Assembly: GCF_022549215.1 (NCBI RefSeq)
Contig: NZ_JAKZFC010000006.1
Span: 124,001-188,000, forward strand
Reading direction: 5' to 3'
From: Solibacillus palustris
GTDB taxonomy: Bacteria; Bacillota; Bacilli; Bacillales_A; Planococcaceae
Length of the DNA stretch: 64,000 nt
Shown here: one piece after another, positions 1-64,000 of the stretch
Layout: every line of letters begins with the position of its first letter
Numbering within the stretch: position 1 is the first letter of the stretch
Position numbers and translations under genes: made by a program
Notes under the pieces: generated by a model
Told to the model about the DNA's origin: nothing
What the model saw: only the letters and a program-made list of their open reading frames with translations
Databases searched by the model: none

Positions 1-681
1 AGGATGAATCGTTGTATCCTTCATCTCCAAAACAGAAAAAATATGTTCTTTCACATAATCATAAAATGGCTGCGCGGCAATCCGTTCAACAATAAAGCCT
101 GCGAGAGCCACACCATAGTTCGAATAGGCAACCACATCTCCTGGCTCATGTATTTGATAAGGCTCAGTAATGTGAAGCATTTCTTTCAAGGACTTTACGT
201 CAGCTGCAGACATATAGAATAAATCTGTAAATTTCTCCTCCCAACCAGCATTATGATGCATAAGATTCAACATCGTGATGGGGGTATCATATTGCAGTTT
301 CGTCAAAAAGTCGTCCGGCAAATATGCGCGAATATCTTCATCTAAATCTAACTTTCCCTGCTCTACAAGCTGCATCACACTAGTCCATACAAGGAGCTTC
401 GTAACAGACCCCCATTCAAAAACAGTATCTGGTGTGACTTTTATCTGATTTTCAATATCTGCATAGCCATAGGACGTATTCATGAAAATTTCTCCGTCCT
501 TTACAATTAACACATTTGCTCCAGCCGTAGTCCTCCCAATGTAGTTAGTTGCATATTCATCCACACGGTTCTTTAGTTCAGCGTAAGGAATCCCTGAAGG
601 TGTCATGATTCCTTCTTTTGCAGAAGCAGCTGATACAAAACTAAGAACAAGTACTAATACCATTAAAGTAATTTTCCTCAA
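1..681 (-). CDS. Serine hydrolase, class C beta-lactamase-like, 3' end outside window
   Basis: Reading leftwards, 227 codons run open to the window edge, so the C-terminal part is missing. The start is a TTG at 681 behind a GGGGGAGA ribosome site. A signal peptide (charged Arg-Lys, hydrophobic stretch, Ala-Ser-Ala cleavage site) indicates export. Family marks are the SxxK nucleophile motif (Ser-Val-Thr-Lys after Trp-Gly) and a Tyr-Ser-Asn triad. Proteins of this fold act on D-Ala-containing wall peptides or small esters; the substrate cannot be read here. The C-terminal HxG motif would lie outside the window. Confidence 0.85.
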   Translation of the reverse strand, partial: MRKITLMVLVLVLSFVSAASAKEGIMTPSGIPYAELKNRVDEYATNYIGRTTAGANVLIVKDGEIFMNTSYGYADIENQIKVTPDTVFEWGSVTKLLVWTSVMQLVEQGKLDLDEDIRAYLPDDFLTKLQYDTPITMLNLMHHNAGWEEKFTDLFYMSAADVKSLKEMLHITEPYQIHEPGDVVAYSNYGVALAGFIVERIAAQPFYDYVKEHIFSVLEMKDTTIHP

Positions 682-880
682 TAAATCTCTCCCCCTTAAA
701 CATCAATATTTTTAAAATATACAATATATTGCATTTTTGTCAATTGACATTTGTTGATGGAGAATAAGTAAGTACCTTGCGGATTTACAAAAATATCTAT
801 TTAAAGTTTCTCGCCATTTATCTATCGGTTTGCTACTGTGAAATGCCCTGCAAAGCACGCGTACTACTATATTTTTATAA

Positions 881-923
881 TGAAACACGGTATCTCAAAT
901 TGTTTTTGATCTACCGTGTTTCA
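881..923. terminator. Hairpin between two leftward genes
   Basis: A perfect 12-bp inverted repeat (TGAAACACGGTA at 881-892, complement at 912-923) lies just downstream of the NHL gene and probably ends its transcript. A clean T-run is present only on the plus-strand side. Confidence 0.6.
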
Positions 924-963
924 CTGTTCTTCTCTTTTTAGTCTTTTAAATTAATAAAAATTA

Positions 964-1917
964 TCACATATAATATGCTAAAGTTCCGGAGTCTGTATTG
1001 CCAAAAGTCAGATACCAAGGTGATCCTAACTGTTTCCCTGCTGGTATGAAAACGTTAAAAGTCTTTGTTTCAACATCGTAACGACGTACAGAACCTGTAT
1101 CAGGACCAGTTCCCGAAATAGGCACAAACAGTTTTCCGCATGGACCAAACAAGATTGCCATTGCAAAAGCACGCGGGCTACCAACTGTATCAAGCTCAAT
1201 CTTATCTAGGAATTTACCGGTTTTGCCATTGAAAATAAGAATTTTATCTGTATCGTTTTCGTCGGCACGAAAACTCGTTACATAAAGGTTACCGTCTGGA
1301 CCGAAGACTAATCCTTCAGGGCGGTGTAGCTTATTGACAGCATTGCTTTCAACAAACACCTTTTTGAACGTTCTTTTTACTGGATCGAACTGTAATACCC
1401 AGCCGTCGAGTGGGTCAAAAGGATTGAAGACTGAAACATAAAGCAAACCGTCTGGACCGAAGACTACACTGCGTGGAAAAAATGGTTTATTGAAGCAAGA
1501 GTGATTAAAATTACCGAGAAATTCACCAGTAGTACCATTATACGCGCGTAGTTCTCCAGGTTGAGGTGTGTCGCCGGGGCCCTGTAAGTCTGCTACATAT
1601 AATACATTGTTATAGGAAAGAACGATGCCACGTGGGGCAAATGGTGCTCCTTTTTGAATAGAACTAACAAGTTCACGTAGAAACGACCCAGTGTGTCCAT
1701 TGTACTTTAATACATTACCGTTTTGTGGCTGATTCACGTTCTGGTTGGAAACGAAAAGATTACCTAGTTGGTTGAAAATAATACCTCTAGGACCATGCAA
1801 TCCACCACTTTCAGATGTTACAAAAGTATCAAGGAATTTTCCAGTTGTTGCGTCAAAACGCTTGATTGTATCGTCACTTGTGTCACCAATATAAAGAAAA
1901 TCTCTATAAATACCCAA
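964..1917 (-). CDS. NHL-repeat / SMP-30-like beta-propeller protein
   Basis: The 317-residue protein starts at a TTG (1917) with AAAGGAGGG about 7 nt upstream. It has about six repeats of the form Gly-Pro-xGly-xLeu-Tyr-Val followed by a phrase like TGKFLxxF, typical of NHL or SMP-30 six-bladed propellers. There is no signal peptide or membrane segment, so it is probably cytosolic. Such propellers serve as lactonases or binding platforms, but no lactonase metal site is evident, so no activity is assigned. It stands alone, with terminator-like hairpin 881-923 downstream. Confidence 0.7.
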   Translation of the reverse strand: MGIYRDFLYIGDTSDDTIKRFDATTGKFLDTFVTSESGGLHGPRGIIFNQLGNLFVSNQNVNQPQNGNVLKYNGHTGSFLRELVSSIQKGAPFAPRGIVLSYNNVLYVADLQGPGDTPQPGELRAYNGTTGEFLGNFNHSCFNKPFFPRSVVFGPDGLLYVSVFNPFDPLDGWVLQFDPVKRTFKKVFVESNAVNKLHRPEGLVFGPDGNLYVTSFRADENDTDKILIFNGKTGKFLDKIELDTVGSPRAFAMAILFGPCGKLFVPISGTGPDTGSVRRYDVETKTFNVFIPAGKQLGSPWYLTFGNTDSGTLAYYM

Positions 1918-2139
1918 AAAAGCCCTCCTTTCTATTTAAAATATTGTAAGTATTAAATTTTCATATACTTTACTTTAATAATCTATGATAAAGAAAGTGT
2001 ATTGTTTTAGGGAACTATCTTGATAAAACAGCAAAATTTATATTTCTACATACACTTTTATTTGCAATAGATACTTTGAACATTAATAACGAGACATTAG
2101 GAAAAAGTAATTAATACTTATTTAACCAATAAATTGAGT

Positions 2140-2168
2140 GTATGGATTTCTAGCATCTAACAATACTA
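2140..2168 (+). promoter_or_regulatory. Forespore sigma-G-type promoter for the 2210 gene
   Basis: GTATG at 2140-2144, a 17-bp spacer, and AATACTA at 2162-2168 match the sigma-G/F pattern (-35 G-M-A-T-R, -10 CATnnTA) closely. It lies inside an upstream in-frame extension beginning at 2138, which argues that the extension is not translated. Confidence 0.55.
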
Positions 2169-2209
2169 ATATTGAAAAAAATGTGCTACGAAAGAAAGGA
2201 CGAGGAACA

Positions 2210-2497
2210 GTGGCTAAAAAAAGGGCAGGTACACCAAGCTGGAAACAAAATCATCCAAGTACTTTATTATCAAATTCTGTTGAAAGGTCAGATCGAGCGG
2301 TAAAACAAGCAATGTCTCACCCAGAAGAAATTGCAGTAGAGCATGCCTTTCATTCTATTGAGCGTACCGAAAATGCACTTCACAATGCTGAACAGCGTCA
2401 GGAGCATTTAGATATTGTTGGACAAAATAAAGGGAAATTATCGGAAATAAAACAGCAATTACATGAAGTACAAGAAAATTTAAGAGATCCAAACTAA
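2210..2497 (+). CDS. Small hydrophilic protein, probably spore-associated
   Basis: I place the start at GTG 2210, giving 95 residues, because AAAGGACGAGG precedes it and because the probable promoter at 2140-2168 lies within the longer ATG-2138 version. The N-terminus is basic (MAKKRAGTPSWKQNHPS) and the rest is predicted helical, rich in Glu, Gln and His, with a likely C-terminal coiled coil. There are no Cys residues and no membrane segment. I do not recognise the family. The forespore-type promoter and small size suggest a spore-core protein; that is inference. Confidence 0.7.
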   Translation: MAKKRAGTPSWKQNHPSTLLSNSVERSDRAVKQAMSHPEEIAVEHAFHSIERTENALHNAEQRQEHLDIVGQNKGKLSEIKQQLHEVQENLRDPN

Positions 2498-2504
2498 ATC
2501 GGAG

Positions 2505-2591
2505 TAACCCCGTAAATTTGCTGCGACTGATAAGTTAGTGTAAAAATCTAGCTTTGAAAGGTTGCAACTAAACGAACGGGGTTATTCTTCT
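2505..2591 (+). terminator. Long-loop terminator-like structure
   Basis: TAACCCCG at 2505-2512 pairs with CGGGGTTA at 2577-2584, followed by TTCTTCTTG. The 64-nt loop may hold a smaller hairpin. It lies directly after the 2210 gene, and could also insulate the convergent endopeptidase gene. Confidence 0.45.
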
Positions 2592-2644
2592 TGTTAAGAA
2601 TTAATGAATATGCACCGGGAGTAATAATCTAATAATTCGAATAA

Positions 2645-3835
2645 TTACCAATAAAGTGCAACTAAAAAAATTCCTAATGCTTCTTCGTAAATTTCATCGA
2701 ACTGACTAATTGGCAAAGGGTTTGTACCTAGGCCTAGCTCTATAGTAAAACCTGGTCTGCGCCAATCTTGTATAAACCAATCTTTATAGCCGGCATAGCT
2801 ATCAATTGTTTGAACAGGCTCATATCCGCTCACTCGCGCAAACTCGTTTACTAACTGTTCTGATTCTGGTGGTTCTAACCCTTGAAATCCCCAATAAATG
2901 ACTTCGCCTTGTGTATGGAACGCTAATACTCGAGCAAAATCCATTTCTCTTGTGAGCTCTGCCATTGCAATTGACTCTGGCTGTGATAGCGGACTTTCTC
3001 CACCATAATCGCGAGGACCTGGCGTTTTTGGATTATTTTCTCTTTCTAATTCCCATTCTGCTGGGAACTGATCATTTAAATCCACTCCATTAATATTTGC
3101 TTTCCAACCTGAAAAATCGGCACTCTCACCATTCCATTCAATTAAATTTGTTCGAATCGTCTCGTTTGTAGGAGGCCCATTTAACACTAAATCTACTCCA
3201 TCCGGATTAACCATCGGGACGATAGACAAATTCGTCTGAAGATATAAGGGCAATGTATAAAGTCCTCTTATCGAACCATTATTCGTTAGCGATAATAAAT
3301 AATCATTTAAAAATGTCATCACAATTGGTGTTGTTATCCATTCATTTGCATGGAATGACGCATTAAAATGCACACGTTTTTGCCCGCTACCAATGTGAAG
3401 TCCTGGAATTTTATTACCTAAAACAGAATTTCCAATTGACTTATTAATAAGAAATGGATAAATCATTTGCAGTGTACTAATGTCATTCATCATTGTGCTA
3501 TAGTCGTAATTTTGTTTTCCATTGACTACTCTCCAAGTTACACGAATCGGCAGCACGATTACTTGCCCGATTTGTAATCGATTGGGATTTAATGTAGGGT
3601 TCAGTAAATAAATTGCATCAGTGGGCATATTGATTCTTTGTGCGATCGCCCAAATAGAGTCACCACGTTGAATTGTATATTGATTTGTTACGTATCCAGG
3701 AATTTTAACTTTTTGATTAATTTTTAGTGCTTGGGCGTTTATATTTGGATTAGAATCAATAATTAATTGAAGAGGAAGTTTAAAAACCTGGCTATAATAC
3801 CAAATGGAATCACCCGGTCTAATGAAAACGTCCAA
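2645..3835 (-). CDS. Gamma-D-glutamyl-meso-diaminopimelate peptidase I (LysM-LysM-M14)
   Basis: This zinc carboxypeptidase-fold enzyme cuts the gamma-D-Glu-meso-diaminopimelate bond of wall peptides. I choose TTG 3835 (396 residues) because GGGAGGA lies 6 nt upstream and the first LysM begins at once; a longer version from 3904 lacks a ribosome site. Two LysM domains (about 4-47 and 53-97) bind glycan, followed by an M14 domain. Zinc ligands are in HANE (His162, Glu165) and a later FHTQGE; the catalytic Glu is in FTIELGLG. The domain order matches endopeptidase I of Bacillus sphaericus, linked to sporulation. There is no signal peptide, consistent with a mother-cell or cytosolic enzyme. Confidence 0.93.
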   Translation of the reverse strand: MDVFIRPGDSIWYYSQVFKLPLQLIIDSNPNINAQALKINQKVKIPGYVTNQYTIQRGDSIWAIAQRINMPTDAIYLLNPTLNPNRLQIGQVIVLPIRVTWRVVNGKQNYDYSTMMNDISTLQMIYPFLINKSIGNSVLGNKIPGLHIGSGQKRVHFNASFHANEWITTPIVMTFLNDYLLSLTNNGSIRGLYTLPLYLQTNLSIVPMVNPDGVDLVLNGPPTNETIRTNLIEWNGESADFSGWKANINGVDLNDQFPAEWELERENNPKTPGPRDYGGESPLSQPESIAMAELTREMDFARVLAFHTQGEVIYWGFQGLEPPESEQLVNEFARVSGYEPVQTIDSYAGYKDWFIQDWRRPGFTIELGLGTNPLPISQFDEIYEEALGIFLVALYW

Positions 3836-4008
3836 ATAGTTCCTCCCTTTATCATTCATCAATAGAAAAGTATATGAAACTGTAGTCAAATTATTATTAG
3901 ACAATGGGAACCAATTATTCCAATTAAACCGAATAAACCTTGTACAACATGCAACCTAAACATTGTGAAGTGGTTGCACTTCTTGACATTAGTTAATGCG
4001 AGTAAAGC

Positions 4009-4037
4009 GGATAAAAAATGATTTTTCACTCACACTA
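4009..4037 (+). promoter_or_regulatory. Forespore sigma-G-type promoter for the Asn/Gln-repeat gene
   Basis: GGATA at 4009-4013, a 17-bp spacer and CACACTA at 4031-4037 match the sigma-G pattern with one -10 mismatch. The same -10 is found upstream of tlp at 27974. Confidence 0.55.
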
Positions 4038-4057
4038 TTAGTGGAGGTGATTGTAGA

Positions 4058-4237
4058 ATGGGAAGTAATAAACATAAAAACAATAAAACGCAGGATAATA
4101 AAAAACAGCAAAATCAAAATCAAAATGCTAACAGAGAGCGCGCAAACAGAGAAGAGTTCGCTCAGGAAGTAAACTTCAACCGTAATCAAAATCAAAATCA
4201 AAATCAAAATCAAAATCAAAATCAAAAAAATTGCTAA
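4058..4237 (+). CDS. Asn/Gln-repeat small spore protein, gamma-SASP-like
   Basis: ATG 4058 follows a strong GTGGAGGTGA site and encodes 59 residues. The protein is almost wholly polar: an N-terminal Lys/Asn/Gln stretch, a central phrase REEFAQEVNF, seven Asn-Gln pairs and a final Lys-Asn-Cys. EFAQEVN resembles the EFASETN phrase of gamma-type small acid-soluble spore proteins, which are amino-acid stores degraded on germination. A forespore-type promoter upstream and a terminator downstream make it a single-gene unit. The SASP link rests on the short phrase and context, so it is tentative. Confidence 0.75.
   Translation: MGSNKHKNNKTQDNKKQQNQNQNANRERANREEFAQEVNFNRNQNQNQNQNQNQNQKNC
4184..4225 (+). 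repeat. Seven tandem AATCAA hexamers in coding sequence
   Basis: Seven perfect 6-bp units encode (Asn-Gln)7. Gain or loss of a unit by slippage would keep the frame, so protein length may vary between strains. The opposite strand gives a meaningless Ile-Leu ORF. Confidence 0.95.
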
Positions 4238-4252
4238 GTTTTTTTAGCCCGA

Positions 4253-4291
4253 CCCCAATATGCACTTCATAGTGTGTATTGGGGGTTTCTT
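4253..4291 (+). terminator. Rho-independent terminator after the Asn/Gln-repeat gene
   Basis: CCCCAATA at 4253-4260 pairs with TATTGGGG at 4277-4284, extended by an inner CAC/GTG helix and followed by GTTTCTT. Confidence 0.75.
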
Positions 4292-4326
4292 ATGTATTAA
4301 CCATTAAAGATAGACGAATTTGTAAA

Positions 4327-4527
4327 GCAAAAAACCCGGAAAATTAATTCCGGGTTTGATTACACCTACATTTTTCCTTCATGACACACTGTCATGCTTT
4401 AAGCATTGAATCTTAAGAATAACCTAAGACAACCGTGCTTGAGCATTCAGTTGATGGTTATTCAGAGTAAACGATCATTCGCACTCATCGGGTTAACCCT
4501 CCTAGTCACTTAGTTTGGAAGTGAAAT
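4327..4527 (-). ncRNA. Candidate structured small RNA under a forespore-type promoter
   Basis: About 200 nt with no convincing ORF begin 7 nt after a sigma-G-type -10 and end in a strong terminator (AAACCCGGAA at 4332-4341 paired with TTCCGGGTTT at 4348-4357, then a U-run). Reading leftwards it can form TCACTT/AAGTGA, GAATAACC/GGTTATTC enclosing CAAC/GTTG, and CATGACA/TGTCATG around GTG. I do not recognise it as a known riboswitch, 6S RNA, tmRNA or SRP RNA. Bacillus makes forespore-specific small RNAs such as CsfG, but I cannot confirm homology. It converges on the Asn/Gln-repeat spore gene. Confidence 0.5.
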
Positions 4528-4534
4528 CTTTAAT

Positions 4535-4562
4535 AGTATAGGGCAATTTGAATTTTTTATAC
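4535..4562 (-). promoter_or_regulatory. Forespore sigma-G-type promoter of the candidate RNA
   Basis: On the minus strand GTATA (4562-4558), 17 bp and TATACTA (4540-4534) give the same spacing as the spore-gene promoters in this window. Confidence 0.5.
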
Positions 4563-4695
4563 GCTAAAGATTATTTTTTTTGAACAAGTTTTATTTGAAA
4601 TTATGTATTGGTTTGAAATACGGAAAAACAACAATAATTTTGTGTACATCAAGTTACTGTTCACTTTCACAAAGAAATCTCTTCCATGAGATTAT

Positions 4696-5295
4696 CTAGG
4701 CTCGAACGATATCGACAACCATTGTTGCAATAAAATAAGTAATAATTGATATTATAGCGCCTTTCCATCCAAAAATGATTAAAGCAACTAAAAAAATGAG
4801 AATATTTAATGCAAGAATAGATTCACCCACAGAGAATGACGTTCTATTGGAGATAAGTAATGCCAACACGTCTGTGCCATCTAAAGCCCCGCCGTTTCGA
4901 ATGACAATTCCAATTCCCATACCGAGTAGTAAACCACCGATGAAAATGAGTAATATGAAATTTCCTTCAACAAATGTTGAGGACCTTTCAATAATTGCAG
5001 TTGAAATCGTTAATGAAATGATCCCCAGTGTAGCTAGAAAAGCGAATCGTTTTCCAAGATGTTTAAGACCGATTAGGACAAACGGAATATTTAATATGAA
5101 TAACACTACGCTAAGTGAAAAACCATATTTGTCAGATAGCATCATAGAAATACCTGTAATACCTCCATCAATTAAACCGTTTGGAATCAATATAACTTCA
5201 AGGCTAATAGCAGCCATCATTGCACCGATGATGATCCACGGGATTTTAAAGATAAGATCCAAAATATAAAACTTATATGGTTTTTTTCCTTTCAA
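4696..5295 (-). CDS. YitT-family membrane protein, short form
   Basis: The start is TTG 5295 with AAGGAG 8 nt upstream; 199 residues. Five or six hydrophobic segments carry family phrases such as IPNGLIDGGITGISMML and GxGIGIVIRNGGALDGTDVLA, both diagnostic of the YitT (DUF161) fold. Most Bacillus paralogues are near 280 residues with a cytosolic DUF2179 tail; this protein stops after the membrane domain, so the tail is missing by natural design or loss. Function of the family is poorly known. A weak hairpin at 4676-4693 follows it. Confidence 0.85.
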   Translation of the reverse strand: MKGKKPYKFYILDLIFKIPWIIIGAMMAAISLEVILIPNGLIDGGITGISMMLSDKYGFSLSVVLFILNIPFVLIGLKHLGKRFAFLATLGIISLTISTAIIERSSTFVEGNFILLIFIGGLLLGMGIGIVIRNGGALDGTDVLALLISNRTSFSVGESILALNILIFLVALIIFGWKGAIISIITYFIATMVVDIVRA

Positions 5296-5515
5296 ATAAG
5301 TTCTCCTTTTATAGATGGATGTTGGAGCAAAGGAAGTAGTCGAATGGTGTATAGTTATTCCTTTAACATTACTATGAGTAATTGTAGAAGATGATTCGTA
5401 TTTTGAAATAAATAATTGAGGTGAAATACTGTGGCTTATATCAATCCCTCATCTACATGTATTAATGAAATTATATCCATACTAAGGAGAAATAAATTAA
5501 TTTGAAGGTGAGTCG

Positions 5516-7084
5516 ATGAAACGAAAAATGGTAATGGCGTTTATTATATTTCTTGTCATAAGTACTGGACTTGTACTAGCAATTTCTATATCTCCAATAA
5601 AAGAGCTGGATGATTTTTCAATAAATTCAACAAAGAAGCCCGTTATACTTTTGGTCGTAGATTCATTAATGAGTGAACCATTACAAAAAGCAGTAAAAGA
5701 AGGAAAAGCACCTGCATTTGCATTTTTGATTAACAATGGACATTTTAATCAGGAGATAATTAGCTCTTATCCGACAATGTCTGTCACCATTGATAGTACG
5801 TTATTAACCGGTACGTATCCGAACCATCATAAAGTACCGGGATTGATTTGGTTTAAGGAAAATGAAAATCGAATGATTAGTTATGGAAGTGGAATCAGTG
5901 AAATATGGAATAATGGGCTGAAAAATGTTGCATTGGATAGTGTTGTTAGTCTTAATAAAGACCATTTAAGTAAAGAGGTTCAAACGATTCATGAAGAGCT
6001 AGCGAATCGGGAACTTCAATCCGCTTCGATTAATGGTCTTTTGTACCGTGGAAGTTATGAACATCAACTAAATGTCCCTAAGCTTATTACAATGGCAAAT
6101 TTTTTACCAAAAGAAATTGAAATGAATGGACCAACATTGTTTTCACTTGGAGCGTTATCTCAATATAACGGAGAGAATAATTGGCATAAATTTGTATGGA
6201 ATCGTATGGGAGTCAATAATCAATTCACGGTAAATGAGTTGAAATATTTAATCGAACAAAAGAAGTTACCATCCTTTACGCTTGCCTATTTACCGGATGC
6301 AGATGCTTCTATACACAAACATGGACCGGACGATTTAAAGGGCATCGAAAAAGCAGATCAGGCACTACAAGACTTATTCAATAGCTTCGTATCGTGGGAA
6401 GAAGCAATTCAAGAGGTAACGTGGATTGCACTAGGAGATAGCGGCCAATCATCCGTGAATAAAGATAAAAAAACTTCTTTAATTGATATAAATAAATCAT
6501 TGAAGAATTATACGTTTTTGGAAGGCAATAAAAGAGATGCCCAACTTGCCGTCGCCATTAATGAGCGCATGGCGTACATTTACGTAAATGATCAACAAGT
6601 TGAATTATCACAAATCGTGAACATTTTAAAAGAGGACAAACGTATTGGCTTTATTGCATGGAAAGATGAGCAAACAAATTATGTTGTAAGCCCACAAAGT
6701 GATGAGGAATTTACATTTTCACCAAAGGGTACGTATGTTGATGACTATGAACAATCGTGGAAAATTGCTGGTAATACTTCAATCTTAAATTTGAAGGTAA
6801 TTAATGGGGAACGTATTCAGTATCAAGATTATCCAGATGCCCTAGCAAGGCTACATGGAGCGCTTCATTCACAGGAAGGGCGTATCATTATCGTGGATGC
6901 CGAGCCGTCATATGAGTTCATTGAGGAACATAGTCATGACCATGCAGGAGGTGGCGCACATGGTAGCCTTCATAAAGTAGATTCCATTGTGCCAATGATT
7001 GTTACAGGAACAAATGAGTTCCCTCAATATAATCGACTTGTTGATGTGAAAAAATGGATTCTTCAACTATTGAGTGACACATAA
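5516..7084 (+). CDS. Exported alkaline-phosphatase-superfamily phosphodiesterase-like protein
   Basis: ATG 5516 follows GAAGGTGAG; 522 residues with an N-terminal signal anchor. The type I phosphodiesterase / nucleotide pyrophosphatase fold is seen in VVDSLMSE (first metal Asp), the nucleophile region around SYPTMSVTIDS with Thr, GTYPNHHKVPG, PDADASIHKHGPD (metal Asp and His), GDSGQ, and a late His-rich DHAGGGAHGSLH. These supply the two-zinc site, so the enzyme is probably active on an extracytoplasmic phosphodiester or phosphoester of unknown identity. It is monocistronic, ended by the terminator at 7072. Confidence 0.85.
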   Translation: MKRKMVMAFIIFLVISTGLVLAISISPIKELDDFSINSTKKPVILLVVDSLMSEPLQKAVKEGKAPAFAFLINNGHFNQEIISSYPTMSVTIDSTLLTGTYPNHHKVPGLIWFKENENRMISYGSGISEIWNNGLKNVALDSVVSLNKDHLSKEVQTIHEELANRELQSASINGLLYRGSYEHQLNVPKLITMANFLPKEIEMNGPTLFSLGALSQYNGENNWHKFVWNRMGVNNQFTVNELKYLIEQKKLPSFTLAYLPDADASIHKHGPDDLKGIEKADQALQDLFNSFVSWEEAIQEVTWIALGDSGQSSVNKDKKTSLIDINKSLKNYTFLEGNKRDAQLAVAINERMAYIYVNDQQVELSQIVNILKEDKRIGFIAWKDEQTNYVVSPQSDEEFTFSPKGTYVDDYEQSWKIAGNTSILNLKVINGERIQYQDYPDALARLHGALHSQEGRIIIVDAEPSYEFIEEHSHDHAGGGAHGSLHKVDSIVPMIVTGTNEFPQYNRLVDVKKWILQLLSDT

Positions 7085-7107
7085 TTATGAAGTCACTCAT
7101 TTTTTTA
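7072..7107 (+). terminator. Terminator overlapping the end of the phosphodiesterase gene
   Basis: GAGTGAC at 7072-7078 pairs with GTCACTC at 7092-7098, followed by seven Ts. The left arm includes the last codons of the gene. Confidence 0.8.
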
Positions 7108-7238
7108 TTGAATCTGAAGAAATACAATTAGGAATTGCGACAGGATGGGGTTACGTTTCATTTTTAATGAAGTAACAGTTACTGCATGTTACTAAAATTT
7201 CAACATAACATGTATTAACCCGATTCTGGAGGATCTAA

Positions 7239-7964
7239 ATGCAGTATCTACCTATAATTCTTTCTTCTCTTTGTACAGGCTTAGGAGCAATACCTGTATT
7301 GTTAATTAAAAATGTTTCCCATAAAGGAAAGGATATATTGCTAGCTTATACAGCAGGCATAATGGTTGCAGCTTCAGCCTATGGTTTAATTCCGTCAGCT
7401 CTAAAACTATCTAACATAATTGTGTTGGTAATAGGGATGCTGATTGGTACATTTGTCCTCACGATATTAGAAAGTCTAATTCCACATGTTGATTTAGAGC
7501 ACTCCCGCAAACCAGCGGATAATTCTAGTGTAATCATTTTGTTTTTAATTGCCATGTCCCTACATAACTTACCAGAGGGTTTGTCTGTTGGAATAAGTAA
7601 TGTAAGTAATGAACAGGAGTTGGGAGCACTTGTTTCCCTTGCTATCGGACTTCAAAATGTCCCTGATGGATTTTTGGTTGCTCTATTTTTAATAACACAA
7701 AATGTAAGACATGGTAAGGCGGTTTTTTTTGCAACTATTACAGGTATTATAGAAATGTGTGCTGGACTAATTGGGATGTTATTTGGAGAATCGTTTGATT
7801 ATATTATCCCTTATGGACTTGCTTTTGCTGCAGGTTCAATGCTCTTTGTTGTGTACAAAGAATTAATTCCGGAGAGTCATGGAGATGGCAATGAAAGAGC
7901 GGCAACAATAGCCTTCATTTTTGGTTTTCTTACAATGGTCATTCTAACAGATTGGTTTCGCTAA
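7239..7964 (+). CDS. ZIP-family divalent metal transporter
   Basis: The 241-residue membrane protein has about eight hydrophobic segments. HNLPEGLSVG (His109, Glu113) in the fourth segment and LQNVPDG (Asn140, Asp143) in the fifth are the ZIP binuclear metal site; family members more often have Glu where Asp143 stands. A polar loop near 84-96 contains His residues. ZIP proteins move zinc, iron or manganese into the cytosol. ATG 7239 follows GGAGGATCTAA. No metal-box operator is evident upstream. Confidence 0.9.
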   Translation: MQYLPIILSSLCTGLGAIPVLLIKNVSHKGKDILLAYTAGIMVAASAYGLIPSALKLSNIIVLVIGMLIGTFVLTILESLIPHVDLEHSRKPADNSSVIILFLIAMSLHNLPEGLSVGISNVSNEQELGALVSLAIGLQNVPDGFLVALFLITQNVRHGKAVFFATITGIIEMCAGLIGMLFGESFDYIIPYGLAFAAGSMLFVVYKELIPESHGDGNERAATIAFIFGFLTMVILTDWFR

Positions 7965-8048
7965 AATATCTATAACAATTGCCCAAACTTTACCGTTTGT
8001 TTTATTAGGTGAGATTGTTTTTTGAATTTAATTATTCCATGTAACTTA

Positions 8049-8104
8049 AAAAGCAGATGGTTTAGAAGGGGGGAATACCTCTTGTTGGCCGTCTGCTTTT
8101 CAAT
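8049..8104 (+). terminator. Terminator after the ZIP gene
   Basis: AAAAGCAGATGG at 8049-8060 pairs with CCGTCTGCTTTT at 8089-8100, one wobble, with a second G/C-rich helix inside the loop. Confidence 0.7.
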
Positions 8105-8215
8105 TTAGTTAAAAAATTTAGAAATGATTCCATGTGTAATAAAAACGAAATCAAGTATAATTTTTATTAGATATCCAAATACATTAATAGCAAATAATTA
8201 TGTTCCAATTCCAAC

Positions 8216-8285
8216 GTTATTTAGAAAAATATATAAAATTATAATTTTATTCATATTGGAGTTATGAGGTAAGTGCGATTACGAT
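8216..8285 (+). promoter_or_regulatory. Promoter block shared with the 11029 operon
   Basis: GTTAT (8216), 4 bp, AAAAATATATA (8225-8235), 17 bp, ATATTGGAGTT (8253), with TTGGAG as -35 at 8256-8261, 18 bp and TACGAT as -10 at 8280-8285. The same blocks at the same spacing occur at 10911-10980. An 18-bp palindrome (ATAAAATTATAATTTTAT) lies between the blocks only here. Probably the binding region of the adjacent LysR regulator. Confidence 0.6.
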
Positions 8286-8342
8286 AGAAATAGAAGAAAT
8301 TTGGAATAACTATTCCTAATGTAAATTGAAGGAGGGTTTAAA

Positions 8343-9626
8343 ATGGCTAATGTAGTAAGTGGTATGTTATTTGAAACAGAATTGTTATCAGAAATTCGGG
8401 ACCAGTTTGCATATATTGACTATGATCCATATTTGCAAAAAAATCGATTGTTTTTTGATAATGCGGGTGGTTCTTTAAAGTTAAAGAGAACGATTGAAGC
8501 GTTTAGAGAGTTTGATTACTTCCCAGATCATGCACAAAGAGAACATGCAACAGCGAAATATTTAGCAGATGTCGAGAAAAAAGGTTTGGAAGATATTCGA
8601 ACGATTTTTAATGCTAAAGATGGCAGTATTTCAATGTATTTAACTGCTTCACAAGCAATTTTCGATGTTACGAGAGTGATTGCGGAAAATATTGCTGGAA
8701 CTAATATTGTGACTACCCAATTAGAACATCCTTCCGCGTACGATTCAGCAAAATTCTATGCTGATAGATTAGGAAAAGAGTTACGAGTTGCACAGACAAA
8801 CCAAACTACTGGTGGTGTAGATGTAGAAGAAATTATTAGTTTAATTGATGATAATACTTGTTTGTTGTCAGTGATTTATGCTTCTAACATTTCAGGTGCA
8901 ATATTAGATATTGAAAAAATTGTTACGGAAGCAAGAAAGATTAAACCGGATTTATATATTGTTGTAGACTCTGTTCAGCACGCACCACATGGACTTATCG
9001 ATTTAGAAAAAACACCAGTTGATGCAATAAATTTTGCTCCTTACAAATTCTTTGGTGTACGAGGTTGTGGCATAACATATGTATCTGATAGAACTGCAAA
9101 ATTGCCGTTACATCGATTATTAGGGAAAGAAGATGGTGATATCCAATTAGGTAGCCCTGTTCCAGCACATTTTGCTGCAATTAGTGAGATTGTAAATTAT
9201 GTATGTTGGATCGGAAGTAAATTTTCAAACGAAACGGACCGACGTAGATTATATGAAGAAGGTATTGAAAGAATTGCTATGCAAGAGCGTGCCTTACTTG
9301 AAACGTTATTAGATGGTACGTCGAATGTAGAGGGATTAAGACAAATTCCAAGGGTTACGGTTCATTTAGATTATGAAGATTTAACTAAAAGAGACTTCAT
9401 TATAGCTATTAGTATTGAAGGAATTGATTATAAAGAGGCTATTAATCTATATGAAAAAGAAAATGTAATCGTTTACGAACGTGTAGCTACAAGTATCTAT
9501 TCTAAACGAATGTTAGAGTCATTCGATTTAGATGGTGCGATTCGATTGTCTCCCTTGCACTGCAACTCGATTGAAGAAATCGAAGCGTTTTTAGAAGTAA
9601 CAAAAAAAATAGTGGAAGAAAATTAA
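8343..9626 (+). CDS. Class V aminotransferase / cysteine-desulfurase-like PLP enzyme
   Basis: ATG 8343 follows GAAGGAGGG; 427 residues. Fold type I PLP features: FFDNAGGS at the N-terminus, VVDSVQHAPHG (Asp209, His213) and the Schiff-base lysine in FAPYKFFG (Lys235). There is no scaffold partner (sufU, iscU) nearby and no obvious catalytic Cys loop, so sulfur transfer to Fe-S clusters is unlikely; an amino-acid lyase, kynureninase-like or aminotransferase role fits better. Its promoter matches that of the 11029-12680 operon and a LysR gene lies between, so it is likely part of the same degradative pathway. Confidence 0.8.
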   Translation: MANVVSGMLFETELLSEIRDQFAYIDYDPYLQKNRLFFDNAGGSLKLKRTIEAFREFDYFPDHAQREHATAKYLADVEKKGLEDIRTIFNAKDGSISMYLTASQAIFDVTRVIAENIAGTNIVTTQLEHPSAYDSAKFYADRLGKELRVAQTNQTTGGVDVEEIISLIDDNTCLLSVIYASNISGAILDIEKIVTEARKIKPDLYIVVDSVQHAPHGLIDLEKTPVDAINFAPYKFFGVRGCGITYVSDRTAKLPLHRLLGKEDGDIQLGSPVPAHFAAISEIVNYVCWIGSKFSNETDRRRLYEEGIERIAMQERALLETLLDGTSNVEGLRQIPRVTVHLDYEDLTKRDFIIAISIEGIDYKEAINLYEKENVIVYERVATSIYSKRMLESFDLDGAIRLSPLHCNSIEEIEAFLEVTKKIVEEN

Positions 9627-9633
9627 TAACGTG

Positions 9634-9839
9634 CTGTTCAAAGTCATAACTTTTTGGACAGTGCAAGCATCGTGTCGTATTAATCCGCTTTAGGCGGTGC
9701 TTCTGCGGTGGTCGCAAGATAAGAACGAATGCTAAAACCGTCACGTCCTGTGGCAACGCATTCATGACCAGCATCATGCTGGCCTCCATCCTCGGCGCAA
9801 AGGGAGTGTCCCAGAAATACTTCTTGGACACTCCCTTTC
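9634..9839. repeat. Intergenic repeat R1, copy a (partner at 60865-61074)
   Basis: About 205 bp bounded by two hairpins: CTGTTC...GGACAG on the left and a terminator-like AAAGGGAGTGTCC/GGACACTCCCTTT on the right. It aligns over its whole length with the reverse complement of 60865-61074 at roughly three-quarters identity by eye. It contains the folded module also found in R2 (GAATGC/GCATTC helix, inner loop, then CCAGCATCATGCTGG hairpin, 9727-9783). It lies between convergent genes and no ORF in it is credible. Confidence 0.85.
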
Positions 9840-9866
9840 TTATTATTGAGAGCACTTGAAAGAAAA

Positions 9867-10820
9867 TTAGTAATAATTGATAGCGTTTTTAATAAATGAA
9901 ATAAATTGTTCTTGTGAACTAGAAAGCTTATTTGATTTTTTATAATATAACATAATATTTTGGAACGCTAATGGATCGTCTATTTTATAAAAATATAATT
10001 TTTCCGTCGAAGACAAATATCGAGTGATACTAGCTCGAATGAAAGTAATTCCAATTCCCTTATTTGCAATTTCGTATGAAGTTAATAGTTGATCTAAATA
10101 CATAGAAACTTTAGGTGTAAAACCAGCGTTTTTGCATATTTTAAAACTTCTTTGATACATGTCATGGCCTTTTTTTAAAAGGATGAAGGTTTCATTTTCG
10201 AAAAGCTTCAGAGAAATCTTTGGATACTTTTCATTTTTATACGTACCGTCTGTAATATCGTGAAATGTTAAACGATTTTTTTTTAGTTTTTCATTTATTT
10301 TTAGGTGAGAAGGGACCGCCAATAATAGATCCTCTTTACTCCAAATGTTAGAATGAAATAATTTCGATTCAGATTTGTTTTCAACGTCAATAATTAAATC
10401 CACGTCTCCTTCACGTAAATATTTTATTAGAAGATCTGTATTGCCTTCAGTTAAATTTACCGTGTAATCCGCATATTCCGTGTTGAACTGCTGCACTAAT
10501 TTTGGAAGAACATATGTACAAAAAAATGAGGTACCACCAATATAAATTGTATTTTGGTATTGTTCCTTTAACTCGTCAAAATACGAACGCATCTCTTTTT
10601 CTAAATGCATTATATTTTCAATCGTGCTTATATAATGCTGTCCAGCAGGTGTTAATTTAATTGGATTATTGCTCCGATCAAAAATTGGTAACCCAATTGT
10701 TTCCTCAACTTTTTTTATCGTAGAACTTAAGGCTGGTTGGGAAATATATAATGCTTCCGCCGCTTTTGAAAAGCTTTTATACTTATATACCGCGTATACA
10801 TAGTCCATGTTTTTGAGCAT
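9867..10820 (-). CDS. LysR-family transcriptional regulator
   Basis: ATG 10820 with GAGGAGATC upstream; 317 residues. The N-terminal winged helix has the usual LysR signature (FSKAAEALYISQPALSSTIKKVEE, about 17-40 in sense), followed by a periplasmic-binding-protein-like effector domain. It sits between the class V enzyme and the divergent aminotransferase operon. Both flanking operons have the same promoter block (8216 and 10911), making this protein their likely activator with an amino acid or its keto product as inducer. Its own promoter lies in the 10821-11028 divergent gap. Confidence 0.92.
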   Translation of the reverse strand: MLKNMDYVYAVYKYKSFSKAAEALYISQPALSSTIKKVEETIGLPIFDRSNNPIKLTPAGQHYISTIENIMHLEKEMRSYFDELKEQYQNTIYIGGTSFFCTYVLPKLVQQFNTEYADYTVNLTEGNTDLLIKYLREGDVDLIIDVENKSESKLFHSNIWSKEDLLLAVPSHLKINEKLKKNRLTFHDITDGTYKNEKYPKISLKLFENETFILLKKGHDMYQRSFKICKNAGFTPKVSMYLDQLLTSYEIANKGIGITFIRASITRYLSSTEKLYFYKIDDPLAFQNIMLYYKKSNKLSSSQEQFISFIKNAINYY

Positions 10821-10910
10821 ACGATCTCCTCGTTTCAGCTAGAATATGTCTTTATGAAAAGTGTTTATTAAATTGTATTCAAAAATATCTTAATATTCAA
10901 ATATTTATAG

Positions 10911-10980
10911 GTTATAAGTAAAAATATATATCTTCATTTAATTAATAATATTGGAGTTCTGAAGAAATTACCTCTAATAT
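10911..10980 (+). promoter_or_regulatory. Promoter block shared with the 8343 gene
   Basis: GTTAT (10911), 4 bp, AAAAATATATA (10920-10930), 17 bp, ATATTGGAGTT (10948), with -35 TTGGAG at 10951-10956, 18 bp and -10 TAATAT at 10975-10980. Every block and interval matches 8216-8285. Confidence 0.65.
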
Positions 10981-11028
10981 TAAATTTAATAACAATCAAA
11001 ATTTTCTGAAATCGGGAGGCGGATAGTC

Positions 11029-12243
11029 ATGCAGTTAGTTGATAGGAAATTTTCAAAATTAGGAGCAGAATATGCCCCAGGACAAGAAGCTAGACAAAAT
11101 ACAGACGAACTTGTAGTAAGTTCTAAAGTGTATTCTGGAATTCCTGTTGATTTCTCACATGGTGATGTCGATGCATTTGAGCCAATACCAGGCTCATTAG
11201 AATTTTTTAATAAAGGCGTACACATTGGTGGTAAACAAGCATATACAGAATATCGCGGTAGCAAGGAAATTCGAGAAGAATTAGCAACAAAGCTTTCTAA
11301 TTTTATAGGATCTGAAATTAACGCAGTTGATAATTTAATTATCACTCCTGGTACACAAGGTGCATTGTTTTTAGCGATGGGTTCTACAATTTCTAGAGGA
11401 GATAAAGTAGCAATTGTTGAGCCAGATTATTTTGCGAATAGAAAGTTAGTGGAGTTTTTCGAAGGTGAAATCGTTCCTATTCAATTAGATTTTTTTGAGT
11501 CAGATGAAAAGGCAGGACTGAATTTATCTCAGCTAGAAGAAGCGTTTAAAGCGGGTGTTAAATTATTTTTATTTTCAAACCCTAATAATCCGACTGGTGT
11601 TGTTTATTCTGAAGAGGAAATTTTTAAAATCGCAAATTTAGCGGAAGAATATGAGGCAACATTAATTGTAGATGAATTATATTCAAGACAAATTTTTGAT
11701 AACCGAACTTACACGCATTTATACGCACAAAAAATTGTGTCATCAGAAAATTTGATTACGATCATGGGACCTTCGAAAACCGAATCACTAAGCGGCTACC
11801 GTTTAGGTGTAGCTTTTGGGTCAACTAAAATAATCGATAGAATGGAGAAATTGCAAGCTATAGTTTCTCTGCGTGCTGCTGGATATAGCCAATCGGTTCT
11901 AAAATCTTGGTTTTCAGAGCCTGAAGGATGGATGGAAGACCGAATTTCTAAGCATCAATTAATTCGAGATGATTTAATTGCTAAATTACAAGCGGCAGAT
12001 GGTTTTAAAGTCAGAGCTACTGAAGCAGGTAGCTACTTGTTTCCAGAAATTCCTGAATTAAAAATTTCTATTCATGAATTTGTAAAGGCACTAAGGGTAC
12101 AAGCGGGGGTTACAGTAACACCAGGAACTGAATTTGGCCCACAATACGTAAACAACTTTAGAATTAACTTCTCACAAGATCATCAAGCTGCAGTAGCCGC
12201 GATGGAACGAATTATTCAAGTAGTGGAGGAATATCGCAAATGA
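11029..12243 (+). CDS. Class I/II aminotransferase (fold type I PLP)
   Basis: ATG 11029 follows GGGAGGCGG; 404 residues. Signature residues are SNPNNPTG (183-190), the pyridine-pairing Asp215 with Tyr218 in VDELYSR, and the Schiff-base Lys250 in GPSKTESLSGYRLG. Substrate is not evident. It overlaps the RidA gene by 4 nt and is thus translationally coupled to it, which suggests that its reaction releases a reactive enamine or imine. With the symporter downstream it likely degrades an imported acidic or hydroxy amino acid. Confidence 0.88.
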   Translation: MQLVDRKFSKLGAEYAPGQEARQNTDELVVSSKVYSGIPVDFSHGDVDAFEPIPGSLEFFNKGVHIGGKQAYTEYRGSKEIREELATKLSNFIGSEINAVDNLIITPGTQGALFLAMGSTISRGDKVAIVEPDYFANRKLVEFFEGEIVPIQLDFFESDEKAGLNLSQLEEAFKAGVKLFLFSNPNNPTGVVYSEEEIFKIANLAEEYEATLIVDELYSRQIFDNRTYTHLYAQKIVSSENLITIMGPSKTESLSGYRLGVAFGSTKIIDRMEKLQAIVSLRAAGYSQSVLKSWFSEPEGWMEDRISKHQLIRDDLIAKLQAADGFKVRATEAGSYLFPEIPELKISIHEFVKALRVQAGVTVTPGTEFGPQYVNNFRINFSQDHQAAVAAMERIIQVVEEYRK

Positions 12244-12680
12244 TGCATGCAGGAACTCCGATTCCTCAAGGTAAGTACGTTCCTGCAAAAAGAGTAGGGA
12301 ATCTTATTTTTACAGCAGGTATGACACCACGTGAAAATGGCGTATTAATTCAATCCGGGAAGATTAAATCTGATTTTGTAATTGAAAATGTCAAGCAGGC
12401 AATCAGGTTAGCTGCTACTAACACATTAAGTGCTTCTTTAAAACTTTTAGATATAAATGAAAAAATTGAAAGTGTTATCTCAATGACAGTTTATATTAAT
12501 ACAGAAGAAAATTTTGAACTACATTCAAAAATTGCTGATATTGCATCGGATTATTATTTTGAAGTTTTAGGAGAGGCTGGGATTGGCAGTAGAGCGGCTG
12601 TTGGAGTAGCTAGCTTGCCTGGTAATGCGCCTATTGAAATTCAATTAGTAGTTAGTGTGACTGAGGTAGAAAATAGTTAG
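12240..12680 (+). CDS. RidA-family imine/enamine deaminase
   Basis: ATG 12240 overlaps the aminotransferase stop (ATGA) and has GGAGGAATATC upstream; 146 residues, the normal length. The family Arg is in GSRAAVGVASLPGNAPIEIQLV near the C-terminus, preceded by VISMTVYI. RidA proteins form trimers that hydrolyse 2-aminoacrylate and similar imines to keto acids and ammonia. Coupling to a PLP enzyme is the classic arrangement, so it probably clears an intermediate of that enzyme. Confidence 0.9.
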   Translation: MMHAGTPIPQGKYVPAKRVGNLIFTAGMTPRENGVLIQSGKIKSDFVIENVKQAIRLAATNTLSASLKLLDINEKIESVISMTVYINTEENFELHSKIADIASDYYFEVLGEAGIGSRAAVGVASLPGNAPIEIQLVVSVTEVENS

Positions 12681-12712
12681 TAGGTTTTTACTTAATTCCT
12701 TTTAAAAATATA

Positions 12713-12726
12713 TGTAAGCGCTTTTA
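12713..12726 (+). promoter_or_regulatory. Probable CcpA cre site before the symporter gene
   Basis: TGTAAGCGCTTTTA differs at one position from the cre consensus TGWAANCGNTNWCA. It suggests carbon catabolite repression of the symporter and fits a catabolic role for this island. Confidence 0.55.
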
Positions 12727-12792
12727 TATCCATGTGATTTTATTAAATAAATTAATAGGTTTGTCAGTAAACTTATGAAGGAGGCGTCACTT

Positions 12793-14109
12793 ATGAAATG
12801 GTGGTTGAAACGTCCGCTTTATGTTCAAATTTTTATTGGAGTTGTTCTTGGTATAATTCTAGGTTTAATTTTTAAAGAGGACATTACTGTTATTAAACCA
12901 ATAGGGGATATTTTCCTAGCACTTTTACAATTCTTAGTTGTTCCTTTAACAATCTTCTGTTTAATTGCTGGTATTTTAAAAATGGAAGACATTCGGTCGT
13001 TAAGACAAATTGGTGTTAGAATTGGAGTATATTTTATCGTAACAGGTATTTTAGCGACAGCAATGGGGATTATTGTTGCGTTATTTTTAAATCCAGGTAA
13101 AGGTACTACAGGGATTTTAGAAGGTACTAAAGAAGTCGAAGCAGTTGAATTTAGTTTTATGAATCAAATTGTGAGTTGGTTCCCGAGAAATATGGTACAG
13201 GCGATGGCTGAAACGAACATGCTTCAAATCATTATTGCCTCTTTAATTATAGGTATTGCTTTACTATCATTAGGCAATAAGGTAAGCGGGTTGAAAAAGT
13301 TGGCGAATGAAGGTTCAGATTTAATGATTAAAATCACGGAATTCATTATGTATTTATCGCCAATTGGTATTTTAGCTTTAGTAGCGAATATGGTGGGTAC
13401 ATTAGGTACAGATTTATTAAAAGAAGTAGGCAGATTTATTCTCGCTGACTATATTGGACTATTAATCGTTTTAGGTGTAATTTACCCAATAATTATTAAA
13501 TTGTTAGCGAAAAAGAATCCATTTGTATTTTATAAGAAAATCTCACCTTCGCTTTTAGTTGCTGCTAGTACAACATCTAGTAATGCAACATTACCAGTTT
13601 CAATGAATGTAGCTAGAAAAAATCTAGGTATACCTGAAAAAGTATACGGATTTACATTACCGTTAGGTGCTACTGTTAATATGGATGGAATGGCTGTAGG
13701 TTTAGGTGTAATCTCGGTTTTTGCAGCGAATTTATATGGACTTGAAATTACATTACCCTTAATTTTACAGTTTGTATTTTTAGGACTAGTATTATCGATT
13801 GGGGCAGCAGGTGTTAAAGGTGCAGGAATCATCATGTCTACTATTTTATTATCTACACTGGGCTTGCCATTAACACTCGTGCCAATTTTGGCAGCAATTT
13901 GGCCAATTATCGATATTGGGCATACGACTACAAATATTACTGGAGATTTAACAGGTACGATGATGGTAGCTTCTCAATTAGATATGGTAGATGAAGCAGT
14001 ATATGAAGGAATGATTGAATTAGATGATGAAATTGAACCACAACCTGTAAATGAAAAAGCTAATAGCGAGAGTCTATTATTCAACAAAAATGAAGAATAT
14101 ACTATTTAG
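12793..14109 (+). CDS. Dicarboxylate/amino acid:cation symporter (DAACS, GltP/DctA-like)
   Basis: I choose ATG 12793, which has GAAGGAGGCG 8 nt upstream, giving 438 residues. Eight membrane helices and two re-entrant hairpins are expected. The serine-rich hairpin SLLVAASTTSSNATLPVS, the NMDG motif in TVNMDGMAVG and a final helix with GHTTTNITGDL are diagnostic. DAACS carriers import glutamate, aspartate or C4-dicarboxylates with protons or sodium. It lies 112 bp after ridA with its own cre-like site, so it may have its own promoter as well as read-through. Confidence 0.93.
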   Translation: MKWWLKRPLYVQIFIGVVLGIILGLIFKEDITVIKPIGDIFLALLQFLVVPLTIFCLIAGILKMEDIRSLRQIGVRIGVYFIVTGILATAMGIIVALFLNPGKGTTGILEGTKEVEAVEFSFMNQIVSWFPRNMVQAMAETNMLQIIIASLIIGIALLSLGNKVSGLKKLANEGSDLMIKITEFIMYLSPIGILALVANMVGTLGTDLLKEVGRFILADYIGLLIVLGVIYPIIIKLLAKKNPFVFYKKISPSLLVAASTTSSNATLPVSMNVARKNLGIPEKVYGFTLPLGATVNMDGMAVGLGVISVFAANLYGLEITLPLILQFVFLGLVLSIGAAGVKGAGIIMSTILLSTLGLPLTLVPILAAIWPIIDIGHTTTNITGDLTGTMMVASQLDMVDEAVYEGMIELDDEIEPQPVNEKANSESLLFNKNEEYTI

Positions 14110-14151
14110 TTATAAATGAACAAAGCTTATTGAATCATTTTCTTGATGAGT

Positions 14152-14198
14152 AAACAATTTAAATGTGCAAAATGCATATTTAAATTGTTTGCTTTTTT
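14152..14198 (+). terminator. Terminator after the symporter gene
   Basis: AAACAATTTAAATGTGCA at 14152-14169 pairs with a near-perfect complement ending at 14190, followed by GCTTTTTT. Confidence 0.85.
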
Positions 14199-14932
14199 AA
14201 TAATACTAAGTTCGATTTGATCATGGTTCATATCCAAAAGTAGGAGATGACAATTAATTATAAATTGGAATATAATGGAGGTTGAGTGGAAGAAGCGTTT
14301 CATCCGACTCCCCCGGAAAGTTTCCAGATGAAATAGACATTAACACGAAGTAATGTTTGTGAAGAATATCCTGTTTAAATAAATATATATTAGGTGATTT
14401 AGAGGGGGAGTAATGTAAAATTTCTCTTGTTTTTAATTTTTATAGTATAATGTATGTATATTGGATTGGAGGTAACTAATGATTTGTTAATTCTATCCAT
14501 AAAAACGATTCGTTTGGAAGGTGTATGAACTACTACCTCGATCGCAGTTTACATTATCACTCTAGAAATTATTTTTGAAGACATGAAGCATCTTTTCTTT
14601 TTAAAATGAGGAGATGACCTCATTTATTAGACGAAGTTTAAAAATTAATACCAGAGCTAGAATGGTTTTTCTCAAGAAAAGTATTACGCTTTTAAAAAAT
14701 CTATGACATCTATCAGTGCGTTAGGTCAACACAAAGTTGATTAAGTAGGCGTTATCATATGACGTGACGCGTATAGCCTTTATTCCTCTATTCAACCAGG
14801 GTTTGCCCCCCGTTGAATGAAGGACATACTTGGACATTTATGCCCCATTTATAGAAATGGAGGACGGTTTCTAAGACAAGTGAAAATTGTGTGAAGAAAA
14901 ATAAAACAAAGTTAAATTCTGAGGAAATTAAT
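14199..14932. other. Long non-coding gap before the PAS chemoreceptor
   Basis: No credible gene is seen. It holds a TATAAT near 14453, a three-codon ORF with a good ribosome site (GGAGG, ATG 14479) and an imperfect inverted repeat near 14791-14818 (TTCAAC...GTTGAA around CAGGG and CCCCCC). The last resembles debris of a mobile element, but I cannot assign it. Confidence 0.5.
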
Positions 14933-15844
14933 ATGAATAAATTAGAAAATTTAATAGTAAGAGATGAACTCGTAGTAAAGGCGATTGAAAAAAATTTAGC
15001 AATCATTCGATTTGATACGAATTGTAAGGTCGCCTATGTAAATGATTTATTTGCAAAAACATTAGGTTATAACAAAGAAGAACTGTATGGAATGCATCAT
15101 GCGGAATTTTGTTTTAATGAGTTTGTAAATAGTACTTCATACAAACAATTTTGGCGGAATCTATTTTCGGGTCATAGCTACCAAGATAAAATTGAACGAA
15201 AAGACAAAAATGGTAACCAAGTATGGCTAGAAGCAACGTACATGCCTATTTATGATGATTACCATCGAAAGGTTATTGGAGTTTCTAAAATAGCAACGAA
15301 TATAACAGAAAGACAAAACGCTGTAGTCTCTGTTGTTAAAGAACTAACCGAGATGTCTGAAAATCTAAACGAAAAAGCTGAAGGTGGTATTAACAATAGT
15401 AACTATCTTTTAGAAACAATTGATAATATAGCGAAGGAATCCAAGCAAAACATTGAAAACCTATCCACACTCCAAAAACAGGCAGAATCGATAAATAGTA
15501 TTACTCGTACGATTCAGGATATCGCCGCACAAACTAACCTTTTAGCGTTAAATGCTGCTATTGAGGCTGCTCGTGCTGGGGAAGCGGGTCGAGGATTCGA
15601 TGTAGTTGCTAAAGAAGTTCGGAAACTTTCAGATAAAGTTCATCAATCCATTTCGGAAGTAAAGAATAATATTCATTTAATTACAAAAGAAATAAATTCA
15701 GTTACTGAAAGTATTGGTAGAGTTCATCAAAGTATTCAAACTGGCCAAGTACAAGTGAATCATACAATCGAGGATTTCAATGTTATCTCAACGTCCGCCG
15801 AGCAGTTAGAAAAAAGAGCACATGATTTTACTGAGATCATCTGA
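14933..15844 (+). CDS. Soluble PAS-domain methyl-accepting chemotaxis sensor
   Basis: ATG 14933 is preferred over GTG 14891 because GAGGAAA lies 5-8 nt before it; 303 residues. A PAS domain (about 15-125, with NITERQ at its end) is followed by a short signalling hairpin with [39 protein letters not shown], the CheA/CheW-contact tip. There is no membrane segment, so it senses an intracellular cue, perhaps redox or energy state through a bound cofactor. The coiled coil is shorter than in membrane receptors. Confidence 0.92.
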
Positions 15845-16021
15845 TATGGAAAGGAATTTCAAGAGCATTAATTGATAAATTATTCCATAATAACGTTCAC
15901 TAAAAATATACATTTGACTGAAAAATCCCGAGTATTTTTTCAAAGTTGATAGAATAGGATAATTTGAAGGGTGATTTTTGCCATTCAAGCAATATTTAAC
16001 ATTGGAAAAGGGGTTGGAAAC

Positions 16022-17227
16022 ATGTCAGACGTTCTAAAGCAATTTGTCATGCCATCATCAAACTTATTTGGACCAGGAGCAATTCAAGAAGTTGGTAAAA
16101 AACTAAAAGATTTAGAAGTGAAGAAGACATTGATCGTAACAGATGAGGGCTTACACAAATTAGGGCTCTCAGAACAAATTGCTAACATCATTACAGCTGC
16201 TGGTATTGAAGTTGCAATTTTCCCGAAAGCAGAACCAAATCCAACGGACAAAAATATTGAAGATGGTATCGCGGCTTATGTAGCCGATAACTGTGATTCA
16301 ATTGTATCGCTTGGAGGCGGTAGTGCACACGATGCAGCAAAAGGTATCGGTATTATTGCTTCGAATGGTGGACGCATTCATGATTATGAAGGCGTAGATA
16401 AAACACAAAATCCATTAGTGCCATTAATCGCTATCAATACGACTGCTGGTACAGCAAGTGAAATGACACGCTTTACGATTATTACAGATACAGAGCGTAA
16501 AGTAAAAATGGCGATTGTCGACAAACATGTTACCCCTCTTGTATCAATTAATGACCCTGAGTTAATGATTGGTTTACCACCAGCACTAACGGCAGCAACT
16601 GGTTTAGATGCATTAACACATGCAATCGAAGCATTTGTTTCAACAAATGCAACGCCAATTACAGATGCTTGTGGCGAAAAAGTACTGCAATTAATTCCTG
16701 AGTATTTACCGCGCGCTTATGCAAACGGTGCAGATTTAGAAGCACGCGAGCAAATGGTTTACGCTCAATTTTTAGCAGGAATGGCGTTCAACAATGCATC
16801 ATTAGGTTATGTACATGCCATTGCCCATCAATTAGGTGGCTTCTATAACCTTCCACACGGTGTATGTAACGCAATTTTATTACCACATGTTTGCCGTTTC
16901 AACTTAACAGCACGCACAGAACGTTTTGCAAAAATTGCTGAATTATTAGGTGCAAACATTGAAGGTCTAAGCAAGCGCGATGCTGCTGAAAAAGCAATTT
17001 CAGTTATTGAAGCGTTAGCAAAAGACTTAAATATTCCAAGTGGCTTCCGTGAACTTGGTGCGAAAGACGAAGACATCGAAATTTTAGCTAAAAATGCGAT
17101 GTTAGATGTTTGCGCAGCGACAAACCCACGAAAAGCTACTCTTGAAGATATTAAACAAATTATCACAAATGCAATGGGACCGGTTGTGGTGCCTGCAAAC
17201 CAAAATGAAGCTGTAACAGTTTCTTAA
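16022..17227 (+). CDS. Iron-containing alcohol dehydrogenase
   Basis: ATG 16022 (MSDVLKQ) follows AAAAGGGG and starts with the family N-terminus; 401 residues. NAD-binding GGGSAHDAAKG is at 98-108. Metal ligands are an Asp in the NDPELM region, the His of THAIEAFVS, and two His in HAIAHQLGGFYNLPHG. It belongs to the group with methanol dehydrogenase of Bacillus methanolicus, 1,3-propanediol dehydrogenase and AdhB, so it interconverts a primary alcohol or diol and its aldehyde. Monocistronic with terminator 17241. Confidence 0.93.
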   Translation: MSDVLKQFVMPSSNLFGPGAIQEVGKKLKDLEVKKTLIVTDEGLHKLGLSEQIANIITAAGIEVAIFPKAEPNPTDKNIEDGIAAYVADNCDSIVSLGGGSAHDAAKGIGIIASNGGRIHDYEGVDKTQNPLVPLIAINTTAGTASEMTRFTIITDTERKVKMAIVDKHVTPLVSINDPELMIGLPPALTAATGLDALTHAIEAFVSTNATPITDACGEKVLQLIPEYLPRAYANGADLEAREQMVYAQFLAGMAFNNASLGYVHAIAHQLGGFYNLPHGVCNAILLPHVCRFNLTARTERFAKIAELLGANIEGLSKRDAAEKAISVIEALAKDLNIPSGFRELGAKDEDIEILAKNAMLDVCAATNPRKATLEDIKQIITNAMGPVVVPANQNEAVTVS

Positions 17228-17240
17228 TTACCAAAACACA

Positions 17241-17276
17241 AAAAACCTTTGGAGACTTTATCCAAAGGTTTTTTTA
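17241..17276. terminator. Bidirectional terminator between convergent genes
   Basis: AAAAACCTTTGGA pairs with TCCAAAGGTTTTT; A-run on one side and T-run on the other serve both the dehydrogenase and the leftward chemoreceptor gene. Confidence 0.9.
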
Positions 17277-17284
17277 TTACGAAT

Positions 17285-19249
17285 TTAATATTTAAACTGA
17301 TTAATAAGTAATTTCAACTCATCCGCCATGTGAGAAAGGGATTGTGCAGATGCATTGATTTCTTCCATAGATGCTAATTGCTCCTCAGTAGAAGCAGCAA
17401 CTTCTTCTGATGTCGCAGCATTTTCTTTTGCGGAGAAAGCTAAATCTTCTGTAATCGCGGTAACTTCTTGCACACTTGCCGACATCTGTTCTGATGCGGA
17501 AGATACTTCTTGCATTTGTGGTGTAATTTTTCTCATGCTCGTCAAGATGACTTGGAACTTAGCAATCGCTTCATCTGATACATGTAAGCCACTTTGTACA
17601 TCCTCTGTCACTTGAGCCATAATGCGCACCGATTGTTCCGTATCCGATTGAATACTATGCACTAACTCAAAAATTTGTTTCGCAGATTGCTGGGATTGCT
17701 CGGCTAGTTTACGCACCTCATCTGCAACTACGGCGAAACCTTTCCCATGCTCTCCTGCTCTTGCAGCTTCGATTGCAGCGTTTAGAGCCAGAAGATTTGT
17801 CTGATCCGCAATGTCTGTAATCACATCTAAAATAGACGTAATTTGTTGCGAACGCTCATGCAACGTTTGAATTTTAGTATTTGATTCTGAAACGGATTGA
17901 TGGATGGAATTCATTTGTTCCTTCGTATCTTGAACGGCTTTACCACCCTCATCTGCCTGCATCGTAGCATCCTGTGAAAGATCCGATACTGTAGAAGAAA
18001 TTTCTGCTATATGAAGAATTGCTTTTGACAATTCATTTAAAGAATCCGCATTTTTGCTTGCACTGATTGTTTGCGTATCTGCACTAGAAGCAACTTCTTG
18101 TATCGCAATTGCCACTTGCTCGGTTGCCGAGCTTGTTTGATCGGCATTAGCTGTTAACTCTTCCGCTGAAGATGCGACTTCTTCTGCATTGACTTCTACT
18201 TTTTTTATTAGTGTTCGTAGACTTTCCTGCATATCATTGAAAGCTTGACCTAATTGTCCAATTTCATCATTCGAAGTGATCGTCACTTTTTCAGTTAAAT
18301 CCCCTTTACTGATTGTCACTGCACTTTCTTTTAAATTGTCAATCGGTCTAATAATTCCTTTTACGACGAAATGAACGGCAATCGTGCTAACTACAATGGC
18401 AATGATTAATACAAGTAACGTTGTATACAATATAAAGGAAGCAGATTCATCTATTTCTTTCGAGAAAATTGTTCCTGAAATTTTCCAACCCGTCAATTTA
18501 TTTGTTGTAAAAAATAATATTCGGTTATCTCCTTCATACACATAATCATACGTACCAGATTCTTTCTCGTACATCTGATCCATGAAGCTTTCTTTTACTT
18601 CTCCACCCCCTTCTAATGTAGGGTGTGAAATAACTTTTTTGTTGACATCAAAAATGGAAGAGTATCCATGTTTCCCAATACGAATAGACTCTGACACTTT
18701 TTGTAAGTTATTTAATTTAAGATCTACTGCTACAACCCCCGAACGGTCTTTTAACTGCTGAGCAACTGTAACAATCATTTCTCCAGTTCCCTTACCAACA
18801 TAAGGCTCTGTAATAATTGGCTCTCCTTGAAATTCGACAGCTTTTTTATACCAATCTCTGTCCACAGGGTTATAATTTGAATCCGTAATCAATTTCGGTT
18901 CTTGAATGAATGCCCCTTCTGTCGTACCTACATATACACTTATTGCTTCAGAGTTTTGCTTAATATATTGTGAAAGAGATGCTCTTAAAGACGCTTCCCC
19001 CTGACCATAAATTGAAGAATTGATTACCTCACTAAAAACACTTATTTCCTGCTTTTTTTCACTCATAGTTTTGTCAATGAGTGAGTTTAATACATTAATA
19101 CTCTCGTTAGCACTATAAAGAATTTCTTTTTCAATTGATTCTTTTGCTGCTAGATAGGAGAGGCTCCCTACTAAAACAACTGGGATTACTAATACAAGTG
19201 CAAACGCAATATACAGCTTGTTTCTAAGGCTTCTAAATAAATTTTTCAT
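17285..19249 (-). CDS. Membrane methyl-accepting chemotaxis protein (Cache, HAMP)
   Basis: I choose ATG 19249 ([11 protein letters not shown]), behind AAAGGAGAA; 654 residues. Order: membrane helix 1, extracellular double-Cache sensor (with [20 protein letters not shown], a ligand-binding signature), membrane helix 2, HAMP, long coiled coil and the signalling tip [21 protein letters not shown]. Such receptors often bind amino acids or organic acids and steer flagella through CheA. It ends with NQFKY, without a CheR tether. A TCCGATAA at 19368-19361 resembles a sigma-D -10 element, but I see no matching -35. Confidence 0.95.
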
Positions 19250-19715
19250 GTAACGGTTCTCCTTTTTCTGTATAAGCTTTTTAAGCTCTTTCTTACGATG
19301 CATTATTTCGAAGAACTTTTTACAACAGCCCTTTCAATCGATAAATGATGCCCTTTCTCTTTATCGGAGGAAACACAAAAATTCGAAGTCTTTTTTATTT
19401 AACATATGAGATTTAAGGATAATAATATTTTATTATTCCTAATAAAATATTGTCCTTAAAGTAATTTTGAAAATAATAGCCCTTTCACCCGATGTAGAAT
19501 CTATACAAAACCATTTCTTGATACAGCAAAAAGTCTTACTGAACACTAAGGTCAATAAGGCTTTTTGGATTGAGCTTCTATGTTATTGCTATTAAAATTT
19601 CCAAAACAAGGCGTATAAAAACATTGGATTGATTTTACATAAATTGGGCAAACTGAATTATGTTATATATAATAATACTGTATACATTCTTATTAACAAT
19701 TTTTTAGGAGGATAT
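19250..19715. other. Intergenic gap with an orphan hairpin
   Basis: No gene is seen. AAAAAGTCTTA at 19528-19538 can pair with TAAGGCTTTTT at 19556-19566, giving a terminator-shaped hairpin without an obvious upstream gene on either strand; it could end an unseen short RNA. Confidence 0.4.
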
Positions 19716-20087
19716 ATGAAACTAGGTGCATTCTCGGTAAGTTTAAATGTAAAAGATATTCACAAATCAAAAGCTTTTTACGAAAGTTTAGGATTTAAAG
19801 ATTTAGGCGGGGATATTTCGCAAAATTGGCTCATTATGAAAAATGAAAGTACCATTATTGGGTTATTCCAAAATATGTTCGACAAAAATATTTTGACGTT
19901 TAATCCCGGGTGGAATGAAAATGCAGAAAATCTGAGTTCGTTTACGGATATTCGTGATCTCCAGAAACAGCTTAAGGCAAAAGGCATTCCATTACTGACG
20001 GAAGCAGATGAATCAAGTGAAGGCCCTGCAAGTTTTACCATTGAAGATCCTGATGGCAATCCCATTCTTATTGATCAGCATAGATGA
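19716..20087 (+). CDS. VOC-family (glyoxalase/bleomycin-resistance fold) protein
   Basis: ATG 19716 ([12 protein letters not shown]) lies behind TTTAGGAGG; the longer frame upstream has no ribosome site. The 123-residue product has the two beta-alpha-beta-beta-beta units of the vicinal oxygen chelate fold, starting [22 protein letters not shown] and ending [15 protein letters not shown]. It resembles lactoylglutathione-lyase-like small proteins of unknown substrate. Monocistronic. Confidence 0.88.
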
Positions 20088-20108
20088 ATGAAAAAAACGA
20101 AAATCTTG

Positions 20109-20141
20109 AAGCAGTTAGGCTGAGGCCTAATTGCTTTTTTT
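20109..20141 (+). terminator. Terminator after the VOC gene
   Basis: AAGCAGTTAGGC pairs with GCCTAATTGCTT around TGAG, followed by a T-run. Confidence 0.88.
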
Positions 20142-20183
20142 ACAAGATGATTTCCCTCTTTAATAAGACATTCCATCCGTTAA

Positions 20184-20327
20184 TTAATTAAAAAAATTTC
20201 AAACAGTAATGTATTACTTGAAAAAGTAAATACTATCAATATCGATCCTAATGTTTGCGCAAATAACCATTGCGAAAAGGGTATTTTTTTATGGATAGGA
20301 AATAATAGATTTTTCAATGAAATCTAA
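20184..20327 (+). pseudogene. ORF fragment, possible C-terminal gene remnant
   Basis: A 47-residue frame without a start codon or ribosome site ends ...CANNHCEKGIFLWIGNN then a stop at 20327. It reads like the end of a real protein but I do not recognise it. It lies upstream of the first copy of a decayed direct repeat. Confidence 0.3.
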
Positions 20328-20649
20328 ATGAGAAAAGTCATCATTTTGCGCGGAATGCATTGTCTAATGAATCAAAAATGATAATATCTCACAAGCAGAA
20401 TGTATGATTAACGTACAAAGTATTTTATCCGTTTCTTTTCTAAGAAAGTAATTTTTAGTATTGATTATAGGTTATGAGGGCACTATATATTTATTGGGAA
20501 AAAAACAAGTATTTATTTATGAAGCAACTTCCGAAATTGTTTTTAATTTCGATGACTTTGTTTCAAATTTATGGAAAGGGGAAAATTAAATTTGCGGTTT
20601 TCTTTTTTTTTTGTGGATAAATTATTTAATGAAATCCACATGAGAAAAG
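20316..20649 (+). repeat. Decayed direct repeat, two copies 312 bp apart
   Basis: The best-preserved cores are 20316-20337 and 20628-20649 (AATGAAATC, 3 nt, ATGAGAAAAG). Weaker similarity extends on both sides (a T-run plus TGGATA before, AAATGYATT after). Each copy follows a gene fragment, suggesting a former tandem pair of similar genes. Confidence 0.6.
20452..20589 (+). pseudogene. SMI1/KNR4-like C-terminal remnant
   Basis: A frame of 45 residues without a start ends LLGKKQVFIYEATSEIVFNF... and DDFVSNLW before a stop at 20589. The pattern (Tyr-Leu-Leu-Gly, Val-Phe-Ile-Tyr, then Asp-Asp-Phe-xx-Asn-Leu) resembles the C-terminus of SMI1/KNR4 proteins, commonly immunity proteins for polymorphic toxins. 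The N-terminal two-thirds are absent. Confidence 0.4.
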
Positions 20650-20803
20650 ACGTCATTTAGTGCTAGTGAAACGAAATGTATTTTTCTAACACCGAAGTAC
20701 AAAGTTCCAGTTGTGTGAGTTTTTACGTAAGTTAGTTGAATAAAATTATCTATAGACTTTTTAGTGGTAAACCAGCTTTTATTACACAAGGAGGATTAGA
20801 ATA

Positions 20804-21658
20804 TTGAATTTAATCAATAAGAAAGTTACACACAAGCGTTTTGGTATGGGGAGCATAGTTAAACATACTGAATCAAGCATTGAAATAAATTTTGCGTCTG
20901 AAAATAAATTATTTGTTTTTCCAGATGTATTTGGTAAGCACTTAAAGTTACATGATCAAAGTACGGCTATAATACTTGAGGGAATTATACAAAAAAAAGA
21001 AAATGAACGAAAAGTAGAAGAATTACAAAAAGAAGAAGAAAGACAACTACAACGAAGAAAACAGGAACTTCGTTTGGAACATGAAAAACTAATGAAACAT
21101 TATAAACTTCATCCTGAATCACAAATGGTTTATTGGTGTGACACTGTAGAAAAGAATAGTTCCTTTTCAGAGGGGAGAGTTTTTTCGGGAGTAGTAAAAA
21201 GTGGAAATGATAAAGGGAAACCAAACAAGCCAATTCGCTTGCACCAAAATAGCGCTGTCCTATTAACAGAAAAAAATTCAAGTGTGCCTGGAGAAGAAAG
21301 ACGTATTTTAGGTGTCTATATGGTGAATGAAGACTTTATCGGTAAGCTTTGTGAAGATGGATATATTCCGGCTCATTCAAAGTATAAACTTCAACTTACA
21401 GAACAGGAATCCTATGCGCTGCCTTCATGGGATAATTATGTAAATGAAAAATCCTCTAAAAAAACCTCGTGGAATACTGGTAAATACCGTTATTTTAATA
21501 ATTCATGGATGGCTCAAATTTTGCTTGATATCGTTTCCCTTAAAAGTGACCCAAAGGAACGTGCGCTGGCACAACAATTTTTAAAACATTTTTGTAAAAT
21601 GAATAAAATAATAGTACAAGAGTTACCGAATGCGACTAAGTTAAAAATAGACTTTTAG
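20804..21658 (+). CDS. Hypothetical protein with Tudor-like N-terminal domain and coiled coil
   Basis: TTG 20804 lies behind AAGGAGG; 284 residues. Residues 1-50 (KVTHKRFGMGSIVKHTE, then IEINFASENKLFVFPD) resemble the SH3/Tudor-like tail of PcrA-type helicases and CarD-like domains, which contact RNA polymerase or nucleic acid. A strongly charged Glu/Lys/Arg/Gln coiled coil spans about 62-98. The remaining 180 residues contain VYWCDTVEKN, GVYM and a YRYFNNSWMA phrase; I do not recognise this domain. No catalytic motif is evident. It lies alone between a gene graveyard and vanW. Confidence 0.75.
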   Translation: MNLINKKVTHKRFGMGSIVKHTESSIEINFASENKLFVFPDVFGKHLKLHDQSTAIILEGIIQKKENERKVEELQKEEERQLQRRKQELRLEHEKLMKHYKLHPESQMVYWCDTVEKNSSFSEGRVFSGVVKSGNDKGKPNKPIRLHQNSAVLLTEKNSSVPGEERRILGVYMVNEDFIGKLCEDGYIPAHSKYKLQLTEQESYALPSWDNYVNEKSSKKTSWNTGKYRYFNNSWMAQILLDIVSLKSDPKERALAQQFLKHFCKMNKIIVQELPNATKLKIDF

Positions 21659-21965
21659 GCGTTAGCCAAAATATTTAAAGATAGCTGTGTCAAAAACTCG
21701 ATTTTTATTGGGTTTTACTTGGACTAGGTTCTATTTAGGTAGGGCCTAGTTAATTACGTAAACAAATCAGAACCTCTTAAGTTGCCACTTACACGTTACA
21801 CATTTTGAAGCGGTGACATGGCTGGAGTTAGTTTAAAAACATAGAAAAGGATGAATTCTTGAAAAGGGATTCGTTCTTTTTTATTGAATATATTAATAAA
21901 ATAATGATAAAAGTGAGTTGTTGTCGTGTGATGCAATTCGAAATAAAGTTACGGAGGGAATTATC
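21659..21965. other. Gap with a terminator-like hairpin at 21846-21882
   Basis: AAAGGATGAAT at 21846-21856 pairs, with two wobbles, with ATTCGTTCTTT at 21869-21879 followed by Ts. It is over 180 bp after the preceding gene. A smaller ACTAGG/CCTAGT stem is near 21723-21751. No coding potential is seen. Confidence 0.5.
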
Positions 21966-22775
21966 GTGAGACTTTCTGAACTTCATCCGATTTTTTATCA
22001 TGCACGTATTCAACAGAAAATACTATTTCGGTTTTTAGCAAATTTAAAAGAAAGAAAACGATTTGCTGTTCATAAAGAGTTAGCTACTACATTTCCTTAT
22101 ACTTGCAAAAAACATCAATCACTCCTTAGAAGAACGCTTGGAAACAGTGATCCTCAATTACAAGAAAATAAAATAACCAATTTAAATATTGCTACGAGTG
22201 AAATCGATGGCGTAATCATTAAGCCTGGCCAAACATTTTCATTTTGGCAACTAGTAGGGAAAACGAATGTGAAAAAGGGCTATATTGAAGGTATGCAGCT
22301 CTCAATGGGGGAAGTAAAGACGGGCATTGGTGGGGGAATTTGTCAGCTTGCCAATCTACTATATTGGATGACACTACACACACCGCTAATTGTTACAGAA
22401 AGGCATCACCATAGTTTCGACCCATTTCCTGATTCGGGACGAACACTTCCATTTGGCAGTGGGGCCAGTGTTTTTTACAATTATGTCGATTTCCGATTTT
22501 ATAATCCAACATCTAAATCATTTCAAATAAAAGTTTGGGTAACAGATAAACATTTAAAAGGTGCTATTTTTGCTAATGAAGAAATCCCTTGCTCTTATCA
22601 TATCGATGAAAGAAATCATCGATTTTTAAAAAGTGGTGGGAAAAACTATCGTCAAAATGAAATTTGGAGAAAGACGATTGATAAAGGAACGGGACAAATG
22701 ATACAAGAGGAATTGCTAATCAAAAACTTTTCAGAGGTGAAGTATCCAATACCACACGTTCCTGAAATACCGTAA
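21966..22775 (+). CDS. VanW-family protein
   Basis: GTG 21966 is chosen because ACGGAGGG lies 7 nt upstream; 269 residues. Core VanW phrases are present: GVIIKPGQTFSFWQLVG, GYIEGMQL, GIGGGICQLANLLYWM and YNYVDFRFYNPT. The family was named from a vancomycin-resistance cluster but its biochemical role is unknown; a wall-related function is assumed. No signal peptide is seen and no van ligase genes are nearby, so resistance should not be inferred. Confidence 0.88.
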   Translation: MRLSELHPIFYHARIQQKILFRFLANLKERKRFAVHKELATTFPYTCKKHQSLLRRTLGNSDPQLQENKITNLNIATSEIDGVIIKPGQTFSFWQLVGKTNVKKGYIEGMQLSMGEVKTGIGGGICQLANLLYWMTLHTPLIVTERHHHSFDPFPDSGRTLPFGSGASVFYNYVDFRFYNPTSKSFQIKVWVTDKHLKGAIFANEEIPCSYHIDERNHRFLKSGGKNYRQNEIWRKTIDKGTGQMIQEELLIKNFSEVKYPIPHVPEIP

Positions 22776-22838
22776 AAATGGTATAAAGGAAGTTTCATAG
22801 CCATTTGTATAGACAATGAACAATTACGGAGGACTAAT

Positions 22839-23660
22839 ATGATTACAGAATTACAGAAACAAGATTTTCATAAATGTTTGAATGTATTAAATGAGCAAGG
22901 ACAGCTTGAGGCAAAAGCAATTGCAATGAGTGTGAATCCGGGACGTATTTTTGTAGATAAGCCGAGCGCACCGACAACGGGTATGATTTGGCTCGGCAAT
23001 AATGATGGATTTATATTATTTGGGGATGACTCAAACCAACAATTTAATGGAGCGTTAAATGCATTTATTGATGAGGTCATTACACCAGATGCGAAAAAGG
23101 TAGGCTTAAAATGGTTTGAAGTTGTAGGCAATCATGAAAAATGGAATGCAACGATTGAAACATTATTTAAGCATCGTACATTAGGTAGCTGGAATCAAAA
23201 GGTTTATACATTAAATGAACAAAGCTATCAGCGAAAAGGGGAGCTTTCACTACCACAAGGCTATACGATACATAAAATTAACGAGCAGCTATATGGGGAA
23301 AGTACTATTCAAAATATCACATTTTTACATGAAACGATTGAGGAGTTTTGGTCATCTCCTGAGCAATTTTTCAATAATGGAATCGCTTATGGCGCTTTTT
23401 GGGGCAATGAAATCGTTAGTATTTGTTACTCTGGTTTCGTCGTTAACAATATTCATTGTGTAGGGATTGAAACATTAGCAGAACATCAAGGGAAGAAGTT
23501 GGCACAAATACTTGCACATTATTTTGTGCAGGATTGCTTTGAAAATGGCATGACAGTTTATTGGGATTGTATGGAGGGGAATAAACCGTCCGTAGCAGTC
23601 GCTGAGAAAATAGGATTTCATAACACATTTAATTATGTAGGATATGAATTTTCGTTTTGA
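22839..23660 (+). CDS. GNAT-family N-acetyltransferase (ZmaR-like type)
   Basis: ATG 22839 follows ACGGAGGAC; 273 residues. The C-terminal half has the acetyl-CoA-binding pattern: IETLAEHQGKKLAQILAHYFV, then WDCMEGNKPSVAVAEKIGF. The N-terminal half (GMIWLGNNDGFILFGDD) is the extra lobe of the GNAT_acetyltran group that includes zwittermicin resistance protein ZmaR. Substrate unknown. Monocistronic with terminator 23683. Confidence 0.85.
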   Translation: MITELQKQDFHKCLNVLNEQGQLEAKAIAMSVNPGRIFVDKPSAPTTGMIWLGNNDGFILFGDDSNQQFNGALNAFIDEVITPDAKKVGLKWFEVVGNHEKWNATIETLFKHRTLGSWNQKVYTLNEQSYQRKGELSLPQGYTIHKINEQLYGESTIQNITFLHETIEEFWSSPEQFFNNGIAYGAFWGNEIVSICYSGFVVNNIHCVGIETLAEHQGKKLAQILAHYFVQDCFENGMTVYWDCMEGNKPSVAVAEKIGFHNTFNYVGYEFSF

Positions 23661-23682
23661 TTAAAAGTAGTAACGTTAAATG

Positions 23683-23721
23683 AAAAATCACAGTTTAGAT
23701 CTGTCTAATCTGTGATTTTTT
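23683..23721 (+). terminator. Terminator after the GNAT gene
   Basis: GAAAAATCACAG pairs with CTGTGATTTTTTC across an AT-rich loop. Confidence 0.88.
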
Positions 23722-23741
23722 CGTGCTTAAAAAAATGTAAA

Positions 23742-23808
23742 TTGATTTTGTATCAACAATACTGTATGATGCATAGTATAAAGTAAATACTGTACGACAT
23801 ACAATATT
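23742..23808 (+). promoter_or_regulatory. padR-like promoter with two operator-like dyads
   Basis: -35 TTGATT (23742-23747), 17 bp and -10 TATGAT (23765-23770). The imperfect palindrome ATACTGTATGATGCATAGTAT at 23759-23779 covers the -10 and a related AATACTGTACGACATAC element follows at 23786. This is typical of autoregulation by a PadR protein. Confidence 0.65.
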
Positions 23809-23826
23809 GAAGCTGGAGGTGTATAA

Positions 23827-24174
23827 ATGAACAATTTATTAAATTCGTTAACGACAGAGCTTAGGAGAGGAACATTGACGTTGGCGGTTTTAAGTCAATT
23901 AAGAACGCCACAGTATGGGTATTCACTCGTTCAGTCGTTAGAGGAATCAGGAATTTCCATTGATCAAAGTACGCTATATCCATTGCTCCGTCGACTAGAA
24001 AAACAAGAGTTGGTTTCAAGCAGCTGGGATACATCTGAGAGTAGGCCACGTAAGTACTATGTATTGAGCGAATATGGTTTGGAAATTTTCCTACAATTAA
24101 AAACGGAATGGATGAACAATTCAAAGGAACTTTATGCTCTATTAAGAGGGGATGAGGAAGATGAAGTTAATTGA
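23827..24174 (+). CDS. PadR-family transcriptional regulator
   Basis: ATG 23827 follows GCTGGAGGTG; 115 residues. The winged helix shows RRGTLTLAVLSQL, YGYSLVQSLEESGI, STLYPLLRRLEKQELV and RPRKYYVLSEYG, all family hallmarks. The short C-terminal helix makes it a PadR subfamily 2 protein, which dimerises. Its 3' end overlaps the HAAS gene by 14 nt. It probably represses this operon through the dyads at 23759-23808. Confidence 0.93.
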   Translation: MNNLLNSLTTELRRGTLTLAVLSQLRTPQYGYSLVQSLEESGISIDQSTLYPLLRRLEKQELVSSSWDTSESRPRKYYVLSEYGLEIFLQLKTEWMNNSKELYALLRGDEEDEVN

Positions 24175-25162
24175 AATTTATATTCAAGAGGTCACGCGTA
24201 GGCTACCTGAAAAACTTCGTGCGGATATTGCACTCGAGTTACGTTCAACAATTGAGGATATGTTGCCTGATAATTATCGTGAGGAAGATGTTAAAGCGGT
24301 ACTCAATCGATTAGGAAACCCGGTAGTATTGGCGAATGGTTACAAGGACCAACCAATGCACCTAATAGGTCCACGCTATTTTGATGTATATACTTCGTTA
24401 TTGAAAATGATTTTACCGATTGCCACTGTAATTGCATTAATCACGATAATTACCCAGTATTTTACTGACTACAGCGGGGAAGAAGCAATTTTAACTGTTG
24501 TTCTATCGATTATAGGTAAAGGAATTGGGACGATACTTGAGGTAGGAATCCAAGTCTTTTTCTGGATAACGTTAACCTTTGCAATGATCGAGAGATTTGA
24601 TCAAGACAAAGAGCAACAACCATTAACTTCAAGCCTAGAGAAATGGACGGCAGATGATTTGAAAAAGGTGGCTTATATACCTAAGAAAAAAGCAATATCG
24701 AAGTTCGAAGTTTTTTGGGGCTTAATGTGGACGTCGATTTGGGCAACGCTATATTTTTATGCCAATCAGCTAGTAGGAATCTATGAATATAATGGGGATC
24801 GACTAGAATTTGTAATGCCAGCTTTAAATCAGGAAGTTTTATTAAACTATTGGCCATTTGTTGTCATTATAGTCGGGGCTGAAATCGCATTAGCTCTTTA
24901 TAAGTTATTTAAGCAACAATGGACAATCAGAATTGCATTTAGTAATGCGGTTGTTCAAATCATTTCAACCATTGGATTCATCATTATTTTAGTAAATCCC
25001 GATTTACTGAATCCAACCTTTATTGTCTATATGGCGGATATATTCAGTGTAACGAGCGATCGATTTAACATGTGGATAATTGGCGGGGCGATTATGATCT
25101 CTATACTTAGTACTGTTATGGCTGTGTATGACGGTTATAAGAAAGCTAGTATTCGTTCGTAA
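24161..25162 (+). CDS. HAAS-domain membrane protein, PadR partner
   Basis: ATG 24161 is used since AAGAGGGG lies 10 nt upstream; ATG 24152 would be too close. The 333-residue product begins with a HAAS-type helical domain (IYIQEVTRRLPEKLRADIA, EEDVKAVLNRLGNP) and has six or so membrane helices. HAAS proteins are almost always encoded with PadR regulators and are thought to sense membrane or envelope state, but a mechanism has not been settled. Overlap with padR ensures coupled translation. Confidence 0.85.
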   Translation: MKLIEIYIQEVTRRLPEKLRADIALELRSTIEDMLPDNYREEDVKAVLNRLGNPVVLANGYKDQPMHLIGPRYFDVYTSLLKMILPIATVIALITIITQYFTDYSGEEAILTVVLSIIGKGIGTILEVGIQVFFWITLTFAMIERFDQDKEQQPLTSSLEKWTADDLKKVAYIPKKKAISKFEVFWGLMWTSIWATLYFYANQLVGIYEYNGDRLEFVMPALNQEVLLNYWPFVVIIVGAEIALALYKLFKQQWTIRIAFSNAVVQIISTIGFIIILVNPDLLNPTFIVYMADIFSVTSDRFNMWIIGGAIMISILSTVMAVYDGYKKASIRS

Positions 25163-25210
25163 TTTACAGTGAGTTTTAACTAATTAAAAATGATCGTGAG
25201 GAAAGTTACA

Positions 25211-25990
25211 ATGAACATCGGTCTAATCGGCGCAGGAGCTATCGCCAATTTCTTATTACAACAGCTAGGTGAAAACGAGCAAAACGGCCTTTGCATAAAC
25301 AGCGTCTATGTTCGCAATAAAGAAAAATATGAGGGACTTGAACAACAATTCGGCATTACATTATTCACAGAGCTTGATGCATTTCTCGCGTCAGATATTG
25401 ATCTTGTCGTTGAAGCTGCAACAATTGAAGCGGTGCAAAAATTAGTGCCTACGATTCTCAAACAAAAACCAGTTGTACTAATTAGCATTGGAGCACTTGC
25501 AGATGAGCCGTTATTGCAGCAATTAAACGAGCTGGCTATCCAGTATAATCATGAGCTGTATTTACCATCAGGTGCTATCGGAGGTTTGGATTTATTGCAA
25601 AACGCCAACGCACTCGGCACGGTAAAGGAGGTTTCATTGACTACGCGCAAGCCAGCGCATTCATTAATTGACCAAGAAATTAACGAAGCACAAGTTATTT
25701 TTGAAGGAACCGCACGTGATGCGATTCGCAAATTCCCTAAAAATATGAATGTCTCCATTGTCCTAGCTTTAGCAAGTATTGGTTTTGATAAAACAAAGGT
25801 ACGCTTAGTTGCCGATCCCCATATTGATCAAAATATTCACCAAGTAGACATTATCGGGAATTTTGGCGAAGCAACCTTCATTATTAAAAACAATCCGCTG
25901 CCACAAAATGCGAAAACGAGCTATTTAGCGGCGATGAGTATTTTAGGGACATTACAACGAATTAACGATAAGTTAATTATTGGAGGATAG
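25211..25990 (+). CDS. nadX: L-aspartate dehydrogenase
   Basis: ATG 25211 (MNIGLIGAGAIANFL) has GAGGAAAG 5 nt before it; 259 residues. The Rossmann motif GxGAIA opens the protein; VVEAATIEAV, LPSGAIGGLDLL and an Asp-Pro-His-Ile-Asp segment with IIGNFGEA are typical of the DUF108 / NadX family. NadX oxidises aspartate to iminoaspartate for NAD synthesis; related proteins act only in catabolism. No nadA or nadC is nearby, so either use is possible. Confidence 0.85.
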   Translation: MNIGLIGAGAIANFLLQQLGENEQNGLCINSVYVRNKEKYEGLEQQFGITLFTELDAFLASDIDLVVEAATIEAVQKLVPTILKQKPVVLISIGALADEPLLQQLNELAIQYNHELYLPSGAIGGLDLLQNANALGTVKEVSLTTRKPAHSLIDQEINEAQVIFEGTARDAIRKFPKNMNVSIVLALASIGFDKTKVRLVADPHIDQNIHQVDIIGNFGEATFIIKNNPLPQNAKTSYLAAMSILGTLQRINDKLIIGG

Positions 25991-26159
25991 GTGTAAACCT
26001 GTCCTTTTTTCGATCAAAATCTAATACAAGAAATATTTTTCAAGCTAGGTTATACTATAATAATGATTGTATTTTTGCTTACAATAAATGATTTCAACAC
26101 ATATAACTGATTAATTTTAGGATGAAATTCGTCCTGGTATGAGAGGATAGATTATACAA

Positions 26160-27131
26160 ATGAAAGAAAATTTTTGGACGGAGCTACCGAAGCCGTTTTT
26201 TGTATTAGCACCAATGGAAGATGTAACGGACTGTGTGTTCCGCCATGTTGTTGCTGAGGCAGGTGCACCGGATGTGTATTTTACAGAGTTCACAAACTCA
26301 GAGAGCTATTGCCACCCGAATGGTATTGAAAGTGTGCGCGGTCGTTTAATGTTCACAGAAGATGAGCAACCTATTGTGGCACATATTTGGGGAGACAATC
26401 CGGATAACTTCCGCAAGATGAGTATCGATTTAGCGGAAATGGGCTTTAAAGGAATTGATTTAAACATGGGCTGTCCTGTGCCAAATGTTGCAGGACGTGG
26501 AAAGGGCTCAGGTTTAATTTTACGACCAGATGTAGCGGCAGAGCTGATTGAAGCGGCAAAAGCAGGTGGAATTCCGGTAAGTGTGAAAACACGATTAGGC
26601 TACAAAGAGGTAGATGAGTGGAAGGAATGGCTAACGCATATTTTAAAGCAGGATATCGCCAACCTTTCGATTCACTTACGTACGCGCAAAGAAATGAGTG
26701 CAGTTGATGCACACTGGGACCTTATTCCTGAAATCAAAGCACTACGTGACGAAATTGCACCGAATACGTTATTAACAATTAACGGTGACATTTTAGATCG
26801 CCAAATGGGCTTAGAACTAGTAGAAAAATATGGTGTAGACGGTGTCATGATTGGGCGCGGTATTTTCAAAAATCCATTCGCTTTCGAAAAAGAGCCAAGA
26901 GAGCATACAAGTGAAGAACTACTGGATTTGTTACGTTTACAATTAGACTTGCAAGATAAATATGCAGATCAATTGCCACGCTCAATGTCAGGCTTACACC
27001 GCTTCTTCAAAATTTACGTAAAAGGCTTCCGCGGTGCTGGAGAATTGCGTAACCAATTAATGCATACGAAATCTACAAATGAAGTACGTGCATTATTAGA
27101 CAACTTTAAAGCACAACAAGTAATAGAATAA
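26160..27131 (+). CDS. dus: tRNA-dihydrouridine synthase
   Basis: ATG 26160; 323 residues. An FMN TIM barrel with [13 protein letters not shown] at the start, the catalytic Cys in [35 protein letters not shown] and [13 protein letters not shown]. These mark a Dus enzyme that reduces uridines in the tRNA D-loop with NADPH. The GCPVPN phrase and short C-terminus set it apart from the usual DusB of Bacillus (GCPAPKV). Monocistronic, terminator 27141. The ribosome site is weak (GAGAGGATAG). Confidence 0.92.
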
Positions 27132-27140
27132 AAATGAAAC

Positions 27141-27182
27141 CAGATTGCCAAAGGTTTGATGCCTTTAGCAGTCTGTTTTTTT
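27141..27182 (+). terminator. Terminator after dus
   Basis: CAGATTGCCAAAGG pairs with CCTTTAGCAGTCTG, followed by seven Ts. Confidence 0.88.
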
Positions 27183-27284
27183 GTGTAAATGACAAATTAA
27201 TATTTAGTATTTCATTAGTCTAAAGCTACTATTCTATACAACATATACTGGTGCATGATGTATAGAGTAGTGGGTGAAAATAAG

Positions 27285-27917
27285 ATGAGCATTTATAATT
27301 CAAATAACCGAATTAATCGAAAAAGAAAAGATGAAACTGTAAATAAAAATAACATGTTTCCTTTAAGGAAACGTGAAAAACAGAAACAGTCCCATATTCA
27401 AAAAGAAGCTAACAATGCAAATATTGCTAGCATTGCAGGGAACTGGATTATAGCGGTTGGAGTTATTGTTAGTGCAATAGGAAGTACGCCATCAAAAGTT
27501 TTTTCAGAACAAACCCTCACAGATTTTAATTTAATAGGCAATGTTTTAGAAGCTGGTGGAACGGCTATTGCAGCAAAAGGTGAGGAAGGATTATTAAATA
27601 TTGTTGGAGACCAGATTCAAGCAATTGGCAATATCGCGGTTATTGCAGGGATACTAAATAACAATGAGCAATCAGGTGAGCTCCTACAAAAACAAGGGGA
27701 TCTTCTCCAAATAGTAGGAATGGGTATGACCATTCAAACATCGGGACGGTTAACGTTATTAGAGACAATTGAAAATACAGGGAATATCATTCAATTAATA
27801 GGGAATGTCATTCAAGTTTTTGCTAATACTGATACCGAAGAGGGCGCTGTCATGAATGCAGTCGGAGCATGGATCCAAGCTATTGGGGCTATTATTACAG
27901 CTTTAGCTACTGAATAA
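27285..27917 (+). CDS. Repetitive hydrophobic-segment protein of unknown function
   Basis: ATG 27285 is chosen, with AGTGGGTGA upstream; 210 residues. A basic polar head (1-48) precedes about six copies of a degenerate unit around Gly-Asn-x-Ile-Gln-x-Ile-Gly-Asn-x-Ile, separated by short polar turns. The repeats are Gly/Ala/Ile-rich without charged ends, suggesting packed amphipathic or membrane-associated helices. There is no Cys. I recall similar uncharacterised proteins in Bacillus but no function. The gene lies just before tlp, without a clear terminator between them. Confidence 0.7.
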   Translation: MSIYNSNNRINRKRKDETVNKNNMFPLRKREKQKQSHIQKEANNANIASIAGNWIIAVGVIVSAIGSTPSKVFSEQTLTDFNLIGNVLEAGGTAIAAKGEEGLLNIVGDQIQAIGNIAVIAGILNNNEQSGELLQKQGDLLQIVGMGMTIQTSGRLTLLETIENTGNIIQLIGNVIQVFANTDTEEGAVMNAVGAWIQAIGAIITALATE

Positions 27918-27951
27918 TGAATAGCCAATTTTTAAAATTTATTAGTGGAGC

Positions 27952-27980
27952 ACATAGGAACAAATAAAAAAACCACACTA
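27952..27980 (+). promoter_or_regulatory. Forespore sigma-G-type promoter of tlp
   Basis: ACATA (27952-27956), 17 bp, CACACTA (27974-27980). tlp is sigma-G-dependent in Bacillus subtilis, so this serves as the internal reference for the other promoters. Confidence 0.65.
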
Positions 27981-28012
27981 AGTTTGAATCTACAATAACT
28001 TAGGAGGAGAAT

Positions 28013-28249
28013 ATGGCTAATTCAAAGTACCCGAAACAAGATGATAAAACGAGTAATGTAAATCGAATACGTGAAATTGTGCAAAATACCGAAAGAAATC
28101 TTATGGAAGCGGAAATTGGCAAGGAGTTTACAGATGGTATCCAGCGAGAAATAATAAATGAGCAAAATGAGCGACGTAAACAATCAATTGAGGAACTAAA
28201 AGAAGAAATAAAAGAGGAAATTGGAAAAGGTAAGAAAGGAAAAGCATAA
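28013..28249 (+). CDS. tlp: Small acid-soluble spore protein Tlp (thioredoxin-like protein)
   Basis: ATG 28013 behind TAGGAGGAG; 78 residues. The order DDKTSNVNRIREIVQNTERN, MEAEIGKEFT, IINEQNERRKQSIEELKEEIK follows Tlp of Bacillus almost phrase for phrase. Tlp is a minor spore-core protein made in the forespore and degraded on germination; despite the name it has no thioredoxin CxxC. Forespore-type promoter upstream. Confidence 0.93.
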   Translation: MANSKYPKQDDKTSNVNRIREIVQNTERNLMEAEIGKEFTDGIQREIINEQNERRKQSIEELKEEIKEEIGKGKKGKA

Positions 28250-28375
28250 GAACTGGTCAAAGAATAAGCACCAAAAATCTCAAGTATATGGTCAATCGGA
28301 GGTTAGTTTCCATAACAAACTACTGAGAAACGTTGCGAAGTCTAAACAGTTGTAAAGTTAGGAATAGCGTAAGAA

Positions 28376-28411
28376 AGCCTTCATACAAGGGATTCCACTT
28401 TTATGAAGGCT
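28376..28411. terminator. Terminator-like hairpin between tlp and patatin genes
   Basis: AGCCTTCATA pairs with TATGAAGGCT between convergent genes; flanking A and T tracts are modest. Confidence 0.65.
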
Positions 28412-28440
28412 ACTTGTATTTCTATAAAGGGCAAAATACG

Positions 28441-29325
28441 CTACCATATGGGTGACCATGTTTTTAAGAATTGAATGGTGCGTTCTTTACCAATACTCAT
28501 TAATTTGTGTTTTGTCTCCTCATCAATATCAAATTGAGTGGCGCTAAATTTTTCTACCGGGATAAAAATAATATCTTTTTCATGTCTCCGGGCAATATAG
28601 CGATTATCATGTGCATTTTGCATTGTAGCAAACAAAGCTTCAAATAGCTGAATACCATTATCGATTTCTCGTGGCGCCATTTCTTCATTTGCGCTACTTA
28701 GCTTTAATCCGAGAATAGGTCTTTTTTGATTTCCATTATCAAAAATCCAAAGAGGAAAATTGCTCAATACGCCACCATCCACAATAACACTTTCGCTTGT
28801 TCCATTTTTTAAATAAACTGGCTCATAGAAAAAGGGAAGACCACAGCTCATACGTAATGCATGAGAAATAGGAAATGTTCGTGCATTAATGCCATAATTC
28901 TTTAAATCATCTGGCAACACCACTATTCTCCCGTTTGTTAAATCTGAAGCAAGGAGTTTTAATGACCCTTCAGGCAAATCTCCAAATGAATAAATTCCTT
29001 TTGAAGCTAATTTTTGATAAAACCATTTTTCTAGAGTCTTTCCGCGATACATTCCAAAACGTACGTATAAATTAACCCATTTTAAAAAGGGCATACCGAT
29101 ACAGATTTTCGGTGGGTCGAGCAATACATTCAAGTTTAATTCATCAAAAACTTCCTCTAGTTCTTGAGCATTATAACCTGCAGCAATGAATGCGGCTAAA
29201 ATGGCACCAGCACTAGTACCGGCCACACGGCTAAATTGTATTCCACGTTCCTCAAGCACTTGTAATGCTCCTACATAAGCAAATCCTTTAATACCACCAC
29301 CAGAGAACACGCCATCTACAATCAT
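28441..29325 (-). CDS. Patatin-like phospholipase
   Basis: ATG 29325 behind AAGGAGAGAAC; 294 residues. The oxyanion loop GGGIKGFAYVGAL, nucleophile Ser in GTSAGAI and the Asp of VDGGVLSNFP form the Ser-Asp dyad of patatin (PNPLA) enzymes. There is no signal peptide, so it is a cytosolic or membrane-peripheral acyl hydrolase like Bacillus YqhO-type proteins. Monocistronic. Confidence 0.9.
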   Translation of the reverse strand: MIVDGVFSGGGIKGFAYVGALQVLEERGIQFSRVAGTSAGAILAAFIAAGYNAQELEEVFDELNLNVLLDPPKICIGMPFLKWVNLYVRFGMYRGKTLEKWFYQKLASKGIYSFGDLPEGSLKLLASDLTNGRIVVLPDDLKNYGINARTFPISHALRMSCGLPFFYEPVYLKNGTSESVIVDGGVLSNFPLWIFDNGNQKRPILGLKLSSANEEMAPREIDNGIQLFEALFATMQNAHDNRYIARRHEKDIIFIPVEKFSATQFDIDEETKHKLMSIGKERTIQFLKTWSPIW

Positions 29326-29538
29326 CTGTTCTCTCCTTAAATGCTTTTTTATACTGTAAGATAAAATTCGCCTGTTTAGAACAAAAATATTATGAATATC
29401 CCTTAGTAACCAATCAATACGAAATTAATATTAAAATAGGCGAATTCATTAAATTCTAAAAAAATATTAATTGCTAATAGGCGTTCACCATCTATCTATG
29501 CCCTCCATATGCTAAACAAAAAGGGAGTGAGGCAGTGT

Positions 29539-30930
29539 ATGGGGATTGAATTAACAGTCTTGCATTGGATCTATGTCTTATTTATATTGCTCATCATTTT
29601 TTTCATGGTAAGGCGTCTTGATACAACATTGATTAGCATATTAGGTATTTTCGTTATCGCAATTGTGGCGACAGGAAATTTTACTTCCTCTATTAGTAGT
29701 ATATTTAATAGCTTTATTTATGCCATTACAGAGTTATTATCTACTATTTTAATCATTTCCATAATAGTTGCGATGAGCCGTGTATTAACTAAAACCGGTA
29801 TTAATGAAGTGATGGTTGCCCCCTTTACAAAAATCATTAAAAATCCGACGCTCGGCTTTTGGACAATCGGACTATTAATGATGATTATTTCTTGGTTTTT
29901 CTGGCCCTCACCTGCCGTAGCATTACTAGGGGCGGTGTTATTGCCTGTTGCGATTCGTGCTGGACTTCCCGCACTTGGCGTCGCAATGGCAATGAACTTA
30001 TTTGGTCATGGCATAGCTTTGTCTTCTGATTTTGTTATCCAGGGCGCACCAAAATTAACAGCAGATGCAGCTGGAATTCCTGTCGGGGATGTTGTTACAG
30101 CAAGTATCCCGCTTGTTATTACAATGGGGGTTGTAACGACAATTGTTGCTTTTTATTTATTAAAACGTGATATGAAAAAAGGCAAACTAGAATTAGTAGG
30201 TACGTATGATAATGGAACGGAGCAAGAAACGACTGAGGATTTACTAACAATGAAGCAAAAAAAATTCTTTGCCATTTTAATTCCGGCTGCCTTCATTTTA
30301 GATGTTGTTGCGATGGCGTTATTTAATTTGCAAGGTGGAGATGCAACTGCATTAGTAGGGGGCACTTCCGTATTCATTTTACTTTTACTTTGTATCATTG
30401 CCTATAAAAAGAAAGGGCTAGAACAAACGACGAGTTACTTTATCAATGGTTTTCAGTTTGGCTTTAAAGTATTTGGGCCAGTCATTCCAATTGCGGCATT
30501 CTTCTATTTAGGTGATTCGGGCTTCCTTACAATTATCGGCGATTATTTACCATCAAGCTCGCATGGTATTGTGAATGACCTCGGTGTTGCGCTAGCTGGT
30601 ATTGTGCCACTAACAACAGAAGTAGCAGTTGTCACATTAACGGGAGTTGGAGCAATTACAGGTCTTGATGGGTCTGGGTTTTCAGGAATTTCATTAGTTG
30701 GTTCTATTGGAAGCTTGTTCGGTACAGCAATTGGTGAAGGGACAGCAACATTAACGGCACTTGGCCAAGTTGCTGCGATTTGGGTGGGTGGCGGTACATT
30801 AATTCCTTGGGCACTTATCCCAGCAGCAGCGATTTGTAATGTAAGTCCATTCGAGCTTGCACGGAGAAATCTTGTACCTGTTGTCGTTGGCTTAATTGTA
30901 ACGACTATTGTAGCTGTATTTATTATTTAG
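29539..30930 (+). CDS. Membrane carrier of the ion-transporter superfamily, substrate unknown
   Basis: ATG 29539 (MGIELTVLHWIY) follows GGGAGTGAGG; 463 residues, about twelve membrane segments. A repeated architecture with conserved loops (SPAVALLGAVLLPVAIRAGLP and GGTLIPWALIPAAAICNVSP) resembles DcuC, GntP and related anion permeases. An FGTAIGEGTAT segment may be the second pore hairpin. No catabolic partner gene is adjacent, so the substrate cannot be told. Terminator 31002 follows. Confidence 0.75.
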   Translation: MGIELTVLHWIYVLFILLIIFFMVRRLDTTLISILGIFVIAIVATGNFTSSISSIFNSFIYAITELLSTILIISIIVAMSRVLTKTGINEVMVAPFTKIIKNPTLGFWTIGLLMMIISWFFWPSPAVALLGAVLLPVAIRAGLPALGVAMAMNLFGHGIALSSDFVIQGAPKLTADAAGIPVGDVVTASIPLVITMGVVTTIVAFYLLKRDMKKGKLELVGTYDNGTEQETTEDLLTMKQKKFFAILIPAAFILDVVAMALFNLQGGDATALVGGTSVFILLLLCIIAYKKKGLEQTTSYFINGFQFGFKVFGPVIPIAAFFYLGDSGFLTIIGDYLPSSSHGIVNDLGVALAGIVPLTTEVAVVTLTGVGAITGLDGSGFSGISLVGSIGSLFGTAIGEGTATLTALGQVAAIWVGGGTLIPWALIPAAAICNVSPFELARRNLVPVVVGLIVTTIVAVFII

Positions 30931-31001
30931 CAGCTTATCAAAGATGAACACCTAGTTCAACCACCGCATATTGATGAACATTAATACAAGAAAAAAAAGA
31001 T

Positions 31002-31044
31002 AAGCCCATGCAAGAGTGTAATTTTCTTTAAGCATGGGCCTTTT
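31002..31044. terminator. Terminator between convergent genes
   Basis: AAGCCCATGC pairs with GCATGGGC, then CTTTTATG. Confidence 0.8.
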
Positions 31045-31049
31045 ATGTG

Positions 31050-31679
31050 TTAGTTGTTAACAGCCATTCTACTTAGAGGACTCTGTTCATCAATAATATC
31101 TACTAAATCAAAAACAGAAATAGGGAACATAGGCAGCCCCACCACATAAGGCGTGATTTCATATAATTGAAAATAAATTACGAGCGATTTATCTGCAATA
31201 TAAAAATCTTGATCTGGTCGAATTCCCGTAAATTCACCTAGTAAAGGAATATCACGCTGAATAATTTGAATTTCAACAAGTTCAGAAATTCGTTGGACAT
31301 AATCAGCACCAGGTGTAAATAAATCGTTTAATTGACAAATTTTTTCATTATTAAAATCAAAAGTAAGCGATTTGATATATGTCATCCCATGTGCAGCCTG
31401 CTTATGATATGTGTAATTGGTAAGAGATAAACTAAGCAATTGCCGTTGGTTATTTTTTATTTCATAAAATCCTAACATTTCATCAACTGTAGTTGGCATA
31501 TTCCCCGTCTGTAGTGAAATAAGAGCCTTCACTTGCTCATAAATAGCATGATTCATGCGATGTTCCCATAAATAATTCTCAAGGAAAGTCACTTGTGGAT
31601 AATACACAATCTGTCTCGTCCCATTGTTTAAACAACATGTGTTGATATGGACTGGATTTATTTGAATAATGCTCCCCAT
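31050..31679 (-). CDS. DUF3298-domain protein
   Basis: 209 residues from ATG 31679; the ribosome site is weak (AAAGAG). LTNYTYHKQAAHGMTYIKSLTFDF, ICQLNDLFTPGADYVQRISELV and FYIADKSLVIYFQLYEITPYVVGLP are hallmarks of the DUF3298 fold, found in RsiV-type anti-sigma factors and in stand-alone proteins. There is no membrane helix, so an anti-sigma role is unlikely. RsiV binds lysozyme through this domain; whether this protein binds muramidases is unknown. Confidence 0.82.
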   Translation of the reverse strand: MGSIIQINPVHINTCCLNNGTRQIVYYPQVTFLENYLWEHRMNHAIYEQVKALISLQTGNMPTTVDEMLGFYEIKNNQRQLLSLSLTNYTYHKQAAHGMTYIKSLTFDFNNEKICQLNDLFTPGADYVQRISELVEIQIIQRDIPLLGEFTGIRPDQDFYIADKSLVIYFQLYEITPYVVGLPMFPISVFDLVDIIDEQSPLSRMAVNN

Positions 31680-31869
31680 CTCTTTAAATTTGTTGGATTA
31701 AATACTGGAAAAACGTGAATAATTTTTTCCATGGATATAGATATGTATATGTAATAGTAAACCGAATATGAAATGAATTTAAAAAGTAGTGGTAATCAGG
31801 TATAAATGGATTGGAAAAAAAATATTAAATAACACATGGAAATTAAAAATAAATAGGAGTAAGAAACAA

Positions 31870-33132
31870 GTGGAAAAACAAAAAAGTCGATACCGATGGA
31901 TTGTATTTGTTTCGGTGCTGCTCACATACTTATTAATGGCAAGTCAACGAACGGCTCCGGGAATAATAACGAATAACTTAATGGAAGATTTTGATTTAAC
32001 TACTTCTGAAATTGGCTTATTGATGAGTATACAATTTTTTGTATATACAAGTTTGCAAATTCCAATGGGGATTTTAGCGGATCGTTTTGGACCGAATTTC
32101 TTTCTGATTATTGGGGCTACACTCACAGGATTTGGGACAATTATTTATAGTTTGGGTACCCATGAATTGATCCTGTTTTTTGCAAGGATCCTCACAGGGG
32201 TAGGGGATGCAACGATATGGGTTAATATGATGTTAATTTTAGCTACGTGGTTTCACAAAAAAGAATTCGTTCGATTAGTAGGCTTTGCGGGGATGACAGG
32301 GAGTCTTGGCTTTTTATTAGCGACAGTGCCTTACTCCACATGGATTAGTTTATATGGATGGAGAGCTACATTTTTTTCACTAGGGTTATTATTATGCTTT
32401 TGTGGTGTCTTTCTTTATTTTGTACTTATAAAAAATACAAAACACCGATTTGAGGAAGAACCGATTATTGAAAAAGAAATGGTACAACGAGATAAAACAC
32501 TTGTTATCGTCAGAAATGTGTTTTCAAATCGTCAATCATGGGCATTATTTTTTTGTCATTTCGGGGTTGTCGGCGGGTATGTGGGGTTCATTAGCTCATG
32601 GGCAGTACCGTATATGACGGATTTGTATGAAATGACAAGTTCAGAGGCAAGCCAGTTAATAATGCTTGGTCTTATCGGTGCACTTATTGGAGCACCATTA
32701 ATAAGTTGGCTTTCAAGCTGGTTAGAAGCAATTAAAAAACCATACATTGTTGTTCAAAGTACGGTTTTATTGAGTTGGTGTACATTCTTATTATTTAACG
32801 GGCATCCGTCACTGGTATTGCTTAGTATCCTATTTTTTATTATTGGCTTTGGATATGGGGCAAGTGCATTATCTTTTGCAGCGGTTCGTCAATCTTTTTC
32901 AGTTAAAGAAAATGGCATTGTTTCGGGGTTTGTAAATACAGGTGGCTTTTTAAGTGCTGTACTGCTGCCGATCTTTTTCGGCTTTATATTGGAATATTTT
33001 CATGGAACTACAGGAAATATAACGGACGGTTACTATTATGGCTTCATCACGCCCGTTGTTTTTTCTATGATGGGTATAATAGGGATTATCTTCTATAAGG
33101 AAAGTCACATAAAACTAAGAACGAATAGGTAG
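31870..33132 (+). CDS. MFS transporter
   Basis: GTG 31870 with TAGGAGTAAG 10 nt upstream gives 420 residues; the longer frame adds an unlikely polar head. Twelve membrane segments are expected. Helix 2-3 loop MGILADRFGPN and ARILTGVGDA are MFS motif A and the following substrate helix. It resembles the NarK / hexuronate-like anion carriers rather than multidrug pumps. Substrate unknown; no linked enzyme. Confidence 0.88.
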   Translation: MEKQKSRYRWIVFVSVLLTYLLMASQRTAPGIITNNLMEDFDLTTSEIGLLMSIQFFVYTSLQIPMGILADRFGPNFFLIIGATLTGFGTIIYSLGTHELILFFARILTGVGDATIWVNMMLILATWFHKKEFVRLVGFAGMTGSLGFLLATVPYSTWISLYGWRATFFSLGLLLCFCGVFLYFVLIKNTKHRFEEEPIIEKEMVQRDKTLVIVRNVFSNRQSWALFFCHFGVVGGYVGFISSWAVPYMTDLYEMTSSEASQLIMLGLIGALIGAPLISWLSSWLEAIKKPYIVVQSTVLLSWCTFLLFNGHPSLVLLSILFFIIGFGYGASALSFAAVRQSFSVKENGIVSGFVNTGGFLSAVLLPIFFGFILEYFHGTTGNITDGYYYGFITPVVFSMMGIIGIIFYKESHIKLRTNR

Positions 33133-33212
33133 TCGCCTAAATGTAACTACCGATGGGATCCATATAAAATAGAAAGCAACTCGCATAATTTTTGCGCAAT
33201 TTGTGTTTTCTA

Positions 33213-33241
33213 ACATAATTGATCCACTCCCGCACATGCTA
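33213..33241 (+). promoter_or_regulatory. Forespore sigma-G-type promoter of the 33262 gene
   Basis: ACATA (33213-33217), 17 bp, CATGCTA (33235-33241). The -10 is a perfect CATnnTA. The leader would be only about 14 nt. Confidence 0.55.
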
Positions 33242-33261
33242 GTTAAAAGGGAGGTGTATGA

Positions 33262-33453
33262 ATGGAAGGAAAAAAGTACACAAAAGCAGGAACAAATATT
33301 GAAGAAGTTAAGCGATTAAATGCCTCATCTGGCCCTTCTTATAATGAAATGTTGGCAGCACTTGCCCAAGGACCAAGGGCAAAGGCAAAAGAAGAAATTG
33401 CGGCAGAACCACTAGACGTAAATGTAGTGAAAGACAGCACTAGAAAAAAATAA
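33262..33453 (+). CDS. Small hydrophilic protein, probable forespore gene
   Basis: ATG 33262 behind GGGAGGTG; 63 residues, charged, Lys/Glu/Ala-rich, no Cys or Trp, no membrane segment. It starts MEGKKYTKAGTNIEEVKR and contains SSGPSYNEMLAALAQGP. I do not recognise it. A forespore-type promoter and neighbouring spore genes suggest a spore-core protein. Confidence 0.72.
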   Translation: MEGKKYTKAGTNIEEVKRLNASSGPSYNEMLAALAQGPRAKAKEEIAAEPLDVNVVKDSTRKK

Positions 33454-33604
33454 TTACTAATTTATGTGAGAATTGAAGTAGCTTATAACGCTTTGAAAAA
33501 ACTTGAAATATCCCTTCACTCCTAGAGAAGCTCAAGAGTGAAGGGAAGATTTCATTAAAAAGTTACTTTCAATATACATAGAAAGCTTTATCTACCAAGT
33601 GGTA

Positions 33605-33733
33605 TTAATAGCCCCCACTGTAGAAAGAAGCACCAACGATAATTAATAGGATGAATAGTACCACAATTAAAACGAAACCTGACCCACTACCATAGCCACT
33701 ATTACCACCACATGAATATCCTGCTGAACCCAT
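33605..33733 (-). CDS. YjcZ-type sporulation peptide
   Basis: A 42-residue gene with ATG 33733 and AAGGAGTGA upstream. A Gly/Ser/Tyr/Cys head ([19 protein letters not shown]) precedes one hydrophobic helix [18 protein letters not shown] and YSGGY. This is the YjcZ-family layout of tiny membrane spore proteins in Bacillus, whose role is not known. Confidence 0.88.
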
Positions 33734-33862
33734 AATGTATCACTCCTTTGTATAGGATTAGTTCAGAATATGTAAGGAAATTAAAAAAGTATGGATATTT
33801 GTATTAGAAGTGTGTAGTTTTTTTATAAATTTTGAATATAAGGATGGGTTTTAGATTTATTT

Positions 33863-33891
33863 ACATAAAAGTTCTGCTCTCGCACAAGCTA
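33863..33891 (+). promoter_or_regulatory. Forespore sigma-G-type promoter of the 33912 gene
   Basis: ACATA (33863-33867), 17 bp, CAAGCTA (33885-33891). The stretch CTCTCGCACAAGCTA closely matches CTCCCGCACATGCTA at 33228-33241 upstream of the other small gene. Confidence 0.5.
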
Positions 33892-33911
33892 CTGAAGAGG
33901 AGGTGTGCTTG

Positions 33912-34124
33912 ATGGAACACCAAAAAAAAGTGAAGATTATTCATGAGACATTAGGCTTTTCTCATAATGATGCAGAGGCTTTAATTGAAAAGGCACGAGA
34001 AGTGCACACGGTTGATGAAATTCCACTCGAACTTTTAAAGGCTAATGCAAAAATAGACAGTAACGATTTTGTACTCAATCAGATTCCGAATATGATTCAC
34101 TTAGACCGTGACGGACCACGCTAA
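33912..34124 (+). CDS. Small protein of unknown function, probable forespore gene
   Basis: ATG 33912 follows GAGGAGGTG; 70 residues, mixed charge, predicted helical (VKIIHETLGFSHNDAEALIEKAREV), ending IHLDRDGPR. The helical pattern recalls a small UBA-like or two-helix fold, but no family is recognised. Its promoter and leader resemble those of the 33262 gene. Confidence 0.72.
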   Translation: MEHQKKVKIIHETLGFSHNDAEALIEKAREVHTVDEIPLELLKANAKIDSNDFVLNQIPNMIHLDRDGPR

Positions 34125-34133
34125 CTCAATGAC

Positions 34134-34168
34134 AAAAAAACGAACGCAGATTATGCGTTCGTTCTTTT
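34134..34168. terminator. Bidirectional terminator between convergent small genes
   Basis: AAAAAACGAACGCA pairs with TGCGTTCGTTCTTTT. It overlaps the 3' end of the leftward DUF1540 gene. Confidence 0.85.
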
Positions 34169-34381
34169 GTCATTTTTCGAAATGAATGTTTTACAGCATG
34201 TGTCCTTTGAATGCGCGGCTACACTTTTTGTATGTGCATCAAAATCAGTCGAAAACTCAGTTTGCTGATGCTGTTTTCCTCTAACATCTGCATGAATTTC
34301 AATTTTTTCCGCGCCACAAATATTCCTGGGTTCATGGAAATAACAGTTTTCTACTGTACATTTTACTTCAACGATTGGCAT
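34151..34381 (-). CDS. DUF1540-domain small Cys protein
   Basis: 76 residues from ATG 34381. VKCTVENCYFHEPRNICGAEKIEIHAD and a distal CCKTF give the conserved Cys spacing of DUF1540 (C-x4-C, C, then CC), probably a metal-binding knuckle. Function unknown; many copies occur in spore-forming Firmicutes. Confidence 0.85.
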   Translation of the reverse strand: MPIVEVKCTVENCYFHEPRNICGAEKIEIHADVRGKQHQQTEFSTDFDAHTKSVAAHSKDTCCKTFISKNDKRTNA

Positions 34382-34570
34382 TTAAATCCCCACCTTCGAA
34401 TCATTCTTGATACTTAGTGTGTCCAAAAAGTGCTCATTTTAATGCGATTAATTTTAAATTAAAAAATATTAATGAAAGCAAAACTTTATGGATTCTGGGG
34501 ATAATTTTACTGGTATTACGTACGCCATTGGGCTATCCACTTTATGTAAAAGCACGATTGGTGAAAGCTA

Positions 34571-34606
34571 TTGCTCGGTGGGGATGAGGAAAGCCCCACC
34601 GAGCAA
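34571..34606. terminator. Hairpin at the end of the opp operon
   Basis: TTGCTCGGTGGGG pairs with CCCCACCGAGCAA, 10 nt after the oppF stop. The stem is strong; the U-tract is poor. Confidence 0.75.
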
Positions 34607-34615
34607 AGTTTCACA

Positions 34616-35521
34616 TTATAACCATTTTCTGAGTTGTTCTTTTGTTGCAAAGACGAAGTGACCTGGACGAGCTTCTAGTAATTCTGCATTTGTTGGTGCT
34701 TCTTCATGCTTGTATGGAATACGGACACGTTTACGTTCGTATTCAGGGTTTGGCTGAGGCACAGCTGATAGCAATGATTTTGTATATGGATGAATCGGAT
34801 TATTATAAATTTCATCAGCTAAGCCAAGCTCTAAAATTTTACCCCGGTACATTACAGCAATTCGATCAGAAATGTATTTTACCATCGAAAGGTCGTGAGC
34901 GATGAATAAATACGTCAAACCACGCTCTTTTTGTAGCTGTTTTAATAAGTTCACAACTTGCGCTTGAATCGATACATCTAGAGCGGAAATGGGTTCATCT
35001 GCAATAATGAAGCTAGGATTTAAGCTTAGTGCACGTGCAATGCCAATACGTTGACGCTGACCACCTGAAAATTCATGTGCATAGCGATTGGCGTGTTCAC
35101 GGTTGAGCCCAACTGATTCAAGGAGCTCGCCAATTTTTTGTTGTCGTTCCTTTTTACTTTTATATAGTCCGTGAATATCAAATCCTTCTGCAATAATTTC
35201 CCCAGCCGTCATACGTGGATTTAATGACGCATAAGGATCTTGGAAAATCATCTGCATTTCACGATTGAATTGCATGGATTCCTTACGAGAAGAATAGGAA
35301 TTTACGTTTTTACCATTAAACAATATCTCGCCATCTGTAATATCATAAAGGCGTATAATTGATCGTCCAGTCGTGGATTTACCACAGCCAGATTCACCTA
35401 CAAGCCCTAATGTTTCGCCTTCAAATATTTCAAAGCTAATGCCATCTACTGCTTTAATCGGCTCTTTTACAGTACCGAAATGCTGCTTTAAATTTTTGAC
35501 TTCCAATATTTTTTTTCTCAT
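34616..35521 (-). CDS. oppF: Oligopeptide ABC transporter ATPase OppF
   Basis: ATG 35521 shares one base with the oppD stop (TAATG) and has GGAGGCGAAG upstream; 301 residues. Walker A GESGCGKST, ABC signature FSGGQRQRIGIARAL, Walker B IIADEP and the OppD/F C-terminal segment HPYTKSLLSAVPQPNPEYERKR. It pairs with OppD to power peptide uptake. Confidence 0.96.
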   Translation of the reverse strand: MRKKILEVKNLKQHFGTVKEPIKAVDGISFEIFEGETLGLVGESGCGKSTTGRSIIRLYDITDGEILFNGKNVNSYSSRKESMQFNREMQMIFQDPYASLNPRMTAGEIIAEGFDIHGLYKSKKERQQKIGELLESVGLNREHANRYAHEFSGGQRQRIGIARALSLNPSFIIADEPISALDVSIQAQVVNLLKQLQKERGLTYLFIAHDLSMVKYISDRIAVMYRGKILELGLADEIYNNPIHPYTKSLLSAVPQPNPEYERKRVRIPYKHEEAPTNAELLEARPGHFVFATKEQLRKWL

Positions 35522-36576
35522 TATGCTTCGCCTCCTCTTGATGATGCAATACGGCGAGCAACAACTTCGGGAAGTGGAATTTCCGGAGCATCTGGATGCT
35601 GTAACCAAGTTTTTGCGAAGTGCGTTCCAGAAACTTGGAACATCGGTGGCTCTTCTTCAAAATCAATCGCTAGGGCTAGCTCATTTCGTGGTGCAAATGC
35701 ACAGCCAATAGGCGGATTGATTAAGTTTGGTGGAGAGCCAGGAATCGCACGTAAAAGCTCGTCGGATGAATTATTCAAGTCCGGCATAGAACCGAGTAAT
35801 CCCCAAGTATAGGGATGTTTCGGGTCATAGAAAATATCTTCAACAGTTCCATATTCAACAATTTGTCCAGCATACATAACAGCTACTCGGTCCGCTACGT
35901 TAGCGACTACACCAAGATCATGGGTAATGAAAATAATCGATGTATTGGACGATTTCTGAATCTCTTTCATTAACTCTAAAATTTGTGCTTGAATCGTTAC
36001 ATCAAGTGCTGTTGTTGGCTCATCTGCAATTAAGAGCTTTGGATCTGCGGCAAGCGCAACCGCAATAACAACACGTTGGCGCATTCCACCAGATAGTTCA
36101 TGCGGATAGGCTTTGTACCGTTTTTCAGGGAATGGAATTCCTACCTGGTCAAGCAGTTCAATCGCGCGACTTTTTGCAGCTTCTTTTGAAGTGACTTTTT
36201 TATGCTTTAAGAGCACCTCTGTTATTTGTTTTCCAATTCGCATCGTTGGATTTAATGCCGTCATAGGATCTTGGAAAATCATCGCCATCTCATTTCCTCG
36301 AATAGCAAGCATTTCTTTTTCACTAAGCTGAATTAAATCTTTGCCACCAAAAAGAATTTCACCGCCAGCGTAAATTCCAGGTGGTTGTGGAATTAACTTC
36401 ATCAGTGCGTTACTTGTAACACTTTTTCCTGAACCAGATTCGCCAACGATGGCTAGTGTTTCACCTTCATATAATTCGAAATTTACACCACGTACCGCTT
36501 GCACAATGCCGGCGTACGTTTTGAAATGAACATGCAAGTCATTAACATCTAAAAGTTTCTTTTTCATATCGTACAC
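35521..36576 (-). CDS. oppD: Oligopeptide ABC transporter ATPase OppD
   Basis: 351 residues from ATG 36576 (AAGGGTGTACGAT upstream). Walker A GESGSGKS, signature [15 protein letters not shown], Walker B LIADEP, and the C-terminal Cys-containing segment [12 protein letters not shown]; OppD proteins often carry an Fe-S-like cysteine cluster here, but only one Cys is seen. It lies 5 nt after oppC. Confidence 0.96.
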
Positions 36577-36581
36577 CCTTT

Positions 36582-37517
36582 CTATTTACGTAATTTAGGA
36601 TCTAGTGCGTCGCGAAGTCCGTCTCCAACAGCGTTAAATGCAAAAATGGTTAACGATATGAAAACGGCAGGGAATATTAGACGCCACGGCGCGGATTGAA
36701 TGGCCTTATTACCTTCTGAAGCCATCGTTCCCCAACTTGACATCGGTTGTTGAACGCCTAAGCCGATATAGCTTAAAAATGATTCAGTAAAAATCGCACT
36801 TGGAATGGTTAAAGTCATTGTTACCAAAATCACACCCATTGCATTTGGTATAAGGTGGCGTTTAATTAAATGCCATGTGTTTGCACCTAATGTTTGAGCT
36901 GCCAATACATATTCACGATTTTTTATCGAAAGCACTTCCGCACGAACAATACGGGCCATGTTAACCCAACCAGTAATCGAAAGTGCAATAATCATTGGAA
37001 CTAAGCCTTTTTCCATTACTACTAATAAAATAATTACAACTAAAATATATGGAATTGCTGTTAGAACGTCTACAATACGCATCATAATATTATCGATACG
37101 ACCACCTATTAATCCAGAAATACTCCCCCAAAGAACCCCAATAATTAAATCGATTACAGCAGCCGCAAGTCCAATAAATAAAGATATACGAGCCCCTTGC
37201 CAAACACGAACAAATAGATCGCGAGCAAGGTCATCTGTACCGAACCAATGGGCAGCAGATGGCGCGGTATTGTAAAGTCCCGTGTTTTCTTCGTAAGACC
37301 ACGTAGAGAGCATGGGTGCAAAAATAGCCATAATAGTAACAAATGCTAAAATGATTAGTCCGATAATAGCTAATTTATTATGAGAAAATCGATACATTAC
37401 TTCTTGCCAAAAAGATATTTGCTTTTTGTTTAATGTATCTGCGTCACTTGTACGAGCCCCAACAATTTTAAAACGTTCAGGAGCGATATGGTCGAAGTTG
37501 TTGTTATTAGTTGTCAT
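36582..37517 (-). CDS. oppC: Oligopeptide ABC permease OppC
   Basis: 311 residues; six membrane segments after a cytosolic head. The EAA loop ([25 protein letters not shown]) contacts OppD/F. It overlaps oppB by 4 nt. Confidence 0.95.
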
Positions 37518-38446
37518 GATTTTTTCGCTCCTTTTAACTTAATTCGTGGATCGATAAATTGATATAGAATATCTACAATTAATACAGCGAGCAATAAAAT
37601 AATGGAGTAGAAAACGGTTACACCCATAATTGTTGTATAATCACGATTTGTAATAGATTGAACGAAGTGGCGTCCAATACCAGGAACCGCAAATATTTGT
37701 TCGATAATGAAACTACCAGTTACAACACCAGCAGTTAAGGGTCCTAAATATGTGACAACTGGCAACAATGCATTGCGTAGTGAGTGCTTGAAGACGACTG
37801 ACCATTTTCCAATCCCTTTTGCACGTGCTAATTTAACATACTCACTATTATTTTGTTCTAACATACTTGATCGTGTTAGTTTTGCAATGAAGCCGGCGTG
37901 TGTTAGGGCAATTGCAGTTGCAGGCAATACTGTGTAGATAAAGCCTTTCCATCCAGTTACCGGGAACCATCCGAGTTTCAAAGAAAAAAATAATTGTAAA
38001 AGACCCGCTAAAATAAATGATGGTACTGAAATCCCCAAGACGGCGATTACAGTCGACACATAGTCAGGAAACTTATTATGGTAGAGCGCGGATATAACAC
38101 CTAACAATATTCCAAAACCAATGGCTAATATCATCGCCTCAATTCCTAAAACTAAAGACACAGGGAATCCTTCTGAAATCATATCGTTTACAGAACGACC
38201 TTTATATTTCATCGATTCACCGAAATCAAATGTAAATGACGAAACTAAGTAGTCCTTATATTGAATGTACCAAGGATTATTGAGGCCATATTTTTCGTTT
38301 AGTTGCTGTTCAATTGCTGGCGGAAGTTGACGTTCACTAGCGAATGGACTACCTGGAGCCAACTTCATTAAGAAGAATGTAGCTGAAATAATAACAAAAA
38401 GAGCAACGAAGATGTAAAGAATTCTCTTTAAAATGTAGTTAAGCAT
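37514..38446 (-). CDS. oppB: Oligopeptide ABC permease OppB
   Basis: 310 residues; N-terminal helix [18 protein letters not shown] and an LxPGSPF loop, then the EAA motif [28 protein letters not shown], both standard for OppB. Start ATG 38446 behind AAAGGGGGTC. Confidence 0.95.
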
Positions 38447-38489
38447 TTGACAGACCCCCTTTAAATTTTTGAAAATTCTGTAATATTAT

Positions 38490-38531
38490 GAAAGGCTGCT
38501 CCAAATCACGAGGATTTTTGAGCAGCCTTTC
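38490..38531. terminator. Attenuating hairpin between oppA and oppB
   Basis: GAAAGGCTGCTC at 38490-38501 pairs perfectly with GAGCAGCCTTTC at 38520-38531. Placed after oppA, it would let oppA mRNA exceed that of the membrane genes, a common design for binding proteins. Confidence 0.75.
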
Positions 38532-38570
38532 GTGTACAACTACACAAAAAATACTGATGAATCGTTGAAA

Positions 38571-40238
38571 TTATTTATTGATATCAACGTTTTTAAGTGA
38601 AATGTTACCTAAAGCATCTGGAACCATGCCTGTTACAAAGTCTTTATTAATGTAAAGGTTTGTGTAGAAGTAGATTGGAGCTACTGGCATTTCATCCATC
38701 ATGATAGCTTCTGCTTCTAATAATATTGCAGTACGTTTTGCAGGATCTGCTTCAATAACAGACTGTTTTAATAATGCTGTGTAATCAGCATTTTCCCAAC
38801 CTGTATCGTTGTTACCATTTGAAGCTGTGTTATACATTTCTAAGAATGTATAAGCATCGTTGTAGTCAGCAATCCAGCCTAAACGCCCAACTTGGTAGTC
38901 TAAGTTTGATAATTTATCTAAATACACTTGCCATTCAGCGTTATCAAGCTTTACGTTAATGCCTAATTGTGAAGCCCAACCTTGTTGGATGAATTGAGCA
39001 ATTGCAGCGTGTGCCTCAGAAGTATTGTAAGAAACCGTAATTTCTAAATCTGCTGGGCTAGCTAAACCTAACTCTTTTAAACCAGCTTCTAAGAATTTTT
39101 TAGCGCCTTCATAATCAGCGTCTTTGAAGTAACCAGAATCATCGCCGAAACCTCCAACAGCGTTCGGAACCATACCTAAAGCTGGCTCTTGCTCACCTTT
39201 AGTAATGTTTTTGATTAGGCCTGCACGGTCAATCGATAAAGCTAATGCTTTACGAATGTTGGCGTTACTCATAACTTTGTCAGTTGTGTTAAATTTGTAA
39301 TTATAGATACCAGAGTAAGGTTCCACATTTAAAGTACCATCTGCTTTTAAGCGATCCAGTGCCTCTAAAGAGATTGAACCAAAGTTTGTACCTAAGAAAT
39401 CAATTTCATCTGCATCATACATAGCCATTTGAGAGCTTTCAGACTCTACAATAGAAATGTTTACAGTGTCAATTTTGACATTTGCAGCATCCCAGTAAGA
39501 GTCTGATTTAGTTAATACTAGGTTACCGTTGTGAACCCACTCAGTTAAAGTATATGGTCCGTTTGAAACAATTGAATCTGCTTCAGCAAACCAGTTTGCA
39601 TTAGCTTCTTGTGTACCTTTATGGAATGGATACATTGTTTTGAAAGCTGTTAACTCTAGGAAGTACGGTGTTGGCACTTCTAAAGTAACTTCGATTGTTT
39701 TTTCATCAACTACTTTAATACCTAAATCATCACCTGAACCTGAACCAGTATTAAATGCTTCAGCGCCTTTGATTGGATATAAAATTGAAGCGTATTCAGA
39801 TGCATTCGCTGGATCTAAAACCCATTTCCAAGAATAAGCAAAATCTTCTGCAGTAACTGGGTCACCATTTGTCCATTTAGCATCACGTAATTTGAACGTG
39901 TATGTTAAAAGGTCATCAGAAATTTCATAGCTTTCAGCAGCAGCTTCTTTAGCTTCGCCGTTTTCCATAGTCATTAACCCTTCGAAAATGTTTTGAATCA
40001 TAGTACTTGAAGTCGTATCTGTTGCCAAACCAGGGTGTATTGATGGTGGCTCAGATCCAAATACTAAGTTAAGTTCTTTTGGTTCTGAAGCTGGTTCTGT
40101 AGTACTTTCGGTACCTGTGTCTGTCGTGCCTTCGGATGATGTGTCAACCTCTTCCTTACTGTCATCTGAACCACATGCAGCAAGTACGATCGACAGTACA
40201 AGTACCATCATCAGTGTTAGAAATTTGTTGAATTTCAT
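38571..40238 (-). CDS. oppA: Oligopeptide-binding lipoprotein OppA
   Basis: 555 residues from ATG 40238 (GGGAGGTTAAC upstream). A lipoprotein signal ends LAAC (Cys22), followed by an acidic Ser/Thr/Glu linker to about 53. The body is an SBP family 5 protein (LTYTFKLRDAKWTNGDPVTAEDFAYSW). It captures peptides for OppBCDF; in Bacillus this system also takes up Phr signalling peptides during sporulation and competence. Confidence 0.95.
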   Translation of the reverse strand: MKFNKFLTLMMVLVLSIVLAACGSDDSKEEVDTSSEGTTDTGTESTTEPASEPKELNLVFGSEPPSIHPGLATDTTSSTMIQNIFEGLMTMENGEAKEAAAESYEISDDLLTYTFKLRDAKWTNGDPVTAEDFAYSWKWVLDPANASEYASILYPIKGAEAFNTGSGSGDDLGIKVVDEKTIEVTLEVPTPYFLELTAFKTMYPFHKGTQEANANWFAEADSIVSNGPYTLTEWVHNGNLVLTKSDSYWDAANVKIDTVNISIVESESSQMAMYDADEIDFLGTNFGSISLEALDRLKADGTLNVEPYSGIYNYKFNTTDKVMSNANIRKALALSIDRAGLIKNITKGEQEPALGMVPNAVGGFGDDSGYFKDADYEGAKKFLEAGLKELGLASPADLEITVSYNTSEAHAAIAQFIQQGWASQLGINVKLDNAEWQVYLDKLSNLDYQVGRLGWIADYNDAYTFLEMYNTASNGNNDTGWENADYTALLKQSVIEADPAKRTAILLEAEAIMMDEMPVAPIYFYTNLYINKDFVTGMVPDALGNISLKNVDINK

Positions 40239-40667
40239 TTGTTAACCTCCCATTTTGCGTAATATTCTGACAACTTGTAACGCAATATAACTATATCAAA
40301 AACAAATAAAATAATAAACATTTTTTCAATTTTTTAGAAAAAAATTTTTATGATTGTTTAATATAGTAATATTGGCGCGTTTTTTATTTAATGTTCTTAA
40401 AATGAAATATATGTTTTAAATAGTATTTTTATTTATTTTAAAAGTAATTCTTGGCCAAAATTGATGAATAAATATCAATGGTATAATGTAACATCGTTAT
40501 GTGAGTTGAAGAAAGGTGAAATTACCTATATCAAAAAAATACAATAATAAAGAATAACAAAGAAAAAGGCGAGATACAGAAAAAATGAATACTTATTCAA
40601 TAATTAAGGACTGAGAATGTATAAATTTTTCTATTTTTACCATCCTTATCAAAAAAGGAGTGGTGAA
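40239..40667. other. AT-rich gap between opp and catalase
   Basis: About 430 bp of divergent control region, with no coding potential, strong dyad or recognised operator (no clear PerR box seen by eye). Confidence 0.5.
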
Positions 40668-42209
40668 ATGGAAGAAAATATATTGACAAATCGTCAAGGA
40701 CATCCTGTTACGAACAATCAGCAAATCCGTTCTGTTGGCAAACGTGGTCCGGCGACATTAGAAAACTATGATTTTATTGAAAAAATTAGTCATTTTGATC
40801 GCGAACGAGTACCAGAGCGTGTTGTACATGCAAGGGGAGCTGGGGCTCACGGTTATTTTGAAGCATATGGTACGGTTGGCAATGAGCCGATTGCTAAGTA
40901 CACAAGAGCAAAGCTATTTCAAACAAAAGGTAAAAAGACACCAGTATTCGTCCGATTTTCAACGGTAATTCATGGAGGACATTCACCTGAAACATTGCGT
41001 GACCCACGTGGCTTTGCGGTTAAATTTTATACTGAGGATGGAAATTGGGATTTAGTAGGCAACAATTTAAAAATCTTCTTTATTCGTGATGCAATGAAGT
41101 TCCCAGATATGATTCATGCTTTTAAGCCAGATCCCGTAACAAATCGTCAAGATGCCGAACGTTTTTTTGATTTTTGTGCAGCCTCACCTGAAAGCTTTCA
41201 TATGGTAACACTCGTTTATTCGCCATGGGGAATTCCAGCAAACTATCGTATGATGCAAGGCTCTGGAGTCAACACGTATAAATGGGTCAATGAACAAGGA
41301 AAAGCAATGCTTATCAAATACCATTGGGAGCCAAAGCAGGGGATTCGCAATTTAACACAGCAGCAGGCACAGGATATTCAAGGAAAAAACTTTAACCATG
41401 CAACGCAAGATTTATTTGATGCGATTGAAAAGGGCGATTATCCTGAATGGGAGCTGTTTGTACAAATGATGGAGGATGGTGAACATCCAGAGCTTGATTT
41501 TGATCCACTTGATGATACGAAACTTTGGCCAGAAGAAAAATTCCCATGGCTGGCAGTTGGCAAAATGACATTGAACAAAAATCCTGATGATTATTTTACT
41601 GAGGTAGAACAAGTCGCATTTGGCACGGGTGTGTTAGTAGATGGACTTGATTTTTCTGATGATAAAATGCTGCAAGAGCGTACATTTAGTTATTCTGATA
41701 CACAACGTTACCGAGTAGGCGCGAATTATTTACAGTTACCGATCAATGCGCCGAAAAAACATGTCGCAACAAATCAGCGTGGGGGACAAATGCAAATAAA
41801 AGTCGACCACCATGAAAATCCACATATTAATTACGAGCCATCATTATTAGGTAGATTAAAGGAAGCTCGACAATCTGGAACAGAATATACTCCTTATATA
41901 GAAGGAAATTTAGTACGGGCACCAATAGACCGAACAAATGACACGAAGCAAGCAGGCGAAACGTATCGTAAATTTGAAAAGTGGGAGCAAGATGATCTTA
42001 TTTTAAATTTAACGACTGATTTAGCAAAATGTGAGTCGGTAATTCAAGAAACGATGATTCGTTACGCAGAAGAGGCAGATGCGGATTATGGGCGTCGTTT
42101 ACGAGAAAATTTACAAAATACTGATAGTACAGGTCCACTTGGTAATGCACAAAATGACGAGGCTGTAGAACAAGCTATTAATGAAAGTAAAGAAACAGAT
42201 CACCTATAA
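40668..42209 (+). CDS. Catalase, monofunctional haem type
   Basis: ATG 40668 lies behind AAAAAAGGAGTGGTG; 513 residues. The distal His is in [18 protein letters not shown], with the active-site Asn in the [17 protein letters not shown] region and the haem Tyr ligand in the R[16 protein letters not shown] segment. It disproportionates hydrogen peroxide in the cytosol. The length lies between KatA (about 480) and KatX (about 547) of Bacillus subtilis; the C-terminus is acidic and Gln/Asn-rich. Confidence 0.95.
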
Positions 42210-42296
42210 TGAAAAGCAAATACGAGCAATCGAACTAACATTGAAGCGTGAACCTCTGTTATAATAGCCTTTAGCAAAACATTGATGGAGGCTACA

Positions 42297-42794
42297 ATGG
42301 AAAATAACGATATTTTAATCCGTGTGCGATATGCACTTGATTTAAAGAATAGAGAGATGGTAGAAATTTTTAAGCTAGCCGGCGAAAAAGTGGCAGCAGA
42401 AGAAATGCCAAAAATATTAACAAAGTCTTTAGCGAAAGATGAAGAAGTACCGGCTGATTACGATCAAATTAAATTAAATGATAAAAAACTTGAAGCATTC
42501 TTTAACGGACTGATTACATTTAAACGTGGGCCTATGCCTAAAAAAGAAGGGCAAACTGCGCCAGTGCAAGAAAAACCGGATCATGTAAACAATATGGTAT
42601 TAAAAAAATTAAAGGTCGCTTGTCAGCTAACGACTGAAGAAATGTTAGACGTTTTAGATGATGGAGGAATCGCGGTATCAAAAGGTGAGTTAGGTGCGAT
42701 TATGCGTAAGCCAGGCCACCGTAACTATAAAGAATGTGGCGATAACTTCACTCGTAAGTTTTTAAAAGGCTTATCAATTCGTTATCGTGGATAA
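42297..42794 (+). CDS. DUF1456 (YehS-like) protein
   Basis: ATG 42297 behind GATGGAGGC; 165 residues. Two related halves begin NNDILIRVRYALDLKNREMVEIFKL and NNMVLKKLKVACQLTTEEMLDVL, the duplicated DUF1456 unit. Function unknown. An extended -10 (TGTTATAAT, near 42259-42267) lies upstream, terminator 42801 downstream. Confidence 0.9.
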   Translation: MENNDILIRVRYALDLKNREMVEIFKLAGEKVAAEEMPKILTKSLAKDEEVPADYDQIKLNDKKLEAFFNGLITFKRGPMPKKEGQTAPVQEKPDHVNNMVLKKLKVACQLTTEEMLDVLDDGGIAVSKGELGAIMRKPGHRNYKECGDNFTRKFLKGLSIRYRG

Positions 42795-42800
42795 AAATGA

Positions 42801-42838
42801 GATGTACGAAAAGTAAAATTTTCGTGCATCTTTTTTTA
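42801..42838 (+). terminator. Terminator after the DUF1456 gene
   Basis: GATGTACGAAAA pairs with TTTTCGTGCATC with one wobble, then seven Ts. Confidence 0.88.
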
Positions 42839-42988
42839 GATTAGAAAGCGTAATTTTTTGTGGATATTGAAGTTAAAGTTAATAACAGCTATTTAAATTG
42901 TTAATATCAATGTCGTTGCTTCCTATTTCGATCTGATATTTGTTACAATGAAAAGTATTGTTTATTAAAAAGGAATGGTGAACGAACG

Positions 42989-43885
42989 TTGAAAACATTT
43001 AAAAAAGTTTATATTGAAATTACGAGCGTTTGCAATTTAGCATGTAGCTTTTGTCCGCCAACAGAGCGTGCAAAAGGCTTAATAAAGGTCGAACAATTTG
43101 CCAATATATTAGATGAAATTAGTGGATATACGAAATATATTTATTTACATGTAAAGGGAGAGCCGCTATTACATCCGCGCATTGGGCAATTGTTAGACAT
43201 CGCTCATGAAAAAGGATTCAAAGTAAATATTACAACAAATGGTACTTTAATTAAAAAGAACCGTGACAAGCTGTTAGGAAAGCCTGCATTACGCCAAATC
43301 AATTTTTCGTTGCATAGCTTTGATGGGCATGAGGGTTCAGAAAATCGTGAAAAATATTTGGGTGATATTTTAGAATTTGTACGTGATGTACGTGAGCATA
43401 ATGTAATTATCTCGTATCGTCTATGGAATTTACAGCGCAACAACATTTCGGAAATCGCCAATCGTCGCAACCGCGAAACGTTAGAGATTCTTGAAAAAGA
43501 ATATGATTTAGATTATGAAATTCAAGAACGAGTTGAAATGGGTAAGGGCGTCAAAATCACTAAAAATATTTACTTAAACCAAGATCACGAATTCCGCTGG
43601 CCAAGCCTGCTGGAAAAAGCAGATGAAGGTAAAGGTTTTTGCCATGCGCTTCGTACACATGCTGCGATTTTAGTAGATGGCTCTGTAGTTCCTTGCTGTT
43701 TGGATGGAGAAGGGGTAATCAATTTAGGGAATGTCCATGAACAAAAATTTGGAGACATAATTGGTAGTGAGCGCGCACAAAATTTAGTAGACGGGTTTTC
43801 TCGACGTGAGGCGGTTGAGGAATTATGTAAAAAATGTGGCTTCCGTCAGAAATTTGGAATGGATTCTGAATTACCTGATTTGTAA
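42989..43885 (+). CDS. Radical SAM protein with SPASM-like C-terminal cysteines
   Basis: TTG 42989; 298 residues. The Fe-S cluster Cys are in TSVCNLACSFCPP near residue 13-21; a GEPLLHP phrase and ITTNGTL belong to the TIM-barrel core. C-terminal Cys residues (GFCHAL, VPCCLDGEG, LCKKCGF) resemble a shortened SPASM auxiliary-cluster domain. SPASM enzymes modify peptides or sugars, but no precursor peptide is seen nearby, so the substrate is open. The gene has no operon partner. Confidence 0.85.
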   Translation: MKTFKKVYIEITSVCNLACSFCPPTERAKGLIKVEQFANILDEISGYTKYIYLHVKGEPLLHPRIGQLLDIAHEKGFKVNITTNGTLIKKNRDKLLGKPALRQINFSLHSFDGHEGSENREKYLGDILEFVRDVREHNVIISYRLWNLQRNNISEIANRRNRETLEILEKEYDLDYEIQERVEMGKGVKITKNIYLNQDHEFRWPSLLEKADEGKGFCHALRTHAAILVDGSVVPCCLDGEGVINLGNVHEQKFGDIIGSERAQNLVDGFSRREAVEELCKKCGFRQKFGMDSELPDL

Positions 43886-44023
43886 TAAATAGAAAAAATG
43901 TAATTACATTTTACTTTTGAGTAGTAGGATGTAGTATTATATAATTAATCGTATTTTTTTAACCTAGTTATTTTTCTATAGAGAGTCACTTGAAAATTTA
44001 TATGGTAGTAGGGAGATTAGGCT

Positions 44024-45772
44024 ATGTTTGGGAAAAGTAAAATTGATAACTATGAGTATTTCGGCGAAGCCTCAGCGTCAGATATTCAAACAAATGAGCG
44101 TTTTAAAGAAAAATTAGATTTTTTAGCCTTAAGTAAGGTTCGTCGTCAAAGTGTTTCATTATTAAATCAAATTTATACAGAAAATCGTAATGACATTTTA
44201 GATAATTTCTATACGCGTTTATTATCAATTCCGGAATTTAAACAAATTATAGTAGAGAATTCAAGTGTTGAGCGTTTAAAAGTAACGTTTGACCGTCATT
44301 TTTCTAGTCTTTTCCAAGATGAATTAAACATTGAATATGTATTTAAGCGTCGTCGTATTGCATATACACATGCTCGGATTGGCGTATTACCAAACTGGAT
44401 GATTTCGGCCTACACATTAATCAACCAATTAATTATTCCTTTAATTGCAAAACATTGTGGCCGCGATTATAAAAAATTACTGGATACATTACTTGCATAC
44501 GATAGTTTAGTAACTTTAGATTTGCAAATTATTGTTGAAACATACATTGAAATTCAAGGTGGCTCGGTAGTTAATGGTCTTGGAGAAATCATTAAATACA
44601 ATACGCAACTTGATCAAATGAAAGAGCTTATTCAGTTCCAAGAAGTGCAACATAATGATGTTAAATTAGCGAGCGATTTAATGCTTGAACTTGATTCAAG
44701 TATCGAGGAAATTGCTGCATCGGTAGGGGATATATCGACACATACGCAAGCGTCATTAACAGAATTGAATAATGACCTTACATCATTACAACAAGTATCG
44801 ACGATTTTACAAAATACAGACGAAGGTCAACAAGCAGTGCGCCAAAATGTAGCGAACCTAGTAGACCGTGTACATAGTGTATCAAAAGTAATGGAGCTAA
44901 TCCAAGGTATCGCAGACCAAACAAACTTACTTGCATTAAACGCTTCGATCGAGGCAGCACGTGCAGGTGAGGCTGGTAAAGGTTTCGCAGTAGTAGCAGA
45001 AGAAGTGCGTAAATTAGCAGATGATACTAAACGCTCTGTTCAATCGATTGATTCAGATATTAAAGCATTATTACATATTACTGAAAACATCGATGATTTA
45101 ACAAGACGTTCAACAGAAGAGCTACACGTAGGTGTATCGGATGTAATTCAAATTACGAACACATTATCTGAATTGAATGATACATTACAAACACAAGGTG
45201 CACGCTTTGAAGAAATCGCTTCGACAACTCGTCACCAAGCAGAATCTGCTTCTGAAATTGCTGAGCGCAACCGCAGCATGACAGAAAGCACAATTCGTAG
45301 CCAAGAAATCGCGTTTGATACAGGTGCGGCTATTTATACATTAAGTAAAATGATTGATGAATACCGTTCACAAACAATCTCGAAAAATTTCATTATTTCT
45401 CAAGAAGATATTATCGAGGTAGCAATTACTGATCACCTATTATGGCGCTGGAGAATCTACAACTTATTACTAGGCTTTGAGGAAATGACGAGTTTAAATT
45501 TAGATTCTCCACGTGACTCAAACTTAGGTCAATGGTATTACGGTAAAGGTCGTGAATTACTTGGTGATGAAAAGGAATATCGCGAGTTAGAAACGCCATT
45601 CTTAAAAGTGTATGAAATTGCAAAAAAGGCAGTAAACGCTCATACAGCTGGCGAAAAAGCTTTAGCAGAAAAGTATTTAGAAGAATTGACCGATACATCA
45701 ACAGTTGTAATTACGAAGCTACAACGATTACAAGAAATTTTAATTGATTCAAAAGCACAATTTTTAAAATAA
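44024..45772 (+). CDS. HemAT-like globin-coupled chemoreceptor with degenerate CZB domain
   Basis: 582 residues. Residues about 20-190 form a protoglobin sensor; the proximal haem His is His116 in [13 protein letters not shown] soluble methyl-accepting signalling hairpin follows, tip at 297-332. Residues 462-560 resemble a CZB (chemoreceptor zinc-binding) domain: [14 protein letters not shown]. Only one of the four zinc ligands remains (His471); the Cys position is Ser499 and the later His pair is Phe526 and Tyr530. Bacillus HemAT ends after the signalling domain, so this tail is an addition. It probably mediates aerotaxis. Confidence 0.9.
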
Positions 45773-45779
45773 CAACAAT

Positions 45780-45823
45780 AAAAGCGAGTAACTTAGTCTG
45801 AATTGACTGAGCTACTCGCTTTT
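45780..45823. terminator. Bidirectional terminator between convergent genes
   Basis: AAAAGCGAGTA pairs with TACTCGCTTTT. Confidence 0.88.
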
Positions 45824-45825
45824 CT

Positions 45826-46401
45826 TTATTGTGCCTGTAAAAAGGTTACAGTCATGGATTCACTGTCATATAGACACCATTCCTTATTGTCCACTACTGC
45901 GCCAACATTGATTTGATACGGCTTTTGTCCGATTGCAAGTGGAATATTATAAGGCACCGGTTGACGTTGCCCATTAATATAAATAGCTGCTTCATGGCTA
46001 TGACCAAAAAATAATAGCGGTGTTTTAATTTGTGGGAATGTTGGTTTATATGTTTCATCCCACTCGATTTGATGGCCATGAATTAATGTAGCGTGTTCAA
46101 TTTCACGGACTTCTTCGTATTGTAAAAAACGATGATCACCTGTTACGAGTGCGATTCGTTCTTCTTGATTTCCAATAATAGAGGGAAATGTTAATAGACT
46201 CATAAATTTTTCTTCAATAATGGCTGCATCTTTCAGTTTAGCATTACGAATGGTTTTTGCTTTTTTCTTACCGATTGTACACTCAAACAAATCACCTAAA
46301 CCAATAATTTCAGCTTGCGGCGCAATTTGCTCAATGTGATTTAACACTTTTTTTGTGTTTTTATAATGCGAATGTAAGTCGCTAACGAATGCGTATTGCA
46401 A
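45826..46401 (-). CDS. Calcineurin-like metallophosphoesterase
   Basis: I choose TTG 46401 (QYAFVSDLHSHY, the usual family start) with GGTGGTGA upstream; an extended -10 promoter at 46444-46436 lies inside the longer ORF, which also runs into a repeat. 191 residues. Metal motifs: SDLHSH, GLGDLFE, GNQEE (in place of the usual GNHD or GNHE), HGHQ and FGHSH. The Gln in GNQE replaces a metal-binding His, which is unusual, though related PrpE/ApaH-type proteins also vary here. Substrate unknown. Confidence 0.82.
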   Translation of the reverse strand: MQYAFVSDLHSHYKNTKKVLNHIEQIAPQAEIIGLGDLFECTIGKKKAKTIRNAKLKDAAIIEEKFMSLLTFPSIIGNQEERIALVTGDHRFLQYEEVREIEHATLIHGHQIEWDETYKPTFPQIKTPLLFFGHSHEAAIYINGQRQPVPYNIPLAIGQKPYQINVGAVVDNKEWCLYDSESMTVTFLQAQ

Positions 46402-46435
46402 ATTTTGATCACCACCAATAAAAGAATCATTTTGT

Positions 46436-46444
46436 ATTATACCA
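46436..46444 (-). promoter_or_regulatory. Extended -10 promoter of the phosphoesterase gene
   Basis: TGGTATAAT on the minus strand matches TGnTATAAT; no good -35 is seen, as is usual for extended -10 promoters. Transcription would begin near 46429. Confidence 0.55.
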
Positions 46445-46471
46445 AGAGACATAAAACAAGAAAATAAATAT

Positions 46472-46833
46472 TTAACTTGATTCAGCAAATCCTTTTTGTA
46501 CCGAAAGTGAAGCGACAGGTACGAAAAGTCCCCTACTTCTATTAAGTGGGGGTTAAAATCCCAGCTGAATGGAGGAACTCAGGTTAAGGACGCCGCATCG
46601 TGCGGCAACACCTGAGTGACCAACATCGTGTAGGCCCAAGCCCCGGCGGATGTCACAGATTTTTAGGGGATTTTTAAAGAGGAAGTCAGCCTAAAGACGT
46701 CACATCGTGTGACAACGGCTGACTGACCCACGTCCTGTGGCCCCGAGCTTGAAAAAATCTGGACGCTATTACGCAGAGGCGTAATTGATAAAATCATTTC
46801 AATGAATAAACGATTTGCAAATAGGTGCAAAGG
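46472..46833. repeat. Intergenic repeat R2, copy A, with two folded modules
   Basis: Starts TTTAACTTGATTCAGC, then a short unit with AGTCCCCTACTT/AAGTGGGGG-type pairing ending CCCAGCTGAAT. Two folded modules follow: 46577-46638 (ACTCAGGT/ACCTGAGT enclosing GCCGCATCGTGCGGC) and 46684-46743 (AGTCAGCC/GGCTGACT enclosing GTCACATCGTGTGAC), each followed by a third hairpin. An outer helix joins CAGATTTTT to AAAAAATCTG, and a hairpin with AATTACGC and GCGTAATT ends it, before a trailing ATAGGTGCAAAGG. No ORF. Confidence 0.88.
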
Positions 46834-46891
46834 GTATTTTGGAGTTGGATTTCGAATAGTCTGAAACGGGAAGAACTTTTGCTTCGTAAGA

Positions 46892-47136
46892 TTTAACTTG
46901 CTTCAGCAATCATCTCTCACTTATAGAAGTGGAGTATGAATGCCCGAGAATGTACTTCATTCAACAGGTGTTCAAATCCCAGCTGAATCAAATTATTGCT
47001 CCCGGAGGATGTCACAGATTTTTTAGAGGAGTTTTTCGAGCTAACTCGAAAAAAATCTGGACGCAATTACGCCGAGGCGTAATTGAGTGTTTCACGCTGA
47101 ATATTTAAATTGGAATTTAGAAATTAGGTGCAAAGG
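46892..47136. repeat. Intergenic repeat R2, copy B, without folded modules
   Basis: Starts TTTAACTTGCTTCAGC, ends its first unit at CCCAGCTGAATCAA (inverted relative to the start), then GGATGTCACAGATTTTTT, CGAGCTAACTCG hairpin, AAAAAATCTGGACGC and the AATTACGCC/GGCGTAATT hairpin; trailing TTAGGTGCAAAGG. It is in tandem with copy A but lacks the central modules. Confidence 0.85.
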
Positions 47137-47243
47137 TAAATTAGCCTATAACATACAGTTTATTCAATAGATGCAATTCATAAACGGCAGTTAAAAAATA
47201 ATATTAGGAATAACTATAAGTTTTTGCCCATTAATATTGGTGG

Positions 47244-47263
47244 TAACTATATTCATATAGTTA
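47244..47263 (+). promoter_or_regulatory. Operator-like perfect palindrome before the sugar ABC operon
   Basis: TAACTATATTCATATAGTTA is a perfect 9-bp inverted repeat with a 2-bp centre, placed 46 bp before the binding-protein gene. A half-site TAACTATA is at 47211-47218. Probably bound by a GntR- or RpiR-type regulator encoded elsewhere. Confidence 0.6.
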
Positions 47264-47309
47264 ACATAAATAAAGCTAAGGAGTGTTTCACATTATTCTT
47301 AAAGAAAAG

Positions 47310-48686
47310 ATGAAACGGATTTGGTTTTTAATCGCTTTAATGAGCTTGATGGTGCTATTAGTCGCTTGTTCAGGGGATAGTGTAACAGATGATAACACAA
47401 CTACAGACAACGAACAAACAGATACGGAAACGGAGACTGATACTTCTGAAAATACAGAAGATGGACTTACTGGAAAATTTGAAATTCAATATTTCGTAGG
47501 TGGTTATGGAGATGAATGGTGGAAACGTGTAATTGGTGATTTCCAAAAACAACATCCTAACCTTGAAATTATTGAACATGCAGGTCCGAATATTAATACG
47601 GAAATGAACACACGTTGGATTTCAAATACGCCGCCAGACGTTGTTTATATTGATGGCAATGGTGCAGATGAAACGCAAATGATTGTGGAAGGACAATTAA
47701 TGGACATTAGCTCCATCGTGAAAGATTGGAAATTTGAGGATAGTCCTCTATTAGATAGCTTTATCGTACCGGCTGAAGAATTAGATGGCGGAAAAATTTA
47801 TAGCTTACCATTAGTGTTTGATACATGGGGAATTTGGTATGACAATAATTGGTTTAAAGATAAGGGCTGGGAAGTACCAACTGACTTTGATAGCTGGTTA
47901 AGTTCAATGGAAAAAATTAAAGCAGATGAAAATATTACGCCTCTTGTAACAACAGGCCAGTATACACAATACTTCCAACGAGGAGTGCTAAACCCAGCGT
48001 TTGCAGCAGCAGGCGGAACAGAATTATTAAATGATTTAAATAATGGTGTAGTAGAGGCTTGGAAAAAACCGGAAACACTTGAAGTGTTGAAAAAAGTTGA
48101 AAAAATTGTGCAGGCAAAAGTGCTTGATTCAGGTTTTGCTGCGTACAATCATACACAATCACAAATGAATTTCTTAATGCATAAAAATGCTTATATTCCT
48201 GTTGGATTCTGGTTACCGAACGAAATGAAAAAAGACACTCCAGCGGATTTTGAATTTGGCTTTACACCAACACCGATGAATGATCCAGGTGAGCCTCTAG
48301 CACTCGTACCAGATATTCGTACGATTGCCATTGCTGAAAAAGCGAAAAATCCAGAAGCGGCAAAAGCATTTTTAGAGTTTGTATTCACTGAGCAGTATGC
48401 ACAAGCATTTGCTGAAGCTACAGGTGCAATTATGAACATGAAAAACGTTGATCTATCAGCAAGCTCAAATGTACCAGATTTCTTAAAAGGTGTTAATGAT
48501 ATGATTAACAACCCTGGTTCTGTTCAAATCTTCAAACGTCAAACACCAAATGCAGAAGAACAAAAAATTGCTGTAGAAATTACAAACGAAATTAAATTAC
48601 AAATTACAGATATTTTACTTGGCGAAATTACTGCAGAGCAATTCGTAGAAAAATTAACGAAAAAAGCGGAGGAACTAAGAAAATAA
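47310..48686 (+). CDS. Sugar ABC transporter substrate-binding lipoprotein
   Basis: 458 residues from ATG 47310 (MKRIWFLIAL). The signal peptide ends LVAC (Cys20), then an acidic Thr/Asp/Glu linker. The body is an SBP family 1 (maltose-binding-like) protein. Start choice is uncertain: the best Shine-Dalgarno (AAGGAG, 47278) is 27 nt upstream of this ATG, 8 nt before an in-frame ATT. With the two permeases it forms a CUT1-type importer; no ATPase gene is present, so a shared one such as MsmX is likely used. Confidence 0.9.
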   Translation: MKRIWFLIALMSLMVLLVACSGDSVTDDNTTTDNEQTDTETETDTSENTEDGLTGKFEIQYFVGGYGDEWWKRVIGDFQKQHPNLEIIEHAGPNINTEMNTRWISNTPPDVVYIDGNGADETQMIVEGQLMDISSIVKDWKFEDSPLLDSFIVPAEELDGGKIYSLPLVFDTWGIWYDNNWFKDKGWEVPTDFDSWLSSMEKIKADENITPLVTTGQYTQYFQRGVLNPAFAAAGGTELLNDLNNGVVEAWKKPETLEVLKKVEKIVQAKVLDSGFAAYNHTQSQMNFLMHKNAYIPVGFWLPNEMKKDTPADFEFGFTPTPMNDPGEPLALVPDIRTIAIAEKAKNPEAAKAFLEFVFTEQYAQAFAEATGAIMNMKNVDLSASSNVPDFLKGVNDMINNPGSVQIFKRQTPNAEEQKIAVEITNEIKLQITDILLGEITAEQFVEKLTKKAEELRK

Positions 48687-48728
48687 AGTGCTAAATAAGT
48701 AGACAATTTCAGTTATATACAATGGAAT

Positions 48729-48773
48729 AGGGTTGCTAGAAAGTACTACTTTCTGGACAGCCCTTATTTTTTC
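48729..48773 (+). terminator. Attenuating hairpin after the binding-protein gene
   Basis: AGGGTTGCTAGAAAG pairs imperfectly with CTTTCTGGACAGCCCT, followed by TATTTTTTC. It would keep binding-protein mRNA above permease mRNA. Confidence 0.75.
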
Positions 48774-48794
48774 AAAAAATGGAAGGGGGAACAC

Positions 48795-49691
48795 ATGGTG
48801 GCCTTTTCTGCAAAGCAAAAATATTTATTTTTAGCCTTTTGTTTATTACCAACATTTATTCTCTTTTTGATTTTTACAGTTTATCCGATGCTAGGTGGGT
48901 TATATTATTCGTTTTTTGAATGGTCAGGTACAAGTGCTAATAAAACCTTTATCGGATTAGAGAACTATATACGCTTATGGAATGATTCGATTATTAAAAA
49001 AGCAATCTTTAATGATTTTTTCTTTGTATTTGTAAAAGTGCTAGGGATTATGATGCTGTCATTATTTTTTGCAGTGGCATTAACACAATTGCGAATTAAA
49101 GAAGCACCGTTTTACAGAATTGTGTTTTTCTTTCCGAATATTATGTCTGTCGTTGTAATTGGTATTCTTTGGCAATTTATTTATGATCCGAATATTGGGA
49201 TTGTAAACAGTTTTTTAAATCAAGTTGGTCTAACAGAATGGGTACGTCCTTGGCTTGGGGATAAAACATGGGTATTACCGAGTATTGCAATTCCTGCTAT
49301 TTGGGCAGGGATTGGCTTATTTATGCTTTTACTGATGGGTGGTATTTCAAGTGTTCCTAAAAGCTTATATGAAGCAGCGGAAATTGACGGGGCATCGGAG
49401 TGGCAACAATTTTGGCATATTACGGTCCCCCTTATTTGGCCACAAATTAAGACGTCAATTCTTTACATTATCATTACTTCATTAAATGGTTCATTTGTGC
49501 TTGTTCAAGTAATGACAGGTGGAGGACCAGGAAGCTCGTCAGAAGTAATGGGTTCGTATTTATACCAGCGTGCTTTTGAAGATTTTCAGTTTGGGTATGG
49601 AGCTGCAATAGGAGTACTTATTCTAGTTGTATCACTTATTACGGTATTAATTTCGCAATTTATTTTGAAAAAAGAAAAAGTCGAATATTAA
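48795..49691 (+). CDS. Sugar ABC transporter permease, MalF/UgpA-like
   Basis: 298 residues; ATG 48795 with GGAAGGGGG upstream. Six membrane segments; opening FCLLPTFILFLIFTVYPM and EAA loop EAAEIDGASEWQQFWHITVPLIWP are typical of CUT1 permease 1. Confidence 0.94.
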   Translation: MVAFSAKQKYLFLAFCLLPTFILFLIFTVYPMLGGLYYSFFEWSGTSANKTFIGLENYIRLWNDSIIKKAIFNDFFFVFVKVLGIMMLSLFFAVALTQLRIKEAPFYRIVFFFPNIMSVVVIGILWQFIYDPNIGIVNSFLNQVGLTEWVRPWLGDKTWVLPSIAIPAIWAGIGLFMLLLMGGISSVPKSLYEAAEIDGASEWQQFWHITVPLIWPQIKTSILYIIITSLNGSFVLVQVMTGGGPGSSSEVMGSYLYQRAFEDFQFGYGAAIGVLILVVSLITVLISQFILKKEKVEY

Positions 49692-49704
49692 TGGAGGGAT
49701 TGCA

Positions 49705-50529
49705 ATGAAAATGATATCACAAATATTAGTGCGTATCCCTTTAATTTTATGGGCATTTGTCGTTGTTTTTCCATTAGTTTGGATGTTTATGGGCGCATTT
49801 AAATCCAATGCAGAAATTTTTACATCGCCATGGGCATTGCCTCAAACGTTTAATTTTTCTAATTTTGAAAGTGCGTGGAATGATTATAATATCGGGCGTG
49901 CATTTTTAAATAGTTTTTTTGTTACAGTGCTTGGCTCGCTTTTAACATTACTTTTATCCATTCCTACAGCATATGCACTTGAGCGAATTCGTTCGAAATT
50001 AGGCGAGGTACTTATCAATGTTTATCTAGCTTCGATGATGATTCCAGCCGTTTTAGGATGGATTCCATTATTCTTTTTGTTAATGAAATTTAATTTGTTA
50101 GATAATTTGTGGGCGTTATCTCTTGTTTATGCAATCTCTCATGTACCATTTACCATCTTCATTTTGATTGGTTTTATAGGAAATGTGCCTAAAGAATTAG
50201 AAGAAGCAGCAATAGTAGATGGTATGAGTCCGTATGGGATTTTATTTAAAATTGTGACTCCACTTATTAAATCAGGAATTATAACGGTTACGATATTAAA
50301 TGCTATATCCTATTGGAATGAATTTTTCATGGCCCTCATTTTATTACAGACGGAAAGTAAAAATACGTTAGGGGTAGCTATGAACTTATTAAAGGTAGAC
50401 GCCCAATATGATAGTGCATGGGGTGTATTATTTGCAGGTTTATGTATTGCTGTTATTCCGGTCATTATTTTCTATACGATATTCCAACGTCATATTGTAA
50501 AAGGAATGACGGAAGGTGCAATCAAGTAG
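49705..50529 (+). CDS. Sugar ABC transporter permease, MalG/UgpE-like
   Basis: 274 residues, ATG 49705 behind TGGAGGG, 13 bp after the first permease. Opening PLVWMFMGAFKSNAEIFTSPW and EAA loop EEAAIVDGMSPYGILFKIVTPLIK identify the second CUT1 permease. Confidence 0.94.
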   Translation: MKMISQILVRIPLILWAFVVVFPLVWMFMGAFKSNAEIFTSPWALPQTFNFSNFESAWNDYNIGRAFLNSFFVTVLGSLLTLLLSIPTAYALERIRSKLGEVLINVYLASMMIPAVLGWIPLFFLLMKFNLLDNLWALSLVYAISHVPFTIFILIGFIGNVPKELEEAAIVDGMSPYGILFKIVTPLIKSGIITVTILNAISYWNEFFMALILLQTESKNTLGVAMNLLKVDAQYDSAWGVLFAGLCIAVIPVIIFYTIFQRHIVKGMTEGAIK

Positions 50530-50541
50530 GAGGTCTACAAG

Positions 50542-51579
50542 GTGGTATATACACGAGTTGAGGGATTTATAGAGAATGCAGTAAAGAAACGGTACATCCC
50601 TGGAGCCGTTTTAGCAATCGCGAATCGTGAGGAAATGATCTATTGCAAGGCTTTCGGCACGGCGCATAGTGAAAAGCAAATTGCTATGACGGAAGACACC
50701 CTTTTTGATTGTGCCTCGTTAACGAAGGTAGTTGCAACAGCAGCATCCATCTTCAAATTACTTGAAGCAGGTCAACTAGATTTAGACGATGCGATTTCGT
50801 ATTATTTTCCTGAATTAGCCTTTTTTCATGCTGGTGTTACGGTTCGACATTTATTGACCCATACAAGTGGCTTTCAATCAGAGATTAAGTTTTATAGAGA
50901 GCCTGTTTCTTATAATGAGGTTGTTGAACGAATTGCGAGCATCTCTACTAGGAAACCGATTGATTCGGCGGTTATTTATAGTGATGTAAACTATATTTTG
51001 TTAGGAATTATTATCGAAAAAATTACGAATGAATCATTAGATCGATTTGCAAATATTAACATTTTTAAGCCTCTTAAAATGGTCCAGACCCTTTTTAATC
51101 CAAAGAATATTGCAAAAGAAAGCGTAGCAGCTACAGAATATCGTGATTATTTACAAGACTATCAATGGGGAGAGGTGCATGATGAAAATGCCCTTCACTT
51201 TGGTGGAGTAAGCGGTCATGCAGGCTTGTTTTCAACTGCTCCCGATTTAATACGATTTGCACAGGCATTTATGAAAGGGAAAACATCGATTTTTACTGAG
51301 AAAACAAAGCGGTTAAGTAAACAAAGTTTTTCAAAGAAGCATGATGAACAAAGGGGATTGGGCTGGCAATTATATAGTCAACCCTCATTTTCGGGGCAGT
51401 ATTTACAAGATGGCTTTGGGCATACAGGATTTACGGGCACATCCATTTGGGTTTCTGATGGGCAGGAGTTAGCGATTGTCTTATTAACGAATCGTGTTCA
51501 TTTTGGACGGGTTTGTCAAATTCAGCGGTTGCGTAGAATTGTGCATAATCTCATTGCGCTCGATCATGTCAATAAATAA
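50542..51579 (+). CDS. Serine hydrolase, AmiE/class C beta-lactamase-like
   Basis: GTG 50542 behind TAGGAGG; 345 residues, no signal peptide, so cytosolic. Nucleophile motif SLTK (Ser59, Lys62), Tyr-Ser-Asp for the second motif, HLLTHTSGF and a GHTGFTG third motif. The N-acetylmuramyl-L-alanine amidase AmiE of Bacillus subtilis wall recycling belongs to this fold. Position between a sugar importer and an amino-sugar-type kinase makes a similar role plausible: trimming peptide from imported muropeptides. Direct substrate evidence is lacking. Confidence 0.85.
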   Translation: MVYTRVEGFIENAVKKRYIPGAVLAIANREEMIYCKAFGTAHSEKQIAMTEDTLFDCASLTKVVATAASIFKLLEAGQLDLDDAISYYFPELAFFHAGVTVRHLLTHTSGFQSEIKFYREPVSYNEVVERIASISTRKPIDSAVIYSDVNYILLGIIIEKITNESLDRFANINIFKPLKMVQTLFNPKNIAKESVAATEYRDYLQDYQWGEVHDENALHFGGVSGHAGLFSTAPDLIRFAQAFMKGKTSIFTEKTKRLSKQSFSKKHDEQRGLGWQLYSQPSFSGQYLQDGFGHTGFTGTSIWVSDGQELAIVLLTNRVHFGRVCQIQRLRRIVHNLIALDHVNK

Positions 51580-51588
51580 GGTGATAAT

Positions 51589-52560
51589 ATGTTGGATGCA
51601 TACTGGATAGGGATTGATGGAGGAGGAACGAAAACATCGGCTGTAATTGGCGATAACAATGGTCAATTACTGGCAGTATATTACGGACAGTCAGGAAATT
51701 TAACAGCTATTACAATAGAGCAACTAGTCGAACGAATCCATCATATTATTGAGCATTTATTAGTAAAATCGAATATTGAATTGAGTTCAGTTAAAGTGAT
51801 TTTTGCCGCTTTAGCAGGTGCTGATCGACAAGGTGAGCAACAAAAAATTTATGAGGCATTTCAACATTCCCCTATTCAAAAGAAATTACAGGTACAAAGT
51901 GATGTTCATGCCGCTCTAGCATCTGGTACTTGGGGTCGCGAAGGAACACTTATGATTGCAGGTACGGGTGCTATTTTATTTGGATGGTATCAAAAGAAAA
52001 GTTTTCGCATAGGGGGCTGGGGCTATTTATTAGGTGATGAGGGCAGTGGCTATCATTTAGGAAAGCTCGCAATTCGTTCAATTCTACAAGCACAGGACCA
52101 AAATGTAACGTTAAGGCCCTTTCAAAAAGCAATTTTAGATTTCATTAAAGTGAAGCATACTGAAGAATTAATCACAACCATTTACAGTAGTTCAAATCCT
52201 GTGACGGTCATTTCTTCCGTAAGTAAAATTGTCATCAATGCATATGAGGAAGATGATGTCGCAAAGACTATTATTTCAACTGTTCTTGAGGCACTGCTTG
52301 CATTAGTCAAATCGGGTTATGAACGAATGGATATTATGAAACCGCTAGTATTACATGGAGGGCTGTTTTCGGATGAGTCGTTTTACCGAGATTTTGTTCA
52401 AATTATCTCCAATAATTATCCAAAACTAATAGTGAAGAAACCAAATGTTAGTGGAGCTGTCGGGGCTTATATATTAGCATTAATGGAAAGTGATGTATTT
52501 TTAGATGATGAGCGAAAGCAAAATATTCAACGCACATGGAGCCAATTAGAAATAAAATAG
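51589..52560 (+). CDS. BadF/BadG/BcrA-type sugar kinase (GlcNAc/MurNAc kinase-like)
   Basis: ATG 51589 behind AAGGTGATA; 323 residues. WIGIDGGGTKTSAVIGD is the phosphate-1 loop; IAGTGAILFG, GGWGYLLGDEGSGYHLG and LHGGLF follow the N-acetylglucosamine kinase pattern. MurK of Clostridium acetobutylicum, of this family, phosphorylates both MurNAc and GlcNAc. Last gene of the importer operon. No murQ etherase or nagA/nagB is present in the window. Confidence 0.88.
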   Translation: MLDAYWIGIDGGGTKTSAVIGDNNGQLLAVYYGQSGNLTAITIEQLVERIHHIIEHLLVKSNIELSSVKVIFAALAGADRQGEQQKIYEAFQHSPIQKKLQVQSDVHAALASGTWGREGTLMIAGTGAILFGWYQKKSFRIGGWGYLLGDEGSGYHLGKLAIRSILQAQDQNVTLRPFQKAILDFIKVKHTEELITTIYSSSNPVTVISSVSKIVINAYEEDDVAKTIISTVLEALLALVKSGYERMDIMKPLVLHGGLFSDESFYRDFVQIISNNYPKLIVKKPNVSGAVGAYILALMESDVFLDDERKQNIQRTWSQLEIK

Positions 52561-52615
52561 AACGAATATGTAATGAAATCTATTTTAATGATTCAACTAC
52601 GAAACATGGGGTTGA

Positions 52616-52741
52616 TTTTCCCGGACACGCATTATTTTAGCGGCGGCTTACGAACTGCAACGTCGAGATGGTCAATATGCCATTGCCAGTCTTTGCATTG
52701 GCGGTGGGCAAGGAATTGCATTAATAATTGAACATGTGTAA
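52616..52741 (+). pseudogene. C-terminal remnant of an acetyl-CoA acetyltransferase (thiolase)
   Basis: A 41-residue frame without a start reads ...[19 protein letters not shown] then [16 protein letters not shown] and a stop. This is the thiolase C-terminus, including the active-site Cys in CIGGGQG. The preceding GHP-x-G-x-SGAR segment is broken (only SRTR is left) and the rest of the gene is gone, so this is a deletion scar. Confidence 0.85.
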
Positions 52742-52748
52742 ATTGGTG

Positions 52749-52777
52749 AACCTGAACGTTTGTATGTTCAGGTTTTT
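52749..52777 (+). terminator. Terminator after the thiolase remnant
   Basis: AACCTGAAC pairs with GTTCAGGTT then TTTC; it was probably the thiolase terminator and may now end the sugar operon. Confidence 0.85.
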
Positions 52778-52872
52778 CTTCTGTTTTTAGTATGTTAGGC
52801 TATATGCAAATTACACCAACGTTCATGGAATATGGTACACTGAAAACAATGAATAAAAGGTGGTAAAACAAT

Positions 52873-54108
52873 ATGTCAGTTATCAATTTACTAAATGAAA
52901 CACTTCAAAATAAATGGTCGTTTGACACGACAATGAAAATTCAAGAAGAAATGATTCCAGCAATGCTTGACGGAAAAGACATTGTGGCAGAATCTCCAAC
53001 AGGCTCGGGGAAAACATTAGCTTTTACACTACCTATTTTAAATAAAGTAGACGGTTCAAAAAAGCAAACACAAGCATTAATCGTAGCACCCTCACAAGAA
53101 TTAGCGATGCAAATTGTTGAGGTAATCCGTCAGTGGACAGAAGGCACAGATATTACAGTTCAACAATTAATCGGTGGTGCGAACTCAGCCCGACAAATTG
53201 AAAAACTAAAGAAAAAGCCAACAATTGTTGTTGGTACACCAGGACGCTTAAATGAATTAGTGCGCCAAGGAAAATTAAAATTAAAAGAAATCGAAACTAT
53301 TGTTTTAGATGAGTGCGATCAACTATTGAGCCGTGAGTACCGCGTTGTTGTTAAATCATTCATCGAGGGTGCGGCTTTCGGGCGTCAAGTGGTAGTTGTT
53401 TCAGCAACGATTACAGAGGAAATAAAACTTGTAGCAGAACGCTTAATGTTTGAGCCAGTCGCAATCAAAATCAATCCAGAAGACATGGTAAAATTCGGTA
53501 AAGTCGTACATTCATTCGTTAAAGTGGAAGAGCGAGACAAAACGGATATGCTACGCCGCTTAGCGAATATTGAAGGCGTGCGCGGGTTAGCATTCGTCAA
53601 TAATATCGACCAAGTATTAATGAAGCAAAGTAAGCTTGAATATAGGGATGCACCAATTGTAGCATTGCATTCAGATATGAAAAAAGATGAGCGTAAAAAA
53701 GCACTGGATGCATTCCGTAATGGCGAGGCGCGAATTTTAATCGCAACGGATATTGCGGCACGTGGCTTAGATATTTCTGGTTTAACACATGTTGTTCATG
53801 TCGATGTACCACGCACGATTGAACAATATACACATCGCTCGGGTCGTACAGGTCGTGCAGGTGCAGATGGTGAAGTATTAACATTACTTTCTTATAAAGA
53901 TGAAAAAACGTATAAAAAATGGTTGCGCGAATTATCATTAAAAGGTGTGCAAAAAGTATGGAGCCGTGGTGAATTCATTGAAGGCAATGCAAAAACGGTA
54001 ACTGCTTCAAAAGCATCAACAGCTCCAGCGACAAAAGCAGATAAAAAAACGTATCAATCAAAAACAGGTAAAAAAGGTATGACATTCAGTAAGAAGAAGG
54101 GGAAATAG
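52873..54108 (+). CDS. DEAD-box-family RNA helicase with DECD motif
   Basis: 411 residues, ATG 52873 behind AAAGGTGG. Walker A SPTGSGKT, motif Ia PSQELA (usually PTREL), GTPGRL, motif II DECD in place of DEAD, SAT, ARGLD and HRSGRTGR. The Lys-rich tail (about 375-411) probably binds RNA. Nearest in layout to YfmL-type helicases of Bacillus, which aid ribosome assembly; that assignment is tentative. It lies 3 bp before the aminopeptidase gene. Confidence 0.93.
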   Translation: MSVINLLNETLQNKWSFDTTMKIQEEMIPAMLDGKDIVAESPTGSGKTLAFTLPILNKVDGSKKQTQALIVAPSQELAMQIVEVIRQWTEGTDITVQQLIGGANSARQIEKLKKKPTIVVGTPGRLNELVRQGKLKLKEIETIVLDECDQLLSREYRVVVKSFIEGAAFGRQVVVVSATITEEIKLVAERLMFEPVAIKINPEDMVKFGKVVHSFVKVEERDKTDMLRRLANIEGVRGLAFVNNIDQVLMKQSKLEYRDAPIVALHSDMKKDERKKALDAFRNGEARILIATDIAARGLDISGLTHVVHVDVPRTIEQYTHRSGRTGRAGADGEVLTLLSYKDEKTYKKWLRELSLKGVQKVWSRGEFIEGNAKTVTASKASTAPATKADKKTYQSKTGKKGMTFSKKKGK

Positions 54109-54111
54109 CAG

Positions 54112-55341
54112 ATGACATTTGAAGAAAAATTAGAGCAATTTGCTGAGTTAGCCGTTAAAATTGGTGTCAATGTTCAAAAGGGTCAATATTTATTAATCAA
54201 CACTTCTACTGATACGTTAGATTTCACACGTATCGTTGTAAAGAAAGCTTATGAGGCAGGCGCTGGGCGTGTGCATGTCAACTTAACAGATGCAAGCTTC
54301 GAGCGTGCCTATTATGAAAATGTTACAGTTGAAGAAACTGCGAATTTCCCGAAATGGACTGTTGCACAGCGTGAAGAATTAATCGAGCGTAAAGGTGCAT
54401 TACTGTGGATCGACGCGGAAAATCCGGATTTATTAGCAGGGATTGATGTTAATAAAATCGGTGCACAACAAAAAGCGGCGGGTACAGCATTAGTAAACTA
54501 TCGTAAAGCAGTTATGAACGACGATATTGCATGGTCAATCATCGCTGTGCCATCACCAAAATGGGCAGCTAAAGTATTCCCAGAGTTACCTGAAAACGAG
54601 CAAGTAGAAGCTTTATGGGAAGCAATTTTCAAAACAGTTCGTATCGGAGAAGGCAATGCCGTAGAAAACTGGGAAGGTCATATCACGAATCTACATGCGC
54701 GTGCAGATCAGTTAAATGCGAAGAAATATGCAAAACTACATTACACTGCTCCAGGCACAGATTTAACTATTGAATTACCTGAAAAGCATTTATGGAAAAG
54801 CGGTAGCAGCAAGACACCTGCTAATACAACATTTATTGCCAATATGCCGACTGAAGAGGTATTTACATTACCGGCGAAATTTGGCGTGAATGGCTATGTT
54901 TCTAATACAAAACCACTTGTTTATAAAGGCAATATTATTGACGACTTTAAGCTCACATTTGAAAAAGGGAAAATCATTGGTGCAGAAGCTAAGGTTGGTC
55001 AAGATTTACTGCAACAATTAATCGATTCAGATGAAGGCTCTCGATATTTAGGTGAGGTAGCATTAGTACCACACGAATCACCTATTTCAGCGTCGAATAT
55101 TTTATATTACAATACCTTATTTGATGAAAACGCCTCGAACCACTTGGCAATTGGTGAAGCTTACCCAACTTGCTATGAAGGTGGTAAGGAGCTAGAAAAA
55201 GGACAATTAGAGACATTAGGTATTAACACGTCAATTACGCATGAAGATTTCATGATTGGTAGTGCGGAAATGAATATCGACGGAATTTTAGCAGATGGCA
55301 GAGTCGAACCAATCTTCCATAAAGGAAATTGGGCATTTTAA
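54112..55341 (+). CDS. Aminopeptidase, peptidase family M29 (AmpS-like)
   Basis: 409 residues from ATG 54112; GAAGGGGAAA at the end of the helicase gene serves as ribosome site. Metal ligands are expected in NMPTEEVFT (Glu), LGEVAL (Glu), NHLAIG (His), the Tyr of YPTCYEGG and the late MIGSAEMNIDG (Asp). M29 enzymes remove N-terminal residues using two Co, Zn or Mn ions. Cytosolic. Confidence 0.93.
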   Translation: MTFEEKLEQFAELAVKIGVNVQKGQYLLINTSTDTLDFTRIVVKKAYEAGAGRVHVNLTDASFERAYYENVTVEETANFPKWTVAQREELIERKGALLWIDAENPDLLAGIDVNKIGAQQKAAGTALVNYRKAVMNDDIAWSIIAVPSPKWAAKVFPELPENEQVEALWEAIFKTVRIGEGNAVENWEGHITNLHARADQLNAKKYAKLHYTAPGTDLTIELPEKHLWKSGSSKTPANTTFIANMPTEEVFTLPAKFGVNGYVSNTKPLVYKGNIIDDFKLTFEKGKIIGAEAKVGQDLLQQLIDSDEGSRYLGEVALVPHESPISASNILYYNTLFDENASNHLAIGEAYPTCYEGGKELEKGQLETLGINTSITHEDFMIGSAEMNIDGILADGRVEPIFHKGNWAF

Positions 55342-55439
55342 CTTCTAATGGTTTCTATGTGAAACAAATTGAAAATAATAACGCTTAAGACGGAATGTAT
55401 GCAGAAATGTAAATGATTTTTTATGGGCGAGGTGAAGTG

Positions 55440-56291
55440 ATGCGCAAGTGTTTGTTCGCGCTACTAATTTGTTTATTGTTACCAGCACAAGCTATGGCAA
55501 ATGAACGTGAAGTATATATCGCGCTCGGCGATTCTTTAGCAGCAGGGCAAACACCGTATTCACAAATCGATGCGGGTTACACGGATTTTATTGCATTGCA
55601 ACTTCAAAAGAAAGGGAAGCTAGCCCATTTTACAAAAGAGCTTACTTTCCCTGGATATCGTGTAAGTGATGTAATTGATACTGTTAAGTCTGAGCAAGCC
55701 GAGTTGTTACTTCAAGATGCCACGGTCATTACCATTTCGGCAGGTGCTAATGATTTATTACCGTTAATCGCGCATAATCCGAATCAAGGGACACTGAATT
55801 TTTCACAACTCAATGCAAACTTGGCGTTAAATAATGTGCGTGAAGAAATGGCTCAATTGCTGCTGCTTGTACGTGAACTTGCGCCAAAAGCAGATGTATA
55901 TGTAGTAGGTTACTATTTCCCGTATGTCAGTGTACATCAAGAGCAAGTAGGGGGAGCAGCCACAGCGCTAAAATTATTGAATGATATTTTGGCGCAAGAG
56001 GCAAAGCGAGCAAGCATGACCTTTGTTGATGTATATGATAGCTTCGAAGAAAATCGAGGGAAGTATTTAACGAATAATAATGATGTACATCCAAATCAAC
56101 TCGGTTATTTAATAATGGCGAATGCGATACTGCGAAGCTATAGCGAAGGTGATTCGTTACAATTGCAGGCTAGCGATTTACCAGCACCTAACCCAAAAAG
56201 CTTTGAACAAATACTACAGTTACGTGAACAAATTCAAAGTAAGACGGTAACCATTCATAATGTCAAAGCACCATTAGCAATATACGTTTAA
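55440..56291 (+). CDS. SGNH/GDSL-family lipase or esterase, exported
   Basis: ATG 55440 behind GAGGTGA; 283 residues. Signal peptide LFALLICLLLPAQAMA, then block I GDSLAAG (Ser nucleophile), block III GANDLL and block V DVHPNQLGY (Asp, His). Secreted esterase of unknown substrate. The last two bases of its TAA stop (56290-56291) are also the first bases of the AACTTGATTCAGC segment of repeat R2, copy C. Confidence 0.92.
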   Translation: MRKCLFALLICLLLPAQAMANEREVYIALGDSLAAGQTPYSQIDAGYTDFIALQLQKKGKLAHFTKELTFPGYRVSDVIDTVKSEQAELLLQDATVITISAGANDLLPLIAHNPNQGTLNFSQLNANLALNNVREEMAQLLLLVRELAPKADVYVVGYYFPYVSVHQEQVGGAATALKLLNDILAQEAKRASMTFVDVYDSFEENRGKYLTNNNDVHPNQLGYLIMANAILRSYSEGDSLQLQASDLPAPNPKSFEQILQLREQIQSKTVTIHNVKAPLAIYV

Positions 56292-56523
56292 CTTGATTCA
56301 GCAAATTCTTTTTGTACCAAAAGCGAAGCGACAGGTATAGAAATCCCCTACTAAGTGGGGGCTGAATAGAGGAACTCAGGCTAAGGACGCCGCGTCGTGC
56401 GGCAACACCTGAGTGACCAACAGCGTGTTGGCCCAAGCCCCGGCGGATGTCACAGATTTTTCAGGTGAATTTTTCAAGCAAGCTTGAAAAAATCTGGACG
56501 CAATTACGCCGAGGCGTAATTGA
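56288..56523. repeat. Intergenic repeat R2, copy C, with one folded module
   Basis: TTAACTTGATTCAGC at its start, CCCCTACT/AAGTGGGGG-type hairpin, one module at 56374-56433 (ACTCAGG/CCTGAGT enclosing GCCGCGTCGTGCGGC, then CCAACAGCGTGTTGG hairpin), GGCGGATGTCACAGATTTTT, an AAGCAAGCTT core, AAAAAATCTGGACGC and the CAATTACGCC/GGCGTAATTG hairpin. High identity to copy A outside the second module. Confidence 0.9.
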
Positions 56524-56538
56524 TCAATTATATAAACA

Positions 56539-56584
56539 AAACACCACAATATACGAACGAGCATTCGTATATTGTGGTGTTTTT
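56539..56584 (+). terminator. Strong terminator before sbcD
   Basis: An 18-bp perfect stem (AACACCACAATATACGAA and complement) is followed by TTTT. Confidence 0.88.
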
Positions 56585-56637
56585 GATGGCACTCATGTAC
56601 ACTAAAAATAAGATCTTTTGACTAGGAGGCGTCACTC

Positions 56638-57798
56638 ATGAAAATCTTTCATACAGCAGATTGGCATTTAGGAAAACTTGTACAAGGTGTAGCGATGACA
56701 GAAGATCAGGCGTACATTCTACAACAATTTATTGAGGAAATAAAAATTGAAAAGCCCGATGTTGTGATGATTGCTGGTGATTTATATGATCGCTCTGTTC
56801 CGCCAACAGAGGCAATTCAACTCTTAAATAAAATATTTAAGCAAATATTAATCGACGAAAAAACGCCTATAGTTGCGATTGCAGGAAATCATGATAGCGC
56901 AACACGTTTAAATTTTGGTAGTGATTTAATGAAGGCAAGTGGCTTACATTTAGTTGGTCATTTAGAAAATGACATAGAGCCAGTTATTTTGCATGATGAA
57001 TTTGGTGAGGTGCATTTTTATTTAGTACCATTTGCAGAGCCATCAACAGTGCGCATTCTTTTTGACGATGATTCGATTACAACACATGAAGCGGCGATGG
57101 CAAAAATTATTGAACACATTAAAGGGAAGCTTGATTCGACGAAGCGCAATATTATTATGGGACATGCCTTTATTACAAAGGATGGTATGCCTGAACTAAA
57201 CACGAGTGATTCGGAGCGCAAGTTAACGATTGGTGGTACCGAATGCATAAATGCAGCGCTATTTGAGCCATTTTGCTATACAGCACTTGGTCATTTACAC
57301 CAAGCCCATTTTGTTGCAAATGAAACGATTCAATATTCAGGGTCCCCACTTAAATATTCAGAATCAGAAGTGACACATAAAAAAGGTTTTTTAATGTTAG
57401 ATTTAGCGTTGGATGGTACGGTTTCTGTAGAGAAAAAACTGCTAGTACCGAAACGTGAAATGCGGATTGTAACGGGCTTTTTAGACGATATTTTACAACA
57501 TAAGAAAAGTGACGATTATGTATTTGTGAAGCTAGAAGATGAAGGCTATGTTAAAGGTGCAGCAGAACTTGTTCGTACTGTGTACCCAAATGCATTGCAC
57601 ATCGAGCGCTTAGCCGTTTTTGCACAAATGGAGCAGCAATCAGCAACGATGAATCGTGTACAAATGGACGATTCAGAGCTATTTGAGTTATTTTATAGTG
57701 AAATGACAGGTAAAGAACTTACAGCTGATATCAAATCAATTTATACAAATGTACTCCAACAATTACTTGATAACGAACGCGAAAAGCAGGAGGTGTAA
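56638..57798 (+). CDS. sbcD: Exonuclease subunit SbcD (Mre11-like nuclease)
   Basis: 386 residues, ATG 56638 behind CTAGGAGGCG. Metal motifs: DWHLGK (Asp8, His10), GDLYDR, AGNHDS, GHAF and GHLHQAH. SbcD is the Mn-dependent nuclease that with SbcC opens hairpins and blocked DNA ends, a relevant activity in a genome with many long palindromes. It ends 4 bp before sbcC. Confidence 0.96.
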   Translation: MKIFHTADWHLGKLVQGVAMTEDQAYILQQFIEEIKIEKPDVVMIAGDLYDRSVPPTEAIQLLNKIFKQILIDEKTPIVAIAGNHDSATRLNFGSDLMKASGLHLVGHLENDIEPVILHDEFGEVHFYLVPFAEPSTVRILFDDDSITTHEAAMAKIIEHIKGKLDSTKRNIIMGHAFITKDGMPELNTSDSERKLTIGGTECINAALFEPFCYTALGHLHQAHFVANETIQYSGSPLKYSESEVTHKKGFLMLDLALDGTVSVEKKLLVPKREMRIVTGFLDDILQHKKSDDYVFVKLEDEGYVKGAAELVRTVYPNALHIERLAVFAQMEQQSATMNRVQMDDSELFELFYSEMTGKELTADIKSIYTNVLQQLLDNEREKQEV

Positions 57799-57802
57799 AT
57801 AA

Positions 57803-60800
57803 ATGAAGCCATTAAAATTATCCATGACGGCATTTGGTCCTTATAAAGACAAGGAAGTAATTGATTTTACACAGTTGCATGAACATGGCATTTTCGTCGT
57901 TTCGGGTTCAACAGGTGCGGGAAAAACGACGATTTTTGATGCGATTACATTTGCCCTATATGATGCAGGGAGCGGTGAAGACCGCGATAAATCCTTATTT
58001 TTACGAAGTGATTTTGCTGATATCACAGTAGATACAGAGGTAGAACTAGAGTTTGAGGTGCGCGGCCGTATATACCGTATTTGGCGTAAGTTTGGTCATG
58101 ACGGAGACCGTGCAAAGCGTGAGTTTTATGATATAACAGGCGGACAGATAATACCTGCTGTTGAAAAATTCCAAGTAAAGCTAGTACAAGCAAAGGTTGA
58201 GGAATTAATTGGTCTAACGCAATCACAATTTAACCAAATTGTGATGCTACCACAAGGTGAATTCCAAAAGCTCTTAACATCAGAGTCTAAGCATAAGGAA
58301 GAGATTTTCCGTAAAATTTTCAAAACAGAGCGCTTTACAAAAATGGTAGAGCTACTGCGTGATAAAAAGAAACAGGCAGAAAAATTGTACGAGCATGCAC
58401 AAATGCAGCAAGACCATACCATTCAAGAAATAAAATCGCGTTTACCAGAACGTGAATCGGCGTTATTTGCCGCAATCAACTATGATGCGATTAATATGTA
58501 TCAAATAAAACAGGGGCTTATAGAAGAACAAGGCTTTTATGAGCAACAATCAACCGAGCTTTCACAACAATATGAACAAGTAAAAGGACTTGCAACAAAG
58601 TTAAATATACAGTTTAGTGAGCAAAAGCTCATTAATGAACGTATTGAACGCTTTATGCAACGTCAAACCGAACTTTCATGTTTACAGCAACAACAAAATG
58701 AAATGGCTATACAGGAAGAACGATTACTGCTTGCACAAAAAGCGCATCAAATTGAGCCACTGGAGCGCGAATTATCTAAGCTAAAATCACAGCTTCAGTC
58801 AGCGACGACGGCAGTAGAAAAGGCTAAACTAGAATCCGAACAAGCCAAGCAGCAACTCATTACGGCAACACAAGCCTATGAAAACGTGCAGAAGGATGAA
58901 GTATTATTAGAAACGTATACAAAAAATATTTCGCAGCTTGAACAAATAATTCCTATTTATGAAACAATTGATATTCAGCGCAATCATGTCGAGCAGCTAA
59001 AGGCACAGCAGTGTAAAGCACAAACCTTATATGATAATTTACAGGGGGAATTGGTTGAATTAAAGCTACAGCAACAAAACCAACAAAATGTTGTAACAGA
59101 GCTTGAACAGGCTGTAGCACAGTATGAACAAACATTTGAAGCCCATGCCACAGCAGCTCGCAATGTTGAGCTTGTAAAAGAGACAGCAAAACTGCAAATG
59201 AACATAGAGCTATTAAAGGCTGATGCGTTGTCTAAGGAGCAGCAAGCAACAAAAGCTGAGCAAGCCTTACATGAGGTAGAGCAACAAATTCGTAGCAATC
59301 AGGCCGCCTTTTTAGCTGCCTCATTGCACAATGGGGATGCTTGCCCGGTATGTGGTAGCACAGAACATCCAGCTATTCATAATAGTGAAATGCTTCATGT
59401 GGATGACACGCAAATAGAGCAATTGCGACAACATTCAGATGCAGCTCGCCAAAGCTATTATCAAGTACAATCAAAACTTGAAATTGAGCAACAAACAAAT
59501 ACTGAAAAGCATAATCAAATACAACGCCAGCAATTACAGCTAGAGGCATTAGCACAGTATGAGGAACAGCTACAAACATTAGCTACACATCTAGCAGATT
59601 TGCGAGTAAAGCAACAGCAATTAACAACTGAACGCACACAGCTAGAACAATTCAACGAAAAGCGTGAAGTAATCCAAGGGCGTCTTGAAAAAGGACAGGC
59701 ATACGTTCAAGAAATTCAGACGCAGCTAGCACAGGAAAAGGGCAAACTTGAGCAAAGTGAGCTATCATTGTTACCACAATTTACTACAGTTGCTGAAGTT
59801 CAAATTGCTTTATCCAATCAACTTCAGCAGCATCAATCATTAAAGAATGAGTTAAAGCGAGCTTTCGATGCATTACAACAGGCTCAATTACAGCAAAATT
59901 CAAGTGAGGTCAATCAGCTACATGCGGTGAATCATTTATCGGATAAGCAGCATGAGCATGAATTAGCACATATTGCATTTGCAACAGCTCTGCAAAACGA
60001 ACACTTCTCACTAGAAAGCTATCAACAAGCATTATTAGCAGAGCAAGCACAGCATGAAATTCGTCAGATGCTTGAAGCGTACAAGCAACAGCTGCATACA
60101 TTAACGGCGCAAATTACTGAAGACCAGGAGCAGCTTGAAGGAAAGCAGCTGGCGGATTTAACAGAGCTCCAACAACAAATTACAACTTTAAATAACGAAC
60201 AAGACGAGCGATATGCAACGATGAAACAAACGGAATCTTATGTAACACAATGCATAACAACATTACAAAAGCTTGAGCAATCCGCTGACCAAATTGAAAG
60301 CTATAAAGTAAAATTACAGCAAATGGAGCAGGTATACGATCTTGTGCGTGGTCAAAATGATGCGAAAATCAGTTTTGAACGCTTTGCACAAATTGGCTAT
60401 TTAGAAAAAGTAACGCATGCCGCAAATGAACGCTTACGGATTTTATCCAATGGTCAATATTTCCTGAAATCTACTGGACGTAAAGAGGGTAATGCGCAAA
60501 GTGGTTTAAGCATTGATGTGTATGATAGCAATACAGGGCAAACACGTGATGTGAAAACGTTATCTGGCGGCGAAAAATTCAATGCTTCATTATCATTGGC
60601 ACTTGGGATGGCGGATGTTATTCAAAGTGTACAAGGAAGTGTGCATATTGATACGATGTTTATCGATGAAGGTTTTGGTACGCTCGATGAGGAGGCGTTA
60701 CGCCGTGCGATTGATATTTTAATCGACCTTCAGCAAACAGGACGACTTATCGGTATTATTTCGCATGTCGCCGAATTAAAAGCAGCAATGCCAGCGATTT

Positions 60801-60856
60801 TACAAGTGAAAAAGTTAAAAGAAGGTCATAGTACAACTGAAATTATTGTGAAGTAA
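57803..60856 (+). CDS. sbcC: Exonuclease subunit SbcC (Rad50-like ATPase)
   Basis: 1017 residues. Walker A GSTGAGKTT near residue 34-42, QSQFNQIVMLPQGEFQKLL (Q-loop region), two Gln-rich coiled-coil arms, zinc hook CPVC at 514-517, signature LSGGEKF, Walker B TMFIDEGFGTLDEEAL and the H-loop His in ISHVAELK. All functional elements are intact. The arms are unusually Gln-rich. Confidence 0.96.
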   Translation: MKPLKLSMTAFGPYKDKEVIDFTQLHEHGIFVVSGSTGAGKTTIFDAITFALYDAGSGEDRDKSLFLRSDFADITVDTEVELEFEVRGRIYRIWRKFGHDGDRAKREFYDITGGQIIPAVEKFQVKLVQAKVEELIGLTQSQFNQIVMLPQGEFQKLLTSESKHKEEIFRKIFKTERFTKMVELLRDKKKQAEKLYEHAQMQQDHTIQEIKSRLPERESALFAAINYDAINMYQIKQGLIEEQGFYEQQSTELSQQYEQVKGLATKLNIQFSEQKLINERIERFMQRQTELSCLQQQQNEMAIQEERLLLAQKAHQIEPLERELSKLKSQLQSATTAVEKAKLESEQAKQQLITATQAYENVQKDEVLLETYTKNISQLEQIIPIYETIDIQRNHVEQLKAQQCKAQTLYDNLQGELVELKLQQQNQQNVVTELEQAVAQYEQTFEAHATAARNVELVKETAKLQMNIELLKADALSKEQQATKAEQALHEVEQQIRSNQAAFLAASLHNGDACPVCGSTEHPAIHNSEMLHVDDTQIEQLRQHSDAARQSYYQVQSKLEIEQQTNTEKHNQIQRQQLQLEALAQYEEQLQTLATHLADLRVKQQQLTTERTQLEQFNEKREVIQGRLEKGQAYVQEIQTQLAQEKGKLEQSELSLLPQFTTVAEVQIALSNQLQQHQSLKNELKRAFDALQQAQLQQNSSEVNQLHAVNHLSDKQHEHELAHIAFATALQNEHFSLESYQQALLAEQAQHEIRQMLEAYKQQLHTLTAQITEDQEQLEGKQLADLTELQQQITTLNNEQDERYATMKQTESYVTQCITTLQKLEQSADQIESYKVKLQQMEQVYDLVRGQNDAKISFERFAQIGYLEKVTHAANERLRILSNGQYFLKSTGRKEGNAQSGLSIDVYDSNTGQTRDVKTLSGGEKFNASLSLALGMADVIQSVQGSVHIDTMFIDEGFGTLDEEALRRAIDILIDLQQTGRLIGIISHVAELKAAMPAILQVKKLKEGHSTTEIIVK

Positions 60857-60864
60857 AAGAAACG

Positions 60865-61074
60865 AAGGGCTTGTCCGGAAAGTAATTTCTGGACAAGCCC
60901 TTTGCGTCGAGGATTGAGACTAGCACGAAGCTAGTCACGAATGCGTTGTCACAGGACCTGAAGTTTTTAGCATTCGTTCTTTACTTGCGAACACCACGAA
61001 AAGCAGCCTACAGCGGATAATTAACACATGAGTGGAGCACTGTCCAAAAAGTTAACACTTTTAGGACAGTTCCT
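60865..61074. repeat. Intergenic repeat R1, copy b (inverted relative to copy a)
   Basis: Bounded by GAAGGGCTTGTCC/GGACAAGCCCTTT at the sbcC side, which can act as terminator, and ACTGTCC/GGACAGT at the other. On the minus strand it aligns with 9634-9839 and has the folded module (GAATGC/GCATTC helix; GACTAGCTTCGTGCTAGTC hairpin). Helix arms differ from copy a by paired changes. Confidence 0.85.
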
Positions 61075-61082
61075 TAGTTTCT

Positions 61083-61211
61083 TTATTTTTTAGGAGTTCG
61101 TGGTATGGTTGGTTGTTTTGGTGCTGAACGATTATCGAGAACTTTTTTTATAATTGGGTAAACGATCGGTCCGTATTTGATGGCTGTTTTAATAACTTTA
61201 TTTAACTTCAT
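61083..61211 (-). CDS. Small basic protein, 42 residues
   Basis: ATG 61211 with AAGGAGTGTC 5 nt before it. Sequence begins MKLNKVIKTAIKYGPIVYPI, then basic and Pro/Arg-rich. A short amphipathic helix is likely. Function unknown; a good ribosome site supports translation. Confidence 0.7.
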   Translation of the reverse strand: MKLNKVIKTAIKYGPIVYPIIKKVLDNRSAPKQPTIPRTPKK

Positions 61212-61279
61212 GAATGACACTCCTTAATGAAACGGAAATTGTATTAAAAATATACCCAATAATTGGGCCATGTTAAACA

Positions 61280-61606
61280 TTAGCGTAATACTTTAATGGC
61301 TTGCACAAGATTCCAAATTGCAATCGCAAATGAAATGACTGCCAAAATGATGAAACCAATAAAAATCCAACCTTCAAATAAGTTATCCGGTCCGTAAATA
61401 TTATTATCTGTAACTACAAATACGATAAATGAAATAAAGTAAATAATACCTAAAACAATCGGAAATAGCTGTGAAATAAAGGCCCGTTTGTTATGATGTT
61501 TGACAAAATCATCCTTTGTCACGAAAAAAACGATAAGTGGTAAAATAAACGGCGCAAAATAAAAGCTTAAATAGCCAAGTGCACTTAATCCCTTTGATTG
61601 ATTCAT
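61280..61606 (-). CDS. DUF4870-type membrane protein
   Basis: 108 residues, ATG 61606 behind AAAAGGAGTGG. Opening SKGLSALGYLSFYFAPFILPLI, then KHHNKRAFISQ and two more hydrophobic segments, matching DUF4870 proteins (Tic20-like). Function unknown. Confidence 0.85.
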   Translation of the reverse strand: MNQSKGLSALGYLSFYFAPFILPLIVFFVTKDDFVKHHNKRAFISQLFPIVLGIIYFISFIVFVVTDNNIYGPDNLFEGWIFIGFIILAVISFAIAIWNLVQAIKVLR

Positions 61607-61726
61607 AAAAATCCACTCCTTTTAATTCATCATACGGAAAAGGTGAAAAATAGTTTCAAAGAAAGAGGTTGAAAATTGTCACATTATTGGCTACAATGAG
61701 TGTGTTCAAACAATAGTATCGAGATG

Positions 61727-61824
61727 TACCACAAGGGGGGCCGATTAAGTCGGCTGAGATTGCGCACGGATATTGCGCTGACTCTTTGAACCTGTAAGTT
61801 AGCACTTGCGTAGGGATGTGGATA
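61727..61824 (+). ncRNA. TPP riboswitch (THI box)
   Basis: Diagnostic parts in order: AAGGGGGGCC, GGCTGAGATTGCGC, GACTCTTTGAACCTG, a P4/P5 arm, and CTTGCGTAGGGATGTGG; CCACA at 61729 and TGTGG at 61817 close helix P1. It controls thiT by termination at 61839-61879 when thiamine pyrophosphate is bound. Confidence 0.95.
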
Positions 61825-61838
61825 GAAACCGACTGTTC

Positions 61839-61879
61839 AAGCAATGGTTAGGATTTTATCCTAATTATTGCTTTTTTTT
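61839..61879 (+). terminator. Expression-platform terminator of the TPP riboswitch
   Basis: AAGCAATGGTTAGGA pairs with TCCTAATTATTGCTT, followed by nine Ts. Confidence 0.92.
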
Positions 61880-61936
61880 TGCTTTTCTATTCCTTCTTTA
61901 ACTTCTGTTACATCGGAAAAAGAAAGGAGCTTTGTT

Positions 61937-62497
61937 ATGGACAAAAAGAAATTATTAATGCTGGTTGAAATTGCCATATTTGCAGGTATCGGAATTGTGT
62001 TAGATCAATTTTCATTTAAATTGTGGGCACAAGGTGGTTCGATTAGCTTTGTGATGTTACCAATTATGCTGATGGCGATTCGTTGGGGATTAACTGCTGG
62101 GCTTGCGACAGGTCTTATTATTGGCGTATTACAAATAATGTTTGGCGGTTATATTGTACACTGGTTCCAGGCAATTTTAGATTATGGTCTTGCTTTTACA
62201 GTAGTAGGATTGGTTGCAGTGATCCGTAAACCATTATTACAGGCAGCAAAAAGCGTAGATAAAAAGAAAATGACAATTTATATTGTACTTGGTGCACTAT
62301 TAGGAGGATCATTACGTTTTATTTCGCATTTACTTGCGGGTGTGGTGTTCTTTAAAGAATATGCTGGTGATGATAATGTTTGGATTTATTCAATTATCTA
62401 TAATGGTTCATACATGCTACCGGCAACAATTTTGACTGCGTTAATTGCTGTGTTGTTATTTACAACAGCACCAAGGTTATTACAAACATTTAAATAA
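61937..62497 (+). CDS. thiT: Thiamine transporter ThiT (ECF S-component)
   Basis: ATG 61937 behind GAAAGGAGC; upstream in-frame codons overlap the riboswitch terminator and are excluded. 186 residues, six helices. WAQGGSISFVMLPIMLMAIRWG and the last-helix region YNGSYMLPA provide the thiamine pocket. It needs the EcfAAT module, encoded elsewhere. The TPP riboswitch confirms the substrate. Confidence 0.95.
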   Translation: MDKKKLLMLVEIAIFAGIGIVLDQFSFKLWAQGGSISFVMLPIMLMAIRWGLTAGLATGLIIGVLQIMFGGYIVHWFQAILDYGLAFTVVGLVAVIRKPLLQAAKSVDKKKMTIYIVLGALLGGSLRFISHLLAGVVFFKEYAGDDNVWIYSIIYNGSYMLPATILTALIAVLLFTTAPRLLQTFK

Positions 62498-62501
62498 GTA
62501 C

Positions 62502-62538
62502 AAAAGGTGTAGTTCAAATAGCGAACTACACCTTTTTT
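62502..62538 (+). terminator. Terminator after thiT
   Basis: AAAAGGTGTAGTTC pairs with GAACTACACCTTTT, then Ts. Confidence 0.9.
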
Positions 62539-62569
62539 CATTTAATACTTTATTTTTGAGTCTATCGCC

Positions 62570-62641
62570 TTACATTTTCATATCTGTAATATTAAATAAA
62601 GGAATAATTTCGTACCATGCATCATTATCCGACTTGACGAG
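62570..62641 (-). pseudogene. Possible gene-end remnant
   Basis: A short frame after a stop reads LVKSDNDAWYEIIPLFNI and ends in a stop. It has no start and no recognised family; amino-acid composition looks natural. It may be chance. Confidence 0.25.
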
Positions 62642-62763
62642 CTATACAAGAAGACAAAAAATGCAAATTAAGCCATAGGATCAAACACGCCGTAAATTCA
62701 TATAATACTCATAATGAGCATTTTCTAATACAAAATTTAGAGTGAAGTACATGCAGATAATAT

Positions 62764-62960
62764 AGTTCGTTCTGCTACGCTACGGGGCATGCTTTCCTGG
62801 GGGCGCTTCAACTAACTATATGCTTGCCACTACGGCGGCAAGCATATAGTGGATTTTCCGCGTCCGTTTTATCCCCAAGGAGTCAGCCCTAAGAAATGTG
62901 CTCCTGTCGCTACGCTTTCGTCGCAAAGCAAGATAGCTAATTTTTATTTACAGAGCTAAC
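62764..62960. repeat. GC-richer palindromic intergenic element R3
   Basis: The core is a hairpin at about 62813-62850 (ACTATATGCTTGCC pairing across ACTACGG). Flanks are GCTACGGGGCATGCTTTCC and GGATTTTCCGCGTCC...CCCCAAGGAGTCAGCC, followed by a GCTACGCTTTCGTCGCAAAGC. Similar flanks occur in widely dispersed Bacillus intergenic repeats, from memory. No ORF. Confidence 0.65.
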
Positions 62961-63307
62961 TTTTAATTAAAGCTACTATATCGTAAACAGCGACATATTT
63001 TATTCATCCCCGCCGCCTCGCGATAACGCAAGCGGTAACATCGGACTCTTTTTACTATATAGAGGATAGTAACATTTTAATTTGGCGGGCCTTACATGCG
63101 GTCATGTCGTAGCCCGCCGAAAATAAGTAGAATGCACTTATTCCATTTTTTGTTAGTTAATTGCACAATGTTAGTAATATAAAGAAAACTTTGACGATTG
63201 AACAATATGACCGTTTGATGGAAATCGGATGCTGATAACGTCATGATAAACGTTGCAAGAATGGCATGAATGAACATTATTAAGTTGCCAATAAGCGGTA
63301 GAAAAAT
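62961..63307. other. Non-coding gap with hairpins
   Basis: GGCGGGC at 63084-63090 pairs with GCCCGCC at 63112-63118, and a CCGC...GCGG stem lies near 63012-63030. A 61-codon leftward frame at 63277-63092 lacks a ribosome site and is not called. Confidence 0.5.

Positions 63308-64000
<693 letters not shown>

Follow-up and report, generated by a model that had tools for sequence, protein, structure and literature searches.

A covarying hairpin module of RNA family RF01690 nested in unlike repeats of Solibacillus palustris, a candidate mobile cassette

Module copies and their carrier repeats

The window, a stretch of 64,000 nucleotides from Solibacillus palustris, holds six copies of a small folded module that lie inside two repeats, named R1 and R2. 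All six match the Rfam family RF01690 (Bacillaceae-1) in a covariance-model search, with scores of 37.8-71.1 bits and thus above the family's gathering cut-off of 35 bits. An earlier note on this DNA had described five of the copies, each of which was recovered within about 20 nt of where the note had put it, but had taken the module to be uncatalogued, a view that the Rfam comparison overturns, since by name it is a known catalogued element. With unit ends corresponding to model positions about 5-73, copy 1 is found at 9720-9788 (plus strand; RF01690 match 9716-9782, 71.1 bits). Copy 2 (46572-46640, plus; match 46568-46634, 71.1 bits) sits at the foot of the left hairpin of an R2, and copy 3 (46679-46747, plus; match 46675-46741, 70.6 bits) inside the loop closed by the CAGATTTTT/AAAAATCTG stem of that R2. 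Copy 4 is located at 56369-56437 (plus; match 56365-56431, 68.1 bits) and copy 5 at 60914-60982 (minus; match 60986-60920, 58.4 bits), and the sixth, degenerate copy, which we add here, lies in a decayed R2 at 14720-14788 (minus; match 14792-14726, 37.8 bits).

R1 frames copies 1 and 5. The first R1 (9629-9838, plus strand) consists of a left hairpin (about 9631-9664), the module and a right terminator-like hairpin (about 9799-9838), and the second (60865-61064, minus strand) is located between a small ORF and a convergent ORF ending at 60856. The right hairpin has a strong but interrupted stem and the tail TTTCTTAT; the word terminator is a reading of its shape and position, since a rule-based scan for intrinsic terminators (GC-rich stem plus T run) gave 0 sites in 9600-9900. 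At the site of the second R1, a nearby species (G162) has a plain terminator-like hairpin, as judged by eye. The R1 sites have the look of a hairpin that was replaced, not of a simple insertion.

R2 occurs at 46476-46789 (plus) with two modules, the left flank TTTAA and the right end ..GGCGTAATTGAT; at 46897-47086 (plus) without a module, where flank alignments give about 198 nt here versus 8 nt in G150, a genome of the same species; and at 56292-56524 (plus) with one module, where G150 has an empty site, GTTTAA joined to CAATTATA. At this one site the junction, GTTTAA/CAATT, is clean on both sides and carries no target duplication. The empty site of G162 at C1:1017041 is clean at the left junction and not at the right, and G150 does not have a clean empty site at C1:920039. 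The left flank is TTTAA in 26 of 39 left ends.

The left arm of R2 resembles IS605 left ends from elsewhere in the family, at 84% over 44 nt (E 4e-7, in a search against 20 loci); when compared by eye with the IS605 element L154, the left end of R2 is alike and the right end unlike. In 7 of 15 fetched IS605 loci, with two pairs of near-identical elements among them, TTTAAC precedes tnpA by 119-170 nt. Module-less R2 is predicted to fold into hairpins near both ends, and inverted ends were not seen by inspection. R2 resembles non-autonomous elements of the IS200/IS605 type. The likeness to IS200/IS605 ends raised in the earlier note holds for the left end of this carrier and fails for the module. 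A transposase search of the own genome, a draft assembly, with PF01797 (Y1 transposase) and PF07282 (TnpB) gave no match to either, and PF01797 likewise had 0 matches in G150.

Two different sites inside R2 hold modules, and since R2 carries a module at the same place in several genera the association is old. In a repeat search of the window R1 and R2 had only the module in common, R1 being paired with R1 and R2 with R2 if the fragments 20092-20138 and 34409-34440 are set aside, in agreement with the earlier proposal that the module is a unit separate from both. Neither R1 nor R2 had a match among plasmids, nor did R2 among phage records, and a scan of named genomes with an R1-specific pattern found none. 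A putatively viral contig from IMG/VR (L246) has three modules.

The own genome contains at least 101 RF01690 matches, with 150 of 444 candidates scored with the model, and 100 of the 101 matches listed pass the gathering score. A module pattern gave at least 117 stretches in named genomes, of which the model search covered the 80 listed (87 matches), further stretches serving as BLAST subjects in the flank comparisons. Module carriers span genera of Planococcaceae and Bacillaceae, some family names being inferred from the named loci. Rfam assigns RF01690 the type 'Gene; sRNA', and the table of abundant sRNAs in a 2022 review (PMC9029176) lists it with no function given there. The module is a catalogued RNA family without an explanation in the literature found.

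Fold, covariation and the folded strand

The module is made up of helix 1, a TAA linker, helix 2, AAC, helix 1', TGA and hairpin 3. The shared three-helix plan described in the earlier note equals the Rfam consensus, and the three helices and five-base loops agree with the RF01690 model. The loops are often RTCGT here, as against the RUCCU type that we take to be the five-base loop of the family description: among 85 own copies the helix 2 (H2) loop is ATCGT in 28, GTCCT in 22, GTCGT in 15 and something else in 20, and the hairpin 3 (H3) loop is ATCGT in 41, TTCGT in 14 and something else in 30. H2 loop counts from the named loci are uninformative because the search pattern had fixed these loops.

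The covariation of the module is real. In the alignment of own-genome copies (85, of which 82 distinct) 90.9% of the cells are paired, compared with 75.0 +/- 0.6 in shuffled alignments, and 222 cells show double changes, compared with 71.5 +/- 5.7, with double change seen in 13 of the 17 pairs. The copies from other genera (30, of which 29 distinct) are paired in 96.1% of cells versus 76.8 +/- 1.1, in an alignment that was itself fitted to the model. These counts bear out the compensatory change claimed in the earlier note, and with it selection for a single strand that folds.

Both wobble asymmetry and the energies point to the reverse strand of the Rfam model as the likelier one to fold. Neither this strand preference nor the coming and going of the module had been noticed in the earlier note. 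Without the pair 11/49, A.C exceeds G.T by 42 to 19 in the own copies and by 14 to 10 in other genera, a test of the folded strand that is suggestive only, as the sequences are related.

Strong covariation does not by itself prove a regulatory RNA in this case, since the same trace would be left by a mobile unit whose strand is read in folded form. It would also be expected of a functional RNA selected at its sites, be it an sRNA, a 3' UTR element, an rRNA leader or, for example, a reverse-strand CsrA decoy. The Rfam type and the placement 3' of genes speak for such a role, R1 being downstream of a same-strand gene in 29 of 35 cases, but the position of R2 at stop codons is at least partly due to TTTAA. 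Modules are present in 3 of the 6 16S rRNA leaders of one genome (G399) and in one rRNA leader of another (G453, where 3 of 4 leaders are cut by contig ends), but in five genomes from the family of the own genome 0 of 26 rRNA leaders have one, on which ground a leader function was rejected as its general role. In the own assembly a search for such leaders gave no match. The rRNA-leader sites look as though a hairpin had been replaced by the module.

The CsrA-binding decoy is a proposal published in PMC4333381. The own genome possesses csrA (PF02599, E 2e-26), and among 30 copies from other genera TCC, the reverse-strand GGA, is found in the H2 loop of 28 and in the H3 loop of 17. In the own copies, on the other hand, reverse-strand GGA occurs in the H2 loop of 28 of 85, in the H3 loop of 8 and in both loops of only 2, while the fold is kept, and the CsrA proposal is at odds with this genome. 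We consider a functional RNA selected at its sites an unlikely explanation of the module.

Unit ends, module-less relatives and turnover

The ends of the unit were analysed with 60 non-redundant, unlike flanks from 94 ungapped copies, a set that left out 21 of the 87 named-loci matches, whose length was not exactly 67 nt, and 2 of 30 other matches. Information content is mostly 0.4-2.0 inside model positions 3-73 and about 0.3 bit or less, typically about 0.05, outside them. The joined flanks of 141 of 214 modules have a module-less relative at E<=1e-4, as have 35 of 76 flank clusters, which are not independent of each other, at E<=1e-5. Grouped by eye, about ten unlike carriers occur both with and without the module, so that the confinement to two repeat families supposed in the earlier note does not hold.

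In R2 and R1 without the module the stems (TTAACTTGATTCAGC..GCTGAATCAAGTTAA and GGTGGTCGAAATAAAATTTCCACC, respectively) are intact, and the module breaks them, suggesting that most two-state carriers arose by insertion and not by deletion. In flank alignments the module replaces about 4-16 nt (1 nt at C1:865551), and the junction alignments revealed neither a target consensus nor a target duplication for the module. Predicted pairing depth is 22.7 on average at the insertion points versus 17.5; 34 of 35 insertion points lie inside at least one predicted pair, as do most positions of such repeats.

Own modules were found at the orthologous place in G150 in 13 of 20 cases, in G162 in 1 of 15 and in a third genome (G164) in 0 of 3. 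This poor conservation of sites, with 1 of 15 common to the nearby species, speaks against selection of a functional RNA at each site. The two genomes of the same species differ at 7 of the 20 compared modules, belonging to six loci, and G150 also has module copies absent from the window. Only one difference between near-identical genomes consists of the module alone: at C1:865551, between flanks that are 97-98% alike, the own genome has about 62 nt that G150 lacks, the G150 allele has a complete paired arm and the carrier arm of the own genome continues unbroken to the edge of the module. This difference is probably a gain.

Were the module instead the ancestral core of one repeat superfamily, with its outer parts swapped and the module-less forms being deletion derivatives, its position at the same place in R2 of several genera would be accounted for. 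Deletions do occur: at C1:1018968 the best module-less relative in G150 retains no more than the beginning of the module, and G150 has likely undergone loss or internal deletion at C1:920039 and C1:1017041, since a right-end remnant stays there at the former and only the two end hairpins at the latter. The complete paired stems of module-less R1 and R2, interrupted by the module, and the use of two different R2 sites argue against an ancestral core, and on inspection a simple slip between repeats flanking the module in the own allele would not have produced the allele that G150 has at C1:865551. We find this origin distinctly improbable.

The module may also have been copied between palindromes, by gene conversion or by template switching of replication at hairpins, and need no enzyme of its own; R2 and R1 would move by themselves, and the hairpins that they form would exchange the module. 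The searches with PF01797 and PF07282, which gave no match in the own genome, the short stretch replaced at junctions without target duplication, and the apparent replacement of a hairpin by the module at R1 and rRNA-leader sites are all in line with such copying. However, because the carriers' adjoining sequences are unlike, homology-driven conversion would have no pairing partner outside the module; moreover, conservation ends sharply over the 60 unlike flanks and the carrier arm at C1:865551 is intact up to the module. Copying between palindromes has a chance of being correct that is appreciable but well short of even. Integron attC-like sites and targeting by group IIC introns were considered as further readings and set aside.

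Proposed spread at two levels and comparison with known systems

The reading we prefer, with a probability of about 0.55, is that the module is a nested hairpin cassette of about 62-69 bp, mobile though not autonomous, that spreads at two levels. At the first level, it would ride inside larger non-autonomous repeats, namely R2, a putative IS200/IS605-like palindrome-associated element inserting 3' of TTTAA, and R1, a presumed terminator-associated repeat. At the second level, the module itself would insert, nearly precisely, into hairpin arms or loops of many unlike repeats, and also into terminator regions and some 16S rRNA leaders, displacing a short stretch. The fold, most likely that of the strand opposite to the Rfam model, would be kept because the machinery that moves the module reads a single strand, ssDNA or RNA, in its folded state. 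The moving form is probably a folded single strand, and a putative trans-acting enzyme, perhaps of the Y1/HUH kind, may move it.

To a stronger version we would give slightly less than even odds, namely that Bacillaceae-1 is independently mobile, a parasite of about 62 bp that is specialised for insertion into hairpins of other mobile or structured repeats and that moves as the folded reverse complement of the 'sRNA'. With about 62 bp it would be among the smallest known independently mobile elements. If the nested mobile cassette is the correct reading, the sRNA annotations of RF01690 should be changed, and an enzyme able to move 62 bp into hairpins would have to be sought. Since G150 and the own genome differ at six loci, mobility could be tracked by sequencing.

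RF01690 has the same sequence and structure as the module, but its Rfam type is that of an sRNA gene, on the opposite strand, whereas here it behaves as a nested repeat whose reverse strand pairs better. The PATEs of a Haloquadratum study are reportedly non-autonomous IS200/IS605 elements. They are like R2 in their end hairpins, their fixed left-flank motif and the lack of target duplication (one clean empty site for R2), and left ends of IS605 elements from the same family resemble the R2 left arm; R2 differs in its right end, in a host genome without a PF01797 match and in carrying modules of another origin. The TwoAYGGAY RNA (PMC4333381) resembles the reverse strand of the module, with two hairpins and A-S-G-A-Y loops that are often AGGAY in other genera, but here most loops of the module lack GGA, with the pairing kept.

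REP elements, tagged GTAG/CGTC, are described in PMC3733652 as single palindromes of 20-40 nt. Like the module, they are small palindromic units in many copies and with no coding capacity, but the module has three helices in about 65 nt, not a single palindrome of that size, and its host genome gave no PF01797 match; on size and helix number, membership among the REP elements was rejected. The BOX and RUP elements of pneumococcus and the enterobacterial RU elements are short, structured intergenic repeats that occur in many copies and are presumed to be moved in trans. A further small bacterial repeat is bcr1, named in PMC3733652. The module is like all of these in being a short structured intergenic repeat in many copies, and differs from them in that one module of ~65 nt is common to about ten unlike carriers.

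Identity and fold of the module

An earlier note described five copies of one folded module, and a cmscan search of the window placed matches to the Rfam family RF01690 (Bacillaceae-1) at all five: 9716-9782, 46568-46634, 46675-46741 and 56365-56431 on the plus strand, and 60920-60986 on the minus strand. The comparison with Rfam that the note had called for thus identifies the modules as a catalogued family. A sixth, weak match lies at 14726-14792 on the minus strand. Elsewhere in the window, a TPP riboswitch (RF00059, 66.9 bits) was found at 61724-61833 on the plus strand, upstream of an ORF at 61868-62497.

The whole genome (3.99 Mb, 42 contigs) holds at least 101 matches at E≤1e-3, 100 of those above the cut-off; the figure is a lower bound, since 150 of the 444 candidates seen at first look were scored. 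None of the 101 falls within a gene predicted by a home-made caller. Judged by their flanks, 35 reside in the terminator-associated repeat R1, 35 and 13 in the first and second sites of the IS200/IS605-like repeat R2, 6 in repeat R3 and 12 in other surroundings, a class that includes some truncated R1 or R2.

The compensatory change claimed for the helices was borne out in this genome and in other genera. Among the 67-nt copies above the cut-off (85 of the 101; 82 distinct), 90.9% of cells were paired against 75.0 ± 0.6% in shuffles, and double-change cells numbered 222 against 71.5 ± 5.7, with a shuffle control that leaves sequence relatedness in place. Thirty copies (29 distinct) in 20 stretches from other genera gave 96.1% against 76.8 ± 1.1% and 87 against 20.1 ± 3.4, a set that leans towards the model in that stretches were picked at high-scoring matches and the alignment was model-fitted. 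Sliding the helix partners lowered pairing to 27-40% in both sets. Further pair types did not exceed the shuffles (83 of 500 were as high for own copies, 144 of 500 for other genera), and for own copies the number of pairs with a double change stood out only marginally (43 of 500).

An A·C mismatch on one strand is a G·U wobble on the opposite strand. On the Rfam strand, A·C outnumbered G·T by 71 to 20 in own copies and by 13 to 2 in other genera; the control helix, the right-end palindrome of R2, had 18 of each plus 57 other mismatched cells (47 distinct sequences). Pair 11/49 accounts for a large part of this excess; when it was left out, the counts were 42 and 19 in own copies and 14 and 10 in other genera (free pairs, 60 non-redundant copies). 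Pair 52/68, beside hairpin 3, is A·C in 52 of the 60 non-redundant and 77 of the 85 own copies, and on the reverse strand becomes a G·U that extends hairpin 3. The predicted fold was more stable on the reverse strand for 55/60 and 76/85 copies, respectively, and on the Rfam strand for 3/60 and 6/85; four of five window copies had the lower predicted energy on the reverse strand. Shuffled sequences lean the same way about half as much (-2.6 vs -5.0 kcal/mol). Taken together, the wobble asymmetry, pair 52/68 and the fold energies make the reverse complement the likelier folded strand, short of proof.

The authors of PMC4333381 were doubtful about the strand and proposed binding of CsrA to the reverse complement. 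The present genome contains csrA. Reverse-strand loops with GGA occur in hairpin 2 of 28/85, hairpin 3 of 8/85 and both hairpins of 2/85 own copies, and in 28/30 and 17/30 copies from other genera for hairpins 2 and 3. Judged by these loops, CsrA binding may fit other genera better than this genome.

Carriers, and apparent gain and loss of the module

R1 lies at gene ends, after a same-strand gene in 29 of 35 cases and before a convergent gene in 26 of 35. Five R1 sites were displayed against an R1-less relative, and in four a plain terminator-like hairpin was seen there by eye: C39:194176 and C1:1167264 (same-species genome G150), and C1:1083987 and C39:184920 (nearby species G162); the fifth was C1:1036140 (G162). 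A fragment at 34409-34440, with no further R1 sequence beside it, is like the left arm of R1's left hairpin (72%, inverted repeat).

Joined flanks matched a module-less relative for 141 of 214 modules (E≤1e-4), and in a stricter run (E≤1e-5, 213 modules) for 35 of 76 flank clusters; one carrier may be spread over more than one cluster, and identity falls to about 70% in the weakest matches. Grouped by eye, some ten unlike carriers occur with and without the module: R1, R2 at two sites, R3, a GCGCC..GACAAGCATAAG repeat, a CACTGAT..ACCAATCGG repeat, and others in named Bacillaceae, e.g. Terrihalobacillus, Rossellomorea, Metabacillus and Lentibacillus. If its ends are placed at positions 5 and 73 of the model, the module occupies the place of about 4-16 nt. 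Across 60 non-redundant flanks, model positions 3-73 mostly carry 0.4-2.0 bits of information, and those beyond them about 0.3 bit or less. Module-less R1 and R2 form an intact stem, interrupted where the module is present. At least one predicted pair encloses 34 of 35 insertion points (mean depth 22.7 vs 17.5), a result that is no more than supportive of insertion within hairpins, because the carriers are hairpin-rich.

Counting loci with both flanks aligned inside fetched blocks, the orthologous place holds a module match for 13 of 20 own modules in G150 (two of the 13 share a single weak match), for 1 of 15 compared with G162 and for none of 3 compared with the further genome G164. The seven modules absent from G150 represent six loci that differ in direction. 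C1:865551 and window position 56365 look like gains in our genome; at C1:865551 the R2 copy and flanks are 97-98% alike, about 62 nt are present in our genome only, and G150 has a complete paired arm. A right-end remnant stays in G150 at C1:920039, and only two end hairpins at C1:1017041, so losses there are likely. The last two of the six, C39:194176 and C1:1167264, are the R1 sites at which G150 shows a plain hairpin. G150 in turn has modules missing from the window, near 26664 and 28622 of the compared block. Its counterpart of C1:1018968 (L073), aligned to our flanks, is an R2 copy with a partial module remnant (AGGGAACAAAGGCTAA), which looks like deletion of the rest.

The reading with most support is a mobile hairpin cassette, nested and non-autonomous, that would be carried along inside R2 and R1 and would also insert alone into hairpins. 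A serious rival has the module copied from one palindrome to another, through recombination or template switching. Against a mobile cassette stand the lack of PF01797 (Y1 transposase) and PF07282 (TnpB-type) matches in our genome, the fact that close genomes were seen to differ by the module alone at one site only, the absences that are probably losses, and the sites where a hairpin looks to have been replaced.

Distribution and ribosomal RNA leaders

The module was found in 202 of 261 genomes searched order-wide, and in a phylum-wide draw with strict filters RF01690 matched in 5 of 397 genomes besides our own (E≤1e-3). The family description includes rRNA adjacency and RUCCU loops. In genome G399 three of the six rRNA operons (L181, L187, L192) have the module immediately before the 16S gene, where it stands in for a short CAAAAC-TTCG-GTTTTG hairpin between boxA and the start of 16S; one leader of G453 (L188) has it too, the other three ending at contig ends; and none of 26 leaders in five genomes of the Solibacillus family has it. 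The rRNA link is therefore sporadic, as for an insert, and a local RNA use at these leaders is conceivable. Three modules also occur on an 11.4-kb contig classed as viral (L246, IMGVR_UViG_2547132169_000002), which may be wrongly binned bacterial sequence. Among the papers found on Bacillaceae-1 (RF01690), on Desulfotalea-1/Bacillaceae-1 and on nested palindromic repeats of Bacillaceae, mostly from outside subscription journals, none was seen to treat Bacillaceae-1 as mobile; such a treatment may be in print elsewhere.

R2 and IS200/IS605 elements

R2 starts directly 3' of TTTAA, exactly so in 26 of 39 left ends, and ends in GGCGTAATTGAT; with a looser scan there were 56 candidates, a few of them false. 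For R2 at 56292-56524, the empty site in G150 is clean and reads GTTTAA|CAATTATA; at C1:1017041, G162 reads CTTTAA followed by unlike sequence, clean on the left side only. No target duplication was seen in these comparisons. Gene calls were available around 25 left ends; in 8 of these the TAA serves as the stop codon of a gene on the same strand, and in 13 a same-strand stop lies within 60 nt, an association due in part to insertion at TTTAA. At 20092-20138, right after a stop codon, a short sequence resembling the right end of R2 at 62% contains a AGGCTGAGGCCTAATT-type palindrome and may be a decayed end or chance.

The comparison with IS200/IS605 ends suggested earlier held for one side of R2. 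In a comparison with 20 loci, its long left arm resembled the left ends of IS605-type elements from elsewhere in the bacterial family (L130, 84% over 44 nt, E 4e-7; L127, 78% over 50 nt), but its right end is unlike theirs. In 7 of 15 Y1 loci fetched, tnpA is preceded by TTTAAC at a distance of 119-170 nt, and two element copies of one genome (L147, L153) begin to diverge just before this motif. The left end of a further IS605-type element (L154, genome G064), TTTTAACTTAGTTTAGGCAGAAGTCGCCC.., tracks the R2 left arm by eye, which makes this element a candidate source of the enzyme that would move R2.
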